Source of the DNA: Bacteroidaceae bacterium | Lineage (GTDB): Bacteria; Bacteroidota; Bacteroidia; Bacteroidales; Bacteroidaceae | Assembly: GCA_017535725.1 (NCBI GenBank) | Contig: JAFXTO010000029.1 | Location: forward strand, 1-61,998 | DNA: 61,998 bases | Reading direction: 5' to 3' | In this document: positions 1-61,998 of the stretch, piece after piece | Layout of the letters: the number at the start of each line of letters is the position of its first letter | Position numbering within the stretch: position 1 is the first letter of the stretch | Program-made: the position numbers and the translations under genes | The notes under the pieces: model-generated | What the model saw: the letters and a program-made list of their open reading frames with translations, nothing else | Databases searched by the model: none | What the model was told of the DNA's origin: nothing

Positions 1-2397
1 GCCAGCAGGAGTCTCGGCATACAGATACACAGCGGTCTCGTCGCCTTCTTCCAGTTCGGATTCGAAGCCACGGCCAGAAGTGTAGGCAGCAGCGCCGTAC
101 AGCTCAATGTTGTAGACGCCATTAGCCAGCCCTGTCAGGGTACGTGAGAAGACAACGCCCGTGTTTGCACAAGTGCCCTCATACCTCTCGCAAGCTGCGG
201 TCGAGCGACCGTCGTTGGTCGTAACAGCGGGAGCAGCCCAGCCAACCAAACCGGTAGCACCATTCCAGCCCTGATAGTCGAGTGGGAACTGAGCGGTGAG
301 GTCAGATTCGATGTAGATAATCTCCTTCTCAGATTCTACCTTGAAGGTGGCTGTGATGTTGACTTTGCCAGCAGGCATATCAAAGGTGTAGCTCTTGCTT
401 ACCTCTACGTCCTCATCACCAACCTTTACGGTCAATGCGTCGAGTTCATATCCCTCGGCGGGAGTGATGGTCAGTCTGATCTTTTCACCAGCCTTGGCTT
501 CTGCCAGGTTTGCTTCGACAGAACCGTTCTCGGAGGCTGCGATGGTGATGGAATAGACAGGAGTTGCAGGCGTGATGCGGAAGGTTGAACCGTTGTCGGT
601 CTTACCGCTTGTGCTGTTCCAGAACTGCAGAGGACCGCTGGAACCACCATTTTGGTTCACCCACATATTATCACGGCCTTCGCCCTCCATAGGACGCATA
701 ACGAAACCGTCGGAATTGCTGAAGATTTCCCACTTGAACTCGCCGTCACGCATAACGACATTACCGTCGGCATTTGTCAGGGTCTTGCCTTCACCGGCAG
801 CGCGGTTGTAGATGACAATGCCGCTGTAGGCATCGCCGGCGAACGCCCACTTGCTGGCGTCAGCGTCGAGGTCCTTGTCAGCCTTTGGATAATAAGGCTC
901 GCTCTCATCCATAGCAACCCAGTAGTCGCCGCGGATGGTCATGTTGTACCAAGTAGCATCAGCATAGTTTGAAACAATCTCGAACGGGAAGTTCGGGGTG
1001 GCCGTGAACTCAACAGTTGTGTTGACCTCGCTGATGGTCACGTCAACCTCACTGTAGGTGGTGAAGCCCTTCTTATAGTCGTCGGGCAGCGTCGTAATCT
1101 TCTGACCGGGAACTGCGGGAGCAGGTTCGGATGTGAAGAGGACATTGCCTGCGGCATCCTTAACCACGTAGGTCACGAAGTAGCTGGGATGGAAGAAGTC
1201 TTCCAGAGACTTCAGGGCATCGGTAGCGTCGAAGTCGGCAGCCTCAATCATATAGTACTGGTTGCCGGCATCGGCATTCATCCAGCTGTTGATGACGTAG
1301 CCATAAGGGCCGTTACCATTCGTGTTGAGACCGTAGTTGGTTCCCTCAGCAACCGTGAAGTAACCCATGAAGTAGGGGTTGTTCTTGACATCAAAGCAGA
1401 TAGCATCCAAGATTCCATGAGTGGGCATGTCGGCCAGGGCGCCATTGTTCGTGACAAACTGCTTGTCGGCTACGCTGTAGAGATAGAAGTGCTCCTCATA
1501 GCTGACGATGGCGAAGTTGGTTGCCTCAGCATCAGCGTAAGAGCTGTACGCCGTTGAAACCATATAGCCGTCCTTCGTCAGGAAGGCACCGCGGTCGCAG
1601 CGGATGGTGTAAGCCTTGTCGTTGCTCAGCTCGGTCAGGGCTTGTACCACGCCACTCTTCATGGAGCGGATAACATTGATTGTACAGTCTTCACTGCCAA
1701 TAGTGCCCTCCGTGGTATAGTCATAAAAAGCGACTGAGGTGAAGCTCGAAGGAATGCGAATCTCGCTGTTACCTTCCTGCTTAGCAGTCACAGGATCACC
1801 AACAAGAGTACCATCGGACTCCATCAGCTGATAGGACACGGTGATGGGTGTAACAGCCTCAAACTGCCATTGATACACCTGTTCGTAGGTGTACTGGGGA
1901 ATGGGAACTTCCTCAACAGCCCAGGTAAAGAATACGCGGCCAGCATCAGCCCAGCTGCTCTCGCCGTAACCCGCATTGGTAGCTCGGATGGCGTACTTGC
2001 CGTTCTCATTCAAGAATAGAACCTGAGCTTCCCAGTCAGCACGATTGTTAGAAGTGGTGCTGTAGTTGGCAACGTTCAGCACGGCTTGGTTATTACTCAG
2101 GGGAGCGTTCGTGAAGCGAGTGCCGCCACCATCGATATAATAACCAGCTGTTCTGTAAGCACCGCCCTCGACCTTCGACAAAGTGAAGATGCAGCCGTCG
2201 GCACGGACACTTGTCAGCTTGCCAGCTGCGGTCACGTAGTACGGCACTCCGTTAACATCTGTCGAAATGAAGTACGTGCCACCTTCTCCGATTGCAGCAA
2301 GTGCTGCCTCATACTCGGCATCCTCTTGTGCCCTTGCCGTGAAGGAGAAGAGCATCAGGAACATCATCGAGAAGAGAAATAGTAGTTTTTTCTTCAT
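1..2397 (-). CDS. Large secreted protein with InlB-like repeat, 3' end outside window
   Basis: The reading frame is open from an ATG at 2397 to base 1 (799 codons) with no stop, so the C-terminus lies beyond the window. The N-terminus (MKKKLLFLFSMMFLMLFSF, then TARAQ) is a clear signal peptide. The middle is beta-rich and Tyr/Asn-rich with no catalytic motif I recognise. Residues about 614-684 (ASENGSVEA...GEKIRLTITPAEGY...FDMPAGKVNITATF) match the divergent InlB B-repeat family, typical of bacterial surface proteins. From about residue 690 a carbohydrate-binding-like jelly-roll begins (YIESDLTAQFPLDYQGWNG), similar in style to modules in the two giant proteins at 10131-19952. The family is therefore a secreted or surface binding protein, possibly a type IX secretion substrate; the diagnostic C-terminus is missing. 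Function unknown. Confidence 0.85.
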   Translation of the reverse strand, partial: MKKKLLFLFSMMFLMLFSFTARAQEDAEYEAALAAIGEGGTYFISTDVNGVPYYVTAAGKLTSVRADGCIFTLSKVEGGAYRTAGYYIDGGGTRFTNAPLSNNQAVLNVANYSTTSNNRADWEAQVLFLNENGKYAIRATNAGYGESSWADAGRVFFTWAVEEVPIPQYTYEQVYQWQFEAVTPITVSYQLMESDGTLVGDPVTAKQEGNSEIRIPSSFTSVAFYDYTTEGTIGSEDCTINVIRSMKSGVVQALTELSNDKAYTIRCDRGAFLTKDGYMVSTAYSSYADAEATNFAIVSYEEHFYLYSVADKQFVTNNGALADMPTHGILDAICFDVKNNPYFMGYFTVAEGTNYGLNTNGNGPYGYVINSWMNADAGNQYYMIEAADFDATDALKSLEDFFHPSYFVTYVVKDAAGNVLFTSEPAPAVPGQKITTLPDDYKKGFTTYSEVDVTISEVNTTVEFTATPNFPFEIVSNYADATWYNMTIRGDYWVAMDESEPYYPKADKDLDADASKWAFAGDAYSGIVIYNRAAGEGKTLTNADGNVVMRDGEFKWEIFSNSDGFVMRPMEGEGRDNMWVNQNGGSSGPLQFWNSTSGKTDNGSTFRITPATPVYSITIAASENGSVEANLAEAKAGEKIRLTITPAEGYELDALTVKVGDEDVEVSKSYTFDMPAGKVNITATFKVESEKEIIYIESDLTAQFPLDYQGWNGATGLVGWAAPAVTTNDGRSTAACERYEGTCANTGVVFSRTLTGLANGVYNIELYGAAAYTSGRGFESELEEGDETAVYLYAETPAG

Positions 2398-2480
2398 AAT
2401 GAAAATTTTTAGTTAATAATAAGGGTTAATTAAACTTTCAAAACGATAGTGCAGAGGGCATATTTCACCCTTAGCGGGGA

Positions 2481-2488
2481 CAAAGATA
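2481..2488 (-). promoter_or_regulatory. -7 box TATCTTTG for the truncated surface protein gene
   Basis: TATCTTTG matches the Bacteroidetes -7 consensus TAnnTTTG and lies about 84 bases upstream of the ATG at 2397. A TTTG at 2504-2507 sits only 15 bases further upstream, shorter than the usual 19-21, so the -33 element is doubtful. Confidence 0.45.
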
Positions 2489-2832
2489 CGGCTTTTGACG
2501 ATACAAACAAGAAAAAAGGAGAAAAAAAACTGAAAAGGCTCTATTTTTAGCTCAATTTTTATCCCTTGCAGACCTTTTTGTGTATTCGCCACGTGCCTTT
2601 TATGAGCTCACAAACGGCATTTAATGCGTTAAATGCGTGCGTACCTTATTATATTATTGTTTTGCTTGGACATCCTCTTTCGGCAGAACTCGACTTTCAG
2701 CGTCTTTGGTGTGACAATAAAACATACTGAAAGTCGCACAAAACACGCTGAAAATGGTTGACCTGTATAAGAAATTGTGCAGCTCACTTGCTTTTTTTGC
2801 CTTTTCGTGCGCGCGCATTCATCTTTTATTTG

Positions 2833-2840
2833 TAACTTTG
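2833..2840 (+). promoter_or_regulatory. -7 box TAACTTTG for mazG
   Basis: TAACTTTG followed by CACCC is the typical Bacteroidetes promoter core and ends 19 bases before the mazG ATG at 2860, predicting a leader of about 15 bases. No TTTG at the right -33 distance was found. Confidence 0.55.
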
Positions 2841-2859
2841 CACCCAAATTCGCACAACA

Positions 2860-3708
2860 ATGCACACAAGACAAGAGAAAATGGACGCGTTCGGGCGACT
2901 GCTCGACGTGATGGACGACCTCCGCGAGAAGTGTCCCTGGGACCGTAAGCAGACCAACGAGAGCCTGCGCCCCAACACCATCGAGGAGACCTATGAGCTT
3001 GCCGATGCCATCATCAAGGATGACAAGGCAGAGATTTGCAAGGAACTGGGCGACGTTCTCCTACATATCGTTTTCTATGCCAAGATTGGCTCTGAGACGG
3101 GCGACTTCGATATTGCCGACGTCTGCAACAAACTCTGTGACAAACTCATCTATCGCCACCCACATGTATTCGGTCCCGAAGCCGAGCGCATCGAGCGAGG
3201 GGAACTGACGGTAGACCAGGTGCTCCAAAACTGGGAACAGCTGAAGGTGAAGGAGAAGGATGGCAACAAGCGTGTGCTCAGCGGAGTGCCCGAGGCACTG
3301 CCATCACTCATCAAGGCCTATCGCATTCAGGATAAGGCTCGTGGCGTGGGATTCGACTGGGAGACCCGCGAACAGGTTTGGGATAAGGTGCGCGAAGAGC
3401 TGGACGAGCTGGAAGCAGAACTCAACCGCGATGACAAGGAGAAGAGCACGCAGGAACTCGGCGACTTCATCTTCGCAGTCATTAACGCAGCCCGGCTCTA
3501 CAAGCTCAACCCCGACACCGCCCTCGAACTCACCAACCGCAAATTCATTCGCCGCTTCACCTATCTCGAGGAACACAGCATCCGCATCGGAAAACCGCTC
3601 ACCGAGATGACACTTGAAGAGATGGATGCTATCTGGGAGGAGGCGAAGAAGCAAGAAGGAGAAGACTCTCCCCCCGCCCTCCCTTTTAGGGAGGGAGCAT
3701 ATACCTGA
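2860..3708 (+). CDS. mazG: Nucleoside triphosphate pyrophosphohydrolase MazG
   Basis: MazG hydrolyses (d)NTPs to NMP and pyrophosphate and is thought to clean non-canonical nucleotides. The protein has the two tandem MazG helical domains: the first with KCPWDRKQTNESLRPNTIEE and ELGDVLLH (residues about 24-75), the second with ARGVGFDWE, EELDELE and ELGDFIFA (about 161-210). Metal-binding EExxE and ELGD motifs are intact. At 282 aa it is slightly longer than the usual 260-270, because the last residues (SPPALPFREG, about 269-279) are encoded by a dispersed palindromic element (3664-3698), not by family sequence. ValS starts 38 bases downstream on the same strand, so the two are probably co-transcribed. 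Confidence 0.95.
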   Translation: MHTRQEKMDAFGRLLDVMDDLREKCPWDRKQTNESLRPNTIEETYELADAIIKDDKAEICKELGDVLLHIVFYAKIGSETGDFDIADVCNKLCDKLIYRHPHVFGPEAERIERGELTVDQVLQNWEQLKVKEKDGNKRVLSGVPEALPSLIKAYRIQDKARGVGFDWETREQVWDKVREELDELEAELNRDDKEKSTQELGDFIFAVINAARLYKLNPDTALELTNRKFIRRFTYLEEHSIRIGKPLTEMTLEEMDAIWEEAKKQEGEDSPPALPFREGAYT

Positions 3709-3811
3709 CTAGATTTGATAGGATATAAAGATAAAAACAACATATTATGAGCGAAAACAAAACTTCAAAAGAAACTGCTCCCTCCCTAACAGGGAGGGCG
3801 GGGGGAGAGTC
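3664..3811. repeat. Paired palindromic element, mazG|valS junction
   Basis: Two 35-base copies, 3664-3698 and 3777-3811, are inverted relative to each other and differ at one position when aligned. Each copy is itself palindromic around CCCTCCCT(n)AGGGAGGGAG. The spacer holds the mazG stop and the valS start at 3747. The left copy is translated as the MazG tail (SPPALPFREG) and the right copy as residues 11-22 of ValS ([12 protein letters not shown]). The same family occurs at 33647-33786, 39694-39802 and 55848-55964. In mRNA the two copies could pair and place the valS start codon in a loop. Confidence 0.9.
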
Positions 3812-6602
3812 CGGTTGCGGGCTTCCTCCCAAATATTCCCCCTCCGAGGTGGAAGGAAAATGGTACCAGTATTGGTTAGACAACAAACTCTTCAGTTCCA
3901 AGCCCGACGGCCGTGAGCCCTATACCGTGGTCATCCCACCACCCAACGTGACGGGCGTCCTCCACATGGGCCATGTGCTGAACGAGACTATTCAGGACAT
4001 CCTCGTGCGCCACGCCCGCATGGAGGGCAAGAACGCCTGCTGGGTGCCCGGCACCGACCACGCCAGCATCGCTACCGAGGCCAAGGTCGTCAACCGTCTG
4101 GCCGAACAGGGCATTAAGAAGACCGACCTCACCCGCGAGGAATTTCTCAAACACGCTTGGGCATGGACCGAGGAGCATGGAGGTATTATCCTCAAGCAGT
4201 TGCGCAAGCTCGGATGTTCTTGCGATTGGGACCGCACCGCCTTCACCATGGACGGTCCCCGTAGTGAGAGCGTCATCAAGGTCTTTGTGGACCTCTACCG
4301 CAAAGGACTCATCTACCGCGGCGTGCGCATGGTCAACTGGGACCCCAAGGCGCTCACCGCCCTCTCCGACGAAGAAGTGGTTTATAAGGAAGAGCACACC
4401 AAGCTCTACTACATGAAGTACTATCTAGAAAATCTAGAAGGTCTAGACAGTCTAGGATATCTAGATAATCTAGAAAATCTAGAATCTGCTGGCAACGTCA
4501 TCCACCGCGACTCCCGCGGCTACTACGCAGTGGTTGCCACCACCCGTCCTGAGACCATCATGGGCGACGTCGCCATGTGCATCAACCCCAATGACCCGAA
4601 GAACCAGTGGCTGAAGGGAAAGAAAGTCATCGTGCCCGTCGTGGGCCGCGTCATCCCCGTCATAGAGGACGAATACGTGGACATCGAGTTCGGTACAGGC
4701 TGTCTGAAGGTCACCCCCGCCCACGACGTCAACGACTACATGCTCGGCGAGAAGTACAACCTCGAGGCCATTGACATCTTCAACGACGACGCCACCCTCT
4801 CAGAGCGCATCGCCACCGCACAGCAGGCAGCGCTCGCTGCCAACACAGTGCCCGATGATTTTGTCATCGGGTTAGAAAAGTACGTCGGCATGGAACGCTT
4901 CGCTTGCCGTAAGCAGATTGCCGAGGACATGGTGGCCGCAGGCCTCATGGAGAAGATTGAGGACTACGACAACAAGATTGGCTGCTCCGAGCGCACAGGT
5001 GTGCCCATCGAGCCCAAGCTCTCCATGCAATGGTTCCTGAAGATGCAGCACATGGCCGACATCTCTCTTGCACCCGTCATGAACGACGACATACAGTTCT
5101 ACCCTGCCAAATACAAGAACACCTACCGCCACTGGCTCGAGAACATCAAGGACTGGTGCATCAGCCGCCAGCTTTGGTGGGGACATCGCATCCCGGCGTG
5201 GTATCTGCCCTCCGGAGGATTCGTCGTCGCCGAGAATGAGCAGGAAGCCTTGCAACTCGCCCGTGAGAAAAGTGGCAACAACCTCCAGTTGAGCGAGTTG
5301 AAACAGGACGAGGACGCCCTCGACACCTGGTTCTCCAGCTGGCTATGGCCCATCAGCCTCTTCGATGGCATCCGCAACCCCGGCAACGAGGAGATGAAGT
5401 ATTACTATCCCACCGCCGACCTCGTGACGGGTCCGGACATTATTTTCTTCTGGGTGGCCCGCATGATTATGGCAGGCTACGAATACGAGGGCAAGATGCC
5501 GTTCCGCCATGTCTATTTCACAGGTATCGTCCGCGATAAGCTCGGCCGCAAGATGTCCAAATCCTTGGGCAACAGCCCCGACCCGCTGGATCTCATCGAG
5601 CGCTTCGGAGCCGACGGCGTGCGTATGGGTATGATGCTTTCTGCCCCTGCCGGCAGCGACATCCTGTTCGACGAAGCCCTCTGCGAGCAGGGTCGTAACT
5701 TCAACAACAAGATATGGAATGCCTTCCGTCTCGTTAAGGGATGGGAAGTGGCAGACGTCGAGCAGCCCGAGGCCGCCAAATTGGCTACCCAATGGTTTGC
5801 TGCCAAACTGCGTCTCGCAGCTGAGGAGCTGGCTGACGACTTTTCGAAGTACCGCCTCTCGGAAACTCTGATGACGGTCTATCGTCTTTTCTGGGACGAG
5901 TTCTCCTCCTGGTATCTCGAGATGGTTAAGCCCGCCTACGTGGATGGCAAGCCGCAGCCCGTGGACCGCACCACTTACGATGCCACCCTTCAATATTTCG
6001 AGGTGTTGCTGAAGATGATGCATCCCTTCATGCCCTTCATCACCGAGGAACTGTGGCAAGCTCTTTATGAGCGTCAGGAGGGAGAGAGCATCATGCGTGC
6101 TGAACTCCATCTGCCCGCCGCCACGGAGGAAGACCGCCAGCTCTGTGCCGACTTCGAAGCTGTGAAGGAAGTGGTGACATCCATCCGTGCCATCCGTAGC
6201 CAGAAGAACATTGCACCCAAAGAAAAGCTCACCTTAGAGATTGTCTGCGAGGACAAGCAATCTTCAACGCTTCATAGTTTCAACGTTGCAATATCCAAGA
6301 TGGCTAACCTCTCTGCCATCGATATGGTGACAGAGAAGTCGAAGGGCAGCGCCAGCTTCCTCGTCGGCACCAGTGAGTATGCAGTGCCTCTGGGCAACCT
6401 CATCGACCTTGATGCTGAGCGCAAGAAGCTCGAAGCAGAACTCCAGCGTATTGAGTCCTTCCTTGCCAGCGTGGAAAAGAAGCTCGCCAACGAGCGTTTT
6501 GTCCAGAATGCACCCGCTGCCGTGGTAGAGATGGAACGTAAGAAGCAGGCCGATGCCCAGCAGAAAATCGTATCCATCCGTGAGACCTTGGCTGGAATGT
6601 AA
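3747..6602 (+). CDS. valS: Valyl-tRNA synthetase
   Basis: ValS charges tRNA-Val in the cytoplasm. The class Ia signatures are clear: [13 protein letters not shown] (HMGH at 73-76), the editing-domain motif [10 protein letters not shown], the zinc/insert region, KMSKS at 602-606, and a C-terminal coiled-coil arm ([19 protein letters not shown]). The 951-aa length exceeds the usual roughly 870-880 for Bacteroidetes for two visible reasons. Residues 11-22 are encoded by a palindromic element. Residues 227-247 are seven copies of a Leu-x-x tripeptide ([21 protein letters not shown]) encoded by a 9-bp tandem repeat at the entrance to the editing domain. Catalytic residues look intact, so the gene should be functional. 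The start at 3747 is the only ATG before the core; an upstream-deleted start is not needed. Confidence 0.97.
4423..4485 (+). repeat. 9-bp tandem repeat inside valS (7 units, TCTAG core)
   Basis: Seven consecutive 9-base units of the form (a/g)TCTAGann run from 4423 to 4485. The unit is a multiple of three, so it stays in frame and adds a Leu-x-x ladder to ValS. CTAG is usually rare in bacterial DNA, and the CTA leucine codon is unlike the CTC/CTG used elsewhere in this gene. This marks it as an expanded repeat rather than family sequence. Confidence 0.92.
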
Positions 6603-6664
6603 TATCATCTTGAAAACTGATTCTGAATATCTACTTATTAATAAATCCTTAAACGAAATATAAT

Positions 6665-8185
6665 ATGGCAAAGAAAGCTCTGCTGATGATCCTCGACGGA
6701 TGGGGCATCGGCAACAAAGGTAAGGGTGACGTCATCTATCAGACGCCGACACCTTACATGGATTATCTGAACGAAAATTATCCCCACAGCCAGCTGTTGG
6801 CCTGTGGTGAGAACGTAGGTTTGCCCGATGGACAGATGGGCAACAGCGAGGTCGGTCACCTGAATATCGGTGGCGGACGTATCGTCTATCAGGACCTGGT
6901 GAAGATCAACCGAGCCTGCCGCGACAACAGCATCATGCAGAATGCCGAGGTGAAGAGTGCCTTCGAGTATGCGGTTCGTGAGGGCAAGGCAGTCCACTTC
7001 ATGGGACTGACCAGCGACGGTGGCGTACACTCCAGCCTCGAACACCTCTTCAAACTCTGTGAGATATCGCAGGAATACAAGGTGCGCGAGACCTATGTCC
7101 ACTGCTTCATGGATGGTCGTGACACCGACCCGAAGTCTGGTGTTGGCTTCATCCGCCAGCTGCAGGAGAAGTGCAACGAGACGGGCGCACATATCGCCAG
7201 CATCATCGGACGCTTCTACGCCATGGACCGCGACAAGCGCTGGGAACGTGTGAAGATTGCATACGACCTGCTCATCAGCGGCGAGGGGTATCAGGCACAG
7301 GATATGGCAGAGGCCATGGAACTGTCGTATGCCGACGGCGTCACCGACGAGTTCATCAAGCCTATCAACAATGCTAAGGTTGACGGCACCATCAAGGAAG
7401 GCGATGTCATCATCTTCTTCAACTACCGCAACGACCGCGCCAAGGAACTGACCATTGTGCTCACCCAGCAGGATATGCCCGAACAGGGAATGAAGACCAT
7501 CCCCGGCCTGCAGTACTATTGCATGACACCCTACGATGCCAGCTTCAAGGGGGTTCATATCCTCTTCCCGAAGGAGAACGTGGAGGACACCTTAGGTGAG
7601 TATATCTCGCGCCAGGGGCTGAAGCAACTGCATACCGCCGAGACGGAGAAGTATGCCCATGTCACCTTCTTCTTTAACGGAGGACGCGAGGCTCCCTACG
7701 AGGGTGAAGACCGCATCCTTGTTGCCAGCCCGAAGGTTGCCACCTACGACCTCAAGCCCGAGATGAGTGCTTACGAAGTGAAGGACAAGCTCGTCGCTGC
7801 CATTAAGGAAGACAAGTATGACTTCATCGTCGTGAACTTCGCTAATGGCGACATGGTCGGCCACACGGGTGTCTATGAGGCCATCGAGCAGGCTGTCGTT
7901 GCCGTTGACAAGTGTGTCAATGAGGTCGTGGAAGCTGCCAAAGCTACGGGTGACTACGAGGTCATCATCATCGCAGACCACGGTAATGCCGACAATGCCA
8001 TCAATCCCGACGGCACACCCAACACCGCTCACTCCCTGAACCCCGTGCCCTTCATCTACGTCACGGAGAACAAGGCTGCCAAAGTCGAGGATGGTATCCT
8101 CGCCGATGTAGCCCCCAGCATCCTTCACATCATGGGACTTCCCCAGCCGAAGGACATGACAGGCCGCTGCCTCATTCAAGATTGA
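6665..8185 (+). CDS. gpmI: 2,3-bisphosphoglycerate-independent phosphoglycerate mutase
   Basis: This cytoplasmic glycolytic enzyme interconverts 3- and 2-phosphoglycerate using two Mn ions and a phosphoserine intermediate. MILDGWG at the N-terminus supplies a metal ligand, and GNSEVGH carries the nucleophile Ser61. The inserted transferase domain (about residues 80-310) contains [11 protein letters not shown] and the FNYRNDRA motif. The C-terminal metal site is shown by [12 protein letters not shown] and ADHGNAD. At 506 aa it has the family's normal length. It follows valS by 62 bases and ends just before a strong terminator. A second, distantly related member of the same superfamily sits in the threonine operon at 39750. 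Confidence 0.97.
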
Positions 8186-8232
8186 ACAAGAAGGGACTTC
8201 TGATTCAGGAAGTACTCTTCAACCATAATTCA

Positions 8233-8271
8233 TGGCCGCATCAGTTTCATTACTTGATGCGGCCATTTTTT
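8233..8271 (+). terminator. Rho-independent terminator after gpmI
   Basis: A perfect 11-bp stem (TGGCCGCATCA at 8233-8243 with TGATGCGGCCA at 8255-8265) is followed directly by six T residues. It lies 47 bases beyond the gpmI stop and should end the mazG-valS-gpmI transcript. Confidence 0.88.
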
Positions 8272-8354
8272 GATAAGCCCCATTCTGTCATTAGGATTGA
8301 TGCCAGATTGGCTTTTGTTTCGAGCAAATTGGTCATATTGTTTCCTGCCAATCT

Positions 8355-9761
8355 TTATGGTACTGTGCCAGAAAGCACGCGGCAGATGGCATTCATCAGT
8401 TCAAAACGCCCTTTGTTAGGGCGGTTCGAAAGAGGCTGTTCTGGCCAAGGCGCCAGCAACAGCATCTGACCGCAGGCAACGAATGGCAGATAGCGGTCGG
8501 ATGGGGCGTAGAATGTGGACATGGCCTCATGCTGCAATCGGATGACACGATGACCAGCTGCAAGGAGGGAGTCCACAATGGTTTGTTCTCCCTGACTGAC
8601 GCAAGGAGTGATGACTACGGCTCCCTCTGTTATACATCGTTCATCAAGTAAGTCACAGCATGTCTTTATCTCAGCCGATGTGGCGCGCCGCGACATCCGC
8701 AAAGGCACCAGTACGGTCTCGTTCGCGAGGAAGCAGTTGCCCATGGCGCGGAAACGGAGGCTCGTACGCACTTCCTCACCACCACGATCCTCCAAGAGGC
8801 ATTTCTCCAGCGCATGCACCTCTCCCAAAGCGCGAGACTCTCTGTAGAGAGCGCGAGCCAATTCCACCGGAATCGGCAGGTCCAGCGTCCACTTGTCATA
8901 GAAGAGACGTGGGTGCTGCCGTTTTATCCACGCCCTTCGCGGATTGTCCTCCACATAATTCAACATCTTTGTCAGCTGCCCATACTCCGTAAGCACCCGG
9001 TCGTGGTAGTTCTCCTGCCACAACCGCTGCACGAAAATCACCTCCCCCTTCATTCCATCCGCATCCTCCCTCTTGTCCGCCCCTGTTTCCTGCACTCCAT
9101 CCGCAGAACCTTTCCCCCTTCTATCCCCCTCAACCTCCCCCTCGTCCAGCCCTGTTTTCTGCGGTCCGTCCGCAGAATTCCTCCCCCTCTCTTCGTCCGC
9201 AGAATTCCTCCCCCTCTCTTCGTCCGCAGAATCCATCCCCCTCTTTCCGCCCGCAGTCTCTCCGTCCTCAGCCCTCTTCATCGCCTCCCTCTCCCTCTTC
9301 GAAAGGCGGCTGCCCTCAATGCGGTGCATTCCTCCCTCCATCTGGTCCAGCTCCCTCAGATACGCCACCGTGCTTAGATATTTCAACCGCCGCACCACCT
9401 CTCCCAGATGCCTGTTCATCACCTCATGAACCTGCACCACCACATGCAGATGATCCGGCATGACCACCCAGCGGATAAACTCCACCTCCTCATATTCCAC
9501 ACTCAACCCCTGCAGCGCTTGCTCCAGCGCCTCTCCCAAAGGAGTGAGGCACACCGTGCCCTTGCCTGATTCATCAGGCACCAGCCGCCCGAATAGCGGG
9601 CGGCGTCCCTCGGTGCATAAAGTCAGCATATACACACCGCGCTGGCGGTAGTCGTGCCAGGTTGCCCGCAGGGTCTGTGGATGGGATGATTTGTTATCGT
9701 CGGACGAACCGCCTGAAACAGGGTGATGCTGAGGAGTGACTGAATCGTCTGAAGGATGCAT
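8355..9761 (-). CDS. REP-associated tyrosine transposase (Y1/RAYT) with extra C-terminal domain
   Basis: The N-terminal part is an IS200-like Y1 transposase domain of the RAYT type: GVYMLTLCTEGRRPLFGRL (43-60), then the metal-binding MPDHLHVVVQ (101-110, His104 and His106) and the KYLS helix (Y128 or Y134 as catalytic tyrosine candidates). The family's closing motif LWQENYHDRVL...YVEDNPRRAW appears only at 247-278. Between them lies a low-complexity charged insert (about 143-243) with a duplicated EERGRNSAD block from a 27-bp repeat. Residues about 335-465 form an additional alpha/beta domain (TEGAVVITPCVSQGE, AAGHRVIRL, ACGQMLLLAPWPEQ, LMNAICRVL) that resembles the Rossmann-like DprA/LOG type; this is a recognition by eye. 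RAYTs process single-stranded REP hairpins and usually exist as single-copy chromosomal genes without inverted repeats, as here. Possible partners are the palindromic elements in this window. Confidence 0.85.
   Translation of the reverse strand: MHPSDDSVTPQHHPVSGGSSDDNKSSHPQTLRATWHDYRQRGVYMLTLCTEGRRPLFGRLVPDESGKGTVCLTPLGEALEQALQGLSVEYEEVEFIRWVVMPDHLHVVVQVHEVMNRHLGEVVRRLKYLSTVAYLRELDQMEGGMHRIEGSRLSKREREAMKRAEDGETAGGKRGMDSADEERGRNSADEERGRNSADGPQKTGLDEGEVEGDRRGKGSADGVQETGADKREDADGMKGEVIFVQRLWQENYHDRVLTEYGQLTKMLNYVEDNPRRAWIKRQHPRLFYDKWTLDLPIPVELARALYRESRALGEVHALEKCLLEDRGGEEVRTSLRFRAMGNCFLANETVLVPLRMSRRATSAEIKTCCDLLDERCITEGAVVITPCVSQGEQTIVDSLLAAGHRVIRLQHEAMSTFYAPSDRYLPFVACGQMLLLAPWPEQPLSNRPNKGRFELMNAICRVLSGTVP
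9171..9232. repeat. 27-bp in-frame tandem repeat in the RAYT insert
   Basis: TCCGCAGAATTCCTCCCCCT and the following TCTTCG occur twice back to back, followed by a third degenerate copy. On the minus strand this gives the duplicated EERGRNSAD. It indicates slippage-driven growth of the linker rather than a folded domain. Confidence 0.75.
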
Positions 9762-9784
9762 AGTTCTGGTTGCTGATTAAGTAG

Positions 9785-9820
9785 ACAACTGGACGCCCCA
9801 AGGATGGCGCGTCCAGTTGT
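9785..9820 (-). terminator. Hairpin after the first small peptide gene
   Basis: ACAACTGGACGC (9785-9796) pairs perfectly with GCGTCCAGTTGT (9809-9820). It follows the small peptide stop at 9874 by about 55 bases and precedes the transposase start by 24. There is no long T run, so it may be a terminator, a processing hairpin or a transposase-recognised hairpin. Confidence 0.5.
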
Positions 9821-9873
9821 TCAAAGATACCTATTATATATAATAAGGTGTAGGTGGATTCCAGTCGTTGCCC

Positions 9874-10050
9874 TTAGTCGAAGATGGACTCGCCGTAGAA
9901 GTTCTCCTTGACATCGGCTTCTTCGGGGGCATCACCCACGCCAAGCTCAATGTCAGTGTCGCCGCCAATGCCGGTGATGCTGGCTGCAATCATCGTTTCT
10001 TCCTGTACGTACTGCACGTCCAAGGCAGGTGTCATATATTTCTTTTTCAT
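9874..10050 (-). CDS. Small peptide with conserved leader and Gly-Gly motif (copy 1)
   Basis: The 58-residue product starts MKKKYMTPALDVQYVQEE, continues through MIAASITGIGG and ends in an acidic 28-residue tail finishing YGESIFD. The paralogue at 14922-15104 has an almost identical first 28-30 residues and a diverged tail, which is the pattern of a leader and core peptide with a double-glycine boundary. The ATG at 10050 is chosen over the one at 10056 because it aligns with the paralogue's start and the upstream DNA is conserved from there. It lies downstream of the giant protein gene on the same strand (80 bases). I know of abundant small Bacteroidales proteins of this type but of no assigned function. 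No transporter/protease or modifying enzyme is adjacent. Confidence 0.75.
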   Translation of the reverse strand: MKKKYMTPALDVQYVQEETMIAASITGIGGDTDIELGVGDAPEEADVKENFYGESIFD

Positions 10051-10087
10051 AATCATATATTGTTTTTGAAATTAATCAAGATGCTCT

Positions 10088-10126
10088 CCTCGCCCCTCCC
10101 TTGCGAGAGGGGGTTGGAGGTGGGCC
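10088..10126. repeat. Single palindromic element (GGGAGGG family, variant)
   Basis: CGCCCCTCCCTTGCGAGAGG and the following GGGTTGGAGGTGGG form a hairpin with a G-rich tail shared with the copy at 15142-15180. It lies 4 bases downstream of the giant gene's stop (on the minus strand) and upstream of the small peptide gene. It could end or attenuate transcription between the two. Confidence 0.75.
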
Positions 10127-10130
10127 TTTT

Positions 10131-13100
10131 TTACTTGATGATTACCTTCTTGCCGTTCACGATGTACAGACCCTTCTGAGCCTTGTTCACGCGCTGACCG
10201 GCGAGGTTGTAAACAGTGCCGTTCTCGGTGGCATTGTCATTCATCTCGCTGATGGCAGTTGGCAGATTGAATTCTTCACCGTTGACGAGGAACTTCACTT
10301 CTTGACCTTCACCAGTCTTTTCGTGGATATAAGCGCGGAAAGCCTTGATGGTGGTTTCACCAGCACTCCTGTAGATGGCTCCGTTACCGATGAAGTAGTC
10401 ACCAGCGGCGATGGCTGTGATATCAGCATAAGTGCCGACAAAGTCGAAGTTATTGCCGGATACCACAGGATAATTGCCAGTAAAGCTCTTGAACATCACG
10501 GCGCTGAAGGTCTTCGCTCCTGTGGAAGCAGTAGCATCGCCGATGAGCACGGGCACGTTAGCTTGAATGGTGTTGTCTGCCTTCGTGCTGAAGTTGATGG
10601 TTACATTGTCAGCGTCATCGCAGGTCTCAGAGTAAGTATAAACTTTTGCATTCTCTCCGAAAGCATAAGCTACCTGTTCAGCATCGAGATCGAAGGGCAG
10701 GCAAACAGTATTGTAACCAGCAACAACCTTTCGGGTCATGGTGACGGTCTCATAGTAGGTGCGGTTGATGGGCTCGAAAGTGGTTCCTTCGTTCAATGCG
10801 AGTGCAGCAGAAGCGACTTTCACGAGGCAGACATCAGTGAGATGAGCATTACCATTCTGCTCAATGCTCAGAATGTAGTTGCCAGCGGCACCTGTGGTGA
10901 AGTAAGCTTCAGCTGTAACGAAGTTCGTGCCATTCTCTGCAGCTGCGAACTCTGTTATGGGCAGAGCCTCATTATCGCCGTTGATTACGCTTGCCTTCAT
11001 CCAATTTTGCCAGTCATTGCCATGCTTGCTATATTTGAATGAAAGTTTATAAGTTTGGTTTTCTGCCAGCGGCATGGTGTAAGCGCCTTCTTTACCATAT
11101 TCCCAAGCACCATTCGTGTTGTAGTACCAAGCCGTGGTCGTTCCTTCTGCAACGCCATTAGCTTCGGCTGTAAGACCCGTAATCTGCTGGCCCCAACCGT
11201 TGTTACTGCGGCTCCATCCCTTAGGATTGTTGCCTGTGCCGGTCTTAGCAAATGTTCCGTTGTAGATAGCATCCACATCAGTAGCGTTGATTGCCCAGTT
11301 CTCATCTTCGATAGCTGCGGTAGCTGCGGTAACCTCTGCTGCGCTAGCAATTTCTGTGTCTAAAGTCTTGGCAGCGTCCAGTGCTGCGAGTACCTCAATG
11401 TTGTTGTAGGGAGCATATTCATCTTTACTGAAGCCCAGCGTCTTGCTCTCAGCATTGGTAATCGCATTAGCCAATGCGTTCTTCTGTTCGGTTGTCGCAC
11501 CAGTGAATACAGCATACTTTACATTCTTGAATGCCAACCAGTGTGCGTTGTTGTCTTCTGCTACGTTGATGTTAATGTTCAAGACGCCATCCTCACCAAC
11601 AGTACCAATGGCACGGAAAGTACCATAGAAACGGGCATTGGCATCTTTCTCGCCTGTGCAGAGGTCGGTGGCCTCGCCGCCATTGATATCAAGTGTGATG
11701 CCTGAAACAGTTGTTTCCTCACCTGCGTTCTTTGAAATACGGACTAAGACATCAACGGAATACACCCCTGGCGTAACTCCAGTAACTGTTGCCGTCAGGG
11801 TGCGTTCAGCCAGTTTTCCTTCTGCTGTGTAATCAACGTAGTATTCAAAGAACGGGGTAGTCATACCAGAACCATCGGTATTGCCCTCAGTTGACCAAGT
11901 ATTAATATAATAAGGTGAATTCTCCCCGTCAAAGTTTGGAGCGGAATTCCACGCGCTGAGCAGGAAGTTATCAACGGTAATAGCTGCGTGCCAATCTGTT
12001 TGAGTTGAGGGGTTCTGCAGGGCTTCGGCTTCCTCATCAGTCAGACTGTTGTCTTCATACTTGCTCTTCGGTGTTGTGTAATAGGTATCAAGAGCCTCGG
12101 CCGTATAGACATTTGTTGCATCAATTATTGCCTTCATTGCTGTCAGTTTTTCATTAGCTGCAATGTAGGCATTCTTAGATGCATTGGCTGCGGCGATAGC
12201 CTCCTCCAAAGCACCATAATTCTCCATCGTTTGCTCGCTCTCAAATGCATTCAATGCAGCAGTTTGCTCAGCAGCAATAGTGCTGTTCATCTTATCAGAT
12301 ACCACCGTTGCCTTCAAGGCAGCAGCAGTTTCATCATCTACAGCATTACCCTTGAAGTAGAGGTGGTAGTCATCGGCACCAGCCCAGCCTTGTCCTGTTG
12401 TCTTCGCATAGAAGCCGATAGTCACATCACCCGTTGCATGTACTTCGAAGTCAACTTCTGTCCAACCCCAACCATTGCCAAGTTCGCCACCAGTACTGCC
12501 ATCACGATGGTTGTCAGTACTTTTGTTCAAGGCACTGTTTTCTTGGTTCACATAGACATTGGCATCTGTAATCTCGGAAGCCTTGGCTCGTGTCGCAGCC
12601 TTCAACATGTAGTAACCGGCAGGCAGTGATTCCACCTTTTGGCTCTTATTGAGAGTAGAGTTCCAACCGCAATCGAAATATCTGTTATCAGGAGCGTCTG
12701 TGTATTGTTGTCCACTGGCTGTTCCTGCCGCAGACCAACCAGTCCCCGTAACAGCAGCATCGGCAATCTTGAAGGTATAGTCAAACACTTTGCCTTCAGT
12801 TGGCTGAGCACCACCTGTAACGTATGCCTGACGAGCCTCCTCCAAAGTTGTATAGTCATTTGCCAGATTACTTGCATCGGTGCGAGTCTCAATTGTTGTT
12901 GTTGCGTCATTGATTGCAGTTTCAAAGTTTGTCTTATCGCCTGTGGAGTTGGTTTTCTCAGCAGTTGCCAATGCGAGAAGGTCCTTTACTTTGTCGTATG
13001 CCGCCTTGATGCCATCATAGCTGTCAATAAGTGCCTGAAGGGCATCTTTAGCGGAATTATAGCCATCAACACTTGTGGGTTCAGTTTTCCCTAATTCATC

Positions 13101-14621
13101 TGTTATTGCAGCTTCTGCGGCATCAGGCAGGGCTGTCGCATTAAGAGCTTCAAGAGCATCATGGACTTCGTCCCATGCTGCCTTTGCACCAGCGAGGAAA
13201 CTCTGATAACCGATGGTGATGTTGTCAAAGAACACCTTGGCGTTACTACCCGAACCACCGCTGATAGCCTGACCACCTACTTGGATGTAACCCTCGGTAG
13301 CTTCATTGAGTGTGAAGGTTACTTGGTCTGTCTCCCATGTGCCGTATGTGAAAGAGGTCTTAGTAGAAAGTATAGTCGAGCCCGAAGTGGAAACAAATCC
13401 AAACAAGGATTTGAATTGTGTCACACCAGAGAGTGCATTATAGGCATTAACCTTGATGGTATATACACCAGCAGGCAATGTTGCAGTAGCGGACTTATAA
13501 GTTACGGTGCCGCCCCATCCAACACTCACACCAAGAGCATTACCTGTATTGCCAGCATTATCGGTAGCTGGAGCATTGACTCCATTCACCTGACCATCAC
13601 CGCCATAAGAAACTACAGCAGAACTACTCCAAGCTGCAGAATTTGTCTGAGTCCAGTTGCCAGCAATGTCCAGAGGGGCAGCAGAGTCAGTTGCCGCTGC
13701 ATTGGTAGTGGTTTCCGTGCAGCTTTCGAAGCCGAGGTTAGGAATCAGGAATGAGGCATCGCCTGCGGCAGACATAGCCAGCTCAACGGCAGCGTTCAGT
13801 GTGGCAGCTGCAGAATTCACTTCGTCCTGAGTGGCATTGTCGTTGTCATATACCGCCTGTGCGGTAGCGATTGCGTCATTTAATGTTCCCAGCGAAGCAT
13901 TGGCGTTGTTGGCTGCCGAAATGGCAGTCTCAAGCACATCCTTCACCACAATGGCTGTAAACTCTATCTTCACACAATCGATGAAGAGCATGGGGTTTGC
14001 ACCCGAACCGCTGCCTGTTGACTGGTAGCCGATACGGATCTGACCTTCGGTGTCATCAGCCAACGTGAAGGTGACAGTCTGATTGACCCACTGACCGACC
14101 GTGGGATTCACAGCCACAGTCCTATTTGTCCCACTTGTGGGGAAGAAACCTGTATATGTGGTGTTGGCCTGCGTGCCGCTCTGATTGTACATTGGAACGG
14201 TGATTGTATATTTACCGGCAGCCAGTGTTACAGTCTGATAGTAGTAACCGCCGCAACCCCATACCCCGAAGAAACCGAAGCACTGGCCAGTAGCCTCACC
14301 ATCGGGATTCGTAGCTGGTGCAGCCTTGGCGTTACCTTTAAGCTGAGTGGCTGAACCATAGCTGAATGTGCCGGCAGCAATGGCAGAACCAGCATAGCCC
14401 CCATCAGAGGCATCTTTTAGCACCACCGATGTCCAACCGGTGATAGTCTGGAAACCATAAGGGGAACCATCCTTACCATAACCATAAAGGTAGGTAGATG
14501 TAAGCGCCTCATCCGTCTCAAAGTCGGCATTCGTCAGGTACGTGGTGGTCACGTCCGTCTGTGCCCATGCCCCAGCACTGCAGAACAGCAATGCTGCGGC
14601 GAATAATTGTTTCACTTTCAT
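10131..14621 (-). CDS. Giant secreted multi-domain protein (CBM-like and FIVAR-like modules), copy 1
   Basis: I place the start at 14621 because it opens a perfect signal peptide (MKVKQLFAAALLFCSAGAWA|Q); longer frames upstream run through the promoter. The 1496-aa protein alternates beta-sandwich modules of the type 'NADFETDE...GWTSVV...GQIRIGYQSTG...LFIDCVKIEF' (carbohydrate-binding-like) with alanine-rich helical linkers resembling FIVAR repeats (AISAANNANASLGTLNDAI, AAWDEVHDALEALN). The last 200 residues (NRTYYETVTMTRKV, LPFDLDAEQ, YFIGNGAIY) are homologous to the neighbour at 15186-19952. The protein ends with VYNLAGQRVNKAQKGLYIV and a basic NGKKVIIK tail, like Prevotella outer-surface and probable type IX secretion substrates. 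No catalytic motif was seen, so an adhesin or glycan-binding role is inferred. A small peptide gene follows. Confidence 0.9.
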   Translation of the reverse strand: MKVKQLFAAALLFCSAGAWAQTDVTTTYLTNADFETDEALTSTYLYGYGKDGSPYGFQTITGWTSVVLKDASDGGYAGSAIAAGTFSYGSATQLKGNAKAAPATNPDGEATGQCFGFFGVWGCGGYYYQTVTLAAGKYTITVPMYNQSGTQANTTYTGFFPTSGTNRTVAVNPTVGQWVNQTVTFTLADDTEGQIRIGYQSTGSGSGANPMLFIDCVKIEFTAIVVKDVLETAISAANNANASLGTLNDAIATAQAVYDNDNATQDEVNSAAATLNAAVELAMSAAGDASFLIPNLGFESCTETTTNAAATDSAAPLDIAGNWTQTNSAAWSSSAVVSYGGDGQVNGVNAPATDNAGNTGNALGVSVGWGGTVTYKSATATLPAGVYTIKVNAYNALSGVTQFKSLFGFVSTSGSTILSTKTSFTYGTWETDQVTFTLNEATEGYIQVGGQAISGGSGSNAKVFFDNITIGYQSFLAGAKAAWDEVHDALEALNATALPDAAEAAITDELGKTEPTSVDGYNSAKDALQALIDSYDGIKAAYDKVKDLLALATAEKTNSTGDKTNFETAINDATTTIETRTDASNLANDYTTLEEARQAYVTGGAQPTEGKVFDYTFKIADAAVTGTGWSAAGTASGQQYTDAPDNRYFDCGWNSTLNKSQKVESLPAGYYMLKAATRAKASEITDANVYVNQENSALNKSTDNHRDGSTGGELGNGWGWTEVDFEVHATGDVTIGFYAKTTGQGWAGADDYHLYFKGNAVDDETAAALKATVVSDKMNSTIAAEQTAALNAFESEQTMENYGALEEAIAAANASKNAYIAANEKLTAMKAIIDATNVYTAEALDTYYTTPKSKYEDNSLTDEEAEALQNPSTQTDWHAAITVDNFLLSAWNSAPNFDGENSPYYINTWSTEGNTDGSGMTTPFFEYYVDYTAEGKLAERTLTATVTGVTPGVYSVDVLVRISKNAGEETTVSGITLDINGGEATDLCTGEKDANARFYGTFRAIGTVGEDGVLNININVAEDNNAHWLAFKNVKYAVFTGATTEQKNALANAITNAESKTLGFSKDEYAPYNNIEVLAALDAAKTLDTEIASAAEVTAATAAIEDENWAINATDVDAIYNGTFAKTGTGNNPKGWSRSNNGWGQQITGLTAEANGVAEGTTTAWYYNTNGAWEYGKEGAYTMPLAENQTYKLSFKYSKHGNDWQNWMKASVINGDNEALPITEFAAAENGTNFVTAEAYFTTGAAGNYILSIEQNGNAHLTDVCLVKVASAALALNEGTTFEPINRTYYETVTMTRKVVAGYNTVCLPFDLDAEQVAYAFGENAKVYTYSETCDDADNVTINFSTKADNTIQANVPVLIGDATASTGAKTFSAVMFKSFTGNYPVVSGNNFDFVGTYADITAIAAGDYFIGNGAIYRSAGETTIKAFRAYIHEKTGEGQEVKFLVNGEEFNLPTAISEMNDNATENGTVYNLAGQRVNKAQKGLYIVNGKKVIIK

Positions 14622-14732
14622 TTGTAATATAATTTTAATTAAGTTTGTTTGTTGTGCCTGAACTGGACTCACGTCATGTATATGGTGCACATAAGAGAGT
14701 GAATGATAATGCCTTTTGTACATAAGGCGGTG

Positions 14733-14740
14733 CAAAGTTA
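14733..14740 (-). promoter_or_regulatory. -7 box TAACTTTG for giant gene copy 1
   Basis: TAACTTTGCACC lies 112 bases upstream of the ATG at 14621 on the minus strand. This gives a leader of about 105 bases, unusually long for this window. Confidence 0.5.
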
Positions 14741-14870
14741 TGAAGAAATCCGCGTTTGGAACGTTGTGGCCGCGTTAATTTTTATTAAACGGTGATTCCG
14801 TCTGTTATAAATCGCCTGAGACCATGGAGTTGACGTCACATCTTCGATGCAATCTTTGGGATACAAACAG

Positions 14871-14896
14871 CGCGCGAGGCCGTGAAGCCTCGCGCG
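14871..14896 (-). terminator. Hairpin after the second small peptide gene
   Basis: CGCGCGAGGC (14871-14880) pairs with GCCTCGCGCG (14887-14896). It stands 26 bases after the peptide stop at 14922. The T run is weak (TGTTTGTAT), so termination efficiency is uncertain. With the promoter box at 14733-14740 it separates the two transcription units. Confidence 0.55.
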
Positions 14897-14921
14897 TACA
14901 TTATTATAATAAGTAAGTTCC

Positions 14922-15104
14922 TTAGTCGAAGATGGACTCGCCGTAGTAGTTGTCCTTGACATCGGCTTCATCGGGGATTTCGTCTTCTTCGTCGGCAAGG
15001 CCAATTCCAGAGTTTCCGCCAATGCCGGTGATGCTGGCTGCAATCATCATTTCTTCCTGAACGTACTGCACGTCCAAGGCAGGTGTCATATATTTCTTTT
15101 TCAT
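14922..15104 (-). CDS. Small peptide with conserved leader and Gly-Gly motif (copy 2)
   Basis: The 60-residue product begins MKKKYMTPALDVQYVQEE, runs through MMIAASITGIGG and has an acidic tail (GLADEEDEIPDEADVKDNYY) ending GESIFD. The leader portion is nearly identical in DNA to copy 1 at 9874, while the region after GIGG differs in sequence and length. It follows the 1588-aa protein gene by 81 bases with a palindromic element between, exactly as copy 1 follows its own giant gene. Two parallel copies in the same context argue that this is a real gene. Function unknown; a secreted or processed peptide is inferred from the double-glycine-like boundary. Confidence 0.77.
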   Translation of the reverse strand: MKKKYMTPALDVQYVQEEMMIAASITGIGGNSGIGLADEEDEIPDEADVKDNYYGESIFD

Positions 15105-15141
15105 AATCTTATAGTATTTTTGAAATTAATGATTAGACCTT

Positions 15142-15180
15142 CCTCACCCCTCCCTTTCGGGAGGGGCTTGGAGGTGGGTC
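15142..15180. repeat. Single palindromic element (GGGAGGG family, variant)
   Basis: CACCCCTCCCTTTCGGGAGG and the following GGCTTGGAGGTGGGTC closely match the copy at 10088-10126. The copy sits immediately downstream of the giant gene's stop and upstream of the small peptide gene. Confidence 0.75.
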
Positions 15181-15185
15181 TTTTT

Positions 15186-18100
15186 TTACTTGATGATTAC
15201 CTTCTTGCCGTTCACGATGTACAGACCCTTCTGAGCCTTGTTCACGCGCTGACCAGAGAGGTTGTAGATAGCATCGTTCTCAACTGCTTCACCATTGATT
15301 TCGCTGATGCTGGTCTCGATACCGCCGATGAAGAGCTTGACGGCATTGGTAACATTCGGGTTTTCGAGTAGGATATATGCACGGAAGGCTTTGATGTTGG
15401 TTGAGCCAGCGCTCTTGTAGATAGCGCCATTACCAATGAAGAAGTGGCCTTCGCCAATGGTGGTGGGACCCCAAACACCAACGAAGCTGGCATTCGTACC
15501 CGCAACAATCGCACCCTCAGTAGGAGCAACAACCTGCACACCATTGAATACCTGAGCATCGCTGGCCTTGGTAGCCTTTACGAGGACAGGTGTGTTGGCG
15601 GAGATGGTTCCTTCAATAACCTTGTTGAAGTTGATAGTAAGGTCCTCAGCATTCTCTTCACCATTTTCGCTGAAAGCATATACTTCTGTACCTTCACCGA
15701 AGGCGTTCTGCACCTGACTTGAAGTCAGGTCGAAGGGCAGGACTACAGTATTGTAACCATTCTTTATGGTGCGAGTCATGGTCACGTTCGCAACGTCGAC
15801 ATCCTCAATGGTGTTGTTAGAATCCTCTTTGTAAGCCACAGCGGTAGCGATGTTGGTCTTGGAGAGAAGTTCGCCATCACAGACGCTGAACCATTGCATG
15901 ACACCATCAGCCTCAGCATGTACGGTCATCGTGACTTCTGTTTCTTCTGTGAGGGTGAAAGGCAGATAGTTCCAGACAAATCCGCGACCAGTACCACCAT
16001 TTGCAAATTCGCCTTCGTCAAAGCTGGCTACACCAGCGGTGGTGATACCCTTACCCGTGTCACCCAAGTTGGGGATTGGACCATCCATTGTGGCTGCGGA
16101 ACAGGTAATCTTTGCCGTTGTGTTGGTTCCAGAGGCTGCACGAGCTGCAACCTTGATAACATATTCACCAGCGGGTAAGGTGCAGATCTTCTGATAGTTG
16201 GCAGTAAACGTTGCTCCACTTGTGCTCCAACCACCTTTAGGCTGTTCATAGTAGGTACGTGCGGTTCCGCTCCAGTGCTGGCTGGTCAGAAGTTCAAATT
16301 CAACTTTAGTGTTGCCGTTCACAGAACCTGATTTATCCCAAGTGGTGAAATCTCCAATCTTAGAGGTTGCGGAGTAGGGATAAGCGTCAGCAACGAAGGT
16401 GTATTCTGCAACCTTCAAAGTCTTGAATGCTGCCAAAGCCTCATCTGCAGTGGTGGGTGCATCAACGGTGATCGTGTTGCTGATAGCTTGAGCGATAGCC
16501 AACTCGGAAACATAGAGATTATAGTTCAAAGCAGCAGCGGTGAAAGCTGTGGTAGTAGTTGTCAGGGCTGTAGCTGCCTCTGCATACTCAGCTGCAGTTG
16601 AAGGCACTAGTGCAATGGCAATAGTCAAATTATCCTTCTCTGCACCAGTTACGTTCTCATAGGCATCATCAGCGATTGCAGCATCTGCGGCTGCCTTAGC
16701 TGTATTGTAAGCTGCAAATGGCTCAATGAAGGCGGCTGCAGCAGCTGTAGCCTCTGTTAGAGCTGTTGAAGCGGTGTTATACTGATCGGCAGTTCCACTC
16801 TCCAACGTGTTCTCATTGATTGCTTCCTGCAAGCTGTTGTATGCGTTTGTAGGAATAGAACCCTGTTCAATTGCCTTGGCAGCAGCAAGAGCATTGTCGT
16901 ATATATCTTTCGCAACGGAAAGCTTGTCCTCATCGGTAAGCTGGCGAACATATGTCAACTTGAAGTTATCGCAAGCAAACCAGCGACCAGTTAGGGCGGC
17001 GATGTTCTTCACACCGATGCGAAGCTCACCGTCAACTACGAGGATTTCACCTGTGGTATAAGGAAGGAAGGTCTCACCATCGGTAGTTACAAGAGCTTGT
17101 ACTTCGTTAGTTGCAGTCTTTCCATAAAGGCCTGCTTTTCCACCACCATCCCATGATGCGCCTTCTTCGCCATTCGTGGAGTTCAGCATGTCAGCACTAA
17201 TCGTGTAGGCACCATTGGGCAGACCAGAAAGTACTTGATAGTAGTCGAAGGACTTTCCTGCTGCCTTTTCATCTAAAGTGTATTGCCCCCAGAATTCCAT
17301 AGCATCATTAGAGGGCTTAAGAGGACCACCTGCATAACCGCCATTAGCATTGATATCGCATGTCCAACCATTAACATTGCCGTCAATGCCAGGATTAACG
17401 ATGTAAGCCGTCATGTCGCAACCATCGGCGGGCTGAGTCTGAGCTTTACATGCAGTTGCAAGGGCAACTTGTGCAGCGGCCTTTTGTTCGTTTGTAACAC
17501 TCTCTAAGGTGTTGTTGTCGTATGCAGCCTGAATAGTAGCAATAGTCTCATTTGCAGCATAGCTTGCCTGACCAGCTGCATCATATATGTTTGCAGCATC
17601 AAGAATGGCCTTTGCTTCTACATAGTTGGCAATAGAAGCCTCTGCATTGGCAACAGCGGTATTCAGAGCTGCGGTAGCGGTCCGAATAGCTTCCTTATCA
17701 GTCATATCTACTTTGCCTTCATCGAATGTCTCAATGGTTTCACTCAGAGCTGTACGTACAGCTGCAGCCATCTTGTCTTCCGTGGCAACTGTCGTCTTTG
17801 CCGTAGCAAGAGCTGCTGGATATGCCTCGTAAATTGCAGCAGCAGCGATGAAAGCTGAAGTTGCAGCCTCCAAAGCTCCTATCTTTTCAAGATAGTCTGC
17901 CTTCTTGGAATTTCCGTCGGGAGCATCGTTAATAGCAGCTTCCAAAGCGTCATACTCTTCAGCGCCTTCTATCAAAGCAGGATGATCTTCCTTAGCCTTA
18001 TTAGCGGCTACAACAGCAGCAGTCCACTGGTCTGCATATACAGAATAATCAGGAGCACCATAGAATTTCAGTGTAAAGTTGCGGAAGATAGTCCAGCGGT

Positions 18101-19952
18101 CAGTTCCAGTATCTTCGTTAATGATACCTATCTTAATGGTATTACTCTCATTTTCGAGCAAGAATTTAAGGGCAACCTTACCATTACCATTATTAAAGTA
18201 CGTCTGAGCGTCAGCCATCGAGTTCACAACATCAGAATTCTCACCAGGGAGGAGAATGCGGTCCTCACTAGCATAGAAATAAGTCTGGTAGGTACCTGCG
18301 CGGTGGAAACCGGATACCCCGAACTCCCATGTACCAGCAGGAAGGGTCACACTCTGGTTGAAATCGAATCCACTCTGGTAGAATTCTGTCTCACCATAAT
18401 TAGTGGTAGGACCTGTTGACCAAGAATAATGACGGACAACATTCTCAACATTCCAGCCATCAACATTGGCACTTACAGTGGGATTAACAACCCAAATATT
18501 GGTGACATCGAAATATTTATTTTCATTAACTGTGACAGAAGTGATGAATTCACCAGCTGCTGTGCGAAGCAGATTGATAGCTGCATTGACAGCATCTACA
18601 GTTGTAGCCTGTGAAATAGCAGCATCTGCGACGGAAACGTCAATCGTTGCAGAACCTGTATAAATAGTTTCATCGTCGTCAAGAGCCAAGACTTCTGACC
18701 TGATAGCATTATAATTAGCATAGTTGGTCTGCAAAGCCTTGGCTGCATTCACGTGAGCTGCTAGCTCTGTGGAAGCTGAAGAGATAGCCTCTTCGGTAGT
18801 CAGAGCATCCATATCAATGCCATCAGCATAGCTCTTGGCAGCATTATAGGCGGCTGTTGTGGTTGTGCCTTCGAGCGCAGATACAGCATCAATCTGTGTC
18901 TGAAGGGCATTTTTTAGTTCTGTGAGATCCACACCCTTATAAGTGAGCTTGAAGTTATCCCAAACACACCATGTGTCGGTGCGAGTACCGCGCACGCCAA
19001 TAGTCAGTGAACCATTGGTTACAACAACGCGGATTGGACCTACAACATACTTGCCAGCAGTGAAACTTGTGGAAACCCCACCCATTGAGTTTTCACCCTC
19101 TGTCATGGCTGTGAAAGGAGTGCTCTGGTCACCAGCATAAACTACTGGAAGATTAGCACCAGTAGCGGTATATTCAGTAACGGCAGCCTGGGCAGTCAGT
19201 TCATAAATACCGTTAGGAACAGTGAGCACCTGACTTAAGGTGAAGGAAGAGCGCCAAGATTCGGCGTTGGGATTGTAAATTACACCTTCGCCGCTAATGT
19301 TACCGCCGCAGGGATTGTAGTTGTTTGCATCCATTGTCCAACCATCACCTTTCTTGATTGCATCGAAACTGAAATTAGCATTCACGATGAGCGAAGTGGC
19401 ATCGACAGGATTATCCTCAGAAGCGTCTGCCATACCAACAGGCTGAGCGGGAATAGCCATCAGCTTCCATTTAGCTCCGTCTAATGTACCATCGTTGCCA
19501 GGAGTAACTTTGGTGCCATCAACTCCAGCTGTCAGATATGCACCTGCGCCACCGCCGTGGTTATCTTTTGAAACAATGGTATACACAGGACCGTTGTCAG
19601 TACCAACCTGCGTGAATGTCCAAGTAGAGTTCTTGCCGTTAGCCTGATCGGTGTAGATTGTTCCACCGCTTAAGTGCTCAAGACCCTTGGCATCACCATT
19701 AATACCAGTGAACATCTTGAAGTCACTGCCAGAGCCGGCAAAACGTAAAGCAATACCATTACCAGCATTGGAAGCTGCGGTAATACTGGCCTGAGTACCC
19801 CAGCCATTACCTCTGGTAAGATACTGACGTGTACCGACGTTGTAGAGCATGAAATAGCCCTCTCCAACCTCGGAAGCTGTCCACGACTGAGCGTTGACGC
19901 CCATCGTGACCATCGCCGCTATAACGGCGAGAAGAAGTTTGATTTTCTTCAT
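15186..19952 (-). CDS. Giant secreted multi-domain protein (CBM-like and FIVAR-like modules), copy 2
   Basis: The 1588-aa protein opens with a signal peptide (MKKIKLLLAVIAAMVTMGVNA|Q). Residues about 25-165 resemble a ricin-type beta-trefoil (GYFMLYNVGTRQYLTRG, WKLMAIP). Beta-sandwich modules follow (NANFSFDAIKKGDGWTMD; FDVTNIWVVNPTVSANVDGW; YIVNPGIDGNVNGWTCDI), each ending in a '...NFKLTY/LKFY' strand and separated by alanine-rich helical segments. The last 200 residues match the copy at 10131, and the final 23 codons are identical in DNA. It ends IYNLSGQRVNKAQKGLYIV and NGKKVIIK, consistent with a surface-anchored, probably type IX-secreted protein. No enzyme motif is visible; glycan binding or adhesion is inferred. 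Confidence 0.9.
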   Translation of the reverse strand: MKKIKLLLAVIAAMVTMGVNAQSWTASEVGEGYFMLYNVGTRQYLTRGNGWGTQASITAASNAGNGIALRFAGSGSDFKMFTGINGDAKGLEHLSGGTIYTDQANGKNSTWTFTQVGTDNGPVYTIVSKDNHGGGAGAYLTAGVDGTKVTPGNDGTLDGAKWKLMAIPAQPVGMADASEDNPVDATSLIVNANFSFDAIKKGDGWTMDANNYNPCGGNISGEGVIYNPNAESWRSSFTLSQVLTVPNGIYELTAQAAVTEYTATGANLPVVYAGDQSTPFTAMTEGENSMGGVSTSFTAGKYVVGPIRVVVTNGSLTIGVRGTRTDTWCVWDNFKLTYKGVDLTELKNALQTQIDAVSALEGTTTTAAYNAAKSYADGIDMDALTTEEAISSASTELAAHVNAAKALQTNYANYNAIRSEVLALDDDETIYTGSATIDVSVADAAISQATTVDAVNAAINLLRTAAGEFITSVTVNENKYFDVTNIWVVNPTVSANVDGWNVENVVRHYSWSTGPTTNYGETEFYQSGFDFNQSVTLPAGTWEFGVSGFHRAGTYQTYFYASEDRILLPGENSDVVNSMADAQTYFNNGNGKVALKFLLENESNTIKIGIINEDTGTDRWTIFRNFTLKFYGAPDYSVYADQWTAAVVAANKAKEDHPALIEGAEEYDALEAAINDAPDGNSKKADYLEKIGALEAATSAFIAAAAIYEAYPAALATAKTTVATEDKMAAAVRTALSETIETFDEGKVDMTDKEAIRTATAALNTAVANAEASIANYVEAKAILDAANIYDAAGQASYAANETIATIQAAYDNNTLESVTNEQKAAAQVALATACKAQTQPADGCDMTAYIVNPGIDGNVNGWTCDINANGGYAGGPLKPSNDAMEFWGQYTLDEKAAGKSFDYYQVLSGLPNGAYTISADMLNSTNGEEGASWDGGGKAGLYGKTATNEVQALVTTDGETFLPYTTGEILVVDGELRIGVKNIAALTGRWFACDNFKLTYVRQLTDEDKLSVAKDIYDNALAAAKAIEQGSIPTNAYNSLQEAINENTLESGTADQYNTASTALTEATAAAAAFIEPFAAYNTAKAAADAAIADDAYENVTGAEKDNLTIAIALVPSTAAEYAEAATALTTTTTAFTAAALNYNLYVSELAIAQAISNTITVDAPTTADEALAAFKTLKVAEYTFVADAYPYSATSKIGDFTTWDKSGSVNGNTKVEFELLTSQHWSGTARTYYEQPKGGWSTSGATFTANYQKICTLPAGEYVIKVAARAASGTNTTAKITCSAATMDGPIPNLGDTGKGITTAGVASFDEGEFANGGTGRGFVWNYLPFTLTEETEVTMTVHAEADGVMQWFSVCDGELLSKTNIATAVAYKEDSNNTIEDVDVANVTMTRTIKNGYNTVVLPFDLTSSQVQNAFGEGTEVYAFSENGEENAEDLTINFNKVIEGTISANTPVLVKATKASDAQVFNGVQVVAPTEGAIVAGTNASFVGVWGPTTIGEGHFFIGNGAIYKSAGSTNIKAFRAYILLENPNVTNAVKLFIGGIETSISEINGEAVENDAIYNLSGQRVNKAQKGLYIVNGKKVIIK

Positions 19953-20001
19953 TTTGTTTTTGTTTAAGTTAATAAATAGAGTTATTTAATAAAATATGTT
20001 G

Positions 20002-20378
20002 TTATTGTTTGTTCTGGATTTTTTCCAGAAAATCATGAGGAGTAAAGACTTCAACTTGCGAATTCGTGAAATCCTTTATATTGCGAGTTATGATATAGTC
20101 AATATCCTTTGTGAGAGCTGAAAAGTGTTGAAGTTGATGTCGTCTTCATCTACAGCATCTGCAATGCCTATCAAGCTTTGTACAATTTCAGGGAGCTCGT
20201 TTTCAGAAGTAGCGAGTGGGATGCCGTTGAGCTGCTCAAGTTTCTTGCCTTTCCTGTCCGCTTCAGTCTCTTCTCTCGCAGCTTCGTACAGATGATCTGC
20301 CAGCCATTTCTTGTTGTTGGCTGTCAGCGTCAAACTCTGGAGGTAGGACCATAGGTTATTGAGGGATATCGAATTCAT
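20002..20378 (-). pseudogene. Antitoxin fused to a frameshifted PIN-toxin remnant
   Basis: An open frame from 20378 to 20088 (96 aa) begins MNSISLNNLWSYLQSLTLTA, NNKKWLADHLYE, typical of Bacteroidales antitoxins that pair with PIN-domain toxins. Its 3' part (LPEIVQSLIGIADAVDEDDINF) looks like PIN sequence. After a one-base shift the minus strand continues as QHFSALTKDIDYIITRN, IKDF...VEVFTPHDFLEKIQ up to a TAA at 20002. IITRN-KDF and TPxDFL are the usual C-terminal PIN motifs. I infer an internal deletion that joined antitoxin to the second half of its toxin, then a single-base frameshift. The N-terminal catalytic acids of the PIN domain are gone, so no active toxin is expected. Confidence 0.6.
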
Positions 20379-20482
20379 ATATTGTTGTCAGAAGAAGTTC
20401 GAATTTCTTCGTTTTGTTTTTAGTTAGAAATTGTACGCCATATATTGGGTTTAATAGTGCGTAATATTATTAAGTTCGCGCG

Positions 20483-20490
20483 CAAAGGTA
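20483..20490 (-). promoter_or_regulatory. -7 box TACCTTTG upstream of the antitoxin remnant
   Basis: TACCTTTG on the minus strand lies 104 bases before the remnant's ATG. It may now serve the giant gene at 19952, since no better promoter was seen between them. Confidence 0.4.
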
Positions 20491-20690
20491 GGGCTTTTTC
20501 GGGGTTCCCGCAAATTTCTGTGCACTTTTTTCTCTAATTTGTGGCCGGATTCATAAAATAGGGTGAAAAAATAGAGGATTTGCTGTGCGACGTGGGCTGA
20601 TTTATTCAACGCAGAAGTCGTTTTTATGTTTTTAAGCGCAAAGTATAGACTTTTCAACACAGCGCAGCAGAGATGGTGCGTATGGCGTAC

Positions 20691-20808
20691 GCGCGGGCAC
20701 GAGTTGGCTGAAAAACTCGTCACTTCGTCACATTCTGGTGTAATCTATTGGATTCCAGGGAAATGATGCGTGACGAATAGCGTGACGGGGTGTGACGAAG
20801 TGACGAAG
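20691..20808 (+). repeat. CGTCAC foldback element, copy A
   Basis: GCGCGGGCACGA is followed by CGTCACTTCGTCACA (20718-20732), a spacer of about 58 bases and TGTGACGAAGTGACGA (20791-20806), an inverted repeat of the left arm. Upstream of the right arm is CGTGACGGGG. The same order occurs at 60577-60707, and inverted at 21014-21158. Confidence 0.85.
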
Positions 20809-21013
20809 TCGTCAAGTGCAGCATAATTCATGGATAATTCGTGGGTAGATTCATGGATAATTTATGTGAGATGTGAGAAAGAGAATTGCTGCATGCTGTG
20901 TTGTTGGTGAGAAGGATGAGAAGGAAAGGATTCATCTTTACATGAATTAATCGTGAATTTGACCATGAATTTTTCATAAATTAAGGCATTAATTTTCGTA
21001 AATTGGGCGTTTT

Positions 21014-21158
21014 CGTCACTTCGTCACACCCCGTCACGCCTTTCGTCACACTTGTAAGCGTCTAATAGTCAATTGGTAGATGTGCTAAAATTCCCATTTG
21101 TGACGAAGTGACGGGATTTTTCGACTTTTCGTGCCCGCGCGCGTATATACGCGCGAGA
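21014..21158 (-). repeat. CGTCAC foldback element, copy C (inverted)
   Basis: On the minus strand the copy reads GCGCGCGGGCACGAAAA, CGTCACTTCGTCACA (21099-21113), a spacer of about 70 bases unrelated to the other copies, then CGTGACGGGGTGTGACGAAG (ending near 21014). It is inverted relative to copy A, making the stretch 20691-21158 a larger mirror structure. Confidence 0.82.
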
Positions 21159-21287
21159 GATGACAAGGCACATCCTCATTGGTTCCAAGAACACAATAGA
21201 ATGAAACTGCCAACACGTAAGGATGTAACCACAAACTGGTAAGGGCGAAACAGTAAACACGTACGGACGTAATGGCCAACACGTATA

Positions 21288-21329
21288 GACGAGTGGACCG
21301 TTTGACAGCTGTCAAACGGTCCACTCGTC
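21288..21329. repeat. Perfect 42-bp palindrome
   Basis: GACGAGTGGACCGTTTGACA at 21288-21307 is the start of a 21-base arm that is perfectly mirrored by the next 21 bases ending at 21329, with no loop. It lies 31 bases past the asd stop (asd runs on the minus strand). The flank 21212-21345 carries four imperfect copies of ACACGTAnGGAnGTAA/CGTAAGGATGT. A strong bidirectional terminator or cruciform is possible. Confidence 0.9.
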
Positions 21330-21359
21330 CGTAAGGATGTTCGGGTATTACCTACTTCT

Positions 21360-22370
21360 TTATTTGATATTACCTACTTCAATTAGGTATTCAGCAATCT
21401 GGACGGCATTGAGGGCTGCGCCCTTCTTGATCTGGTCGCCGCAGAGCCAGAAGGTGAGGCCGTTGTCGTTGGCAAGGTCGCGGCGGATGCGGCCCACGAA
21501 GACATCGTCCTCGCCTGCCGTGAAGAGGGGCATGGGATACTGCTTGTTGGCGGGATCGTCGATGACGGTGATGCCCGGAGCCTGCTCGAAGGCTGCGCGG
21601 GCAGCTTCAGGGCTGATGGGCTGCTCGGTCTCAATCCACACGGCCTCGGAGTGGCTTCTTAAAGAAGGTACACGCACGCACATGGCGGAGCAGGCGGCGT
21701 CGGTGTGCATGATCTTGCGCGTCTCGTTGAACATCTTCATCTCTTCCTTGGTGTAGCCGTTGTCGGTGAAGACGTCGATTTGTGGGATGACGTTGTATGC
21801 CAGCTGATAAGCGAACTTGTTGACGGTGGCGGGGCGGCCGTCGAGGACTTCGCGGTATTGCTGTTCAAGCTCTGCCATGGCGGCAGCACCGGCACCGCTG
21901 GCGGCCTGGTAGCTGGCGATGTGGATGCGCTTGATGTGGGAGAGCTTCTCTAAGGGCTGGAGGCAGACAACCATCATGATGGTCGTGCAGTTGGGGTTGG
22001 CGATGATGCCGCGTGGACGGTTGAGGGCGTCCTCGGCGTTGCACTCGGGCACCACGAGTGGTACGTCCTTGTCCATGCGGAAAGCAGAGGAGTTGTCAAT
22101 CATCACCGTGCCGTGCTTGGTGATGGTCTCTGCGAAGTCCTTGGAAGTGCCGCCGCCAGCGCTGACGAAGGCGATGTCGATGCCCTTGAAGTCGTCGTTG
22201 TGCTGGAGGAGCTTGACCTCATATTCCTTGTCGCGGAAGGTGTACTTTCGTCCGGCGCTGCGTTCGCTGCCGAAGAGCACCAGCTCGTCAACGGGGAAGT
22301 TGCGCTCGTCGAGCACACGGAGAAATTCCTGACCTACGGCGCCACTGGCGCCAACGATAGCAATTTTCAT
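21360..22370 (-). CDS. asd: Aspartate-semialdehyde dehydrogenase
   Basis: Asd reduces aspartyl phosphate to aspartate semialdehyde with NADPH, the branch point to lysine/diaminopimelate and to threonine/methionine. The N-terminal Rossmann motif is [14 protein letters not shown] (7-20). The catalytic cysteine is Cys128 in NPNCTT and the catalytic histidine is probably His240 in RSHSEAVW. The 336-aa length is typical. It works with ThrA, the PGM-like protein and ThrC encoded at 38282-43483 but is transcribed separately, divergent from the antiporter gene. Confidence 0.96.
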
Positions 22371-22451
22371 TTATGTTTAGAGTTTAATGTTTAATAGTTG
22401 AGGTTTCATGTTGTGTGCTCATGATTGAGGACAAACCGTGGAAATCGGGTG

Positions 22452-22459
22452 CAAAGGTA
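22452..22459 (-). promoter_or_regulatory. -7 box TACCTTTG for asd
   Basis: The box sits in TTTCCGTACCTTTGCACC on the minus strand, 81 bases before the asd ATG. Its 18-base context is an exact inverted copy of the antiporter promoter at 22581-22598. Confidence 0.6.
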
Positions 22460-22470
22460 CGGAAAAAACG

Positions 22471-22582
22471 GTTTAAAGATGAAAGTTTGGAGTTTAAAGT
22501 TTCTTTTGGAGGCTAAAATTGTGTAAAATCAGCTTTTGAGAAGGCAAAAACTTTCAACTTTAAACCTAAAACTTTAAACTTT
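22471..22582. repeat. Inverted GTTTAAAG-type arms between divergent promoters
   Basis: GTTTAAAGATGAAAGTTTGG and the following AGTTTAAAGTTT (22471-22502) are mirrored by AAAACTTTCAACTTTAAACC and TAAAACTTTAAAC (22547-22579). Together with the promoter boxes outside them, the whole asd/antiporter intergenic region is an inverted repeat. Confidence 0.75.
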
Positions 22583-22586
22583 TCCG

Positions 22587-22594
22587 TACCTTTG
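22587..22594 (+). promoter_or_regulatory. -7 box TACCTTTG for the antiporter gene
   Basis: TACCTTTGCACC ends only eight bases before the ATG at 22603, so the predicted mRNA has a leader of a few bases and no room for a ribosome binding site. Confidence 0.6.
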
Positions 22595-22602
22595 CACCTG
22601 CA

Positions 22603-24699
22603 ATGGAAGCAATGGTAACGAATCCGACGTGGATTTTCCTCGTCATGCTGCTGATTATCCTGCTGGCACCTGTCGTGCTGCGCAGTCTGCGTGTGCCCCA
22701 TATCATCGGGCTCATTCTGGCTGGCTTGATTGTGGGTCCCAACGGGTTTCACGTGCTGGACCGCGACAAATCCATCGAGCTCTTCGGTCAGGTGGGCATC
22801 TACTACATCATGTTCCTGGCGGGACTGGAGATGGATATGGGCAGCTTCCGTCGCCACGGACGTCAGGGTTCCGTGTTTGGTCTGCTGACCTTCACCATCC
22901 CCTTGCTCTTCGGCTTTGCCGTAGGGCGTTGGGTGCTGGGACTGAGCACCGCTTCCTCCTTGTTGCTCAGTAGCCTGCTCTCTTCCCATACCTTGGTTAC
23001 CTATCCTATCGTGGGGCGCTACGGCTTGGGCAAGCATCCGAGTGTCGTTCATGCTATCGTGGCAACGGCCATCGCTTCCTTCGGGGCGTTGTTGCTGCTG
23101 GCTATTGTGGTGCAGGGCGTGCGTGGCGGTGGCAGCGGCTGGTACTGGCTTAGTTTCGGCGTTGGTATCGTGGCGTATATTGCAGGTGTAGCATACGTGT
23201 TCCCAAAGTTTGGACGCTGGGTTCTGCGGCGCAACGAGGATGCGGTGACGCAGTTCGTCTTTGTCCTCGTCCTCGTCTTCATCAGTGCCTGGCTGGCCTC
23301 CTTGGTGGGATTGGAAGGACTCTTGGGCGCGTTCCTCGCAGGACTGGTGCTGAACCGCATCATCCCCCGTGGAGGACCGTTGATGGTACGTCTGGAGTTC
23401 GTGGGTAATGCCATCTTCGTACCTTATTTTTTAATAGGTGTCGGCATGATTATTGACATCCATGTGCTCTTCGGGAATACCCAGACGTTGTGGCTGGCGT
23501 TTGTGATTATCACGGCAGCCGTGCTGAGCAAGTGGTTGGCAGCGGTCGTGATGCAACATATTGCCAACGGCAGTCTGGAAGACCGGCGGATGATGTTCGG
23601 ACTGACGAACTCCCATGCGGCAGGTGCGCTGGCTATCGTGATGATTGCCACGGCACCAGAAGTACAGCTGATGGACGCTCAGGTGTTGAATGCCACGGTG
23701 TTGCTCATCCTCGTCTCGTGTATCATCAGTTCCTTCGAGACAGGACGTGCCGCCCGGCGACTGGCCCTGCAGACCACCGAGACGGAGCGCAACCGAGGCA
23801 GTTACCATGGCAAATGCCTCACGGCCTATGCCTACCCGCAGACGGTGGACACCCTGACGCAGTTGTCCATCATGATTCGTAATCCGCATATCGCCGACTC
23901 GCTGATGGGCCTGGCCGTGTCCATGGACGACGACCCCGATGATGAACTGCGCATCAAGGGACAGCATAACTTGGAGCGGGCCAAGCAGATAGCGGCTGCA
24001 GCCAATGTCAGGATGTCCACCATGAGTCGAGTGAGTTCGAACGTTGCCAGCGCTATCGTCCATACCATACGAGAAGTCGATGCCGGCGAGGTCATCCTCG
24101 GTCTGCACGAGACGTCGGACGGAAAGCTGGCGGGTAAGCTGGGCGTTATTTCCCAGAGTATTCTTGCCACGACACACCGCGAAGTGTTGCTGGTGCGTCT
24201 GCAGATGCCACCGGGAACGGTGCGACGTATCATCGTTGCCGTGCCGCCGCAAGCGGAATTCGAGGTGGGCTTCTACAAATGGCTGGAACACCTCTGCCGT
24301 ATCGGGGAACAGACAGGACAGGTCATGCGCTTCCACACCTGTGGCAACACGGGTTATTATATTAAGGAGTACTTAAAGCAGGCGCACCCAGCGGTACAGG
24401 TGGAGATGCACATCGAGAAAGGTTTCGGTACCATGCTGATAGGATTAAAGAAAGAGGTGAATGATGACCACCTGTTGGTCATCGTCTCCTCGCGTACCGG
24501 CTTCATCTCCCATACCGCAGCCTTCAATTCCTTGCCCTCCGTCATCGCACGCGACTTCTCCCACACCAACCTCATTCTGCTCTATCCCGACCAGTACGGC
24601 GACCCGCAAGAGACCCACTCCATCTTCGCACCAAACGGACAGAGTGTGACCCAGCGGCAGTTGCTGTTCGAGGAGTGGCTGAGGAAGTTGAAAAGTTGA
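22603..24699 (+). CDS. Kef-type cation/proton antiporter with C-terminal Usp-like region
   Basis: The first about 390 residues are a CPA2 antiporter domain with roughly 12 membrane segments: VLRSLRVPHIIGLILAGLIV near the start, FLAGLEMDM, and GLLGAFLAGLVLNRI, which is the conserved ion-path region. The remaining 300 residues are hydrophilic and contain two UspA-like halves (EVILGLHETSDGKLAGKLGV; HLLVIVSSRTGFISH), a common Bacteroidetes arrangement. It probably exchanges K+ or Na+ for H+ at the inner membrane. The gene's last codons and its TGA stop already belong to the 8-bp tandem array that follows. A minor alternative is a glutathione-gated KefC, but no TrkA-N domain is visible. Confidence 0.88.
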   Translation: MEAMVTNPTWIFLVMLLIILLAPVVLRSLRVPHIIGLILAGLIVGPNGFHVLDRDKSIELFGQVGIYYIMFLAGLEMDMGSFRRHGRQGSVFGLLTFTIPLLFGFAVGRWVLGLSTASSLLLSSLLSSHTLVTYPIVGRYGLGKHPSVVHAIVATAIASFGALLLLAIVVQGVRGGGSGWYWLSFGVGIVAYIAGVAYVFPKFGRWVLRRNEDAVTQFVFVLVLVFISAWLASLVGLEGLLGAFLAGLVLNRIIPRGGPLMVRLEFVGNAIFVPYFLIGVGMIIDIHVLFGNTQTLWLAFVIITAAVLSKWLAAVVMQHIANGSLEDRRMMFGLTNSHAAGALAIVMIATAPEVQLMDAQVLNATVLLILVSCIISSFETGRAARRLALQTTETERNRGSYHGKCLTAYAYPQTVDTLTQLSIMIRNPHIADSLMGLAVSMDDDPDDELRIKGQHNLERAKQIAAAANVRMSTMSRVSSNVASAIVHTIREVDAGEVILGLHETSDGKLAGKLGVISQSILATTHREVLLVRLQMPPGTVRRIIVAVPPQAEFEVGFYKWLEHLCRIGEQTGQVMRFHTCGNTGYYIKEYLKQAHPAVQVEMHIEKGFGTMLIGLKKEVNDDHLLVIVSSRTGFISHTAAFNSLPSVIARDFSHTNLILLYPDQYGDPQETHSIFAPNGQSVTQRQLLFEEWLRKLKS

Positions 24700-24939
24700 C
24701 GAGTTGACGAGTTGACAAGTTGACGAGTTGACGAGTTGACAAGTTGACAAGTTGACGAGTTGACGAGTTGACAAGTTGACAAGTTGACGAGTTGACGAGT
24801 TGACGAGTTGATGAGTTGACAAGTTGACGAGTTGACAAGTTGACGAGTTGATGAGTTGATGAGTTGATGAGTTGACGAGTTGACAAGTTGACGAGTTGAC
24901 GAGTTGATGAGTTGATGAGTTGACGAGTTGACAAGTTGA
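24693..24939. repeat. 8-bp tandem array, about 31 units of (G/A)AGTTGA(C/T)
   Basis: The array starts inside the last codons of the antiporter gene and fills most of the 321-base gap before lolD. Units are GAGTTGAC, AAGTTGAC and GAGTTGAT in irregular order. The length is not a multiple of three, and open frames across it on either strand are artefacts. It resembles a variable-number repeat. Confidence 0.95.
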
Positions 24940-25020
24940 AGTGGCCGAAAAATCGTCGTGATAACGAAATAACGAAATAACGAAGGCCGCGAAAAAGACT
25001 AAAAATAGAAAGATTGAAAG

Positions 25021-25680
25021 ATGATTCAATTAACAGATATACATAAGTCCTTCGGCGCGTTGGAGGTGCTGAAAGGTATTGACTTGGAAATTGCCAAGGG
25101 TGAGGTGGTCAGCATCGTTGGTCCCAGCGGAGCAGGCAAGACCACGTTGTTGCAGATTATGGGAACCCTGGACCGAGCAGACTGCGGCTCTGTGGTCATC
25201 AATGGCACCGATGTCTCGCGCCTCGGACAGAAAGCCTTGGCGCGATTCCGCAATCAGCAGATAGGCTTCGTCTTCCAGTTCCATCAGCTGCTGCCTGAAT
25301 TCACGGCATTGGAGAATGTGATGATTCCGGGCCTCATCGGAGGACGCAGTCGCAAGGAGACACGTCGGCGTGCCGAAGAACTGTTGGCGTTTATGGGTCT
25401 CGGCGAACGTGCTGACCACAAGCCGTCTGAGTTGTCGGGCGGCGAGAAACAACGGGTGGCAGTCGCCCGTGCCCTCATCAATGATCCGGCCGTGGTGATG
25501 GCCGACGAACCCAGCGGAAGCCTCGACAGCGCCAACAAGGCCGAGCTCCACCGCCTCTTCTTCGACCTCCGAGACCGACTCGGACAGACTTTCGTCATCG
25601 TGACGCACGACGAGGAGCTGGCACGCACTACCGACCGGACCATTCATTTAAGAGATGGGAAAATAGAAAATCCTAGGTAG
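25021..25680 (+). CDS. lolD: ABC transporter ATP-binding protein, LolD-like
   Basis: This ATPase of the MacB/LolD class would energise lipoprotein release from the inner membrane, together with a LolC/E permease not present here. It has Walker [10 protein letters not shown] (34-42), Q-loop [19 protein letters not shown], signature LSGGEKQR (138-145), Walker [10 protein letters not shown] (159-167) and switch His in VTHDEE. The 219-aa length is normal. The last codons, AAT CCT AGG TAG, are supplied by the CCTAGG array that follows. An ABC ATPase for a different MacB-type exporter is the alternative. Confidence 0.88.
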
Positions 25681-25760
25681 TCCTAGGTAGTCCTAGGAAA
25701 CCCTAGGTAATCCTAGGACGTCCTAGGCAAACTTAGGCAATCCTAGGCAATCCTATGAAG
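25671..25760. repeat. 10-bp tandem array, nine units of TCCTAGGnnn
   Basis: Nine 10-base units run from the lolD stop codon to 13 bases before the cvfB start. Six or seven of the nine carry a perfect CCTAGG palindrome. The CTAG core makes it compositionally odd in bacterial DNA and parallels the TCTAGA repeat inside valS. Confidence 0.95.
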
Positions 25761-25773
25761 AAAAGAAAGAACT

Positions 25774-26622
25774 ATGAAACTTCAACTTGGAAAAATAAAC
25801 ACCCTGACCGTGGCACGCCGTGCCGACCACGGCCTATACCTCTCTGGAGGACCAGAAGATATTTTGTTGCCGATGAAATATGTGCCGGAAGGAACGGAAA
25901 TCGGCGATGAAATCGATGTTTTTGTGTATCTCGACTCGGAAGAGCGCCTTGTGGCAACGACCGAGACGCCGAAGGCTCAGGTGGGTGATTTCGCGTGGCT
26001 GCGAGTGGCTTGGGTGAACAATTTCGGTGCTTTCCTGGACTGGGGACTGACGAAAGACCTCTTCGTGCCCTTCCGCGAACAGAAGATGAAGATGCAGAAG
26101 GAACGCAGTTACCTCGTGCATGTACACCTCGACCCCGAGACCTATCGCATCATGGCCTCCGCCAAGGTGGAGCGTTACCTCAGCGACGACTATCCTCCCT
26201 ATCACGGCGGCGACGAAGTGGACTGCCTCGTGTGGCAGAAGACTGACCTGGGCTTCAAGGTCATCGTGGACAACCGCTTCCAAGGACTGCTCTTCGAGGA
26301 TGAGATTTTCCGCCAGCTGCACAGCGGCGACCGCATCACGGCCTACGTGAAGCAGGTGCGCCCAGATGGCAAGATAGACCTCTCGCTGCAGAAAAAAGGA
26401 CAAAAGGCCGTGGTGGACTTCAGCGACATCCTGCTCCGGCACCTGCAGACCAACGGAGGCCAGACACCCCTTGGCGACAAGAGTCCTGCGGAGGAGATTT
26501 ATGCCCTCTTCGGCGTCAGCAAGAAAGTGTTCAAGAAAGCCGTGGGCGACCTCTATCGCCGTCGCCTCATCACCATCGAAGACGACGGTCTGCGCCTCAC
26601 TGCCGAGGGCGCAGCACAATAA
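25774..26622 (+). CDS. cvfB: S1-domain RNA-binding protein, CvfB family
   Basis: CvfB/YitL proteins bind RNA through three S1-like beta-barrels and a C-terminal winged helix. The order is visible here: an N-terminal barrel (KINTLTVARRADHGLYLSGG), a central S1 domain (VGDFAWLRVAWVNNFGAFLD, WGLTKDLFVPF), a third (GDEVDCLVWQKTDLGFKVIV) ending DGKIDLSLQ, and a winged helix (AEEIYALFGVSKKVFKKAVG, DLYRRRLI). The 282-aa length is typical. The start follows the CCTAGG array by 13 bases. In other bacteria the family affects virulence-factor expression; the target in Bacteroidetes is unknown. Confidence 0.92.
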   Translation: MKLQLGKINTLTVARRADHGLYLSGGPEDILLPMKYVPEGTEIGDEIDVFVYLDSEERLVATTETPKAQVGDFAWLRVAWVNNFGAFLDWGLTKDLFVPFREQKMKMQKERSYLVHVHLDPETYRIMASAKVERYLSDDYPPYHGGDEVDCLVWQKTDLGFKVIVDNRFQGLLFEDEIFRQLHSGDRITAYVKQVRPDGKIDLSLQKKGQKAVVDFSDILLRHLQTNGGQTPLGDKSPAEEIYALFGVSKKVFKKAVGDLYRRRLITIEDDGLRLTAEGAAQ

Positions 26623-26650
26623 AAAGAGGTACACGCGCGTTATTCTATAT

Positions 26651-27358
26651 ATGAAACGTCTGCTTTCCCTTATTACCTGTTGGGCTTTTCTCCTTGCTCA
26701 AGCCTCGGCTCAGGAGCCGCGCATCCAGAACCGTCCGTATCTGGACACCCGTTTTCTGCACTATGGCTTCTTTGTCGGTGTGGATATGATGGACCTGGAA
26801 CTGACGAACAACGGGTATGTGGATGTGGAGTCCGGCGAACAGTGGTACACGGAGGTGGACAACTACCAACCCGGCTTCGTCGTCGGAGTACTGGGAGAGT
26901 TGCGGCTGAGTAAATATGTGGGTCTACGCCTACAGCCCGCCATCCACTTCGGACAGAAGCACATCGTCTTCCACGAGCAGCTTTCTGGCCGTGACTCCAC
27001 CCAGAACCTGAAGTCCACCTACCTCACCGTTCCCATCGCCTTGAAGATAGCCGCACCACGCTACAACAATTTCCGTCCTTACATCAGCGTGGGTGTGGCA
27101 CCCACTATCGACCTCACGGCTCGCAAGAACTTCGCCTTGCGCACCGAGGTACTGGATTGTTATTTGGAGTTCGCGGCAGGGTGTGACATCTACCTCCCGT
27201 TCTTCAAATTGATTCCAGAGCTGCGCTTCAGCTTTGGCTTGCGGGATATCCTCGTTCATGAGCGCGATGACCTGACCGACGCCTCCTTGCTGAAGTTCAC
27301 CAAGAGCTTGGAACGTGGGCGCTCCAAGATGATAACCCTTGCCTTCTATTTCGAATAA
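26651..27358 (+). CDS. porT: PorT-like outer membrane beta-barrel protein (T9SS)
   Basis: The start at 26651 gives a signal peptide (MKRLLSLITCWAFLLAQASA|Q) directly followed by an RIQNRPYLDTRFLHYGFFVG segment, characteristic of PorT/SprT. The 235-aa protein has alternating hydrophobic strands (YVGLRLQPAIHFG, LKSTYLTVPIALKIAAP, YISVGVAPTIDL) ending in an aromatic residue pattern (ITLAFYFE) typical of outer membrane barrels. PorT is needed for type IX secretion and gliding in Bacteroidetes. Secreted proteins with matching C-terminal tails occur in this window, and gldH lies at 30769. It follows cvfB by 28 bases and is probably co-transcribed with it. Confidence 0.85.
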   Translation: MKRLLSLITCWAFLLAQASAQEPRIQNRPYLDTRFLHYGFFVGVDMMDLELTNNGYVDVESGEQWYTEVDNYQPGFVVGVLGELRLSKYVGLRLQPAIHFGQKHIVFHEQLSGRDSTQNLKSTYLTVPIALKIAAPRYNNFRPYISVGVAPTIDLTARKNFALRTEVLDCYLEFAAGCDIYLPFFKLIPELRFSFGLRDILVHERDDLTDASLLKFTKSLERGRSKMITLAFYFE

Positions 27359-27382
27359 TAACTACTTACTAAATCAATCGGC

Positions 27383-30300
27383 ATGAAGAAATCTCTACTC
27401 CTTTTCGTTATGGCGGTCTTGGCCGCCTGCCATCTCAATGCTCAGGAAACGTACAGCGGCACAGTTGTCGCTGACGAAGGCGCCTGGTGCTGGTTTGCTG
27501 ACCCGCGAGCCTTGCACTACGACAACACCTCCGTGGAAGGTGCTACACCCACCGTTCCCATCAATGCCACCTACATCGGCTATATCGATGTCCACGGCAA
27601 CGTGAAGGCTACGCAGTACGATTGGATTGCCAAGCGCAAGACCGACGTGCTTATCCGTAGCTACTTCCAGCCAGATGACCATAACAATCCTACCTTTGTG
27701 ATACTGCCTGATGAGCGCGTGATGATATTCTACACCCGCCATACCGATGAGGCCAAGATTTGGTACCGCGTCTCCCGCAAGCCGGGTGACATCAGCTCCC
27801 TCGGCGAAGAGAAATACCTCGCCACGGCGAACAATACCACCTACCCCTCGCCTTTCATCCTCAGCGACGACCCGCAGCACGTCTATCTCTGCTGGCGAGG
27901 CATTGGCTGGCATCCCACCATCGCCCGTATTACCCTGCCCGACGAGAACGACAATTGTTCCTTCGACTTCGGACCGAAGCAGATTGTGCAGAGCACGGGA
28001 GCACGTCCCTATGCCAAATACCAGAGCAACGGCAAGGATAAGATCTACCTCAGCTACACCACAGGTCATCCTGACAACGAGATGCCGGACTGGCTCTACT
28101 TCAACGTCATCGACATAAACAATGGCAACGGTCCCATCCTCCGAGACCTCAATGGCAATCAACTCTCGGTCATCGCTAATGGTACATTTAACGTCAACAA
28201 GACCGACAACTATGCCAAGTCCTACCCTGCTACTATCGTGGATAATACGGCCAACATCCGTAACTGGGTCTGGCAGATTGTGCTGGACAAGGACGAGCAT
28301 CCCGTCATTGCCTATCCCCACATCGACGATGCCAAGACGACGCACGTCTATTGGTATGCCCGCTGGACTGGTAGCGCATGGCGACGCACGTGGGTACAAT
28401 ACGCTGGCCATGCCTTCCACCAGAACTGGAACAGTACCGAACGTTGCTACAGCGGCGGCATGAGCCTCGACCCCGACCACGTCAACGACCTCTATCTCAG
28501 CATTCCCACGAAGGATGGTCAGTACAACAAGGACGGCGTCTACGAAATATGGAAATACACCATCGACGACGAGGGCAATGTGGCTGGCAGTGAGCAGATT
28601 ACCAAGAATTCTGCGAAGAACAACGTACGCCCCTTCATCATCCCGGGTTCCAAGAATTCCCAGATGCGACTGGCGTGGATGAACGGCGACTACTACTATT
28701 GGATGGTCAAGCAGGGTTATCCAAAGGGCTATCCTACGGATATGCGCTGTAACTATGCATGGGAAGAGGAATTGACCGCAGAGGAGGAGGGAGATCGTAC
28801 GGACTGCTGGTGTCTTTATGCCGGCAAGACCCTGAACCTCGCCTTTGCCATGAATGCCTCGAAGTACGCTGGCAGCACCCTCTTCCACCTTGGGAACATG
28901 ACCTATTCGCTGGATGATGATAACTACCCCGTAGTTAAGATTGGTAATCAGACTTACCGCAGCCAGAACCGCCTGCTGACCTCCGATGACTGGGCAACCC
29001 AAAGCACTGGCACCAGCGGTGATAACCACCCGACGAAAGTCACCACCTGGGTGCTCTCGATGACCTACGACGGCAAGGTGCTGACCACCTACCGCAACGG
29101 CTTCGTGGATCAGGTCATTGAGAACGAGGCTCTGGAAGGCGGTACCGCCAATGCCTACGATGAGGACTGCCCCCATACGTTGTTGACCCAGAACGACTAC
29201 TATGCATGTGCCTCGCCCATCACGGTGCAGTTCTTTGTGAAGCAGATGCAGGCACAACTCGAACGCGAGGCTGCCAAGAACGCCTTGATGATGATAGATC
29301 TACCTGCTGAGACGCGCACCGACCTCGTCCTGCCCACCTCCAAGCTTGGCCTTGGCATCACCTGGACGTCATCCAATGAGCAGGTGATTTCCTCGACAGG
29401 CGTACTCTTCGCTATGGCCGAAGACCAGACCGTCACCCTCACTGCCACTATCGGCGAGGAGAACCGCACCTTTGCAATCAAGGCACTGGCCCGCGACATC
29501 CAGCAGAACCTGCGTTATCAGCGGGATGACATCGACCTGACAAGGAACACCGCCACGGGCTTCGATACGAATACCGCCGTCACCGCTCCCGAAGGACTTC
29601 TCACAGGACTCCGTTCCTACACCTTCCTGCTCACCGCCACGATGACCACCGCCACCAAGCAGCCGCGCCTCTATGACTTCGGTTCGGGTTCCGGTAACAG
29701 CCTCTTTCTGCGTGCCGATGCACTCTCGGCAGGCATCAAGTACAACGGCGGAACCACGACGATGGTCACCAGCCAGACCAAGTTGCAAGTCGGGGTTGAG
29801 TATAAGCTTGCCGTAAGTTACGATGCCGCCTCGCGCACGACGCGTATATATATTAATGGTGTGGAGGATGTCAGCGGAACAGCCAACCAGTTCGAGGCAT
29901 ACCAGTTGGCCGAGCTGTCGGCAGACAGCCGCAACTACATCGGCCGCACGCAGTGGTGGGACGGGCAGTATAAGGCCGACAACCAGGACTTCTGCGGCAC
30001 CATCGACGGCTTCCGTCTCTATGATGTCTGCCTCACCCGTCAGGAAATATGCCAGCTGCAGGGGCTCCCTTTTGAGCAGAAAGAGTTACCGACGGCACTC
30101 CAGAATGGTGACTTCGAGGGCAATTACAGTGAACAGAGTGGTAGTGGCGTCAGCAGCGACCGAGCCATCTATGTCCCCGAAGGCTGGACGGTGGACCGCG
30201 CCAATGGCGACCAGAACGACCTCACCGCCCTGAAGACAGGCGACAAATACTTCAGTAACTTCTTCGCCTCGCTGGCCCAGCCTGCTGCCCATGGCCAGCA

Positions 30301-30766
30301 GACCTACTGGATTCGTCAGAACTGGGGCACGCCCACCCTGACGCTCTCTCAGGAGCTACGGCTGCCAGAAGGGAAGTACACCCTGACCTGCGACCTCTGG
30401 AAGAGCGGACTCGGCGGCGATGCCATCGTCACAATCCAGACAGAGGGTGGAGCCGCGGTGAAATCGCCTTCTTTGGAAAACAAGGCTGAGTGGCAACAAA
30501 TTTCCCTGGACTTTGAGAGCGACGGACAAGCCAGCACCACCATCCAGCTGGCTGCAATCCATACTTCCGCCGGCAGTGAGAAAATCATCGGATGGGACAA
30601 TGTGGCGTTGACTCAGCACGTGGCTGATGGAGTAGGGGAGACAAAGGTTGTCCGTGGCGAACAGGACGAGACAATCATCGACCTCAGTGGCCGTCGCACA
30701 AACGGTGCGACCAGTAACCTGAAAAAAGGAATCTATATCCAACGCGGAAAGAAAGTAGTCAAGTAA
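27383..30766 (+). CDS. Secreted BNR/LamG multi-domain protein, polysaccharide-active candidate
   Basis: The 1127-aa protein opens with a signal peptide (MKKSLLLFVMAVLAACHLNA|Q). Residues about 25-460 match BNR-4-type beta-propeller proteins (EGAWCWFADPRALHY, PTFVILPDERVMIFYTRH, TYPSPFILSDDPQHVYLCWR, GHAFHQNWNSTERCYSGGMS), a fold shared by several polysaccharide lyases. A LamG-like domain (about 470-600) and an Ig-like atrophied domain (about 640-710) follow. A second LamG domain (about 725-895) contains LAVSYDAASRTTRIYINGVE and DFCGTIDGFRLYDVCLT. The next module is CBM4/9-like (LQNGDFEGNYSEQSG...TLSQELRLPEGKYTLTCD), and the tail is IDLSGRR...KKGIYIQRGKKVVK. The order suggests a surface glycan lyase or binding protein. 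Catalytic residues could not be assigned. Confidence 0.85.
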   Translation: MKKSLLLFVMAVLAACHLNAQETYSGTVVADEGAWCWFADPRALHYDNTSVEGATPTVPINATYIGYIDVHGNVKATQYDWIAKRKTDVLIRSYFQPDDHNNPTFVILPDERVMIFYTRHTDEAKIWYRVSRKPGDISSLGEEKYLATANNTTYPSPFILSDDPQHVYLCWRGIGWHPTIARITLPDENDNCSFDFGPKQIVQSTGARPYAKYQSNGKDKIYLSYTTGHPDNEMPDWLYFNVIDINNGNGPILRDLNGNQLSVIANGTFNVNKTDNYAKSYPATIVDNTANIRNWVWQIVLDKDEHPVIAYPHIDDAKTTHVYWYARWTGSAWRRTWVQYAGHAFHQNWNSTERCYSGGMSLDPDHVNDLYLSIPTKDGQYNKDGVYEIWKYTIDDEGNVAGSEQITKNSAKNNVRPFIIPGSKNSQMRLAWMNGDYYYWMVKQGYPKGYPTDMRCNYAWEEELTAEEEGDRTDCWCLYAGKTLNLAFAMNASKYAGSTLFHLGNMTYSLDDDNYPVVKIGNQTYRSQNRLLTSDDWATQSTGTSGDNHPTKVTTWVLSMTYDGKVLTTYRNGFVDQVIENEALEGGTANAYDEDCPHTLLTQNDYYACASPITVQFFVKQMQAQLEREAAKNALMMIDLPAETRTDLVLPTSKLGLGITWTSSNEQVISSTGVLFAMAEDQTVTLTATIGEENRTFAIKALARDIQQNLRYQRDDIDLTRNTATGFDTNTAVTAPEGLLTGLRSYTFLLTATMTTATKQPRLYDFGSGSGNSLFLRADALSAGIKYNGGTTTMVTSQTKLQVGVEYKLAVSYDAASRTTRIYINGVEDVSGTANQFEAYQLAELSADSRNYIGRTQWWDGQYKADNQDFCGTIDGFRLYDVCLTRQEICQLQGLPFEQKELPTALQNGDFEGNYSEQSGSGVSSDRAIYVPEGWTVDRANGDQNDLTALKTGDKYFSNFFASLAQPAAHGQQTYWIRQNWGTPTLTLSQELRLPEGKYTLTCDLWKSGLGGDAIVTIQTEGGAAVKSPSLENKAEWQQISLDFESDGQASTTIQLAAIHTSAGSEKIIGWDNVALTQHVADGVGETKVVRGEQDETIIDLSGRRTNGATSNLKKGIYIQRGKKVVK

Positions 30767-30768
30767 TC

Positions 30769-31269
30769 CTATTCTACTTTCAGTCCGACTTCCAATATCC
30801 CACTTATCTCCTGCTTGGGCATAATGTGATACACAAGCAGGTGGAGTGGGATATTTGGTGGGGTCTGTGCTGCTGTGCAGACCGCCTGTACCTCATGGCA
30901 GACAACCCCTGTTGCATTCCATTTCCCTTTGTCGTCGGTCAGGGGAAGATAGAGGGTGTCGCGACGAGGAGGAGGTAATTGCAGGGCCTTGTCTGTGAGG
31001 AAGGGACGCTGTTCCAATACCAGCCAGAGGCCGCTGAAAGCGACCTCTTCGGTGAAACGGACTCCTAAGGAGTAGGTGTGGAGCGCTGCCACAGAGTCTG
31101 CCGACAGTTCGAAGTGCAGGGTGTCTGTGCAGTTCCAGCCGTGGGGGTCTACAGGCAGATAGCTATAAAGCACCACGCTGTTGCGGCAGGAGAGGCAACA
31201 GAATAACAGCCCTCCTACCAGCGCGTACAATAGTCCAAACTTTCTGATTATAGGTTTTTGGGCAAGCAT
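30769..31269 (-). CDS. gldH: Gliding motility lipoprotein GldH
   Basis: The start at 31269 gives a signal with a lipobox (GGLLFCCLSC) and lies 10 bases past the ricT stop; the longer frame from 31305 would overlap ricT. The mature part (VLYSYLPVDPHGWNCTDTLH, YSLGVRFTEEVAFSGLWLV, GKWNATGV, LLVYHIMPKQEISGILEVGL) fits the GldH lipoprotein family (about 160 aa). GldH is part of the gliding/type IX accessory set and is also found in non-gliding Bacteroidetes. The ricT-gldH pairing is a conserved neighbourhood. Confidence 0.88.
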   Translation of the reverse strand: MLAQKPIIRKFGLLYALVGGLLFCCLSCRNSVVLYSYLPVDPHGWNCTDTLHFELSADSVAALHTYSLGVRFTEEVAFSGLWLVLEQRPFLTDKALQLPPPRRDTLYLPLTDDKGKWNATGVVCHEVQAVCTAAQTPPNIPLHLLVYHIMPKQEISGILEVGLKVE

Positions 31270-31279
31270 CGGGAGATGA

Positions 31280-32464
31280 TTAGGAACCAGCTTCGGTCGA
31301 AGCACTTCCCTTCTTCTTTTTCTTCTTCTTGGCCTGATCGAAGCGGGTCAGTTCCTCCTGGGTGGCGAGATCCACGGGCTTGGTGGGTGCCGCCTTGCTC
31401 TCGTCAAGGGCTATGGGCTTCTTTCCTTCCTTGTTCATGGCGATAATCTCCAGGGCGCGCTCGGCGGTGATGGTCGTGAGGTTGGCAGCTACACGACGGT
31501 CGCTGCTGTAGGTGACCAGTCCTGCCAGGATGTCAGCCTTGAAGAAGTAGTAGGTAGCGTCTTGCGTCTCGAGATGTACCTCGCGGCTGGGCAGGCGACG
31601 CCCTGCCTCCACGTATTGGTCCACTTCAAAATTCATGCAGCACTTCAGCTTGGCGCATTGTCCGGCCAACTTCTGTGGATTCAGGCTGAGATCCTGGAAG
31701 CGGGCAGCAGCGGTCGATACGCTGGAGAAGTTCTTCATCCACGTGGTGCAGCAGAGCTCACGTCCGCAGGGACCAAAGCCTCCGATGCGTCCAGCCTCCT
31801 GTCGGGCACCTATCTGCTTCATTTCAATGCGGACATGGAATGCCTCGGCCAGCACCTTGATGAGCTGGCGGAAATCCACTCGTCCGTCTGCGATGTAATA
31901 GAAGATGGCTTTCAGGCCGTCGCCCTGATACTCGACGTCGCCAATCTTCATCTCTAACCCCAGCTCCTTGGCTATCTGACGGCTGCGGATCATCGTCTCA
32001 TGCTCGCGGGCCTTGGCTTCCTCGAATTTCTCCATGTCCACCGGACGCACCTTGCGGTAGATGCGTTTGATGTCATCGGGATTCTTGGGCGGTGTCCGCT
32101 TCATCTGGAGCAGGACGAGCTTGCCTGTGAGGGTGACGGTTCCGATATCATGTCCGGGCGATGCCTCCACGGCCACCACATCCCCTTTCTCCAACGGGAG
32201 ATGGTTGCTGTTGTGGTAGTACCCTTTCCGGGTGTTCTTGAACTGAATCTCGACGAGGTCTGTCGTGTCGGTATTGCCAGGAACGTCAGCGAAATAGTCG
32301 AAGACATTCAGCTGGGTGCTCTGTCGTGGACAACCATGGATGCTGAGACCACGGTCGCCAAAGCGAGGGAGGTAGACAGGCTCTGTTGTCACAGTACGTT
32401 CTGCGGGCTGAGGCTCGTCCTGTGAAATGGGGGCTGTATCTTGTATAAGTTGGCTATCTTCCAT
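31280..32464 (-). CDS. ricT: PSP1-domain protein RicT (YaaT-like)
   Basis: RicT in Bacillus belongs to an Fe-S complex that affects RNase Y and RNA maturation. The PSP1 core is seen at about 70-140 (VEIQFKNTRKGYYHNSNHLP, GDVVAVEA, GTVTLTGKLV). The cysteine-rich signature GPCGRELCC...CAKLKCCMNFE (about 230-280), which binds Fe-S in the Bacillus protein, is complete. The family's usual AEAFHVRIEMKQIGARQEAG precedes it. A lysine-rich tail (KKKKKKKG) follows position 380. It lies between holB and gldH, as in many Bacteroidetes. Confidence 0.92.
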   Translation of the reverse strand: MEDSQLIQDTAPISQDEPQPAERTVTTEPVYLPRFGDRGLSIHGCPRQSTQLNVFDYFADVPGNTDTTDLVEIQFKNTRKGYYHNSNHLPLEKGDVVAVEASPGHDIGTVTLTGKLVLLQMKRTPPKNPDDIKRIYRKVRPVDMEKFEEAKAREHETMIRSRQIAKELGLEMKIGDVEYQGDGLKAIFYYIADGRVDFRQLIKVLAEAFHVRIEMKQIGARQEAGRIGGFGPCGRELCCTTWMKNFSSVSTAAARFQDLSLNPQKLAGQCAKLKCCMNFEVDQYVEAGRRLPSREVHLETQDATYYFFKADILAGLVTYSSDRRVAANLTTITAERALEIIAMNKEGKKPIALDESKAAPTKPVDLATQEELTRFDQAKKKKKKKGSASTEAGS

Positions 32465-32466
32465 TG

Positions 32467-32607
32467 TCTGTTCTCAATATTTCAATTTTCAATTTTCAAT
32501 CTTTAGCTTCGCTGACTTTCGTCACGACTCGGCCATTTCAAGCAAGCTTGATGGCGCTCGCTGCTCCGAAAGTTCAATATTTCAATTTTCAATATTTCAA
32601 TTATCAA
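32467..32607. repeat. ATTGAAA-type repeats and an internal hairpin, holB|ricT junction
   Basis: On the minus strand the DNA directly after the holB stop reads ATTGATAATTGAAATATTGA, AAATTGAAATATTGAA (units of 7-8 bases). A second block of AATTGAAAATTGAAATATTG lies just before ricT. Between them are 60 G/C-rich bases with CAAGCAAGCTTG. No gene fits here. Confidence 0.7.
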
Positions 32608-33714
32608 TTATTTAATCAGCAGTACGATAATCTTCAGCGCCAAGGTGAAGAATACCATGCGGCTGTTGACATTTTGTGCGATATCCCTTGTCGCCCGTGC
32701 AAATTCCTCGGTGATGGGAATGACGTTGCGCTCGTTGATGAAACGTGCGAAGTTGTGGCTGAATGCGGCTTCTTCATCACTTTGGTCATTGAGCTCCGAC
32801 AAGTGGAAGTTATAGATGAAATTCTCGCGTGTCTGTCGTTGGCAGAAGTTGAGGAACGCTTTCTGAGGTTCACGTCCCATGCCTGCCATCTGCTCTGCCC
32901 AGTCGCGCAAGTCCTTGACCTTTCGCTGATAGCTTAAACGCATCAGCTTTTGGAAGAGTTCCAGGAACTGCCGTTCGTCACGAGGAGGGTGGGCTTGTCG
33001 GTATTCCTCGCGGGAGAGTGGGGGTACGAGCAACCGCTGGGTACGGCTGAGGATGGTTCCCAGCACCAAGTCTGGTTCTTCCGACACGAGTAGAAAGTGC
33101 GTACCAGCAGGTGGCTCCTCAAAGAGTTTCAGCAGTTTGTTGGCCGTCTCCTGGTTCATCTTCTCCGGCAACCATACAATCATCACCTTGCGGCCACCCT
33201 GGTTGGACTTCAATGCCAGCTTACGCTGGATGTTGTCGCTTTCCGCCACGTAGTAGCTGGCTTGCTGGTTGGCTGCATTCATGTCCTCTAACCAGTCGTT
33301 GAGGTCGAAATAGGGACTTGTGAGGACACGTGCGCGCCATTCCTTTATATAATAGTCTGACAACGCATCCTTGGCATCCTTGATTTTGTTGCCGCGGACG
33401 ATGGGGAACGTGAAGAGCAGGTCTGGGTGTTCCAGTTTGGCCGCCATCTTGCAGGACACACATTCGCCGCAGGCACTACCGTCCTCGTGGGGGTGTTGGC
33501 AGAGCAAGGTCTGGGCGAAGGCTACTGCCAGTGCCAGCTTGCCGGAACCTGCGGGGCCACAGAACATCAGGGCATGAGGCACGCGGTCGGCCACCAGGTC
33601 GGCGAGCAAGCGTTGCCATGTGGCAGCCTGGCCGATGAAAAAGGGAGACTCTCCCCCCGCCCTCCCTGTTAGGGAGGGAGCGGTTTGTATTTGACTGGCC
33701 GTTTGCTCTTCCAT
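32608..33714 (-). CDS. holB: DNA polymerase III subunit delta'
   Basis: Delta' is a subunit of the clamp loader that places the beta clamp on primed DNA. The protein has the AAA+ fold: PFFIGQAATWQRLLADLVAD, RVPHALMFCGPAGSGKLALA (Walker A about 51-58), the zinc-binding CQHPHEDGSACGECVSCK, the sensor region VMIVWLPEKMNQETANKLLK and LFEEPPAGTHFLLVSEEP with the SRTQ motif. Residues 11-23 ([13 protein letters not shown]) are not family sequence; they are encoded by a palindromic element (33647-33681). The usual start would align near PFFIGQ, so the element lies between the start codon and the domain. It shares its orientation with ricT and gldH downstream. Confidence 0.93.
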   Translation of the reverse strand: MEEQTASQIQTAPSLTGRAGGESPFFIGQAATWQRLLADLVADRVPHALMFCGPAGSGKLALAVAFAQTLLCQHPHEDGSACGECVSCKMAAKLEHPDLLFTFPIVRGNKIKDAKDALSDYYIKEWRARVLTSPYFDLNDWLEDMNAANQQASYYVAESDNIQRKLALKSNQGGRKVMIVWLPEKMNQETANKLLKLFEEPPAGTHFLLVSEEPDLVLGTILSRTQRLLVPPLSREEYRQAHPPRDERQFLELFQKLMRLSYQRKVKDLRDWAEQMAGMGREPQKAFLNFCQRQTRENFIYNFHLSELNDQSDEEAAFSHNFARFINERNVIPITEEFARATRDIAQNVNSRMVFFTLALKIIVLLIK

Positions 33715-33786
33715 ATTTTTTATAAAGTATGCTTACTATTCTTGATGGTGACCGCTCCCTCCCTAACAGGGAGGGCTGGGGGGGGC
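33647..33786. repeat. Paired palindromic element, metF|holB junction
   Basis: The copies at 33647-33681 and 33754-33786 are inverted relative to each other and share the CCCTCCCTGTTAGGGAGGGA core; they differ in the C-run at the outer end. The first encodes residues 11-23 of HolB. The second ends one base before the metF stop codon. The spacer contains the holB start. Confidence 0.9.
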
Positions 33787-33787
33787 G

Positions 33788-34741
33788 TTAATATATTTTC
33801 TTCGCAATCGCCCGAATGCTCTCCACCGCGCTCAGCGTGTAGAAGTGTAGGCTGGGGACTCCGTGGGCGATGAGGTCGCGGCATTGCGTGATGGCCCATT
33901 CTATGCCCACCTGCTTCACTTCTTCGTCGGTCTTGCAGCGTCGCAGTTCCAGGTACAGCGGTTGCGGTAGGTCGCAGCGGAATGTCTTGGGCACCATGCT
34001 CAGTTGTGAGAGTTTTGTCAGGGGCTTCAGTCCAGGGATGATGGGGATGGTAATCCCCGCTTCATGAGCTCGTTCAAGGAAAGAGTAGAACTTCTCATTG
34101 TCGTAGAATAACTGGGTGATGGCCACCTTGGCACCTCGTCGTTGCTTCTCCAAGAGGACGTGGATATCGCTGTCGAGGTTCGGTGCCTCCTCATGCTTCT
34201 CGGGATAACAGGCCACTCCGAACTCAAAGGGTGTTCCCTTCACTTTCATGGCTGTTCCGTCTGAGAAGATTCCTTCGTTGAAGCGGTTCACCTGGTCGAT
34301 GAGTTCCAGTGCGTGGGTGTATCCTCCGGGCGTCGGCTGGTACATAGATTCTTCACGTGCCTTGTCGCCTCGGAGCAGAAAGATGTCCGAGATTCCCAGG
34401 AACTGCAAGTCCAACAGGGCGTACTCGATGTCCTGCTTTGTGGAACCTGAACATACGAGGTGCGGAATGACCGGGATGCCCCACCGCTGCTGGATGGCCG
34501 CTGCGATGGCGATGGTTCCCGGACGACGCCGCACACGACTGCGTTCCACCAGTCCACTCTCCACCTCGCGGTAGACATACTCTGCCCTGTGCGTGGTGAT
34601 ATTGATGTGTATAGGATTGAACGGCGCCAATGCCTCGATGGTCTTGAATATCGTTTCCGTCCCCGTTCCTTTCAGAGGTGGTAGGACTTCGAAGCTGAAA
34701 CCCACGGAGGATGACTCCCGATTATATAGTTGTTCTAACAT
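33788..34741 (-). CDS. metF: 5,10-methylenetetrahydrofolate reductase
   Basis: MetF reduces methylenetetrahydrofolate to 5-methyltetrahydrofolate with FAD, supplying methionine synthesis. The TIM-barrel features are FSFEVLPPLKG (active-site Glu18), HINITTHRAEYV, PHLVCSGSTKQDIEYALLDL, the FAD-contacting DIFLLRGDK, FGVACYPEKHEEA and the QLFYDNEKFYSF motif. It is 317 aa, of normal length. It ends one base from a palindromic element and precedes holB on the same strand. Confidence 0.95.
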   Translation of the reverse strand: MLEQLYNRESSSVGFSFEVLPPLKGTGTETIFKTIEALAPFNPIHINITTHRAEYVYREVESGLVERSRVRRRPGTIAIAAAIQQRWGIPVIPHLVCSGSTKQDIEYALLDLQFLGISDIFLLRGDKAREESMYQPTPGGYTHALELIDQVNRFNEGIFSDGTAMKVKGTPFEFGVACYPEKHEEAPNLDSDIHVLLEKQRRGAKVAITQLFYDNEKFYSFLERAHEAGITIPIIPGLKPLTKLSQLSMVPKTFRCDLPQPLYLELRRCKTDEEVKQVGIEWAITQCRDLIAHGVPSLHFYTLSAVESIRAIAKKIY

Positions 34742-34763
34742 GTCGTATCTATGAATTTGGGGG

Positions 34764-34771
34764 CAAAGATA
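34764..34771 (-). promoter_or_regulatory. -7 box TATCTTTG for metF
   Basis: TATCTTTGCCCCC on the minus strand lies 22 bases before the metF ATG. No good -33 element was found. Confidence 0.5.
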
Positions 34772-34927
34772 CGTAAAATCTATGAAAAAGAGACTCGTTT
34801 AGCGATAAAAAGCAAGAAAAAGGGTAAAATACCTGTAGCAATGACGAAAAGGACGTCCTTTTGTGATTTGGTGGACGTCATCACGTCGAATGCCTAAGCG
34901 CTTCGAGGGGGAGCGTTAAAACCTTGT

Positions 34928-37927
34928 TTATCTGAGGAACTTGCGGCCGTGCGCGACGACGATGCCCTGATAGGTATCGTCCACGCGCTGGCCGTTGAGA
35001 TTGAAGAGCTGTCCTGCCTGTGCGGAGGCAGCTGGTGTTGTGGTGATTCCGGTGTCTGTGACGTCCGTGAGGGTGACTTCGATGACATCGCCGGCAGTAG
35101 AGGTGGGGATGGTGAAACTGCCGTCGGCATTGGTGGTCACGGTGACGTCCTCGCCATTGACCTTCGCGGCCACGGTCTTGTTCCTTGGCAGGTTGCCTAC
35201 GGTCAGTGTCAGCGGCTGTCCCTGGTTGTTGAGGATGCGTGCCGCCACGAGTGTGCGTGCGCTCCACTCCTGATCTACGGTGAAGTCCCCCACGGCCTTG
35301 AGTCCCCGTATGTGTCCGCTCTTCCAGGCTGTAGGCAGGGCGGGCAGCAGGTGGATGTTGCCGTCGTAGCTCTGGAGTAGCATCTCTGCCACGCCGGAGG
35401 TATATCCGAAGTTTCCGTCAATCTGGAAGGGCGAATGTGCGTCCCAGAGGTTGTAGTAGCACCCTCCTTGTCCGGACATGGCGATGACGTAACTCTGTGA
35501 GTGCTTGAGCATAAGTGCGAAGACGTTGCGTGCCTCGTTGCCTTCGAGTGCACGGGCGTAGAGGTTGACCTTCCATCCCCCAGACCAGCCCGTGACGTCG
35601 GTTGCATTGCGCACATGCAGGGAGTTGACGGCCGCCTTGTAGAGTCGCTTGCCCTCGGCATCTGCGGCGTAGGCGGACACTTGACTATATGGGAAGAGCG
35701 CCATCAGGTGGCTGAGGTGTCGGTGTCCTGCCGCGTCGCCCTGGGAGTTGAGGGTGAGGTCCGCCCACTCGCGCAGACAGGTCTTCCCGTTGTAGTTCTC
35801 GGTGTGCAGGCCTTGGTCGAGCACTTCGTAGAAGTCGCGCATCTCCTGTAGGTCTGAAGCTCTGATGGGACTGTCGTCCCCCAATATCTCAGCCCCCTGT
35901 ATGAGGCTTCGCACCACTTCTGTCGTGTTCTGTTGTGCGAAGGCTGTGGAGTGTCCGCTGGGTCCGTGTTCCGGCGAGTATTCGTCGGCTACGAAGTAAG
36001 TGCCGTCCTTGGCCTTCGTGCTGATATCCTTGAGGAACTGCGCGGCTCGCAGCATGGCAGGCAGGGCACGGCGCAGGAAGTCGCGGTCGAGGGTGTAGCG
36101 GTAATGCTGCCAGAGGTGTGAGCAGTTCCAGGCGGCCAGCGTTTTGATTTGGAACGCCATCCACTGCGATGTCCCTCCGAAGATATTGGTCTCGGTGGGA
36201 ACCATCCATCCGCGTACGCCCTCCTTGTAGCGCTGTGCTACGCGGTGGAAGTTGTAGTCATCGCCGGAGAGGGTAATGATATTATTGAGGAAAGGCAGGT
36301 GCATGGTGCTGAGGTTCGTCGTTTCCGTGGGCCAGTAGTTCATCTGTACGTTCACGTCGGTGTGGATGTCGCAATGCCAGAAGTTGGTTTTCGAATCATC
36401 GTTCCAGATGCCCTGCAGGTTGGCGGGTACGTTGATGGTCAAGTTATTGCAACTGACGGCGAGGTATCGTCCATACTGAAAATAAAGCTGTTCGAGGAAG
36501 AGCCCGTCGGCGCGGTTGCGGTTGGCAGACTTGGCGTAGTTATCCACCAGCGCCTTGGTTGTCATGGTGCTGGCAGCATCGCCCAACTGGAGATCTACGC
36601 GGTGCATGAGTTCGGAGAACTGTGCGGTGTGTGCGGCGAGTATTGTAGGCCATCCGTCCTGCACTGCGGCATCGATGATTTCGTTGTTGCGGTTGGCTAT
36701 GCTACTGCGTGTGCCGCTGACACAGGCAGGCTTGCTGTCGTCGAAGTTGGTAGCTGCGACGAGATAGATGGTGATCTCTGTGGCGTCGCTGATCTCGATG
36801 CCTTTATCCGTCTTGGTGAGGTTGCCGTCAGCCGGTACCACTCGGAATGCCGTGCTGTAGTCCACGGTGCGTAGTTTGCCGCCAAAGGAGGCTCCGTCCT
36901 CTGAATAGGTTACCTTGGTCGCATTGATATAGGAGTCGGGCGCGTAGTTGACGCGCAGGTGTAGCCGCCCGTTGCCCTCGGCGCTGTAGTGGATGGCCAG
37001 CACGCGATGCGGTGCAGAAGTGATGTATCGGCGGGAATAGCGCGTGCCGTCTGCGGCCGAGAAATCCACTCCGGCCACACCCTGTTCGATATCCAAGTAG
37101 CGAGTATAGTCGTTGATGGGTCGGCTGTTGTCTTCCATGGATGCCATCTCGCTCAGGTCCTGTATGCGCAGCAGTCCGAGACAGGCGTATATGCCGTGAT
37201 CTCCCCAGTCGGTGGGTGAACCGTTGTAGAGCGTCTTCTCGTTGAGAACGATTTCATCGTTAAGCACGCCCCCTAAGAGCGTGGCACCCACCTGTCCGTT
37301 GCCTATCGGTAGTCCGTATTCCATCCAGGGATGTTCAGACCCGGAGAGTGTGGCCGGGAAGTCGTACCAGAGACTCAGCGGACTGATGTGTGTCGGCCGC
37401 TGTCCCCCGATAACGGTGTTGTAGTCCAGCGGGAGAACCTCTGCCTCCTCCACGAGCATCAGTTTGTTGTTGGCGTCGCCAGCAGACCAGAACCCGATGC
37501 TTTTTCCGGCAGCCATGCCTCCCCAGGGGTTGAAGGTCGTAGCGGTGTTGCCCTTGCGTGCAATTTCCACGGTGCCGTCCGCATTGGAAATCAGTGCGAA
37601 CTCCGTTGCTTCGGTGGAAGAGGCCACCGTGCAGCAGAAGGTAGAGGAGGTGTTCTTCAGTCCGACATAGTGCCCTTTGTTGCTGAGGAGCTTGAAGCTG
37701 GCAGCGTCGCCCACCAGTGCCCAGGAAACATCCTGCGTGCCGCGCGTCACCAGCAAGTCACCGATGGCGGCTCCCTCGGAGATAAAGACCGCACCACCTT
37801 GGAACTTCAGGCCGAAGTACACGGCATCGTCGGGTGAGGTGGAGAAGATTTCAGACTCTTGGGCAGAAGCGGTAAACAAGCCCGCTATGCAGAGGAATGC
37901 GCAAAGGAAGATACGAAGTTGTTTCAT
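34928..37927 (-). CDS. Secreted GH95 glycoside hydrolase (alpha-L-fucosidase type)
   Basis: GH95 enzymes mostly cleave alpha-1,2-linked L-fucose, some L-galactose. A signal peptide (MKQLRIFLCAFLCIAGLFTA SAQ) is followed by an extra N-terminal beta domain (about 25-165). The GH95 N-domain then begins with LWYDFPA...WMEYGLPIGNGQVGATLLGG and EIVLNEKTLYNGSP. In the barrel, PANLQGIWND and DVNVQMNYWP (Asn526, Asn530), YSPEHGPSG (Glu653, general acid position) and FQIDGNFGYTSGVAEML keep the family's catalytic Asn, Glu and Asp. The C-terminus (LFNLNGQRVDDTYQGIVV AHGRKFLR) resembles the surface-protein tails in this window. No SusC/SusD pair is adjacent. Confidence 0.92.
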   Translation of the reverse strand: MKQLRIFLCAFLCIAGLFTASAQESEIFSTSPDDAVYFGLKFQGGAVFISEGAAIGDLLVTRGTQDVSWALVGDAASFKLLSNKGHYVGLKNTSSTFCCTVASSTEATEFALISNADGTVEIARKGNTATTFNPWGGMAAGKSIGFWSAGDANNKLMLVEEAEVLPLDYNTVIGGQRPTHISPLSLWYDFPATLSGSEHPWMEYGLPIGNGQVGATLLGGVLNDEIVLNEKTLYNGSPTDWGDHGIYACLGLLRIQDLSEMASMEDNSRPINDYTRYLDIEQGVAGVDFSAADGTRYSRRYITSAPHRVLAIHYSAEGNGRLHLRVNYAPDSYINATKVTYSEDGASFGGKLRTVDYSTAFRVVPADGNLTKTDKGIEISDATEITIYLVAATNFDDSKPACVSGTRSSIANRNNEIIDAAVQDGWPTILAAHTAQFSELMHRVDLQLGDAASTMTTKALVDNYAKSANRNRADGLFLEQLYFQYGRYLAVSCNNLTINVPANLQGIWNDDSKTNFWHCDIHTDVNVQMNYWPTETTNLSTMHLPFLNNIITLSGDDYNFHRVAQRYKEGVRGWMVPTETNIFGGTSQWMAFQIKTLAAWNCSHLWQHYRYTLDRDFLRRALPAMLRAAQFLKDISTKAKDGTYFVADEYSPEHGPSGHSTAFAQQNTTEVVRSLIQGAEILGDDSPIRASDLQEMRDFYEVLDQGLHTENYNGKTCLREWADLTLNSQGDAAGHRHLSHLMALFPYSQVSAYAADAEGKRLYKAAVNSLHVRNATDVTGWSGGWKVNLYARALEGNEARNVFALMLKHSQSYVIAMSGQGGCYYNLWDAHSPFQIDGNFGYTSGVAEMLLQSYDGNIHLLPALPTAWKSGHIRGLKAVGDFTVDQEWSARTLVAARILNNQGQPLTLTVGNLPRNKTVAAKVNGEDVTVTTNADGSFTIPTSTAGDVIEVTLTDVTDTGITTTPAASAQAGQLFNLNGQRVDDTYQGIVVAHGRKFLR

Positions 37928-38006
37928 GAGTTGTATGATTGGTTAAGTTAGTGAATGAATCCTTTTGTTGGTACAGACGTCGCCTGTTGTCAGCCTGTTT
38001 CGGGTG

Positions 38007-38014
38007 CAAAGTTA
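38007..38014 (-). promoter_or_regulatory. -7 box TAACTTTG for the GH95 gene
   Basis: TAACTTTGCACCCG lies 80 bases upstream of the ATG on the minus strand. Confidence 0.5.
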
Positions 38015-38123
38015 GTGATTATTCGGAGATAATCCCTTTCTTTTCACCCTTTTTATTCATAGAAAGCAGTTCTTTTCCTGCTTTTTACTCCTCTTAGATA
38101 CCTTTTTCCCCCTTGAAAAGACG

Positions 38124-38150
38124 AAAAGAGCCCAATAAATGAGCTCTTTT
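38124..38150 (-). terminator. Terminator-like hairpin after thrC
   Basis: AAAAGAGC (38124-38131) pairs with GCTCTTTT (38143-38150). It lies 132 bases past the thrC stop, within the 354-base gap to the GH95 gene. The rest of that gap shows the GH95 promoter box and nothing else I recognise. Confidence 0.55.
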
Positions 38151-38281
38151 ATTATAAATCTGTAATTCCCCGTTTTGCTTGGGAGCCAGAGTACTACCGT
38201 GGTGAACAGGGTAGTTGCGATTTGCTAAGTATGAATATAAAAATAGTTACATGAATTAGTGGATAATTTGCCTTTCCAAGC

Positions 38282-39685
38282 TTATTGACTGAGGAGGAAG
38301 GCTTTGAAGTCGTCGAACTTGTTGGATAGTGGAATACTCTGTTTCTGTCCACGCATGAATGCCTGTAACTTCTCTGGTATGGGGAGGTCTAGGTGTAGGA
38401 TGTTGTCTACGGTGTTCTTGAACTTGGCGGGGTGGGCGGTCTCGAGGAAGATGCCGACTTCTCCCTGTTGCAGTTGTTCTTTCAGGGCGCGGTAGCCACA
38501 AGCTCCGTGTGGGTCGAGGACGTAGGCGGTGCGGGCGTAGCAATCACGCATGGTGTCTGCTATCTGTTCATCGGAGTAGGTTGCGCCGTAGATGAACGAA
38601 CCACCCATAACCCCTCCCAGGGAGGGGAGTGGCTGTGAGATGCCGCGTTGGTTCAATCGCTGTTGAACGTCCTCGCGGCTATAGAGGTCGAGGATGCGTG
38701 CGAAGTTGGAGGGATCGCCGACATCCATGGCGTTGGCTATTGTTGGCAGGGAGGGCTGAGGGGTGTAGATGCCCGTCTGCAAGTAGTTGTAGAATACGTC
38801 GTTGGCGTTATTGGCGGCGATGAAGCGGGTGATGGGCAGTCCCATGACGTGGCCGAAGAGGGCTGAGCAGATGTTGCCGAAATTGCCAGAGGGGACGGCA
38901 ACGACGAGGTTGCTGTCGGCGGCGGTGAGGTTGCTGTCGGAGGACAAACCACCGACAACACGAGCCTTGCGGAGTTGGGCGTATGCCCAGAAGTAGTAGA
39001 AGGCCTGGGGGAGGAAGCGGGCGACGTTGATGCTGTTGGCGGAGGTGAGGCGCATGTGGGCATTGAGGTCAGCATCCATGAATGCCGATTTGACGAGTCG
39101 CTGGCAGTCGTCAAAGACGCCATCGACCTCGACGGCGGTGATGTTGCGTCCGAGTGTGGTGAACTGGCATTCTTGGATGGGAGAGACCTTGCCCTTGGGG
39201 TAGAGGACGTAAACGTGGATGCCCTCGACACCGAGGAATCCGTTGGCGACGGCCGAGCCCGTGTCGCCAGAGGTGGCGACGAGTACGTTGACCGCCTCGT
39301 TTGTCCGCTTATCAGCCTTGATGAAGTACTGCAGCAATCGCGCCATGAAGCGGGCCCCTACGTCCTTGAAGGCGAGGGTAGGGCCGTGGAATAGTTCGAG
39401 GGCGTAGATATTGTCTTCCACGCGGACAAGAGGGGTGTCGAAGGAGAGGGTGTCATAGACAATGCGGCGTAAGTCTTCGGCTGACACGTCCTCACCAAAG
39501 AAGGCATCGGCAACGCGATAGGCTACTTCTTGAAAAGTGAGGTCGGCAATCTCGTCCCAGAAAGAGGCGGGCAGTTGTTTGATGACTTCGGGCATATAGA
39601 GGCCACGGTCTTCGGCAAGGCCGCGAACAACGGCTTCACGGAGTGTGGCACGGGCGGCGGTGTGGTTGGTGGAATAGTAAAGCAT
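38282..39685 (-). CDS. thrC: Threonine synthase
   Basis: ThrC converts phosphohomoserine to threonine with pyridoxal phosphate. The start at 39685 (MLYYSTNHTAARATLREAVV) matches the family; a GTG 15 bases upstream falls in a palindromic element's edge and is less likely. The PLP lysine is in GPTLAFKDVGARFM, and LVATSGDTGSAVA, NSINVARFLPQ and VPSGNFGNICS are conserved. Residues around 350-360 (SQPLPSLGGVMGG) are unusual and encoded by a short CCCCTCCCAGGGAGGGG palindrome (38611-38627), possibly a decayed element insertion. It is the last gene of the thrA operon. Confidence 0.95.
   Translation of the reverse strand: MLYYSTNHTAARATLREAVVRGLAEDRGLYMPEVIKQLPASFWDEIADLTFQEVAYRVADAFFGEDVSAEDLRRIVYDTLSFDTPLVRVEDNIYALELFHGPTLAFKDVGARFMARLLQYFIKADKRTNEAVNVLVATSGDTGSAVANGFLGVEGIHVYVLYPKGKVSPIQECQFTTLGRNITAVEVDGVFDDCQRLVKSAFMDADLNAHMRLTSANSINVARFLPQAFYYFWAYAQLRKARVVGGLSSDSNLTAADSNLVVAVPSGNFGNICSALFGHVMGLPITRFIAANNANDVFYNYLQTGIYTPQPSLPTIANAMDVGDPSNFARILDLYSREDVQQRLNQRGISQPLPSLGGVMGGSFIYGATYSDEQIADTMRDCYARTAYVLDPHGACGYRALKEQLQQGEVGIFLETAHPAKFKNTVDNILHLDLPIPEKLQAFMRGQKQSIPLSNKFDDFKAFLLSQ
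38611..38627. repeat. Short palindrome inside thrC
   Basis: CCCCTCCCAGGGAGGGG is a near-perfect hairpin with the same core as the paired elements but without the outer tails. It encodes PSLGG within ThrC. Whether it is a decayed element or chance is open. Confidence 0.5.
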
Positions 39686-39693
39686 AAATAAAA

Positions 39694-39802
39694 GACCCAC
39701 CCCTCACCCTCCCTGTGAGGGAGGGGGTGGAATGTATTGAGGTATGTTATTATTTGCATAGGTGACCACTCCCTCCCTCACAGGGAGGGTGAGGGGTGGG
39801 TC
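39694..39802. repeat. Paired palindromic element, thrC|PGM-like junction
   Basis: The copies at 39694-39730 and 39766-39802 are inverted and differ at one of 37 positions. The second copy encodes residues 419-431 of the PGM-like protein ([13 protein letters not shown]). The first copy ends nine bases before the thrC ATG on the minus strand. In the thr mRNA the pair could form a long stem just ahead of thrC. Confidence 0.92.
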
Positions 39803-41057
39803 CGTTCATAAATAACTTAATGAATTCGTCGCCTTGGAGGAGTCCGTAGCTTCCGTCCTTGCAGGCATCTTCGTCGAAGGTCTGTACTGCATCGGGATCA
39901 ATACCAGGGTAGTAGATGCAGAAGGGGATAGGTTCGGCGGTGTGGGTCCGGTGCTCGCAGGGCGTAGGATGGTCGGGGAGGAGGGCGATGGAGACGGGGG
40001 GAGTGGTGGGGGCGGAGAGGGCCTCCAGTATGGGCTGGATGAGTCGGTGGTCGAGGTCCTCGATGGTCTGGAGCTTGAGGGGTACGGAGCCATCGTGCCC
40101 TGCCTCATCGCTTGCCTCTACATGGAGGTAAACGAAGTCATCGCCATCGGCGGGGGCAGCGGGGTCATGCCCAAGGAGGGCATCGATGGCGGCCTGCGCC
40201 TTGCCCTCGAAGTTGGTGTCGTAGAGACCTGTGGCTCCAGGGACGTTGATGACCCGCAGGCCGGCATAATGCCCGATGCCGCGGATGAGGTCCACGGCTG
40301 TGATGACGGCGCCGCTGTGGATTTGATCGGGGAAGCGCTGGGTGAGTGGCACCATCTGAGGGCGGTAGCCACCACCCCAAGGCCAGATGCTGGAGGCCAT
40401 GTCGCGTCCTTCGCGCGCGCGTTCCTTATTTGTATTATGAAGTGGCAAGAGCTCCTGGGAGCGGCGAACGAGGTCGCGCAACAGAGCTGCTGTCTCCTCG
40501 GCCTCGGGCTCTTCAGCCTCAATCTGATAGTCCTTCCATGGGTGGAGGGGAATGTCGTGAGGAGGGGTACAGCGGAGGTTCTTATTGCCTCCGCGTATGA
40601 CGAGTAGATGGCGATATTGCACGCCTGTGTAGAATCGGACACGCCCATTGTATTTGGGGTCATTGGCGAGTTGCTCGTTGAGAAAATCAATGAGTGGCGC
40701 AGCCTCCTCGGTCTCGAGTCTCCCACAGGAGTGGTTCTTGAGGATATCGCCCTCTATACATACGAGGTTACAGCGTAGGGCCAAGTCGTCTGGTTGGAGC
40801 TCCACACCGATGGCTGCGGCCTCGAGTGGTCCGCGTCCTTCGTAGACAAGATGCTGGTCGTAGCCGAGGATGCTGCTATTGGCCACTTCGGAACCCGGAT
40901 GGAAGCCGTCGGGGACGGTCTTCAGCATTCCACAACGTCCATGAGCTGCCAGCCAATCCATAGCTGGAGTATTGGCGTGTTGCAGTAAGGTCTTATTGTC
41001 GAGCGAGGGCACGTGCCAGTCTGCCATGCCATCGCCAAGGATGATTAAATGCTTCAT
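39750..41057 (-). CDS. PGM-like phosphotransferase, proposed homoserine kinase
   Basis: The protein belongs to the archaeal-type cofactor-independent phosphoglycerate mutase / alkaline phosphatase superfamily: KHLIILGDGMADW (metal Asp9), HPGSEVANSSILGYD (nucleophile Ser in the VANSSILG motif), VYLHVEASDEAGHDG and LLPDHPTP. A genuine gpmI exists at 6665, and this gene lies between thrA and thrC with a 4-base ATGA overlap with thrA. No other homoserine kinase is seen. Bacteroidetes members in this context have been proposed as homoserine kinases (TIGR02535-type family), which fits the missing ThrB step. The last 18 residues (from GPTPHPPCEGG) come from a palindromic element and are not family sequence. 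The role is inferred from context. Confidence 0.85.
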   Translation of the reverse strand: MKHLIILGDGMADWHVPSLDNKTLLQHANTPAMDWLAAHGRCGMLKTVPDGFHPGSEVANSSILGYDQHLVYEGRGPLEAAAIGVELQPDDLALRCNLVCIEGDILKNHSCGRLETEEAAPLIDFLNEQLANDPKYNGRVRFYTGVQYRHLLVIRGGNKNLRCTPPHDIPLHPWKDYQIEAEEPEAEETAALLRDLVRRSQELLPLHNTNKERAREGRDMASSIWPWGGGYRPQMVPLTQRFPDQIHSGAVITAVDLIRGIGHYAGLRVINVPGATGLYDTNFEGKAQAAIDALLGHDPAAPADGDDFVYLHVEASDEAGHDGSVPLKLQTIEDLDHRLIQPILEALSAPTTPPVSIALLPDHPTPCEHRTHTAEPIPFCIYYPGIDPDAVQTFDEDACKDGSYGLLQGDEFIKLFMNGPTPHPPCEGGSGHLCK

Positions 41058-43483
41058 ATATTAGCAATACTCATGATATCCGCAAAGACGCCAGCAGCAG
41101 TGACGCTGGCTCCGGCACCATAGCCTTGAATGAGCATGGGGTATTCGCGATAGCGTTCTGTCGTGAGCAGGACGATGTTATTGCTACCTTCGAGTCGGTA
41201 GAAGGGGTGGTTTTCAGGAATCTCGAGTAGAGCAACACGGGCATGTCCATCCTCATAACGTGCGACGAATCGCCATCGTTTGCCTTCGGCTTCCACCCGT
41301 TGGCGACGCTCCTCAAATTCGGCGTCGAGTTCTGGTAGGTGTTGCCAGAAGGATTCCACATCCCCAGTAAAGAATGTCTTCGGAATGAAAAGGTCGGCCT
41401 CGACATCGGACTGTTCAATCTGGTAGCCCGCCTCGCGGGTGAGGATAACGAGCTTGCGGATGACGTCATGACCGCAGAGGTCGATGCGGGGATCGGGCTC
41501 GCTGTAGCCCTCTTGCTGTGCCATGCGTACGGTCTGACTGAATGGCACGTCGGCTGCAATCTTGTTGAAGATGAAGTTTAGGGTGCCGCTGAGTACAGCC
41601 TCGATACGCAGAATCTTGTCGCCGCTGTGAATGAGGTCGTTGATGGTACGGATGATGGGTAGGCCAGCACCCACGTTGGTCTCGAAAAGGAACTTGACGC
41701 CCCGTCGTTGCGCTGTAGCCTTCAGTTCACGGTAATTCTCGTAGTCGGAACTGGCTGCGAGTTTGTTGGCTGCCACAACATTGATGTTGTGCTCCAGAAA
41801 ATCGCGATAGATACTGGCTACCTCAGGTGATGCGGTGCAATCGACGAATACGGAATTGAAGATGTTCATGCCGATGACCTCGTCGTGTAGTCGCTGTATG
41901 CTGCTTTCTGGCGCTTCGTCAAGGAGCTGTCGCCAGTGTGTGAGGTCAATGCCCTCACGGGAGAAAACGGCTCGCTTGCTGCTGGCGAGTCCTACGACAT
42001 TCAGTTTCAGTCCTTGCTCGCGCATCAGCTTCTCCTGCTGCTGTGCCAGCTGTTCGATGAGGCTGCTGCCCACGGTGCCAACACCGCAGAGGAATAGATT
42101 AAGAACTTGGTATTCTGAGAGGAAGAAAGCGTCGTGGATGACGTTCAGGGTCTTACGCAGGTAACGTGAGTCAACAACGAAGGAGATGTTCGTCTCGGAG
42201 GCTCCTTGTGCACATGCAATGACGCTGATACCCGATCTTCCGAGTGTTCCAAAGAGTTTTCCTGCAATGCCTGGAGTGTGCTTCATTCGTTCGCCGACGA
42301 CAGCAACCGTAGCCAGTCCTCCCTCTGCCTGCATGCGGAACATAGCTCCTGTCTCAATTTCCTTTGCGAACTCTTCGTTGAGCACCCGGCAGGCAGCTTC
42401 TGAGTCTTCATCGCGTACGCCAATACTAGTACTGTTTTCGGAAGAGGCCTGAGAGACCATGAAAACGGAAATCCCATTTTCTGCCAGTACGGAGAAGATG
42501 CGACGGTTCACACCGATGACACCTACCATGGAAAGACCTGAAACGGTAATGAGTGTAGTCCCCTTGATGCTGCTGATGCCCTTGATGAGTCGTTGGTCGT
42601 CGGAGGCTTCCTTATTGATGATGGTGCCTGGGGCATCGGGGTTGAAGGTGTTCTTGATAAGAATGGGAATGTTCTTGACGCAGACAGGATAGATGGTGGG
42701 CGGGTAAACCACTTTGGCTCCAAAGTTGCAGAGTTCCATTGCCTCGACATAGGACAACTCTGGAATCACGTACGCACTGGTGATGACGCGTGGATCGGCG
42801 GTCATGAAGCCATCCACGTCTGTCCAAATCTCCAGGACGCTGGCATCGAGTGCTGCTGCGATGATGCTTGCGGTGTAGTCTGAACCGCCACGTCCGAGGT
42901 TGGTGGTCTCGCCACTCTCGGCATCGGTGCTGATGAAACCTGGCACAAGGGACACCTTGGGAACCTGACACCATGCTTCGCGCACGAGTCTATTGGTTAA
43001 CTCGCTGGCCAGACGTGAACGACCGGCTTTAACTTCCGTCTTGATGAACTCGCGGCTGTCGAACCAGACCGCATCGTTAACGAGTGTGGCGACAATCTGG
43101 CTGCTGAGTCGCTCGCCGTAGCTTACAATGGCGGCGTGGGTCTTCGGCGAAAGGTCGCGGATGAGGTAAACTCCCTGGTAGATGCTGCGCAGTTCCTCGA
43201 GCAGGCCATCGACGATGCGGATGAGCGACTCGCGCTCGTTGCCAGCAGGGATGATGGCTGCGATGAGATCGTGGTGACGACGTGTCATCTCGGCGTATGA
43301 GACCAAGTATGCCACATCACCACTCAGGGCTTGCTGGGCTGTACGGATAAGCTGATCGGTGATGCCGCCCAGTGCCGAAACGACTACAATAACCGGTTCG
43401 GACTGCGACTCCACGATTTTTTTTACGCTGAGAATGCTCTTAACAGAACCTACGCTGGTTCCTCCAAACTTGAGTACTTTCAT
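41054..43483 (-). CDS. thrA: Bifunctional aspartokinase / homoserine dehydrogenase
   Basis: ThrA catalyses the first and third steps of threonine synthesis. I chose 43483 because MKVLKFGGTSVGS is the conserved kinase start; the upstream extension runs over the promoter. The kinase domain (1-about 290) shows KFGGTSVGS and NLGRGGSDYTA. Two ACT regulatory domains follow (about 310-460; GLSMVGVIGVNRRIF, VAVVGERMKHTPGIAGKLFG), predicting threonine feedback. The dehydrogenase half starts about 465 (NLFLCGVGTVGSSLIEQL) and carries KLAASSDYENYRELK and EAVLSGTLNFIFN. The 809-aa length is typical. It is first in the operon and overlaps the next gene by four bases. Confidence 0.96.
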   Translation of the reverse strand: MKVLKFGGTSVGSVKSILSVKKIVESQSEPVIVVVSALGGITDQLIRTAQQALSGDVAYLVSYAEMTRRHHDLIAAIIPAGNERESLIRIVDGLLEELRSIYQGVYLIRDLSPKTHAAIVSYGERLSSQIVATLVNDAVWFDSREFIKTEVKAGRSRLASELTNRLVREAWCQVPKVSLVPGFISTDAESGETTNLGRGGSDYTASIIAAALDASVLEIWTDVDGFMTADPRVITSAYVIPELSYVEAMELCNFGAKVVYPPTIYPVCVKNIPILIKNTFNPDAPGTIINKEASDDQRLIKGISSIKGTTLITVSGLSMVGVIGVNRRIFSVLAENGISVFMVSQASSENSTSIGVRDEDSEAACRVLNEEFAKEIETGAMFRMQAEGGLATVAVVGERMKHTPGIAGKLFGTLGRSGISVIACAQGASETNISFVVDSRYLRKTLNVIHDAFFLSEYQVLNLFLCGVGTVGSSLIEQLAQQQEKLMREQGLKLNVVGLASSKRAVFSREGIDLTHWRQLLDEAPESSIQRLHDEVIGMNIFNSVFVDCTASPEVASIYRDFLEHNINVVAANKLAASSDYENYRELKATAQRRGVKFLFETNVGAGLPIIRTINDLIHSGDKILRIEAVLSGTLNFIFNKIAADVPFSQTVRMAQQEGYSEPDPRIDLCGHDVIRKLVILTREAGYQIEQSDVEADLFIPKTFFTGDVESFWQHLPELDAEFEERRQRVEAEGKRWRFVARYEDGHARVALLEIPENHPFYRLEGSNNIVLLTTERYREYPMLIQGYGAGASVTAAGVFADIMSIANI

Positions 43484-43504
43484 GTGCTTGTAAAGATTTG
43501 GGTG

Positions 43505-43512
43505 CAAAAGTA
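43505..43512 (-). promoter_or_regulatory. -7 box TACTTTTG for the thr operon
   Basis: TACTTTTGCACCC on the minus strand lies 21 bases before the thrA ATG at 43483, which also supports the shorter start. No leader-peptide attenuator with threonine codons fits in so short a leader. Confidence 0.55.
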
Positions 43513-43577
43513 CGAAATATCCTTCATATTCTCATTATAAGGACGTAAGAAATGCGCTACGTTGTCATAAAATTTTG

Positions 43578-45473
43578 CTATATCGCAAGAATGTCTTCTT
43601 CCAGAAGCATCTGATGCAGCACTTCGGCCACCTTGCGGTCGGCCACTCCTTCGAGGTGCAAATCCTCGAGCGCATCGCGCCCTTGTTGGCGGAAGAGCTC
43701 AAGGATACGCTGACGGATGTCTTCTTTCTCGTCCACTTGCATGGGCCTTTGGCCAGGCAGAAGGGTCTGGTTGCCGATGCAGTTGTCACAGTGTCCGCAG
43801 TCCTGTGCTTCCCCTTCGCCAAAATAGTTGAGGAAGTAACGACTGCGACATTCATCGGTATGAAGATAGCCGATGATGGTCTGGATGCGCTGTTCCAGTT
43901 CTCGCCGCCGGTCTGCATAAATACTACGGGGCAGTATGATTTCATCGTTGTCCAGACGGCGCTGGGTGAAGGTCACATAAGGAATGAACTTACGTGGTAT
44001 AAAATTCAGGATGTGTGCTCTGCTGAGTGTGATGAGTGCCTCGCTGACTTCAGCCTCCGTGACACCCAGCTCCATAGCCATGCGATTTTCGTCGATGAAA
44101 GCATATTCACTGAAGATTCCCGTGTAGGAGCGTAGCATCAGGCCCAGTAATCGGTCGGCCGTGGATGGTATGTGCAGCCCGTAGAGTTCATCGCGCCGAC
44201 AGGTTATCATCACCCTGCTCTGATTTTCCTCGGCATCGACCCACTCGATATACCCAGCCCGCGAAAGTAATTGTAAGGCATTGTAGGCCCGGACGGGATA
44301 GTGCCGGAAGTTTCGGCAGAAGTCATCAAGCGAGAACTCTCTGGTGACTCCAAAGCCGTCACCAATGGCCATCTGCAGGAAGCAGCACATATCCTCGTAG
44401 ACTTGCACGACATACTCTTCGGGTGGGTAGGTCTCGTCAATTCGGCGACGAAGGATGGCTTCAGCACGAGGGCTGCGCAAAAGTATGGCGTGAGCCGGCT
44501 GTCCATCGCGCCCGGCACGCCCTGCCTCCTGGAAATAGGCCTCCGGCGAGTCGGGCACATCTGCGTGAATCACCGACCGCACATCAGGTTTGTCGATACC
44601 CATTCCGAAAGCATTCGTTGCTACCATGACCCGTATATCACCCTGTTTCCACGCACGGGCCCGTTCGTTTTTTTCTTTATTGGTGAGGCCTGCATGGTAG
44701 AAGGTGGCGAGAATGCCCTGGCCAGACAACCATTCGGCCAATTCGCGGGCACCCTTTCGACTGCGGACATAGACGATGGAACAGCCTTCGATTTCTTGCA
44801 GGAGTTCCTTGACTTCCTGTTCCTGGGTACCCGTATAAAGCCGTACGCTGTAGATGAGGTTCTTCCGTTCGAAACTCATGCGGAAGACATTCTCATGACT
44901 GAATTGTAGCTGCTTTTGGATGTCCTTGACTACGGCAGGGGTGGCCGTGGCCGTCAGTGCCAGGACTGGGGCGTTGGGTTGTACCTGTCGCACCTGGGCA
45001 ATGGCGAGGTAGGAGGGGCGAAAGTCATAACCCCATTGTGAAATGCAATGTGCCTCATCGACGGCGATGAAACTGACGTGCATCCGGCGTAGCTTGGACA
45101 GAAACAGTTCGGAGGAAAGACGTTCTGGCGAAACGTAGAGGAACTTGAAATTCCCATAGATGCAGTTCTCCAAGGCAACAATCACCTCGTCGCGGGACAT
45201 GCCCGTATAGATAGCAACGGACTTAATGCCCTTCTGTCGGAGATGTTCCACCTGATCCTTCATCAAGGCAATAAGAGGACTGATGACCAGACACAAGCCT
45301 TCCTTGGCCAATGCCGGCACCTGAAAAGTGATACTCTTGCCGCCTCCGGTGGGCATCAGCCCGAGGGTGTCGCGGCCAGCACCGATACTCTCGATAATCT
45401 CCTGCTGAATACCTCGGAAACTATCGTAGCCGAAATACTCCTTGAGCACGGAAAGATAAACGGATTCGCTCAT
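43578..45473 (-). CDS. recQ: ATP-dependent DNA helicase RecQ
   Basis: RecQ is a 3'-5' helicase of the RecF repair pathway. The order is Walker A PTGGGKS (41-47), DEAH box (139-142), ALTATATP, the second RecA fold with VATNAFGMGIDKPDVR and QEAGRAGRDG, then the zinc cluster (DECRSRYFLNYFGE, DCGHCDNC) and a winged helix. The 631-aa length is that of shorter Bacteroidetes RecQ. The C-terminus (ILELFRQQGRDALEDLHLEG) has no obvious HRDC domain. It overlaps the recJ end by four bases, so the two repair genes are translationally coupled. Confidence 0.95.
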   Translation of the reverse strand: MSESVYLSVLKEYFGYDSFRGIQQEIIESIGAGRDTLGLMPTGGGKSITFQVPALAKEGLCLVISPLIALMKDQVEHLRQKGIKSVAIYTGMSRDEVIVALENCIYGNFKFLYVSPERLSSELFLSKLRRMHVSFIAVDEAHCISQWGYDFRPSYLAIAQVRQVQPNAPVLALTATATPAVVKDIQKQLQFSHENVFRMSFERKNLIYSVRLYTGTQEQEVKELLQEIEGCSIVYVRSRKGARELAEWLSGQGILATFYHAGLTNKEKNERARAWKQGDIRVMVATNAFGMGIDKPDVRSVIHADVPDSPEAYFQEAGRAGRDGQPAHAILLRSPRAEAILRRRIDETYPPEEYVVQVYEDMCCFLQMAIGDGFGVTREFSLDDFCRNFRHYPVRAYNALQLLSRAGYIEWVDAEENQSRVMITCRRDELYGLHIPSTADRLLGLMLRSYTGIFSEYAFIDENRMAMELGVTEAEVSEALITLSRAHILNFIPRKFIPYVTFTQRRLDNDEIILPRSIYADRRRELEQRIQTIIGYLHTDECRSRYFLNYFGEGEAQDCGHCDNCIGNQTLLPGQRPMQVDEKEDIRQRILELFRQQGRDALEDLHLEGVADRKVAEVLHQMLLEEDILAI

Positions 45474-47194
45474 TCTTCCTCGCTCGGCCGAATATCTTCG
45501 ATTTGCAACTGAATCTCGCCACGCTTGTGGGTGTTCTCTTCCACGGTGTAGCAGATGTCAAAGGCATGCTTGCTCTTGATGAAACGGGCCTGGGAACTTA
45601 GGCCGAAGGCAATGCCGCTGATTACATTTGAACTCTTATTGTCCACAAGCTCCAATTTAATGTGCTCCTGATGATGCCCTACGACCTTGCTGGTGCCGTA
45701 GTCATAGACATGTTCCGTGCAGAACAGTGGATTCTGGTTGTCGGGACCGAAGGGTGCGAATTTGCGCAAATCCAAGAGGAACCGATGGGTTATATCCTTG
45801 AAGTCAAGCATCCCGTCAATAGTCAGTTCTGACTGAATTTGGGTCGGCAGTATATTCGCTTCCACATATTCTTCGAAACGGCGCTTGAACTCCGGTACGT
45901 TTTCTACCCTCATGGAGAGTCCAGCGGCATAAGTGTGCCCTCCGAAGTTCTCCAGCAGGTCACGACAGCTGTCAATGGCTCGGTAGACATCAAAGCCTGC
46001 CACGCTGCGGGCAGACCCGGTAGCCATATCGTCTGTGCGGGTCAGCACGACAGATGGACGGGTGTAAATTTCTGTAAGACGTGAGGCAACAATACCAATG
46101 ACGCCCTTGTGCCACTCCTCATTGTAGATGACGATAGCCTTGTGTTCGTGGCCGGGATCCAGCCGTTCGACGATGGCATTGGCCTCTTGTGTCATCTCTT
46201 TGTCGAGGTCCTTGCGCTGGTCGTTGTAGGCATTGATCTGAAGTGCCATGCGATGTGCCTTGTTGGGGTCCCGCTCCACAAGGAGTGCCACGGCCTCTCC
46301 GCCATTCTGCATGCGGCCGGAAGCGTTGATGCGGGGGCCAATTTTGAAGATGATGTCGCTCATGGTTACCTCGCGGTCGCCCAAGCCACATATTTCGATG
46401 ATGGCTTTCAGCCCCACACTGGCGTTGGCATTGATTTGCTTCAGCCCGTGGTATGCCAAGATGCGATTTTCTCCCATGATAGGGACAATGTCAGAAGCAA
46501 TGCTCACGGCACACAAGTCCAGCAAAGGCGTAAGCTGGCTAAAGGGAATGCCATTGTTTTGTGCGAAAGCCTGCATCAACTTGAAGCCCACGCCGCAGCC
46601 CGAAAGATGCTCGTAGGGATAGGTGGCATCTGTCCGTTTTGCGTTCAGGATGGCAACTGCCGGCGGCAACACCTCATCTGGCACATGGTGGTCGCAGATG
46701 ATGAAATCGATACCCAGCTTCTTGGCGTATGCGATTTCCTCGATGGCCTTGATGCCGCAGTCCAGTACAATGATAAGTCCCACTCCCGTGGAGTGAGCAT
46801 AGTCTACACCCTTATGGCTGACTCCATATCCTTCTTCGTAGCGATCTGGAATGTAGAAGTCAATGTTGAGTGTAAATTGCTGTAAGAACCGATAGACGAG
46901 AGCGACGGCAGTGCAGCCATCGACGTCATAGTCTCCGTACACAAGGATTCGTTCCTTGCGGCCGAGCGCCTGGTTGAGTCGGTCCACCGCCACATGCATG
47001 TCACGAAAGAGGAAAGGATCCAGCAATCCCGTGAGCTGCGGACGGAAGAACCGCCTCGCTTCCATGGCCGTGGTAATGCCACGGTCCAGAAGCATCATGC
47101 CAAGCGCAGGGTGAATATTCACTTCGTGCGCCAATGCATCAGCTGCTTCCCGACGTTCTTGTGAAGGAGGTTCGTAATTCCATTTGTAGTTCAT
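45470..47194 (-). CDS. recJ: Single-stranded-DNA-specific exonuclease RecJ
   Basis: RecJ degrades single-stranded DNA 5'-3' in recombination and mismatch repair. The DHH phosphoesterase motifs are GDYDVDG (87-93), DCG (145-147) and CDHH (167-170). DHHA1 (KGVIGIVASRLTEIYTRPSV, GSARSVAGFDVYRAI with GGHTYAAGLS) and a C-terminal OB-like domain follow. The 574-aa length is normal. Acting with RecQ, encoded directly downstream with a 4-base overlap, it would resect DNA ends. Confidence 0.95.
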   Translation of the reverse strand: MNYKWNYEPPSQERREAADALAHEVNIHPALGMMLLDRGITTAMEARRFFRPQLTGLLDPFLFRDMHVAVDRLNQALGRKERILVYGDYDVDGCTAVALVYRFLQQFTLNIDFYIPDRYEEGYGVSHKGVDYAHSTGVGLIIVLDCGIKAIEEIAYAKKLGIDFIICDHHVPDEVLPPAVAILNAKRTDATYPYEHLSGCGVGFKLMQAFAQNNGIPFSQLTPLLDLCAVSIASDIVPIMGENRILAYHGLKQINANASVGLKAIIEICGLGDREVTMSDIIFKIGPRINASGRMQNGGEAVALLVERDPNKAHRMALQINAYNDQRKDLDKEMTQEANAIVERLDPGHEHKAIVIYNEEWHKGVIGIVASRLTEIYTRPSVVLTRTDDMATGSARSVAGFDVYRAIDSCRDLLENFGGHTYAAGLSMRVENVPEFKRRFEEYVEANILPTQIQSELTIDGMLDFKDITHRFLLDLRKFAPFGPDNQNPLFCTEHVYDYGTSKVVGHHQEHIKLELVDNKSSNVISGIAFGLSSQARFIKSKHAFDICYTVEENTHKRGEIQLQIEDIRPSEEE

Positions 47195-47349
47195 TTATAT
47201 GTTGTTTTTTTCCTATTTCTTTCGCAAAGAGCCATGCAAAAGGCTCGAAAATGCCTATAACAGCGCGTAAAGGTAGTTAAAAAAACGCGAACTACAGCAC
47301 CTTTCTATGTTATAATTCCATAAAACCGTCCTTTTTACCTAAAAATAGT

Positions 47350-47379
47350 GACTGCACCCACGAAAACGCGGGTGCAGTC
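47350..47379 (-). terminator. Terminator after the C1 peptidase gene
   Basis: GACTGCACCC (47350-47359) pairs perfectly with GGGTGCAGTC (47370-47379). On the minus strand it is followed by ACTATTTTTAGG. It lies 28 bases beyond the peptidase stop and separates it from recJ. Confidence 0.75.
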
Positions 47380-47406
47380 GATGTCTTGTATCCTTATTTT
47401 TTGGTA

Positions 47407-48603
47407 TTAAATACCAAGTTTCTTGCGAATATCCTTGGGGATGGCATTCTTGTTGACGAGGAAGTCCATAGTGCGAGCTGCGACGAAGGCTTTGGTCATG
47501 TACCAGATGCCCTTGTATTCGCCGGCCTCACCCCATGAATTTTTTACCATGTAATATTCACGGCCGTTCTGATCCTTGGCCAGTCCGTAGATGTGCATTC
47601 CGTGGTCGTCGGTCAGTTCCCAGCTGTCGAAGTCCTTTTGACGTTGCTCCTGAGTGGGGACGATTTCAGGTGCTGCGATGCCAAGGCTGTCGATGAGTTG
47701 AGCGCGTTCAGCTGGTTTCATGTTTAACCATTTGGCCTGGTCGCTGCCAGAGAGTCCGTCGGCAGTCTTGGTGTTATAGAGCACGCCGAGTCCCTGACGG
47801 GTGAAGCCTTCGTCCGAGACGTCGCCGCCCCAGGCGATGGTGTAGTCGTTGGCCAGAGCGTTGTCAATGATTCGCATCATCTCGTCCATCGGAACGTTGA
47901 AGCTGTGGTCCCAACGCCAGTTGTCCTGTACTTCGACGGCGAAGCTGCTGTAGAAAGGATGGTGGGTGTAGCTGGTGATGCTGACGTAGTCATTCCAGTC
48001 GATGCCGAGGCTCTGGGCGAAGGTCTGTGGGGTGTAAGTGACACCTTCGTAGGTGAAAGTCTCTGGAGCCTTGCCGAGGTAAGCGTCGAGAATACCCTGT
48101 AGGCCAATCTTCCACTGGGGGGTAATGGTTTTGGATTTGCTGGTGGCGATGGCCTTCACGTAGGGAGTCATCACGCTGAAGAACTCATTGAAGTTGGCCA
48201 ATGTGTCGCCAATCATCGTTCCCGGTTTGGCCATGGCGTCCTCTGGGATAATGCCGTGGTTCTTGATGATGATAAGTACGTCGCCGGCAGAACCGCCCTG
48301 CGAGAAGTCGCAGTCGCCATGCATGCGGACGGTGACATCGGCGCGCTCCATGTAATCCTTGTTGCAAACGAACATTTCGGCCAGGTCGTAGGTCTTGCCG
48401 GTCTTCTTCAGAATCTCGGACTCGAAGAAGCTTAGTGTGGAGTAGGCCCAGCAAGTGCCGCTTCGGTTCTGGTTCTTGACGCTGGTGATAGGAAGCTCTT
48501 TAATGGTTGTGAAGACGGGCTTCTTGTTCGACGTTTCTTCCTGAGCTTGGAGGCCGCTGGCACAAAAGAGGGTCAGGAGGGCGAGAGAGAGAAATTTCTT
48601 CAT
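47407..48603 (-). CDS. C1-family aminopeptidase (PepC/bleomycin hydrolase-like), secreted
   Basis: A signal peptide (MKKFLSLALLTLFCASGLQA|Q) precedes a papain-fold peptidase. The catalytic residues are visible: NQNRSGTCWAYST (Gln45 oxyanion, Cys51), the histidine in DDHGMHIYGLAKD and the asparagine in MVKNSWG. The 398-aa length and the long insertion between Cys and His match Bacteroidetes relatives of aminopeptidase C. Export to the periplasm is unlike classical cytoplasmic PepC, so it probably processes peptides taken up across the outer membrane. Its 5' flank is a 9-bp tandem array running back to pepP. Confidence 0.92.
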   Translation of the reverse strand: MKKFLSLALLTLFCASGLQAQEETSNKKPVFTTIKELPITSVKNQNRSGTCWAYSTLSFFESEILKKTGKTYDLAEMFVCNKDYMERADVTVRMHGDCDFSQGGSAGDVLIIIKNHGIIPEDAMAKPGTMIGDTLANFNEFFSVMTPYVKAIATSKSKTITPQWKIGLQGILDAYLGKAPETFTYEGVTYTPQTFAQSLGIDWNDYVSITSYTHHPFYSSFAVEVQDNWRWDHSFNVPMDEMMRIIDNALANDYTIAWGGDVSDEGFTRQGLGVLYNTKTADGLSGSDQAKWLNMKPAERAQLIDSLGIAAPEIVPTQEQRQKDFDSWELTDDHGMHIYGLAKDQNGREYYMVKNSWGEAGEYKGIWYMTKAFVAARTMDFLVNKNAIPKDIRKKLGI

Positions 48604-48633
48604 AGGTTGTTTAATATTGGGTTGTTGTTTTAT

Positions 48634-48747
48634 GGGGCTAATAGGGTTAATGGGGTTAATGGGATAAATGGGGTTAATGGGATAAATGGGTCTAATGGGG
48701 AGAATGGGTCTAATGGAGTAAATAGGGCTAATGGGACTTATGGGTTA
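48634..48747. repeat. 9-bp tandem array, 12 units of GGG(n)TAAT type
   Basis: Twelve 9-base units (GGGGTTAAT, GGGATAAAT, GGGTCTAAT and variants) fill the gap between the pepP stop (48745-48747) and the start of the C1 peptidase gene. The last partial unit overlaps the pepP stop codon. The plus-strand frame through it reads like a Gly-Asn collagen-like repeat but has no other support as a gene. Confidence 0.95.
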
Positions 48748-50148
48748 TTCTCTGGCTGCAAGAAACTCTTCGAGCTCCTTGACATGATAGGGAATCATCT
48801 TGTCACCGAGGTAGCGGGCACCGTCTGCTGTGATGAGCAGGTCGTCCTCGATGCGGATTCCGCCAAAGTCCTTGTATTGCTCGATGCGGTCGAAGTTCAG
48901 GAACTCGGCACAATGCTTCTTCCCACGCCACTCGTCGATGAGTGCTGGGATAAAGTAAATTCCTGGCTCGTCGGTCATCACATAACCTTCTTGCAGGCGG
49001 CGACCAAATCGCAGGGCGTTGGTTCCAAATTGTTCGAGGTTCGGACGTACTTCGTCATCAAAACCAACGTAGATTTGTCCGAGGCCTTCCATGTCATGGA
49101 CGTCCATACCCATAGCGTGACCCAGGCCGTGGGGGAAGAAGAGGGCATGAGCGCCGGCAGCCAGGCTGTCGTCCACGTTTCCTTTCATCAAGCCGAGGTC
49201 TTGCAGGCGTTCGGTGATGACACGGGCAGCTGCGAAGTGGGCGTCCCACCACTTCAGCCCGGGACGGGCGATGTCATAGACATGGTCGTGTGCATCAACA
49301 ACAGCTTGATAGACATCGCGCTGTCGTTGGTCAAAGCGCCCGCTGATAGGCGTGGTGCGGGTGTTGTCCGAACAGTAGTTCTCGTTGGTCTCGGCGCCGC
49401 AGTCACAGAGCATCAGGCGTCCAGCTTCCAAAGGCCGGGATGAAGGATAGCCGTGCATGATTTCGCCATGCATAGAGAGAATGCTTGGGAAGCTGACGAT
49501 GCAACCCTTGGAAGCCGCGATACCGCTTATGCGACCGGCAATCTCTTGTTCGATGACGCCTGGACGACACATCTGCATGGCTGTAGTGTGCATCTCATAG
49601 CCGATGGCGCAGGCACGTTCAATCTCGGCGACTTCTTCAGCGGACTTGACGATACGCTGGTCCACGACAGCCTGAATGAGCTTCAGGGAGGCAGCGGCGC
49701 GCTGGTCACGCGGGTGAATGCCGGTAAGATCCATGAGCTGAATCATCTGGTCATGGCGGTAGGGTGGGAGGAAGTGGATGTCACGTCCGCTGTCCTGTGC
49801 ATCGCGGAAGAGGCTTTCGAGACGGCTCATGGGAGCGCTCTTGGTGCATCCCGTCTGCATGGCCATATCTGCCACACTGTCCACGGAGCCGAACCAGACG
49901 ATATCTTCGATGTCGATGTCATCGCCAATAAGCCACTCGTCGCCCGAATCGGCATCGATGACACCAACGAGTCCATCGCGCTGGAGCCCAAAATAATAGA
50001 GGAAGGAGCTGTCCTGACGGAACTTGTAACCATTGGACGGATAGTTCACGGGCGATTCGTTGTTGCCGAAAAGCACAACGAGTCCCCTCTCGATACGCTG
50101 GCGCAGGGTGGCGCGCCGGTTGATATAGGTCTGTTTGCTGAATAACAT
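48745..50148 (-). CDS. pepP: Xaa-Pro aminopeptidase (M24, AMPP type)
   Basis: The enzyme removes N-terminal residues preceding proline. The AMP_N domain (about 1-130) contains RQDSSFLYYFGLQRDGLVGV. The pita-bread domain has its dinuclear metal ligands in CDCGAETNENYCSDNTRT (two Asp), HGLGHAMGMDVHD (His), DEPGIYFIP (Glu) and GGIRIEDD (Glu). The 467-aa length is typical. No signal peptide, so it acts in the cytoplasm. Its stop codon is the first bases of the tandem array downstream. Confidence 0.94.
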   Translation of the reverse strand: MLFSKQTYINRRATLRQRIERGLVVLFGNNESPVNYPSNGYKFRQDSSFLYYFGLQRDGLVGVIDADSGDEWLIGDDIDIEDIVWFGSVDSVADMAMQTGCTKSAPMSRLESLFRDAQDSGRDIHFLPPYRHDQMIQLMDLTGIHPRDQRAAASLKLIQAVVDQRIVKSAEEVAEIERACAIGYEMHTTAMQMCRPGVIEQEIAGRISGIAASKGCIVSFPSILSMHGEIMHGYPSSRPLEAGRLMLCDCGAETNENYCSDNTRTTPISGRFDQRQRDVYQAVVDAHDHVYDIARPGLKWWDAHFAAARVITERLQDLGLMKGNVDDSLAAGAHALFFPHGLGHAMGMDVHDMEGLGQIYVGFDDEVRPNLEQFGTNALRFGRRLQEGYVMTDEPGIYFIPALIDEWRGKKHCAEFLNFDRIEQYKDFGGIRIEDDLLITADGARYLGDKMIPYHVKELEEFLAARE

Positions 50149-50163
50149 AGATATGACAATTTA

Positions 50164-50433
50164 CTAATCTTCAAAGTTGGGGTCTTGGCGGAGTGTCTCC
50201 TGGACGAGACGCAAGATGGAGAATTGCCCTTCAAAAACCGATGACTGATTCAGGTGAACCTTCAGCGATTGGATACTTCGGCGGGCGAAACGAGGGAGGT
50301 TCAGGATGTTCAAGCCTTTCACCTTTATACTCTTGGGCAGGCGATCCATGTGCTCTTCGTACCAACGAAAACACTCATCACGCTCCTGGGGCGTTGTCCT
50401 TGGTTTGAAATAAATATTCTCTGGCATAGGCAT
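50164..50433 (-). CDS. Conserved small hypothetical protein
   Basis: The 89-aa basic protein (MPMPENIYFKPRTTPQERDE, CFRWYEEHMDRLPKSIKVKG, ILNLPRFARRSIQSLKVHLN) starts directly after the TAA of the clostripain gene (TAAATG) and ends 15 bases before pepP. The tight spacing in an operon and absence of overlap support a real gene. No signal peptide, membrane segment or known motif was recognised. An alternative start is two codons later at 50427. Confidence 0.65.
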   Translation of the reverse strand: MPMPENIYFKPRTTPQERDECFRWYEEHMDRLPKSIKVKGLNILNLPRFARRSIQSLKVHLNQSSVFEGQFSILRLVQETLRQDPNFED

Positions 50434-51678
50434 TTACCAATTTGTTGCACGCATGCCGGTGGCCTGATACCACTCCAGCTGGTGATAGGAATCATTCCAT
50501 CCTTTTGACTCATTCTGTTCGCGGGGGATGTATATGGTGACGCCTCCACAATGGGGGATGTCGTAGGCATACATTCGGGTTCCTGAGGGGTACGGATATG
50601 CTGAATACCAGGAGGAGGTTAATTTCTGGACGGGTACTGCTTCGTCAAATTCGCGAACCCATGAGGAATAGCTGACGGGGTCTAAGTAGTTATATAATAA
50701 GTTCTTCAGGTCGTAAAAGGCTGTGAAGGACGCGGTATTCGGCCAGGGATAATAATTCTGAATGCCAGTGGTGTTGAGTTCCGTTCGATTGGCCAGGAGG
50801 CTGTTCATCAGAGGAGCCGTGACTTGTGCCAGATGTTCGAGTTTGTCCGTGCGGATAGCCGACAATTCAGCGCCCCCATAGGAGCCTTTCCCTCTACCAT
50901 TAATATAATAGTCCACATACATTTCTACCCATGTCGTCGGATCCGCGGGAACGGTACACATCGAGCGGAGCATCTGGGTATAAGGGGCTCCATCGGCGGG
51001 GATTTCAGCAGGTGAGGCAATGATGTAGTCGGCTACATGCCGCAGTTCGTAAGCCACTTCGATACATTGCATGACGCAGGCATCAAAAAACACATAGTCA
51101 AAATGCGGGCAGTCCGAAAGTACGCCGGCCAGCACGGGGATGTTCATCTTGCGTCCATTATTGCTGGTCGATCGTACACCGTTATCTATTCCGAAAGAAC
51201 GGCGAGGGCTCTTTTGAGTCGATTCCCCTGGGTCGTCGAAGAGCCAACCAGAAGCGTGGCTGCACATAGTCAGGGCGTAGGTGCGAGCGGGATAGAGGCG
51301 AAAGATGTCCTGTAGGATATTCGCCATCGTCTGGCTATCGGTGGAACATATATTGCCGTCGTAGGTCTTCACTGTGCGCAGGCGCTCCCTGTGTGTGCCC
51401 ACGCAGAGGCGCGAGCTCTTCCTGTCGTCTATGAAAAGGACTATACGGGAGTTGTCGTCAATGCTGTCCAATCCCCATGCTATCTCCATCGAATCCGTTC
51501 GCAGGTAGTTGTCTAAGGAATTCTCCGCAGCCATATAGACAATCAGCGTACGTGCCAGCGTGTCGCCCGGCATTCCGGGCAATCGTGGCTCGATGTCTTT
51601 CTCATTACTGCAAGCATCTGAAAAAATAGCAGTCAGGAGGAGTATAATATATATAAGGTGTACGTTTTTTGCGTTCAT
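50434..51678 (-). CDS. Clostripain-related C11 cysteine peptidase, lipoprotein
   Basis: The start at 51678 follows the promoter by seven bases and gives a lipoprotein signal (IIYIILLLTAIFSDAC). The C11 fold is shown by RTLIVYMAAENSL, the catalytic histidine in MCSHASGWLFD and the catalytic cysteine in YVFFDACVMQCIEVAYELR, followed by IIASPAEIPADGAPY. C11 peptidases cleave after Arg or Lys and are usually self-activated; the 415-aa length is typical of Bacteroidetes clostripain-like proteins. It begins the operon with the 89-aa protein and pepP. Confidence 0.9.
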   Translation of the reverse strand: MNAKNVHLIYIILLLTAIFSDACSNEKDIEPRLPGMPGDTLARTLIVYMAAENSLDNYLRTDSMEIAWGLDSIDDNSRIVLFIDDRKSSRLCVGTHRERLRTVKTYDGNICSTDSQTMANILQDIFRLYPARTYALTMCSHASGWLFDDPGESTQKSPRRSFGIDNGVRSTSNNGRKMNIPVLAGVLSDCPHFDYVFFDACVMQCIEVAYELRHVADYIIASPAEIPADGAPYTQMLRSMCTVPADPTTWVEMYVDYYINGRGKGSYGGAELSAIRTDKLEHLAQVTAPLMNSLLANRTELNTTGIQNYYPWPNTASFTAFYDLKNLLYNYLDPVSYSSWVREFDEAVPVQKLTSSWYSAYPYPSGTRMYAYDIPHCGGVTIYIPREQNESKGWNDSYHQLEWYQATGMRATNW

Positions 51679-51684
51679 CGGGTG

Positions 51685-51692
51685 CAAAATTA
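51685..51692 (-). promoter_or_regulatory. -7 box TAATTTTG for the C11 peptidase operon
   Basis: TAATTTTGCACCCG is followed directly by the ATG at 51678, predicting an almost leaderless mRNA. It excludes the upstream start at 51714. Confidence 0.55.
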
Positions 51693-51756
51693 CTTTTTTT
51701 TTCTCACATTGCACAAGAAAACGGGTGTGTTTTTCGTTTCTTTAATAAAAAGTCGC

Positions 51757-51764
51757 TATTTTTG
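51757..51764 (+). promoter_or_regulatory. -7 box TATTTTTG for the histidine kinase gene
   Basis: TATTTTTGCCCC ends five bases before the ATG at 51769, so transcription would start at or next to the start codon. It also excludes the longer frame from 51658. Confidence 0.55.
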
Positions 51765-51768
51765 CCCC

Positions 51769-52932
51769 ATGCAATGGACTGATCGCATACGTCAGGTGAA
51801 ATTCCTGCTGGTCTGTGCAGCGGTGATGATATGTGCCGCTTCTCTCACTTGGACCCATTACCTCGTGGCCGATTTGGCTCGCGAGGAACGTGGTCGTATG
51901 GAGGTGTGGGCGGAAGCCATGCGCACTTTTGACATGGCGGACGATCAGACCGATCTCTCTCTCGTTCTCCAAGTGATCAATGGCAACAACACCATTCCCG
52001 TCATCGTCCTCGACGAGAGCGGCCAGGTGCAGACCTATCGTAACCTGGAGGTGCGCGCCAAGAATGCAGCTGACGTGGATAGGGTTGTCTTGCGGAAAGC
52101 TCAGGCGATGAAAGCCGAAGGGCGTTCCATACGTATCGACCTGGATGAGGACGAGGGCACTTACATGGAGGTCTGCTACGATGAGAGCATCATGCTTCGG
52201 CGTCTGGCTCGCTATCCATTCATCCAACTGGGTGTGGTGCTTATCTTCGTTGCCGTGGCAATCTTCGCCCTGCTGAGCAGCAAGCGTGCCGAACAGAATA
52301 AGGTGTGGGTGGGGCTCTCGAAGGAAACGGCCCACCAGCTTGGGACCCCGATTTCATCGCTGATGGCTTGGACCCAAGTATTGCGCGAGACATACCCTGA
52401 CGATGAGCTGCTTCCGGAAATGGATAAGGATGTCCGGCGCCTGCAGCGTATCGCCGAACGCTTCTCGAAAATAGGTTCGCTGCCTGAACTCAGGCCGGAA
52501 AACCTCAATGACTTAATCGGTCAAGTGATGGAGTACATTGAACGGCGTACCTCCAATCGTGTCCGGATAGTCACGAAATTACCAGAACATCCACTCATCG
52601 TCCAATTGTCGGCCCCCTTGTTTGAATGGGTGGTGGAGAACTTGTGCAAGAACGCTGTTGATGCCATGGACGGCAAGGGCACCATCACCATCACCGCCGC
52701 AGAGGAGCCCTCGCGTTTCGTCGTACAAGTTTCCGACACAGGTAAGGGAATCCCCAAGGCCCAATGGGGCAATGTTTTCCAGCCGGGCTTCACAACGAAA
52801 CAGCGTGGATGGGGCCTGGGACTCTCGCTCGCAAAACGTATTATCGAGGAGTATCACCACGGCCGTATTTTCGTCAAGTCGTCAGAAGTAGGACAGGGGA
52901 CTACCTTCCGCATCGAATTGAAGAAAAATTGA
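51769..52932 (+). CDS. Sensor histidine kinase, two membrane segments
   Basis: The 387-aa protein has membrane segments at about 12-29 and 151-170 around a periplasmic sensor of about 120 residues. The cytoplasmic part begins GLSKETAHQLGTPISSLMAW, with the phospho-accepting His189 in an HQLGTP box. The ATPase motifs are the N box VVENLCKNAVDAM, G1 VSDTGKGIP, F box VFQPGFTTK and G2 RGWGLGLSLAKRI. No response regulator gene is adjacent, so its partner is elsewhere. The signal it senses cannot be told from the sequence. It is divergent from the C11 peptidase gene with 90 bases between start codons. Confidence 0.92.
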   Translation: MQWTDRIRQVKFLLVCAAVMICAASLTWTHYLVADLAREERGRMEVWAEAMRTFDMADDQTDLSLVLQVINGNNTIPVIVLDESGQVQTYRNLEVRAKNAADVDRVVLRKAQAMKAEGRSIRIDLDEDEGTYMEVCYDESIMLRRLARYPFIQLGVVLIFVAVAIFALLSSKRAEQNKVWVGLSKETAHQLGTPISSLMAWTQVLRETYPDDELLPEMDKDVRRLQRIAERFSKIGSLPELRPENLNDLIGQVMEYIERRTSNRVRIVTKLPEHPLIVQLSAPLFEWVVENLCKNAVDAMDGKGTITITAAEEPSRFVVQVSDTGKGIPKAQWGNVFQPGFTTKQRGWGLGLSLAKRIIEEYHHGRIFVKSSEVGQGTTFRIELKKN

Positions 52933-53036
52933 CCAAAGGACAGCCTTAAACGGGAGCGTAGAACCTTCTTTTAGGTCGAAAAGAGCAAAAAACGCTAAAG
53001 ACGAAAGCTTAAAAGCAAAACTTTTTGTTGCTTTCC

Positions 53037-53067
53037 TTTGTTAATACAATAAAAACCACTACTTTTG
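53037..53067 (+). promoter_or_regulatory. Full promoter TTTG-N19-TACTTTTG
   Basis: TTTG at 53037-53040 and TACTTTTG at 53060-53067 are spaced by exactly 19 bases, the Bacteroidetes consensus. The ATG at 53076 follows by eight bases. This is the best-matching promoter in the window and should drive the DUF177-rpmF-fabH-era-der cluster. Confidence 0.75.
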
Positions 53068-53075
53068 CCGCCCGT

Positions 53076-53612
53076 ATGGACACAAAAGAACTATTCAAGG
53101 TTGATTTCCGGGACCTCGACGAGGGTGAACTGACCCGCACGTGGGAACTCGATGATACCTTCTTTGGTGCCCTCGACGAACAGGAAATCGAGCACGGAAG
53201 GCTCACAGCCACGCTTCGGGTGATAAAGAAGGCTGCCGGCTTCCGACTCGTAATCCACGCCATAGGAAACGTGGAGATTCCGTGTGACCGCTGCCTCGGA
53301 CCGATGTCTCAACCCATCGAGGCCGAGGATGAGATAGAAGTCCGCTTGGGCGAGACTTTCGAAGACGATGGCGATTGCATCACACTACCTCAGGACAGAC
53401 CTGTCCTCGACGTAGCCTGGAATCTCTACGAGACCATAGCGCTGGCCATACCCATCTTCCACACGCATCCCGATGGGGAGTGCCTGATGGATGTCAGCCA
53501 GTATCTCGTTGCAGACGACGAACCCGTCGGCGGCGAAAGCGAAGGCGATGCAACCGAACAGCCCACCGATTCCCGCTGGGAAGCGCTCAGGGCGTTGCTT
53601 GATAAACAGTAA
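53076..53612 (+). CDS. DUF177/YceD family protein
   Basis: The 178-aa acidic protein (MDTKELFKVDFRDLDEGELT) has the DUF177 core CDRCLGPMSQPIEAEDEIEV and a C-terminal acidic stretch. DUF177 (YceD) is nearly always encoded directly before rpmF, as here, and has been linked to 23S rRNA processing in some bacteria and plants. The start at 53076 fits the promoter eight bases upstream. Confidence 0.9.
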   Translation: MDTKELFKVDFRDLDEGELTRTWELDDTFFGALDEQEIEHGRLTATLRVIKKAAGFRLVIHAIGNVEIPCDRCLGPMSQPIEAEDEIEVRLGETFEDDGDCITLPQDRPVLDVAWNLYETIALAIPIFHTHPDGECLMDVSQYLVADDEPVGGESEGDATEQPTDSRWEALRALLDKQ

Positions 53613-53655
53613 TTTGCAAATCGAAAAATATAAAATAAATAAATCGTAAATCAAA

Positions 53656-53838
53656 ATGGCACATCCTAAAAGAAGACAATCCAAGACACGTACGCTCAAG
53701 CGCCGCACCCATGACAAGGCAGTAGCACCCGCTCTGGCCGTTTGCCCCAACTGTGGTGAGTTCCACATCTACCATACCGTTTGCCCCGCCTGCGGTTACT
53801 ATCGTGGAAAGGTCGCTATCGAGAAAGAAGAAGCGTAA
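53656..53838 (+). CDS. rpmF: 50S ribosomal protein L32
   Basis: The 60-aa basic protein begins MAHPKRRQSKTRTLKRRTHD and has two zinc-binding CxxC pairs (VCPNCGEFH and VCPACGYYRGK). This is typical L32 with the zinc ribbon intact. It follows DUF177 by 43 bases. Its 3' flank begins an 8-bp TTGAAAAG repeat at once. Confidence 0.97.
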   Translation: MAHPKRRQSKTRTLKRRTHDKAVAPALAVCPNCGEFHIYHTVCPACGYYRGKVAIEKEEA

Positions 53839-53841
53839 CCC

Positions 53842-53947
53842 TTGAAAAGATTGAAAGGTTGAGGAGTTGAAAAGTTGAAAGGGACCTATGCAGGTAATCC
53901 ATCTGGCAAGGTGACCTTCAACGTTTCAACTTTTCAACCTTTCAACA
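53842..53947. repeat. Inverted TTGAAAAG-type arrays, rpmF|fabH junction
   Basis: Five 8-base units (TTGAAAAG, TTGAAAGG, TTGAGGAG) at 53842-53882 are mirrored by TTCAACGTTTCAACTTTTCA and ACCTTTCAAC at 53917-53946. The fabH start at 53962 is 15 bases beyond. The transcript could fold into a long purine:pyrimidine stem between the two genes. Confidence 0.82.
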
Positions 53948-53961
53948 TAAACCCGACCTTT

Positions 53962-54960
53962 ATGGAAAAACTTCATGCCATCATCACGGGTGTGGGAGGT
54001 TATGTTCCAGACTACATCCTGACCAATGATGAACTTAGTCGGATGGTAGATACTTCCGATGAGTGGATAATGACGCGCATCGGCGTCAAGGAACGCCGTA
54101 TCCTCAATGAGGAAGGCTTGGGAACCAGCTACATGGCTCGCAAAGCTGTGAAGCAGCTATTGGAGAAGACAGGTACCGACCCATTGAGCATCGATGCTGT
54201 CATTTGCTCCACCTCCACGGCAGACTACCACTTCCCCTCCACCGCCAGCATCGTGCTGGGCAAGTGCGGAATGACCAACGCCCACGCCTTTGAACTGTCA
54301 GCTGCCTGCTCTGGTTGGCTCTATGCTATGGAACAGGCTGTCTGTATGATTGAGAGCGGACGCTACAAGAAAGTCGTTGTCATCGGTGCTGACAAGATGT
54401 CGAGCGTCCTGGACTTCACCGACCGCCAGACGTGCGCTATCTTTGGCGACGGCGCCGGCGCAACCCTCGTCGAGGGAACCACGGAAGACCTCGGATGGCA
54501 GGACAGCTACCTCCGTACCGACGGCCAGGGACTGCCCTTCCTCTGCCTGAAGGCTGGTGGTTCTGCCACACCACCCTCCTATTTCACCCTGGAGCACAGG
54601 ATGCACTATGTACACCAAGAGGGACGTACCGTCTTCAAGTTTGCTGTCACCAATATGTCAGATGCCTGTGCACGTATAGCAGAGCGCAACGGTCTGACCA
54701 AGGACAACATCGACTGGGTCATTCCCCATCAGGCTAACATCCGTATCATCGAGGCTGTAGCCAAGCGGCTGGAACTGCCCATGGAGAAAATCATGGTGAA
54801 TATCCAGAGGTATGGCAACACCTCCAGCGGTACCCTGCCTCTTGCCCTGTGGGACTACGAAAAGCAGCTCAAGAAAGGCGACAACCTCATCTTCACCTCT
54901 TTCGGTGCAGGATTTACCTGGGGAGCAGCCTACATGAAATGGGGCTACGACGGAAAGTAA
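53962..54960 (+). CDS. fabH: 3-oxoacyl-[ACP] synthase III
   Basis: FabH starts fatty acid synthesis by condensing acyl-CoA with malonyl-ACP. The start at 53962 (MEKLHAIITGVGGYVPDYIL) matches the family; the longer frame from 53875 runs through the repeat. The catalytic triad is Cys116 (SAACSGW), the histidine in IPHQANIRI and the asparagine in GNTSSGTLP. The 332-aa length is typical. It is followed one base later by era. Confidence 0.96.
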   Translation: MEKLHAIITGVGGYVPDYILTNDELSRMVDTSDEWIMTRIGVKERRILNEEGLGTSYMARKAVKQLLEKTGTDPLSIDAVICSTSTADYHFPSTASIVLGKCGMTNAHAFELSAACSGWLYAMEQAVCMIESGRYKKVVVIGADKMSSVLDFTDRQTCAIFGDGAGATLVEGTTEDLGWQDSYLRTDGQGLPFLCLKAGGSATPPSYFTLEHRMHYVHQEGRTVFKFAVTNMSDACARIAERNGLTKDNIDWVIPHQANIRIIEAVAKRLELPMEKIMVNIQRYGNTSSGTLPLALWDYEKQLKKGDNLIFTSFGAGFTWGAAYMKWGYDGK

Positions 54961-54961
54961 T

Positions 54962-55843
54962 ATGCACAAGTCTGGCTTCGTCAATATCGTCGGCAACCCG
55001 AACGTCGGCAAGAGCACGCTCATGAACCTCCTCGTGGGCGAGCGTATCTCCATTGCCACCTTCAAGGCGCAGACCACGCGCCATCGCATCATGGGTATCT
55101 TGAATACCCCTGAGATGCAAATCTGTTTCTCCGACACTCCTGGTGTCCTGAAGCCGAACTACAAACTACAGGAGCAGATGCTTCACTTCTCTGAGGAAGC
55201 CTTGGAGGACGCTGATATTCTGCTCTATGTAACAGATATGGTCGAGACGCCCGATAAGAATGCAGACTTCTTGCAAAAAGTACAAAACCTGCAGGTTCCC
55301 ATCCTGGTGCTCATCAATAAGATAGACCTCAGTGATCAGCAGTCGCTGACGCAGAAAGTCGAGGAATGGCACGAAGTGCTGCCCTCGGCAGAGATTTATC
55401 CCATCTCAGCTCTCCACCGCTTCGGCGTTGATCAGGTGCTTGCTCGTATTCGGGAACTGCTGCCGGAGTCGCCTGCCTACTTCGACAAAGACACGTGGAC
55501 CGACAAGCCTGCGCGCTTCTTCGTAACCGAGATTATCCGCGAGAAGATACTCCTATATTATAATAAGGAGATACCCTATTCCGTGGAGGCTGTTGTCGAG
55601 AGCTTCAAGGAGACCGATGACCTCATCCGTATAGAGGCTGTCATCTACGTGGAGCGTGAGTCTCAGAAAGGCATCATCATCGGACACCAGGGCGTGGCCC
55701 TCAAGCGCGTCAGTTCCGAGGCTCGTCGTGAGCTCGAACGCTTCTTCGGCAAGAAAATCTACCTCCAATGCTTCGTCAAAGTCGATAAGGACTGGCGCAA
55801 CTCCGAACGCGCCATGAAGCAGTACGGGTACGATCTGGAATAA
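54962..55843 (+). CDS. era: GTPase Era
   Basis: Era binds the 3' end of 16S rRNA and assists 30S assembly. The GTPase motifs are GNPNVGKST (11-19), the switch II DTPGV, NKIDL and the SALHRFGVD G5 region. The C-terminal KH domain shows VIYVERESQKGIIIGHQGVA. The 293-aa length is normal. It lies two bases after fabH and ends just before a palindromic element pair. Confidence 0.96.
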   Translation: MHKSGFVNIVGNPNVGKSTLMNLLVGERISIATFKAQTTRHRIMGILNTPEMQICFSDTPGVLKPNYKLQEQMLHFSEEALEDADILLYVTDMVETPDKNADFLQKVQNLQVPILVLINKIDLSDQQSLTQKVEEWHEVLPSAEIYPISALHRFGVDQVLARIRELLPESPAYFDKDTWTDKPARFFVTEIIREKILLYYNKEIPYSVEAVVESFKETDDLIRIEAVIYVERESQKGIIIGHQGVALKRVSSEARRELERFFGKKIYLQCFVKVDKDWRNSERAMKQYGYDLE

Positions 55844-55847
55844 CGGG

Positions 55848-55964
55848 CCCAGCCCCCGCCCTCCCTGTGAGGGAGGGAGTGGATACCAAACAAGAAATGA
55901 ATATTAAATAACCATTAGCAAAAGTGTCCGCTCCCTCCCTCACAGGGAGGGCAGGGAGTGGGTC
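55848..55964. repeat. Paired palindromic element, era|der junction
   Basis: Copies at 55848-55882 and 55928-55964 are inverted and share CCCTCCCTGTGAGGGAGGGA. The left copy starts 5 bases after the era stop and the right copy ends 10 bases before the der ATG, so the pair exactly fills the intergenic space. A GTG at 55924 would read the right copy as [13 protein letters not shown] in frame with der. Confidence 0.92.
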
Positions 55965-55974
55965 TATTCTTCTT

Positions 55975-57282
55975 ATGCTCGTAGCCATCGTCGGACGCCC
56001 CAATGTGGGCAAATCCACTCTCTTCAACCGCCTGACCAACACCCGCCATGCCATCGTCTCGGACGAAGCCGGCACCACGCGCGACCGCCAGTACGGCAAG
56101 TGCGAGTGGGTAGGCCGCGAATTCTCTGTCGTAGACACTGGCGGCTGGGTTGTCAACAGCGATGACATTTTCGAGGAAGAAATCCGCAAGCAGGTCACCC
56201 TCGCTACGGAGGAGGCCGATGTCATCCTCTTCCTCGTGGATATCAACACGGGCGTCACGGACCTCGATGAGGCAGTGGCTGCCATCCTGCGACGGTCCAC
56301 CAAGCCCGTAATCCTCGTAGCCAACAAGACCGATAACAACGACCAGCAATGGCAGTCCGCAGAATTCTACACGCTGGGACTTGGCGACCCGTTCTGCATC
56401 TCGTCCGCCACGGGCAGTGGTACCGGCGACCTCTTGGATCTGGTGCTCCAGAAACTGCCGCAGACAGATGAGGTTCAGGAAGAGTTGGACCTCCCCCGCA
56501 TCGCGGTCGTCGGACGACCCAATGTAGGCAAGTCCAGTCTCACCAATGCCTTCATCGGCGAAGAACGCCACATCGTCACCGATATCGCCGGCACCACCCG
56601 CGACAGTATCTACACCCGCTACCAGAAGTTTGGCTTTGACTTCCTGCTCGTGGACACCGCCGGCATCCGCCGCAAGGCCCGTGTCAGCGAGGACTTGGAG
56701 TTCTACAGCGTCATGCGCAGCATCCGCGCCATTGAGAACTCCGATGTCTGCATCCTCATGCTGGATGCCACACGCGGTATCGAGGCTCAGGACCTGAGCA
56801 TTTTCCAGATTATCCAGCGTAACCAGAAGGGACTGGTTGTCGTTGTCAACAAGTGGGATCTTGTTGAGGATAAGTCCACGACGGCCATCAAGTATTTCGA
56901 GGACACCATCCGCGAACGCATGGCGCCCTTCACCGACTTCGAAATCATCTTTGCCTCCGCGCTCACCAAGCAGCGTATCTTCAAGGTCCTCGAGACCGCC
57001 GCTGCCGTGGACAAGCACCGTCGCGCTCGTGTGGGGACGACCAAGCTGAATCAGGAGATGTTACCGCTCATCGAGGCATATCCCCCGCCATCCATGAAGG
57101 GTAAGTACATCAAGATTAAGTACTGCGCCCAGTTACCTGACACGCGCATCCCCAGCTTTGTCTTCTACGCCAACCTGCCGCAGTACGTGAAGGAGCCATA
57201 CCGCCGCTTCCTGGAAAATAAGATTCGCGAACGCTGGAACTTCAGTGGTACGCCTATCAATATCTTCATTCGTCAGAAATAA
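55975..57282 (+). CDS. der: Ribosome biogenesis GTPase Der (EngA)
   Basis: Der has two GTPase domains and aids 50S assembly. Both G1 loops are present: [10 protein letters not shown] (6-15) and [10 protein letters not shown] (about 179-188). DEAGTTRDR and DIAGTTRDS are the paired switch motifs, and NKTD and NKWD the paired G4 motifs. The C-terminal KH-like domain contains [21 protein letters not shown] use the ATG at 55975 (435 aa, the usual length) rather than an in-frame GTG at 55924 that lies in a repeat element. Confidence 0.96.
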
Positions 57283-57360
57283 ACCTGTTCAAAAAGGCTT
57301 TTTTTTCAGCCCTCGGACAACATTTTCACAAATATATTTCGGTTTCTGACGGAAAATGAG

Positions 57361-57368
57361 TATTTTTG
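57361..57368 (+). promoter_or_regulatory. -7 box TATTTTTG for the carboxyltransferase gene
   Basis: TATTTTTGCCGTCG lies 33 bases before the ATG at 57402. A near -33 TTTC at 57337-57340 is 20 bases upstream. Confidence 0.55.
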
Positions 57369-57401
57369 CCGTCGAAAACACGCACCAATACACCAATAGT
57401 T

Positions 57402-59186
57402 ATGAAGAAAAGAATACAATTCAGCCTCGTCTACCGCGATATGTGGCAGAGTTCCGGCAAGTTCCAGCCCCGTAAGGATCAATTGGAACGTATCGCGCCC
57501 GTCATCATCGACATGGGTGTCTTCGACCGTGTGGAAACCAATGGTGGAGCCTTTGAGCAGGTGAACCTCCTTGCTGGCGAGAACCCCAACGCTGCCGTGC
57601 GCGCCTTCTGCAAGCCCTTCAACCAGGTGGGCATCAAGACCCACATGCTCGACCGTGGCCTCAACGCACTCCGCATGTATCCCGTGCCCGACGATGTGCG
57701 CGAACTGCAATATAAGGTGAAGCACGCTCAGGGTGTGGACATCCCCCGTATCTTCTGCGGCCTCAACGACGTCCGCAACATCATCCCCTCCGTCAAGTGG
57801 GCCAAGGCTGCTGGCATGACCCCGCAGGCCACCCTCTGCATCACCACCTCCCCCGTACACACCGTGGAATACTACTCCGAGATTGCCGACCAGGTCATCG
57901 CCGCCGGTGCGGAGGAGATTTGCCTCAAGGATATGGCAGGTATTGGTCAGCCTGCACTCCTCGGAGCGCTCACCAAGGCCATCAAGACCAAACACCCCGA
58001 TGTCATCATCCAGTACCACGGCCACAGCGGTCCCGGACTCTCCATGGCCAGCATCCTCGAAGTCTGCAACAACGGTGCCGACGTGATTGATACCGCCATC
58101 GAGCCTCTCTCCTGGGGTAAGGTGCATCCCGATATCATCTCCGTGCAGTCCATGCTGAAGAACGAGGGCTTCGAGGTCAAGGAAATCAATATGAACGCCT
58201 ACATGCAGGCACGCTCCCTCACCCAGGAATTCATCGACGACTGGCTCGGCTACTTCATCAACCCGGGCAACAAGCACATGTCCTCCCTCCTGCTCGGTTG
58301 CGGACTGCCTGGCGGCATGATGGGCTCCATGATGGCCGACCTCGCTGGCATCCACGGTGTCATCAACAACACGCTGAAGGCTAAGGGCGAACCCGAGCTC
58401 ACCACCGACGAAATCCTGGTCAAGCTCTTCGACGAGGTGGCGTACGTATGGCCGCGCGTTGGTTATCCTCCATTGGTGACTCCCTTCTCGCAGTACGTCA
58501 AGAACATCGCTCTGATGAACCTGCTCACCATCGCACAGGGCAAGGGACGCTTCGTCATGATGGACGATTCCATGTGGGGCATGATTCTCGGCAAGAGTGG
58601 TAAGATTCCTGGCACCATTGATCCCGAACTCGTGGAACTCGCCAAGAAGCAAGGCCGCGAATTTACCGACGCCGACCCCCACACCCTGCTCAAGAATGCC
58701 CTTCCCGACTTCATCAAGGAGATGGAGGAAAATGGATGGGACCGTGGACAGGACGACGAAGAACTCTACGAACTGGCCATGCACCCCGAGCAGTACCGCA
58801 ACTACAAGAGTGGACAGGCCAAGAAGAACTTCCTCGCCGACCTACAGAAGGCAAAGGACGCCAAGCTGCAGGCAGCAGCAGGCCCCAAGCTCTCCGTCGA
58901 GGAACTCTCCGCCTTCAAGCACGCCAAGGCCGACGCCATCACAGCACCTTCCAACGGACAGATCTTCTTCGAGATTTCCGGCGATGCAGGTGTCATGCGT
59001 TGCGCAGAGCCTGCTATTGGTACCACCTACGCCGAAGGTGACTTCTTCTGCTACATCCAGACACCTTGGGGACAGACCCTGCCCATCAACGCAGCACTCG
59101 GTGGCAAGCTGGTGGACGTCGCCGTTCACCAGGGTCAGAAAGTCCTCAAGGGACAGACCATCGGATGGCTGGAAAGGGACGCTAAG
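57402..59186 (+). CDS. Oxaloacetate decarboxylase alpha / pyruvate carboxylase B-type carboxyltransferase
   Basis: The start at 57402 gives MKKRIQFSLVYRDMWQSSGK and 595 aa, followed by TAG; the coding part ends at 59186 and the stop at 59189. The HMGL-like TIM barrel includes GGAFEQVN, MLDRGLNALRMYPVPDDV, EEICLKDMAGIGQPA and QYHGHSGPGLSMAS, followed by the carboxylase-conserved domain (SSLLLGCGLPGGMMGSMMAD; WPRVGYPPLVTPFSQYV). The C-terminal biotinyl-type fold is present (about 530-595), but where biotin carriers have AMKM it reads YIQTPWGQ (551-558), so the biotin lysine is missing. It may act with a separate biotin carrier. No partner subunit is adjacent. Confidence 0.9.
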
Positions 59187-59221
59187 TAGTATCCGCCCGA
59201 TTTCCTGATTGAATAATAAGT

Positions 59222-59265
59222 AGGTGTACATGATTGCATGGTCAATCATGTACACCTCTTTTTTT
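59222..59265 (+). terminator. Rho-independent terminator after the carboxyltransferase gene
   Basis: AGGTGTACATGATTG (59222-59236) pairs perfectly with CAATCATGTACACCT (59243-59257) and is followed by CTTTTTTTTG. Confidence 0.92.
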
Positions 59266-59353
59266 GTTGTCTTTGCGCAACATTTTTATTGCAAAGTAAC
59301 CGATTAAGGCAATTTTTCTTGTGTTTTTCTTGCAGCATTAAGAAGTTTGACGT

Positions 59354-59361
59354 ACCTTTGC
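59354..59361 (+). promoter_or_regulatory. -7 box TACCTTTG for the AAA ATPase gene
   Basis: GTACCTTTGCACTGC matches the extended box seen at asd and the antiporter. The ATG at 59425 follows by 63 bases. Confidence 0.55.
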
Positions 59362-59424
59362 ACTGCATAAAAGCTGCTGCGTAATTCCCGCTGCATAATT
59401 TACGTAGTGATAAAGAGGCGTACT

Positions 59425-60564
59425 ATGGATAAAAGAAAAAAAAGGAAGATTGCAAATCCGTTTGTATATCAGGGATATGAGAGCCCTGAGTATTTCTTTG
59501 ATCGTACCGTCGAGACGGAGAATATGATTTCTGCGCTGAACAATGGACGCAATATTACGCTCATTTCACCGCGAAAAATTGGGAAAACTGGGCTTATTCA
59601 TCATGTTTTTCATCAGCTAAGATCCAAGGAAAAGGATGCAATTTGCATCTATATAGACATCTTCTCTACGAAGAATCAGCAGGAGTTCATTGAAATGCTG
59701 GCCAGGGCCATCATCGAGGATGCCCTGGAGCGGGAGAAGTCCTTTGCCAGCAAGGTACTCGACTTCTTCAAGGCGTTGCGCCCGACACTGTCACCAGACT
59801 TGTTGACGGGAGCCCCTACCGTGTCGCTGACTGTGGTGCCTGTTCAAGCCGAACAGACGTTGAAAAGTCTGCTGATGCATTTGGAGGGACTCAACAAGCG
59901 TGTCTATCTGGCCATTGACGAATTCCAGCAGATAGCCGAATATCCCGAGACGGGCACTGAAGCCCTGCTGCGATCGTACATCCAGTTCTTACACAACGTG
60001 CATTTCGTCTTCTCTGGCAGCAAGAAGCACCTGATGGTGGAGATGTTCTGCTCACCCAACCGTCCTTTCTATCAGAGCACGCAGTTGATGAATCTGGAGC
60101 CGCTGTTCGAGGAAATCTACTATGATTTTGCCAGCCGTTTCTTCGAAGCCAAGAAAGGTTCGCTGAGCAAAGACATGTTCCATAGCATCTACCAGCGTTT
60201 CGATGGCTACACGTGGTATGTCCAAGCCATTCTGAACCGCCTCTACGAACAAGAGCGGCATGTGGATTCCGAGCGTCAGGTGGCAGAGGCCATCCTGTTC
60301 CTCATCAACACCATGTCCCCTCAGTATCAGACCATCACCTCCTTTCTCACCACCAATCAATACAATCTGCTGAAAGCCATTGCTGATGCCGATGTTGTGG
60401 CGCAACCGCTGAGTAATGATTTCATCCAGCGGTATAACCTCCCCGGCGTCAGTAGCGTCAAGACGGCTTTGAGTGCGCTGGCAGACAAAGATCTCATCTA
60501 TCTCACGCCAAATGGATACATCGTCTATGACCGCTTCTTAGATCTTTGGCTCAAGAGATTATAG
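59425..60564 (+). CDS. AAA/STAND-type ATPase, PF01637-like
   Basis: The 379-aa protein belongs to the archaeal-type ATPase family found widely in Bacteroidetes. It starts NPFVYQGYESPEYFFDRTVE, the usual lead-in to the P-loop. Walker A is SPRKIGKTGLI, which keeps GKT but lacks the usual first glycine; this is common in the family. Walker B is VYLAIDEFQQIAEYP, the sensor is FVFSGSKKHLM, and EEIYYDFASRFF and FDGYTWYVQAILNRL follow. A C-terminal winged helix (NQYNLLKAIADADVVAQPLS, SSVKTALSALADKDLI) closes it. No partner gene is adjacent. The ATG at 59425 is preferred to a GTG at 59407. Function unknown. Confidence 0.82.
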   Translation: MDKRKKRKIANPFVYQGYESPEYFFDRTVETENMISALNNGRNITLISPRKIGKTGLIHHVFHQLRSKEKDAICIYIDIFSTKNQQEFIEMLARAIIEDALEREKSFASKVLDFFKALRPTLSPDLLTGAPTVSLTVVPVQAEQTLKSLLMHLEGLNKRVYLAIDEFQQIAEYPETGTEALLRSYIQFLHNVHFVFSGSKKHLMVEMFCSPNRPFYQSTQLMNLEPLFEEIYYDFASRFFEAKKGSLSKDMFHSIYQRFDGYTWYVQAILNRLYEQERHVDSERQVAEAILFLINTMSPQYQTITSFLTTNQYNLLKAIADADVVAQPLSNDFIQRYNLPGVSSVKTALSALADKDLIYLTPNGYIVYDRFLDLWLKRL

Positions 60565-60576
60565 GGATGCATTGTG

Positions 60577-60707
60577 CTCTCGCGCGTGCGCGCGGGCACG
60601 AAAACACTGAAAAACTCGTCACTTCGTCACATTCTGGTATAATCTATTGTTTTAAAGTGAAATAAACTGTGACGAAGGCCGTGACGGGGTGTGACGAAGT
60701 GACGAAT
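60577..60707 (+). repeat. CGTCAC foldback element, copy B
   Basis: CGCGCGTGCGCGCGGGCACG is followed by CGTCACTTCGTCACA, a spacer, and CGTGACGGGGTGTGACGAAG. About 40 bases around the left arm are nearly identical to copy A at 20691, while the spacer diverges. It begins 12 bases after the ATPase stop. Confidence 0.85.
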
Positions 60708-60764
60708 TCAAGAATGACCCCACGAATTTTACATAAATTCCACGCGGTGGCCTCTGCGAATCTT

Positions 60765-60914
60765 TCATTTCACCACTGCCTTCCGCACCGTCCCGTCGCT
60801 CATCCGTAGGATGTTCACGCCACGTTGCGACCTCGCCAGCCTATAGCCACTCTCTTCAAGCATCTGCTTGAAATCGTATGCGGTACATTCTGCAATCAGA
60901 CTATTCAAATCCAT
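60765..60914 (-). CDS. Small ORF, likely remnant of an AlbA-type ATP-binding protein N-terminus
   Basis: A 49-codon frame reads MDLNSLIAECTAYDFKQMLE, ESGYRLARSQRGVNILRMSD, then GTVRKAVVK. The first 20 residues match the opening of Bacteroidales AlbA_2/ATP-binding proteins (usually about 400-550 aa). The rest does not continue into that family, so I suspect a truncated gene or a small DNA-binding stub. It is isolated and has no clear promoter. Confidence 0.4.
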   Translation of the reverse strand: MDLNSLIAECTAYDFKQMLEESGYRLARSQRGVNILRMSDGTVRKAVVK

Positions 60915-60969
60915 TTGGTAACTGAACTTATTCAAGTTTCGGAAGTTATGCTACAGCAGTTTATAAGCG

Positions 60970-61155
60970 GCCTGATAGGCCATCAAGCACATAGCCCAGG
61001 GCATCGCCCTGGGGATAAATGCAGCGGTATATGCGCCCTGAAAGGGCAAAAGCTTTCTGGTGTCAGCGCTTTGCCCTTACAGGGCGAAGTTTCCATGACT
61101 TCCCACAATACCCAGGGCGATGCCCTGGGCTGTTGGCTTTTTGGCCTTTCAGGCC
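60970..61155. repeat. Mirror-symmetric array of six hairpins (CAGGGC type)
   Basis: In order: GGCCTGATAGGCC, CCCAGGGCATCGCCCTGGG, GCCCTGAAAGGGC, then GCCCTTACAGGGC, CCCAGGGCGATGCCCTGGG, GGCCTTTCAGGCC. The second three are the first three reversed, so two inverted copies of an 85-base three-hairpin unit face each other. CCCAGGGCATCGCCCTGGG is a motif I recognise as dispersed in Bacteroidales genomes. Confidence 0.85.
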
Positions 61156-61411
61156 ATTCTACACACGTGTTTCATGAGCTTCCGAAGCTTGAATTATGTA
61201 AACTAATTGTGAACATTTACTTATGGTGGGTTCTAAAAATTAGCTTTGAACTGTGCTTTGGCTATTTTTGTGTAGATTTGGTTTCAAGGCCGAAGAGGCG
61301 TAGCGGGCTACGGTTCAAGGCTTTGGAAGCAAAGATGCCAAAAAGAGACAAGCACAGGCGAAGATAATTCATGGTGAATTTAGTAATTATTAGAACACAC
61401 CTTATATAATA
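61156..61411. other. No gene recognised
   Basis: This stretch has AT-rich sequence and a 140-base block from GGTTTCAAGGCCGAAGAGGC to the MPKRDKHRRR-encoding end that has the look of a repeat or decayed element. I could not identify it. Confidence 0.4.
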
Positions 61412-61680
61412 GAGGTTCGTTGTTTCGCGCTTATGTGCAGATGCTGGCGACCGAGGGCATCAAGGATGGGGTGTTTTGAAACCACCCCGTCGTCGAGGGT
61501 GCGTTGTTGGGTGCTTATGTGGTGTAGTGGGCTCAGGGAAAAATTACCCTCAGTCCTGAGAGCATGCAGTCCACCAGCTATATAGGGGTTCTTTATTCGC
61601 GCTTATGTGCAGCACGTTAGTGGTCAACGAGGGAAAAAATTCCCCCGTTGTCCTGAGTCCATGTAGTCAACCAGCCGATT
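61412..61680. repeat. Three tandem imperfect units of about 86 bases
   Basis: GCTTATGTG occurs at 61429-61437, 61513-61521 and 61601-61609, spaced 84 and 88 bases. Each unit opens GTTnnTT and contains a short hairpin: GGGGTGTTTTGAAACCACCC, AGGGAAAAATTACCCT and GGGAAAAAATTCCC respectively. The ends also align (GCAGTCCACCAGC with GTAGTCAACCAGC). No coding frame fits, so structured RNA or a decayed repeat is possible. Confidence 0.7.
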
Positions 61681-61726
61681 TTTCAGCCCGTTTCTGCCGT
61701 GTCGCCGTACGATGTGCCCTTGGTCT

Positions 61727-61985
61727 CGGGTAGGGGTATCGGTAATAACTATACCCCTCTCGTTGATAAGTAGGGGTGTGAATGCTGTTCATACCCCTCT
61801 TTTAGAGGGGTAGGGTAGGGGGTGTCAGTAGTAATGACGCCCCTCTCTGCACCCTCGTCTTCTATACATGCCGGACAACGTGAATATATTGCTGTACAAG
61901 GCGAATATATATGTTGACGAAAACGAACGGACGTGGACGCTGAAAGCGTCACCTCTCAATAGCCGGGGGTGCGCAGTACCCCCGG
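61727..61985. repeat. Cluster of stem-loops at the window edge
   Basis: Stems: AGGGGTAT/ATACCCCT (61732-61758), AGGGGTGTGAA/TTCATACCCCT (61772-61798, one G:U), ACCCCTCT/AGAGGGGT (61793-61811, incompatible with the previous stem), GGGGTGTCA/TGACGCCCC (61819-61843, one G:U), GACGCT/AGCGTC (61936-61950) and CCGGGGGT/ACCCCCGG (61963-61985). No gene was recognised, and the structure may continue outside the window. Confidence 0.65.
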
Positions 61986-61998
61986 ATGGCATAGTACC

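What the first reader, a model, noticed from the sequence alone, without database searches (positions are those of the whole stretch)
3664..55964. GGGAGGG palindromes as inverted pairs at four operon junctions
Seen directly: pairs at 3664-3811, 33647-33786, 39694-39802 and 55848-55964. In each, two 33-37-base copies face each other, are nearly identical, and bracket 45-78 bases lying between two co-directional genes. All four junctions are within operon-like gene runs, not between divergent genes. Inverted pairing means the transcript can fold into a stem of more than 30 bp that encloses or abuts a start codon. This resembles REP/BIME organisation, but the strict pairing around intercistronic gaps suggests a role in mRNA processing or coupling.
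Basis: partly seen in the sequence, partly recalled or inferred. Interest (0 to 1): 0.8.

Follow-up and report, generated by a model that had tools for sequence, protein, structure and literature searches.

The report
In-frame palindrome pairs in Bacteroidales
Short, facing copies of one palindrome are scattered through this bacterium's genome, where they sit either inside protein genes without breaking the reading frame or at the stop/start boundary between neighbouring genes, so that the repeat is probably translated and may even supply the start of the next protein.

Summary
In detail: four facing palindrome pairs lie at the stated places, all between co-directional genes. They belong to a REPIN-like family. 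In 426 kb of own-genome stretches chosen around exact cores there are 128 copies (one shuffle: 0), with 47 inward-facing neighbour pairs against one outward. Reading them as intercistronic mRNA devices is only half right. Of 130 classified pairs in own and related genomes, 66 lie inside long ORFs, including the only CTP synthase found. The other 64 sit at gene junctions, all co-directional (background 682 of 849). At junctions the upstream stop usually ends 0-12 nt before the left arm, and an in-frame ATG usually lies inside the pair, making the right arm an N-terminal extension. Relatives show empty sites, other inserts at the same sites, one inverted spacer, and arms that co-vary. At least four RAYT-like genes exist, one in the window, but none was found flanked by this palindrome. 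Closest known: REPIN/BIME and Rickettsia palindromic elements; I call it a new variant of that kind. Any mRNA role is untested.

The parts
3664..3706 (+). left arm, pair 1; read as the C-terminal end of mazG (EDSPPALPFREGAYT*)
   Evidence: profile hit 44.9 bits; translation
3707..3764 (.). spacer, pair 1; holds the end of the mazG stop (3708) and the valS ATG (3747)
3765..3811 (-). right arm, pair 1; read as an N-terminal extension of valS ([13 protein letters not shown])
   Evidence: 54.0 bits; translation; most relatives' valS matches begin at residue 17-27 of this protein, G015 and G019 excepted
33647..33691 (+). pair 2 arm on the holB side (genes on - strand); read as an N-terminal extension of holB
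   Evidence: 51.0 bits; translation
33692..33744 (.). spacer, pair 2; holds the holB ATG (33714, - strand)
33745..33784 (-). pair 2 arm on the metF side; begins 3 nt after the metF stop (33788)
   Evidence: 40.4 bits
39694..39740 (+). pair 3 arm on the thrC side (genes on - strand); likely thrC ATG at 39685
   Evidence: 48.4 bits; thrC start not compared in relatives
39757..39802 (-). pair 3 arm on the apgM side; read as the C-terminal end of apgM (stop at 39750)
   Evidence: 48.6 bits
55849..55889 (+). left arm, pair 4; just after the era stop (55843)
   Evidence: 42.1 bits
55919..55964 (-). right arm, pair 4; the der ATG seen in relatives is 11 nt downstream (55975)
   Evidence: 43.5 bits
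8355..9761 (-). RAYT-like gene (DHLH, WQ, YVEDNP by eye, compared with the motif table passage of PMC6006769); candidate mobiliser, not shown
   Evidence: NF047646 REP-associated tyrosine transposase E 2.1e-13, 50.4 bits, under its cut-off of 80; Y1_Tnp 21.8 bits, under the cut-off of 23, 23.3 bits; nearest arm 4.5 kb away

Best explanation
A family of non-autonomous, REPIN-like palindromic elements. SHOWN by sequence: each unit is two ~47-nt arms facing inward around a variable spacer, with outer ends RGACYCWCC, no detected target-site duplication and two kinds of inner arm end. Units are present or absent at orthologous sites and are found in two settings. (a) Inside ORFs they read mostly as [11 protein letters not shown]...[13 protein letters not shown]. 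(b) At stop/start boundaries of co-directional genes, mostly tight ones, the spacer (29% GC) usually holds an in-frame ATG and the right arm would be an N-terminal extension. INFERRED: they spread as single-stranded hairpin DNA by a RAYT/IS200-type HUH enzyme. Insertions that break translation are lost, so survivors are in frame or at ORF boundaries. The arms are translated. The two arms stay alike, and the spacer can flip or be exchanged, through recombination or template switching between inverted arms. An effect on upstream mRNA stability, as for classical REPs, is possible but secondary.
For: Copies and pairing. In-frame: 36 of 44 intragenic pairs with two clean outer ends have span mod 3 = 2, against 10 of 37 junction pairs; this is partly by construction, since 'intragenic' means an unbroken ORF. 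Peptides. Of 19 own ORFs with intragenic pairs 17 were scanned in Pfam; hosts include pyrG (only copy found), two uvrA, mfd, mutS2, dsbD, tamB. Junctions (n = 64): all co-directional; right arm in one phase in 45 (binomial 1.8e-9); frame open through the right arm in 56; upstream stop 0-12 nt before the arm in 41. Empty or otherwise filled orthologous sites: valS (32), era/der, pyrG (52), uvrA and altronate dehydratase. Shared spacers: three sites in one gene and unlinked genes such as L032/L051. Arms alike: loops identical in 49 of 78 pairs, 18.4 expected, maximum 32 in 5000 permutations. Spacer inversion L099/L122. RAYT-like hits in 24 of 27 same-genus genomes with >=6 copies, 21 of 44 with none, p 4e-4.
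Against: No RAYT was found flanked by the palindrome: none in the fetched flanks (up to 1.5 kb) of 36 RAYT/Y1 loci, some of them the same gene fetched twice. GTAG, GTGG and CGTC are absent 5' of the hairpin (0 of 170). The RAYT association is not corrected for phylogeny or MAG completeness, and any hit at E <= 0.001 counts. In pyrG site 2, one uvrA and mfd the arms bracket native coding sequence, which insertion of a ready-made unit does not explain. Translation of the arms is inferred from open frames only, and PMC3733652 warns that REPs at ORF N-termini may be misannotation. Gene calls come from a simple ORF/codon caller; some of the 130 pairs are orthologous to each other (11 of 31 spacer matches), so they are not independent.
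Confidence: 0.7

Rival explanations
1. Selected intercistronic mRNA elements: the hairpin after the upstream stop protects or terminates the upstream message, while the loop exposes the downstream start, setting operon stoichiometry.
For: 64/64 co-directional; stop directly before the arm in 41/64, and an in-frame ATG inside the pair or within 60 nt after it in 64/64 (no control run); the arm on the upstream-gene side is inner type 1 in 48 of 48 typed; AT-rich spacers; arms co-vary.
Against: 66 of 130 pairs are inside ORFs; arms co-vary there too (25 of 42 loops identical, 10.2 expected); orthologous junctions in some relatives lack the pair. The unpaired probability around starts is only 0.58 for starts inside the pair against 0.45 after it, with no shuffled control.
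Confidence: 0.15
2. Pairs arise by local fold-back template switching: one arm inserts, then an inverted copy is written 20-200 nt away during replication; no transposition of the pair is needed.
For: Arms bracket native coding DNA in pyrG site 2, one uvrA and mfd; arms alike; one spacer inversion.
Against: Inner ends of the two arms differ within intragenic pairs more often than chance (43 of 54; permuted 28.5; the junction set is uninformative); similar spacers occur at unlinked loci (20 of 31 matches, mostly 14-53 nt long).
Confidence: 0.15
3. Phase-variable invertible switches (invertons): recombination at the inverted arms flips the spacer to switch the downstream start codon or peptide.
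For: One orthologous pair with the spacer inverted while arm loops stay with the flanks; spacer pieces shared between loci in both orientations.
Against: 1 of 11 orthologous pairs inspected; junction pairs flank genes such as valS, holB and der, where an OFF state should be lethal (general knowledge); no recombinase was searched for.
Confidence: 0.06
4. Ordinary intrinsic terminators or chance GC-rich palindromes.
For: Stable G+C-rich hairpins next to stop codons. The consensus scan gives terminator-like matches at three of the four window pairs: 6 at pair 1 (0.8 expected; all on the strand opposite to the genes), 4 at pair 2 (0.5 expected; 3 on the gene strand, running into holB) and 1 at pair 3 (0.3 expected; gene strand); none at pair 4.
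Against: Half of the pairs are inside ORFs; the gene-strand matches use one arm end and T-rich host sequence, so they are not a family feature (only the four window pairs were scanned); 0 profile hits in one shuffle; Rfam finds nothing in the window at gathering scores.
Confidence: 0.04

Closest known systems
REPIN / BIME (REP doublets; Bertels and Rainey 2011, PMC3116915, passages seen)
   Same: Short palindromic units in inverted doublets with a spacer, long hairpin, more than 80 exact cores per genome, dispersed, RAYT genes in the genome, singlets as likely remnants.
   Different: About half of the classified pairs are intragenic; no GTAG/GTGG tetranucleotide; no RAYT found flanked by the repeat; 0 of 64 junction pairs convergent.
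Rickettsia palindromic elements (RPE; seen through passages of the review PMC10969869 and of PMC3733652)
   Same: Palindromic elements (~150 bp in the review), nearly half of them inserted in ORFs of unrelated genes, encoding a conserved peptide.
   Different: Other bacteria; peptide not aligned with RPE peptides here; here also a stop/start junction form and two facing arms with shared, locus-specific or native spacers.
Intragenic GTAG/CGTC REP dimers (PMC3733652, passages and one section read)
   Same: REP dimers inside ORFs, uvrA and other repair genes hit, some termini supplying stop codons, uni-REPs close to the 3' end of the upstream ORF.
   Different: That survey finds REPs mainly between unidirectional and convergent ORFs; here 0 of 64 junction pairs are convergent, and the tag tetranucleotides are absent.

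Membership tests
REPIN/BIME | palindromic unit of roughly 20-60 nt | tested here: met
   19-nt hairpin core in a ~47-nt arm
REPIN/BIME | inverted doublets forming a hairpin | tested here: met
   own: 47 inward, 1 outward, 8 tandem within 250 bp; named: 92, 1, 10; median about 35 cross-arm base pairs
REPIN/BIME | mainly extragenic | tested here: not met
   66 of 130 classified pairs intragenic; 9 edge pairs dropped
REPIN/BIME | GTAG/GTGG (or CGTC) tag next to the hairpin foot | tested here: not met
   0 of 170 tetranucleotides, both strands of 85 own cores
REPIN/BIME | cognate RAYT gene flanked by the repeat | tested here: not met
   none in the flanks of 36 RAYT/Y1 loci, some duplicates; window RAYT 4.5 kb from pair 1. 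The genome is 76% complete and one search listed only the best matches, so a cognate RAYT could be missed
Rickettsia palindromic elements | in-frame insertion inside unrelated ORFs | tested here: met
Rickettsia palindromic elements | sequence of a described RPE family | not tested
   no RPE sequence was compared; the names come from paper passages
MITE (DDE type) | target-site duplication | tested here: not met
   81 pairs with clean outer ends; best of 128 length/offset combinations z 2.8, not remarkable for that many
Inverton | spacer found in both orientations at one locus | tested here: inconclusive
   1 of 11 orthologous pairs, between species, not within a culture

The most novel reading that the evidence does not exclude
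A mobile translational-junction cassette: facing palindromes are set around stop/start boundaries or loops of proteins, re-home the start codon inside a hairpin loop, tag proteins with the palindrome's own peptide, fuse neighbouring genes (FGGY-NUDIX), and flip or swap their spacers by recombination between arms. Facing arms can be installed around pre-existing native DNA by a process that I did not find described for REPINs in the passages read.
Probability: 0.2. Interest if true: 0.8.

Novelty: new variant of a known kind. Interest (0 to 1): 0.6.

Why it matters
In-frame palindromic DNA is described mainly from Rickettsia in the passages read (PMC10969869, PMC3733652). Here it recurs in Prevotellaceae/Bacteroidaceae genomes, many from ruminants, with dozens of sites, at least one single-copy core gene and relatives with empty sites. 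One can therefore test directly how proteins tolerate or use inserted peptides, how start codons move, and how inverted arms stay alike. It also warns annotators that N-terminal extensions such as ...[13 protein letters not shown] come from repeats.

Tried and rejected
Strict intercistronic placement: rejected (66 of 130 pairs intragenic). Terminators: some consensus matches at three of four window pairs, not a shared feature. Known RNA family: none in the window at gathering scores. Carriage by viruses: 0 exact matches of one 35-base pattern in viral contigs. Target-site duplication: none. A RAYT flanked by the repeat: none found; tblastn (E 1e-8) with five Y1/RAYT proteins finds none in the 113 named loci. 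My first end-type classifier was misaligned and was replaced. Literature: (PMC open-licence library only; listings and abstract openings seen) show no description of this family; five peptide strings returned 0 papers.

Limits. Own stretches were chosen around exact cores (85 of 86 held), so copies with decayed cores elsewhere are uncounted. The junction background (682 of 849) comes from the same stretches and includes the pair-bearing junctions. One genome per species is held, so within-species polymorphism could not be tested.
Full report
OBSERVATION. The four pairs exist where stated. Genes: mazG/valS, metF/holB, apgM/thrC, era/der. The own genome (2.9 Mb, 72 contigs, 76% complete) has 86 exact cores CCCTCCCTNNNAGGGAGGG; a variant pattern gives 43 forward and 41 reverse matches. 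85 of the 86 lie in the window and the 40 fetched stretches. A 47-nt profile built from them finds 128 non-overlapping copies at >=12 bits in these 426 kb; one dinucleotide shuffle gives none. Neighbours within 250 bp: 47 inward, 1 outward, 8 tandem; 34 copies are unpaired. In 113 named loci from other genomes: 92 inward, 1 outward, 10 tandem.

DISTRIBUTION. Core plus AG occurs in 47 of 150 genomes searched, all 47 among the 91 of the same genus (own included) and 0 of 59 from other families of the order. Of the 80 record titles shown in the capped scan of named genomes, all but one (a Ruminococcus label) read Prevotellaceae, Bacteroidaceae, Bacteroidales or Prevotella, many with rumen, sheep, goat, roe deer, reindeer or buffalo in the name.

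TWO SETTINGS. Of 139 pairs (own 47, named 92), 9 at sequence edges were dropped; 66 lie inside long ORFs and 64 at junctions. All 64 junction pairs are co-directional; background is 682 of 849 junctions in the same stretches (p 2e-6) and 70% of intergenic bases (p 2e-10). Intragenic pairs mostly read [11 protein letters not shown]...spacer...[13 protein letters not shown]. For the 44 with two clean outer ends, span mod 3 is 2 in 36, 0 in 7 and 1 in 1; for 37 junction pairs 10, 11 and 16. This is partly by construction, since an intragenic pair is one that lies in an open frame. Of 19 own ORFs with intragenic pairs 17 were scanned against Pfam (with one more that carries single arms): CTP synthase, two UvrA, Mfd, MutS2, DsbD, TamB, altronate dehydratase (three pairs), PmbA/TldD, TonB receptor, GH43 and others; one had no match. 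The pyrG with two pairs is the only CTP_synth_N match in the genome. Against solved CTP synthases, query 130-169 falls where chain 9kao_A has three residues.

JUNCTION ANATOMY (n = 64). The upstream stop ends 0-12 nt before the left arm in 41, inside the pair in 13, farther upstream in 10. An in-frame ATG lies only inside the pair in 40, only within 60 nt after it in 13, both in 11; 38 of the 51 inside cases have one 56-73 nt before the right arm's outer end (recount). The downstream frame is open through the right arm in 56, and the arm has one phase in 45 (binomial 1.8e-9). Spacers at junctions are 29% GC, intragenic ones 47%, the window 53%. Starts are not known, so some N-terminal extensions (der, thrC) may be unused; for valS one search finds no in-frame ATG within 60 nt after the arm.

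EMPTY AND REFILLED SITES. Two relatives have mazG and valS almost abutting with no element; another (L065) has a different palindrome-like stretch at the same N-terminus, by eye. era/der is TAATATG in G019; G018 has a pair with a similar spacer but another loop in both arms. pyrG site 1 has no such insert in G019, G010 and G028, inserts of similar repeat-like make-up in G003 and G015, and other inserts in G016 and G018. The uvrA site lacks it in G018 and G029, and in G028 (L288) apart from other changes; it is a single arm in G019 and a pair in G016. In L032 (own; counted as intragenic) an element sits where relatives G018, G016 and G003 have the stop and start between an FGGY kinase and a NUDIX gene, giving one 800-codon ORF; in G015 another gene lies upstream.

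ARMS AND SPACERS. Loops are identical within 49 of 78 pairs with two exact cores (18.4 expected; intragenic 25 of 42, junction 24 of 36). Outer flanks match more than permuted (0.901 v 0.835), inner flanks do not (0.499 v 0.533). Inner ends fall into two types by my classifier: of 102 typed pairs 71 are mixed and none is type 2/type 2. The excess comes from intragenic pairs (43 of 54 v 28.5 permuted); at junctions the arm on the upstream-gene side is type 1 in 48 of 48. Mixed pairs lie in one orientation at junctions (28 v 0), in both inside genes (30 v 13; Fisher 1e-3). Of 31 spacer matches, 20 are between different loci (13 intragenic-intragenic, 6 junction-junction, 1 mixed), mostly short. 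At L099/L122, orthologous sites in two genomes, inner arms and spacer are inverted while loops stay with the flanks; the insert is 94% identical, flanks 73-79%, so cassette exchange is as possible as simple inversion. In pyrG site 2, one uvrA and mfd, facing arms bracket native coding sequence; I have no good account of this.

MOBILISER. The genome has at least four RAYT-like genes and one IS200-like gene. None was found flanked by the palindrome. RAYT-like hits and copy number go together (24 of 27 with >=6 copies, 21 of 44 with none), uncorrected for phylogeny or completeness. Absence of target-site duplication fits HUH enzymes (recalled), but also other routes.

FOLDING. Median predicted MFE is -92 kcal/mol (48 pairs with an ATG inside) and -97 (14 with it only after); 2 of 64 were left out for length. 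No shuffled control was run. Terminator-like consensus matches: 6, 4, 1 and 0 at window pairs 1-4 (0.8, 0.5, 0.3 and 0.5 expected).

PRIOR WORK. PMC3733652 (passages and one section) describes intragenic REP dimers, uvrA insertions and stop codons supplied by REPs, and cautions about N-terminal cases; PMC10969869 (passages) reviews RPEs; PMC3116915 (passages) defines REPINs; PMC6006769 and PMC8266576 (passages) cover RAYTs. The kind is known; lineage, junction architecture and arm/spacer dynamics look new as far as the searches named above go.

Noticed in passing
window 4422-4492: In-frame 9-bp CTAGA-type tandem repeat inside valS (peptide [22 protein letters not shown]).
   Followed up: no
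window 24630-24987 and 25654-25763: 8-bp and 10-bp tandem repeat arrays (the second of TAGG..TCC type) at or near ORF ends.
   Followed up: no
window 9939-10254 and 14993-15309: Two 86-87% identical stretches at the ends of two large ORFs, each with a GGGAGGG-like palindrome by eye (10080-10123, 15148-15165).
   Followed up: partly
L032:3478-5880: FGGY kinase and NUDIX genes fused into one 800-codon ORF across an element; separate genes in G018, G016 and G003.
   Followed up: yes
L099:2445-2599 and L122:2565-2719: Orthologous in-gene element with its spacer inverted between two genomes; element more conserved than its flanks.
   Followed up: partly
L027, L028, L032, L106 (LEGSSVSSSRAREG); L037, L051 (PAGTLNSS.FEP): Second, shorter sequences nested in the hairpin of arms, shared between unlinked genes.
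   Followed up: no
pyrG in L261, L262, L263, L266: The same CTP synthase loop carries unrelated inserts in different relatives, an insertion hot spot.
   Followed up: partly
L291 (RAYT-like gene of contig C22): The RAYT-like protein itself carries in-frame tandem peptide repeats (PATVASGQAGAPST).
   Followed up: no
L141: A 3.5-kb contig labelled Ruminococcus carries the element; perhaps mis-binned.
   Followed up: no
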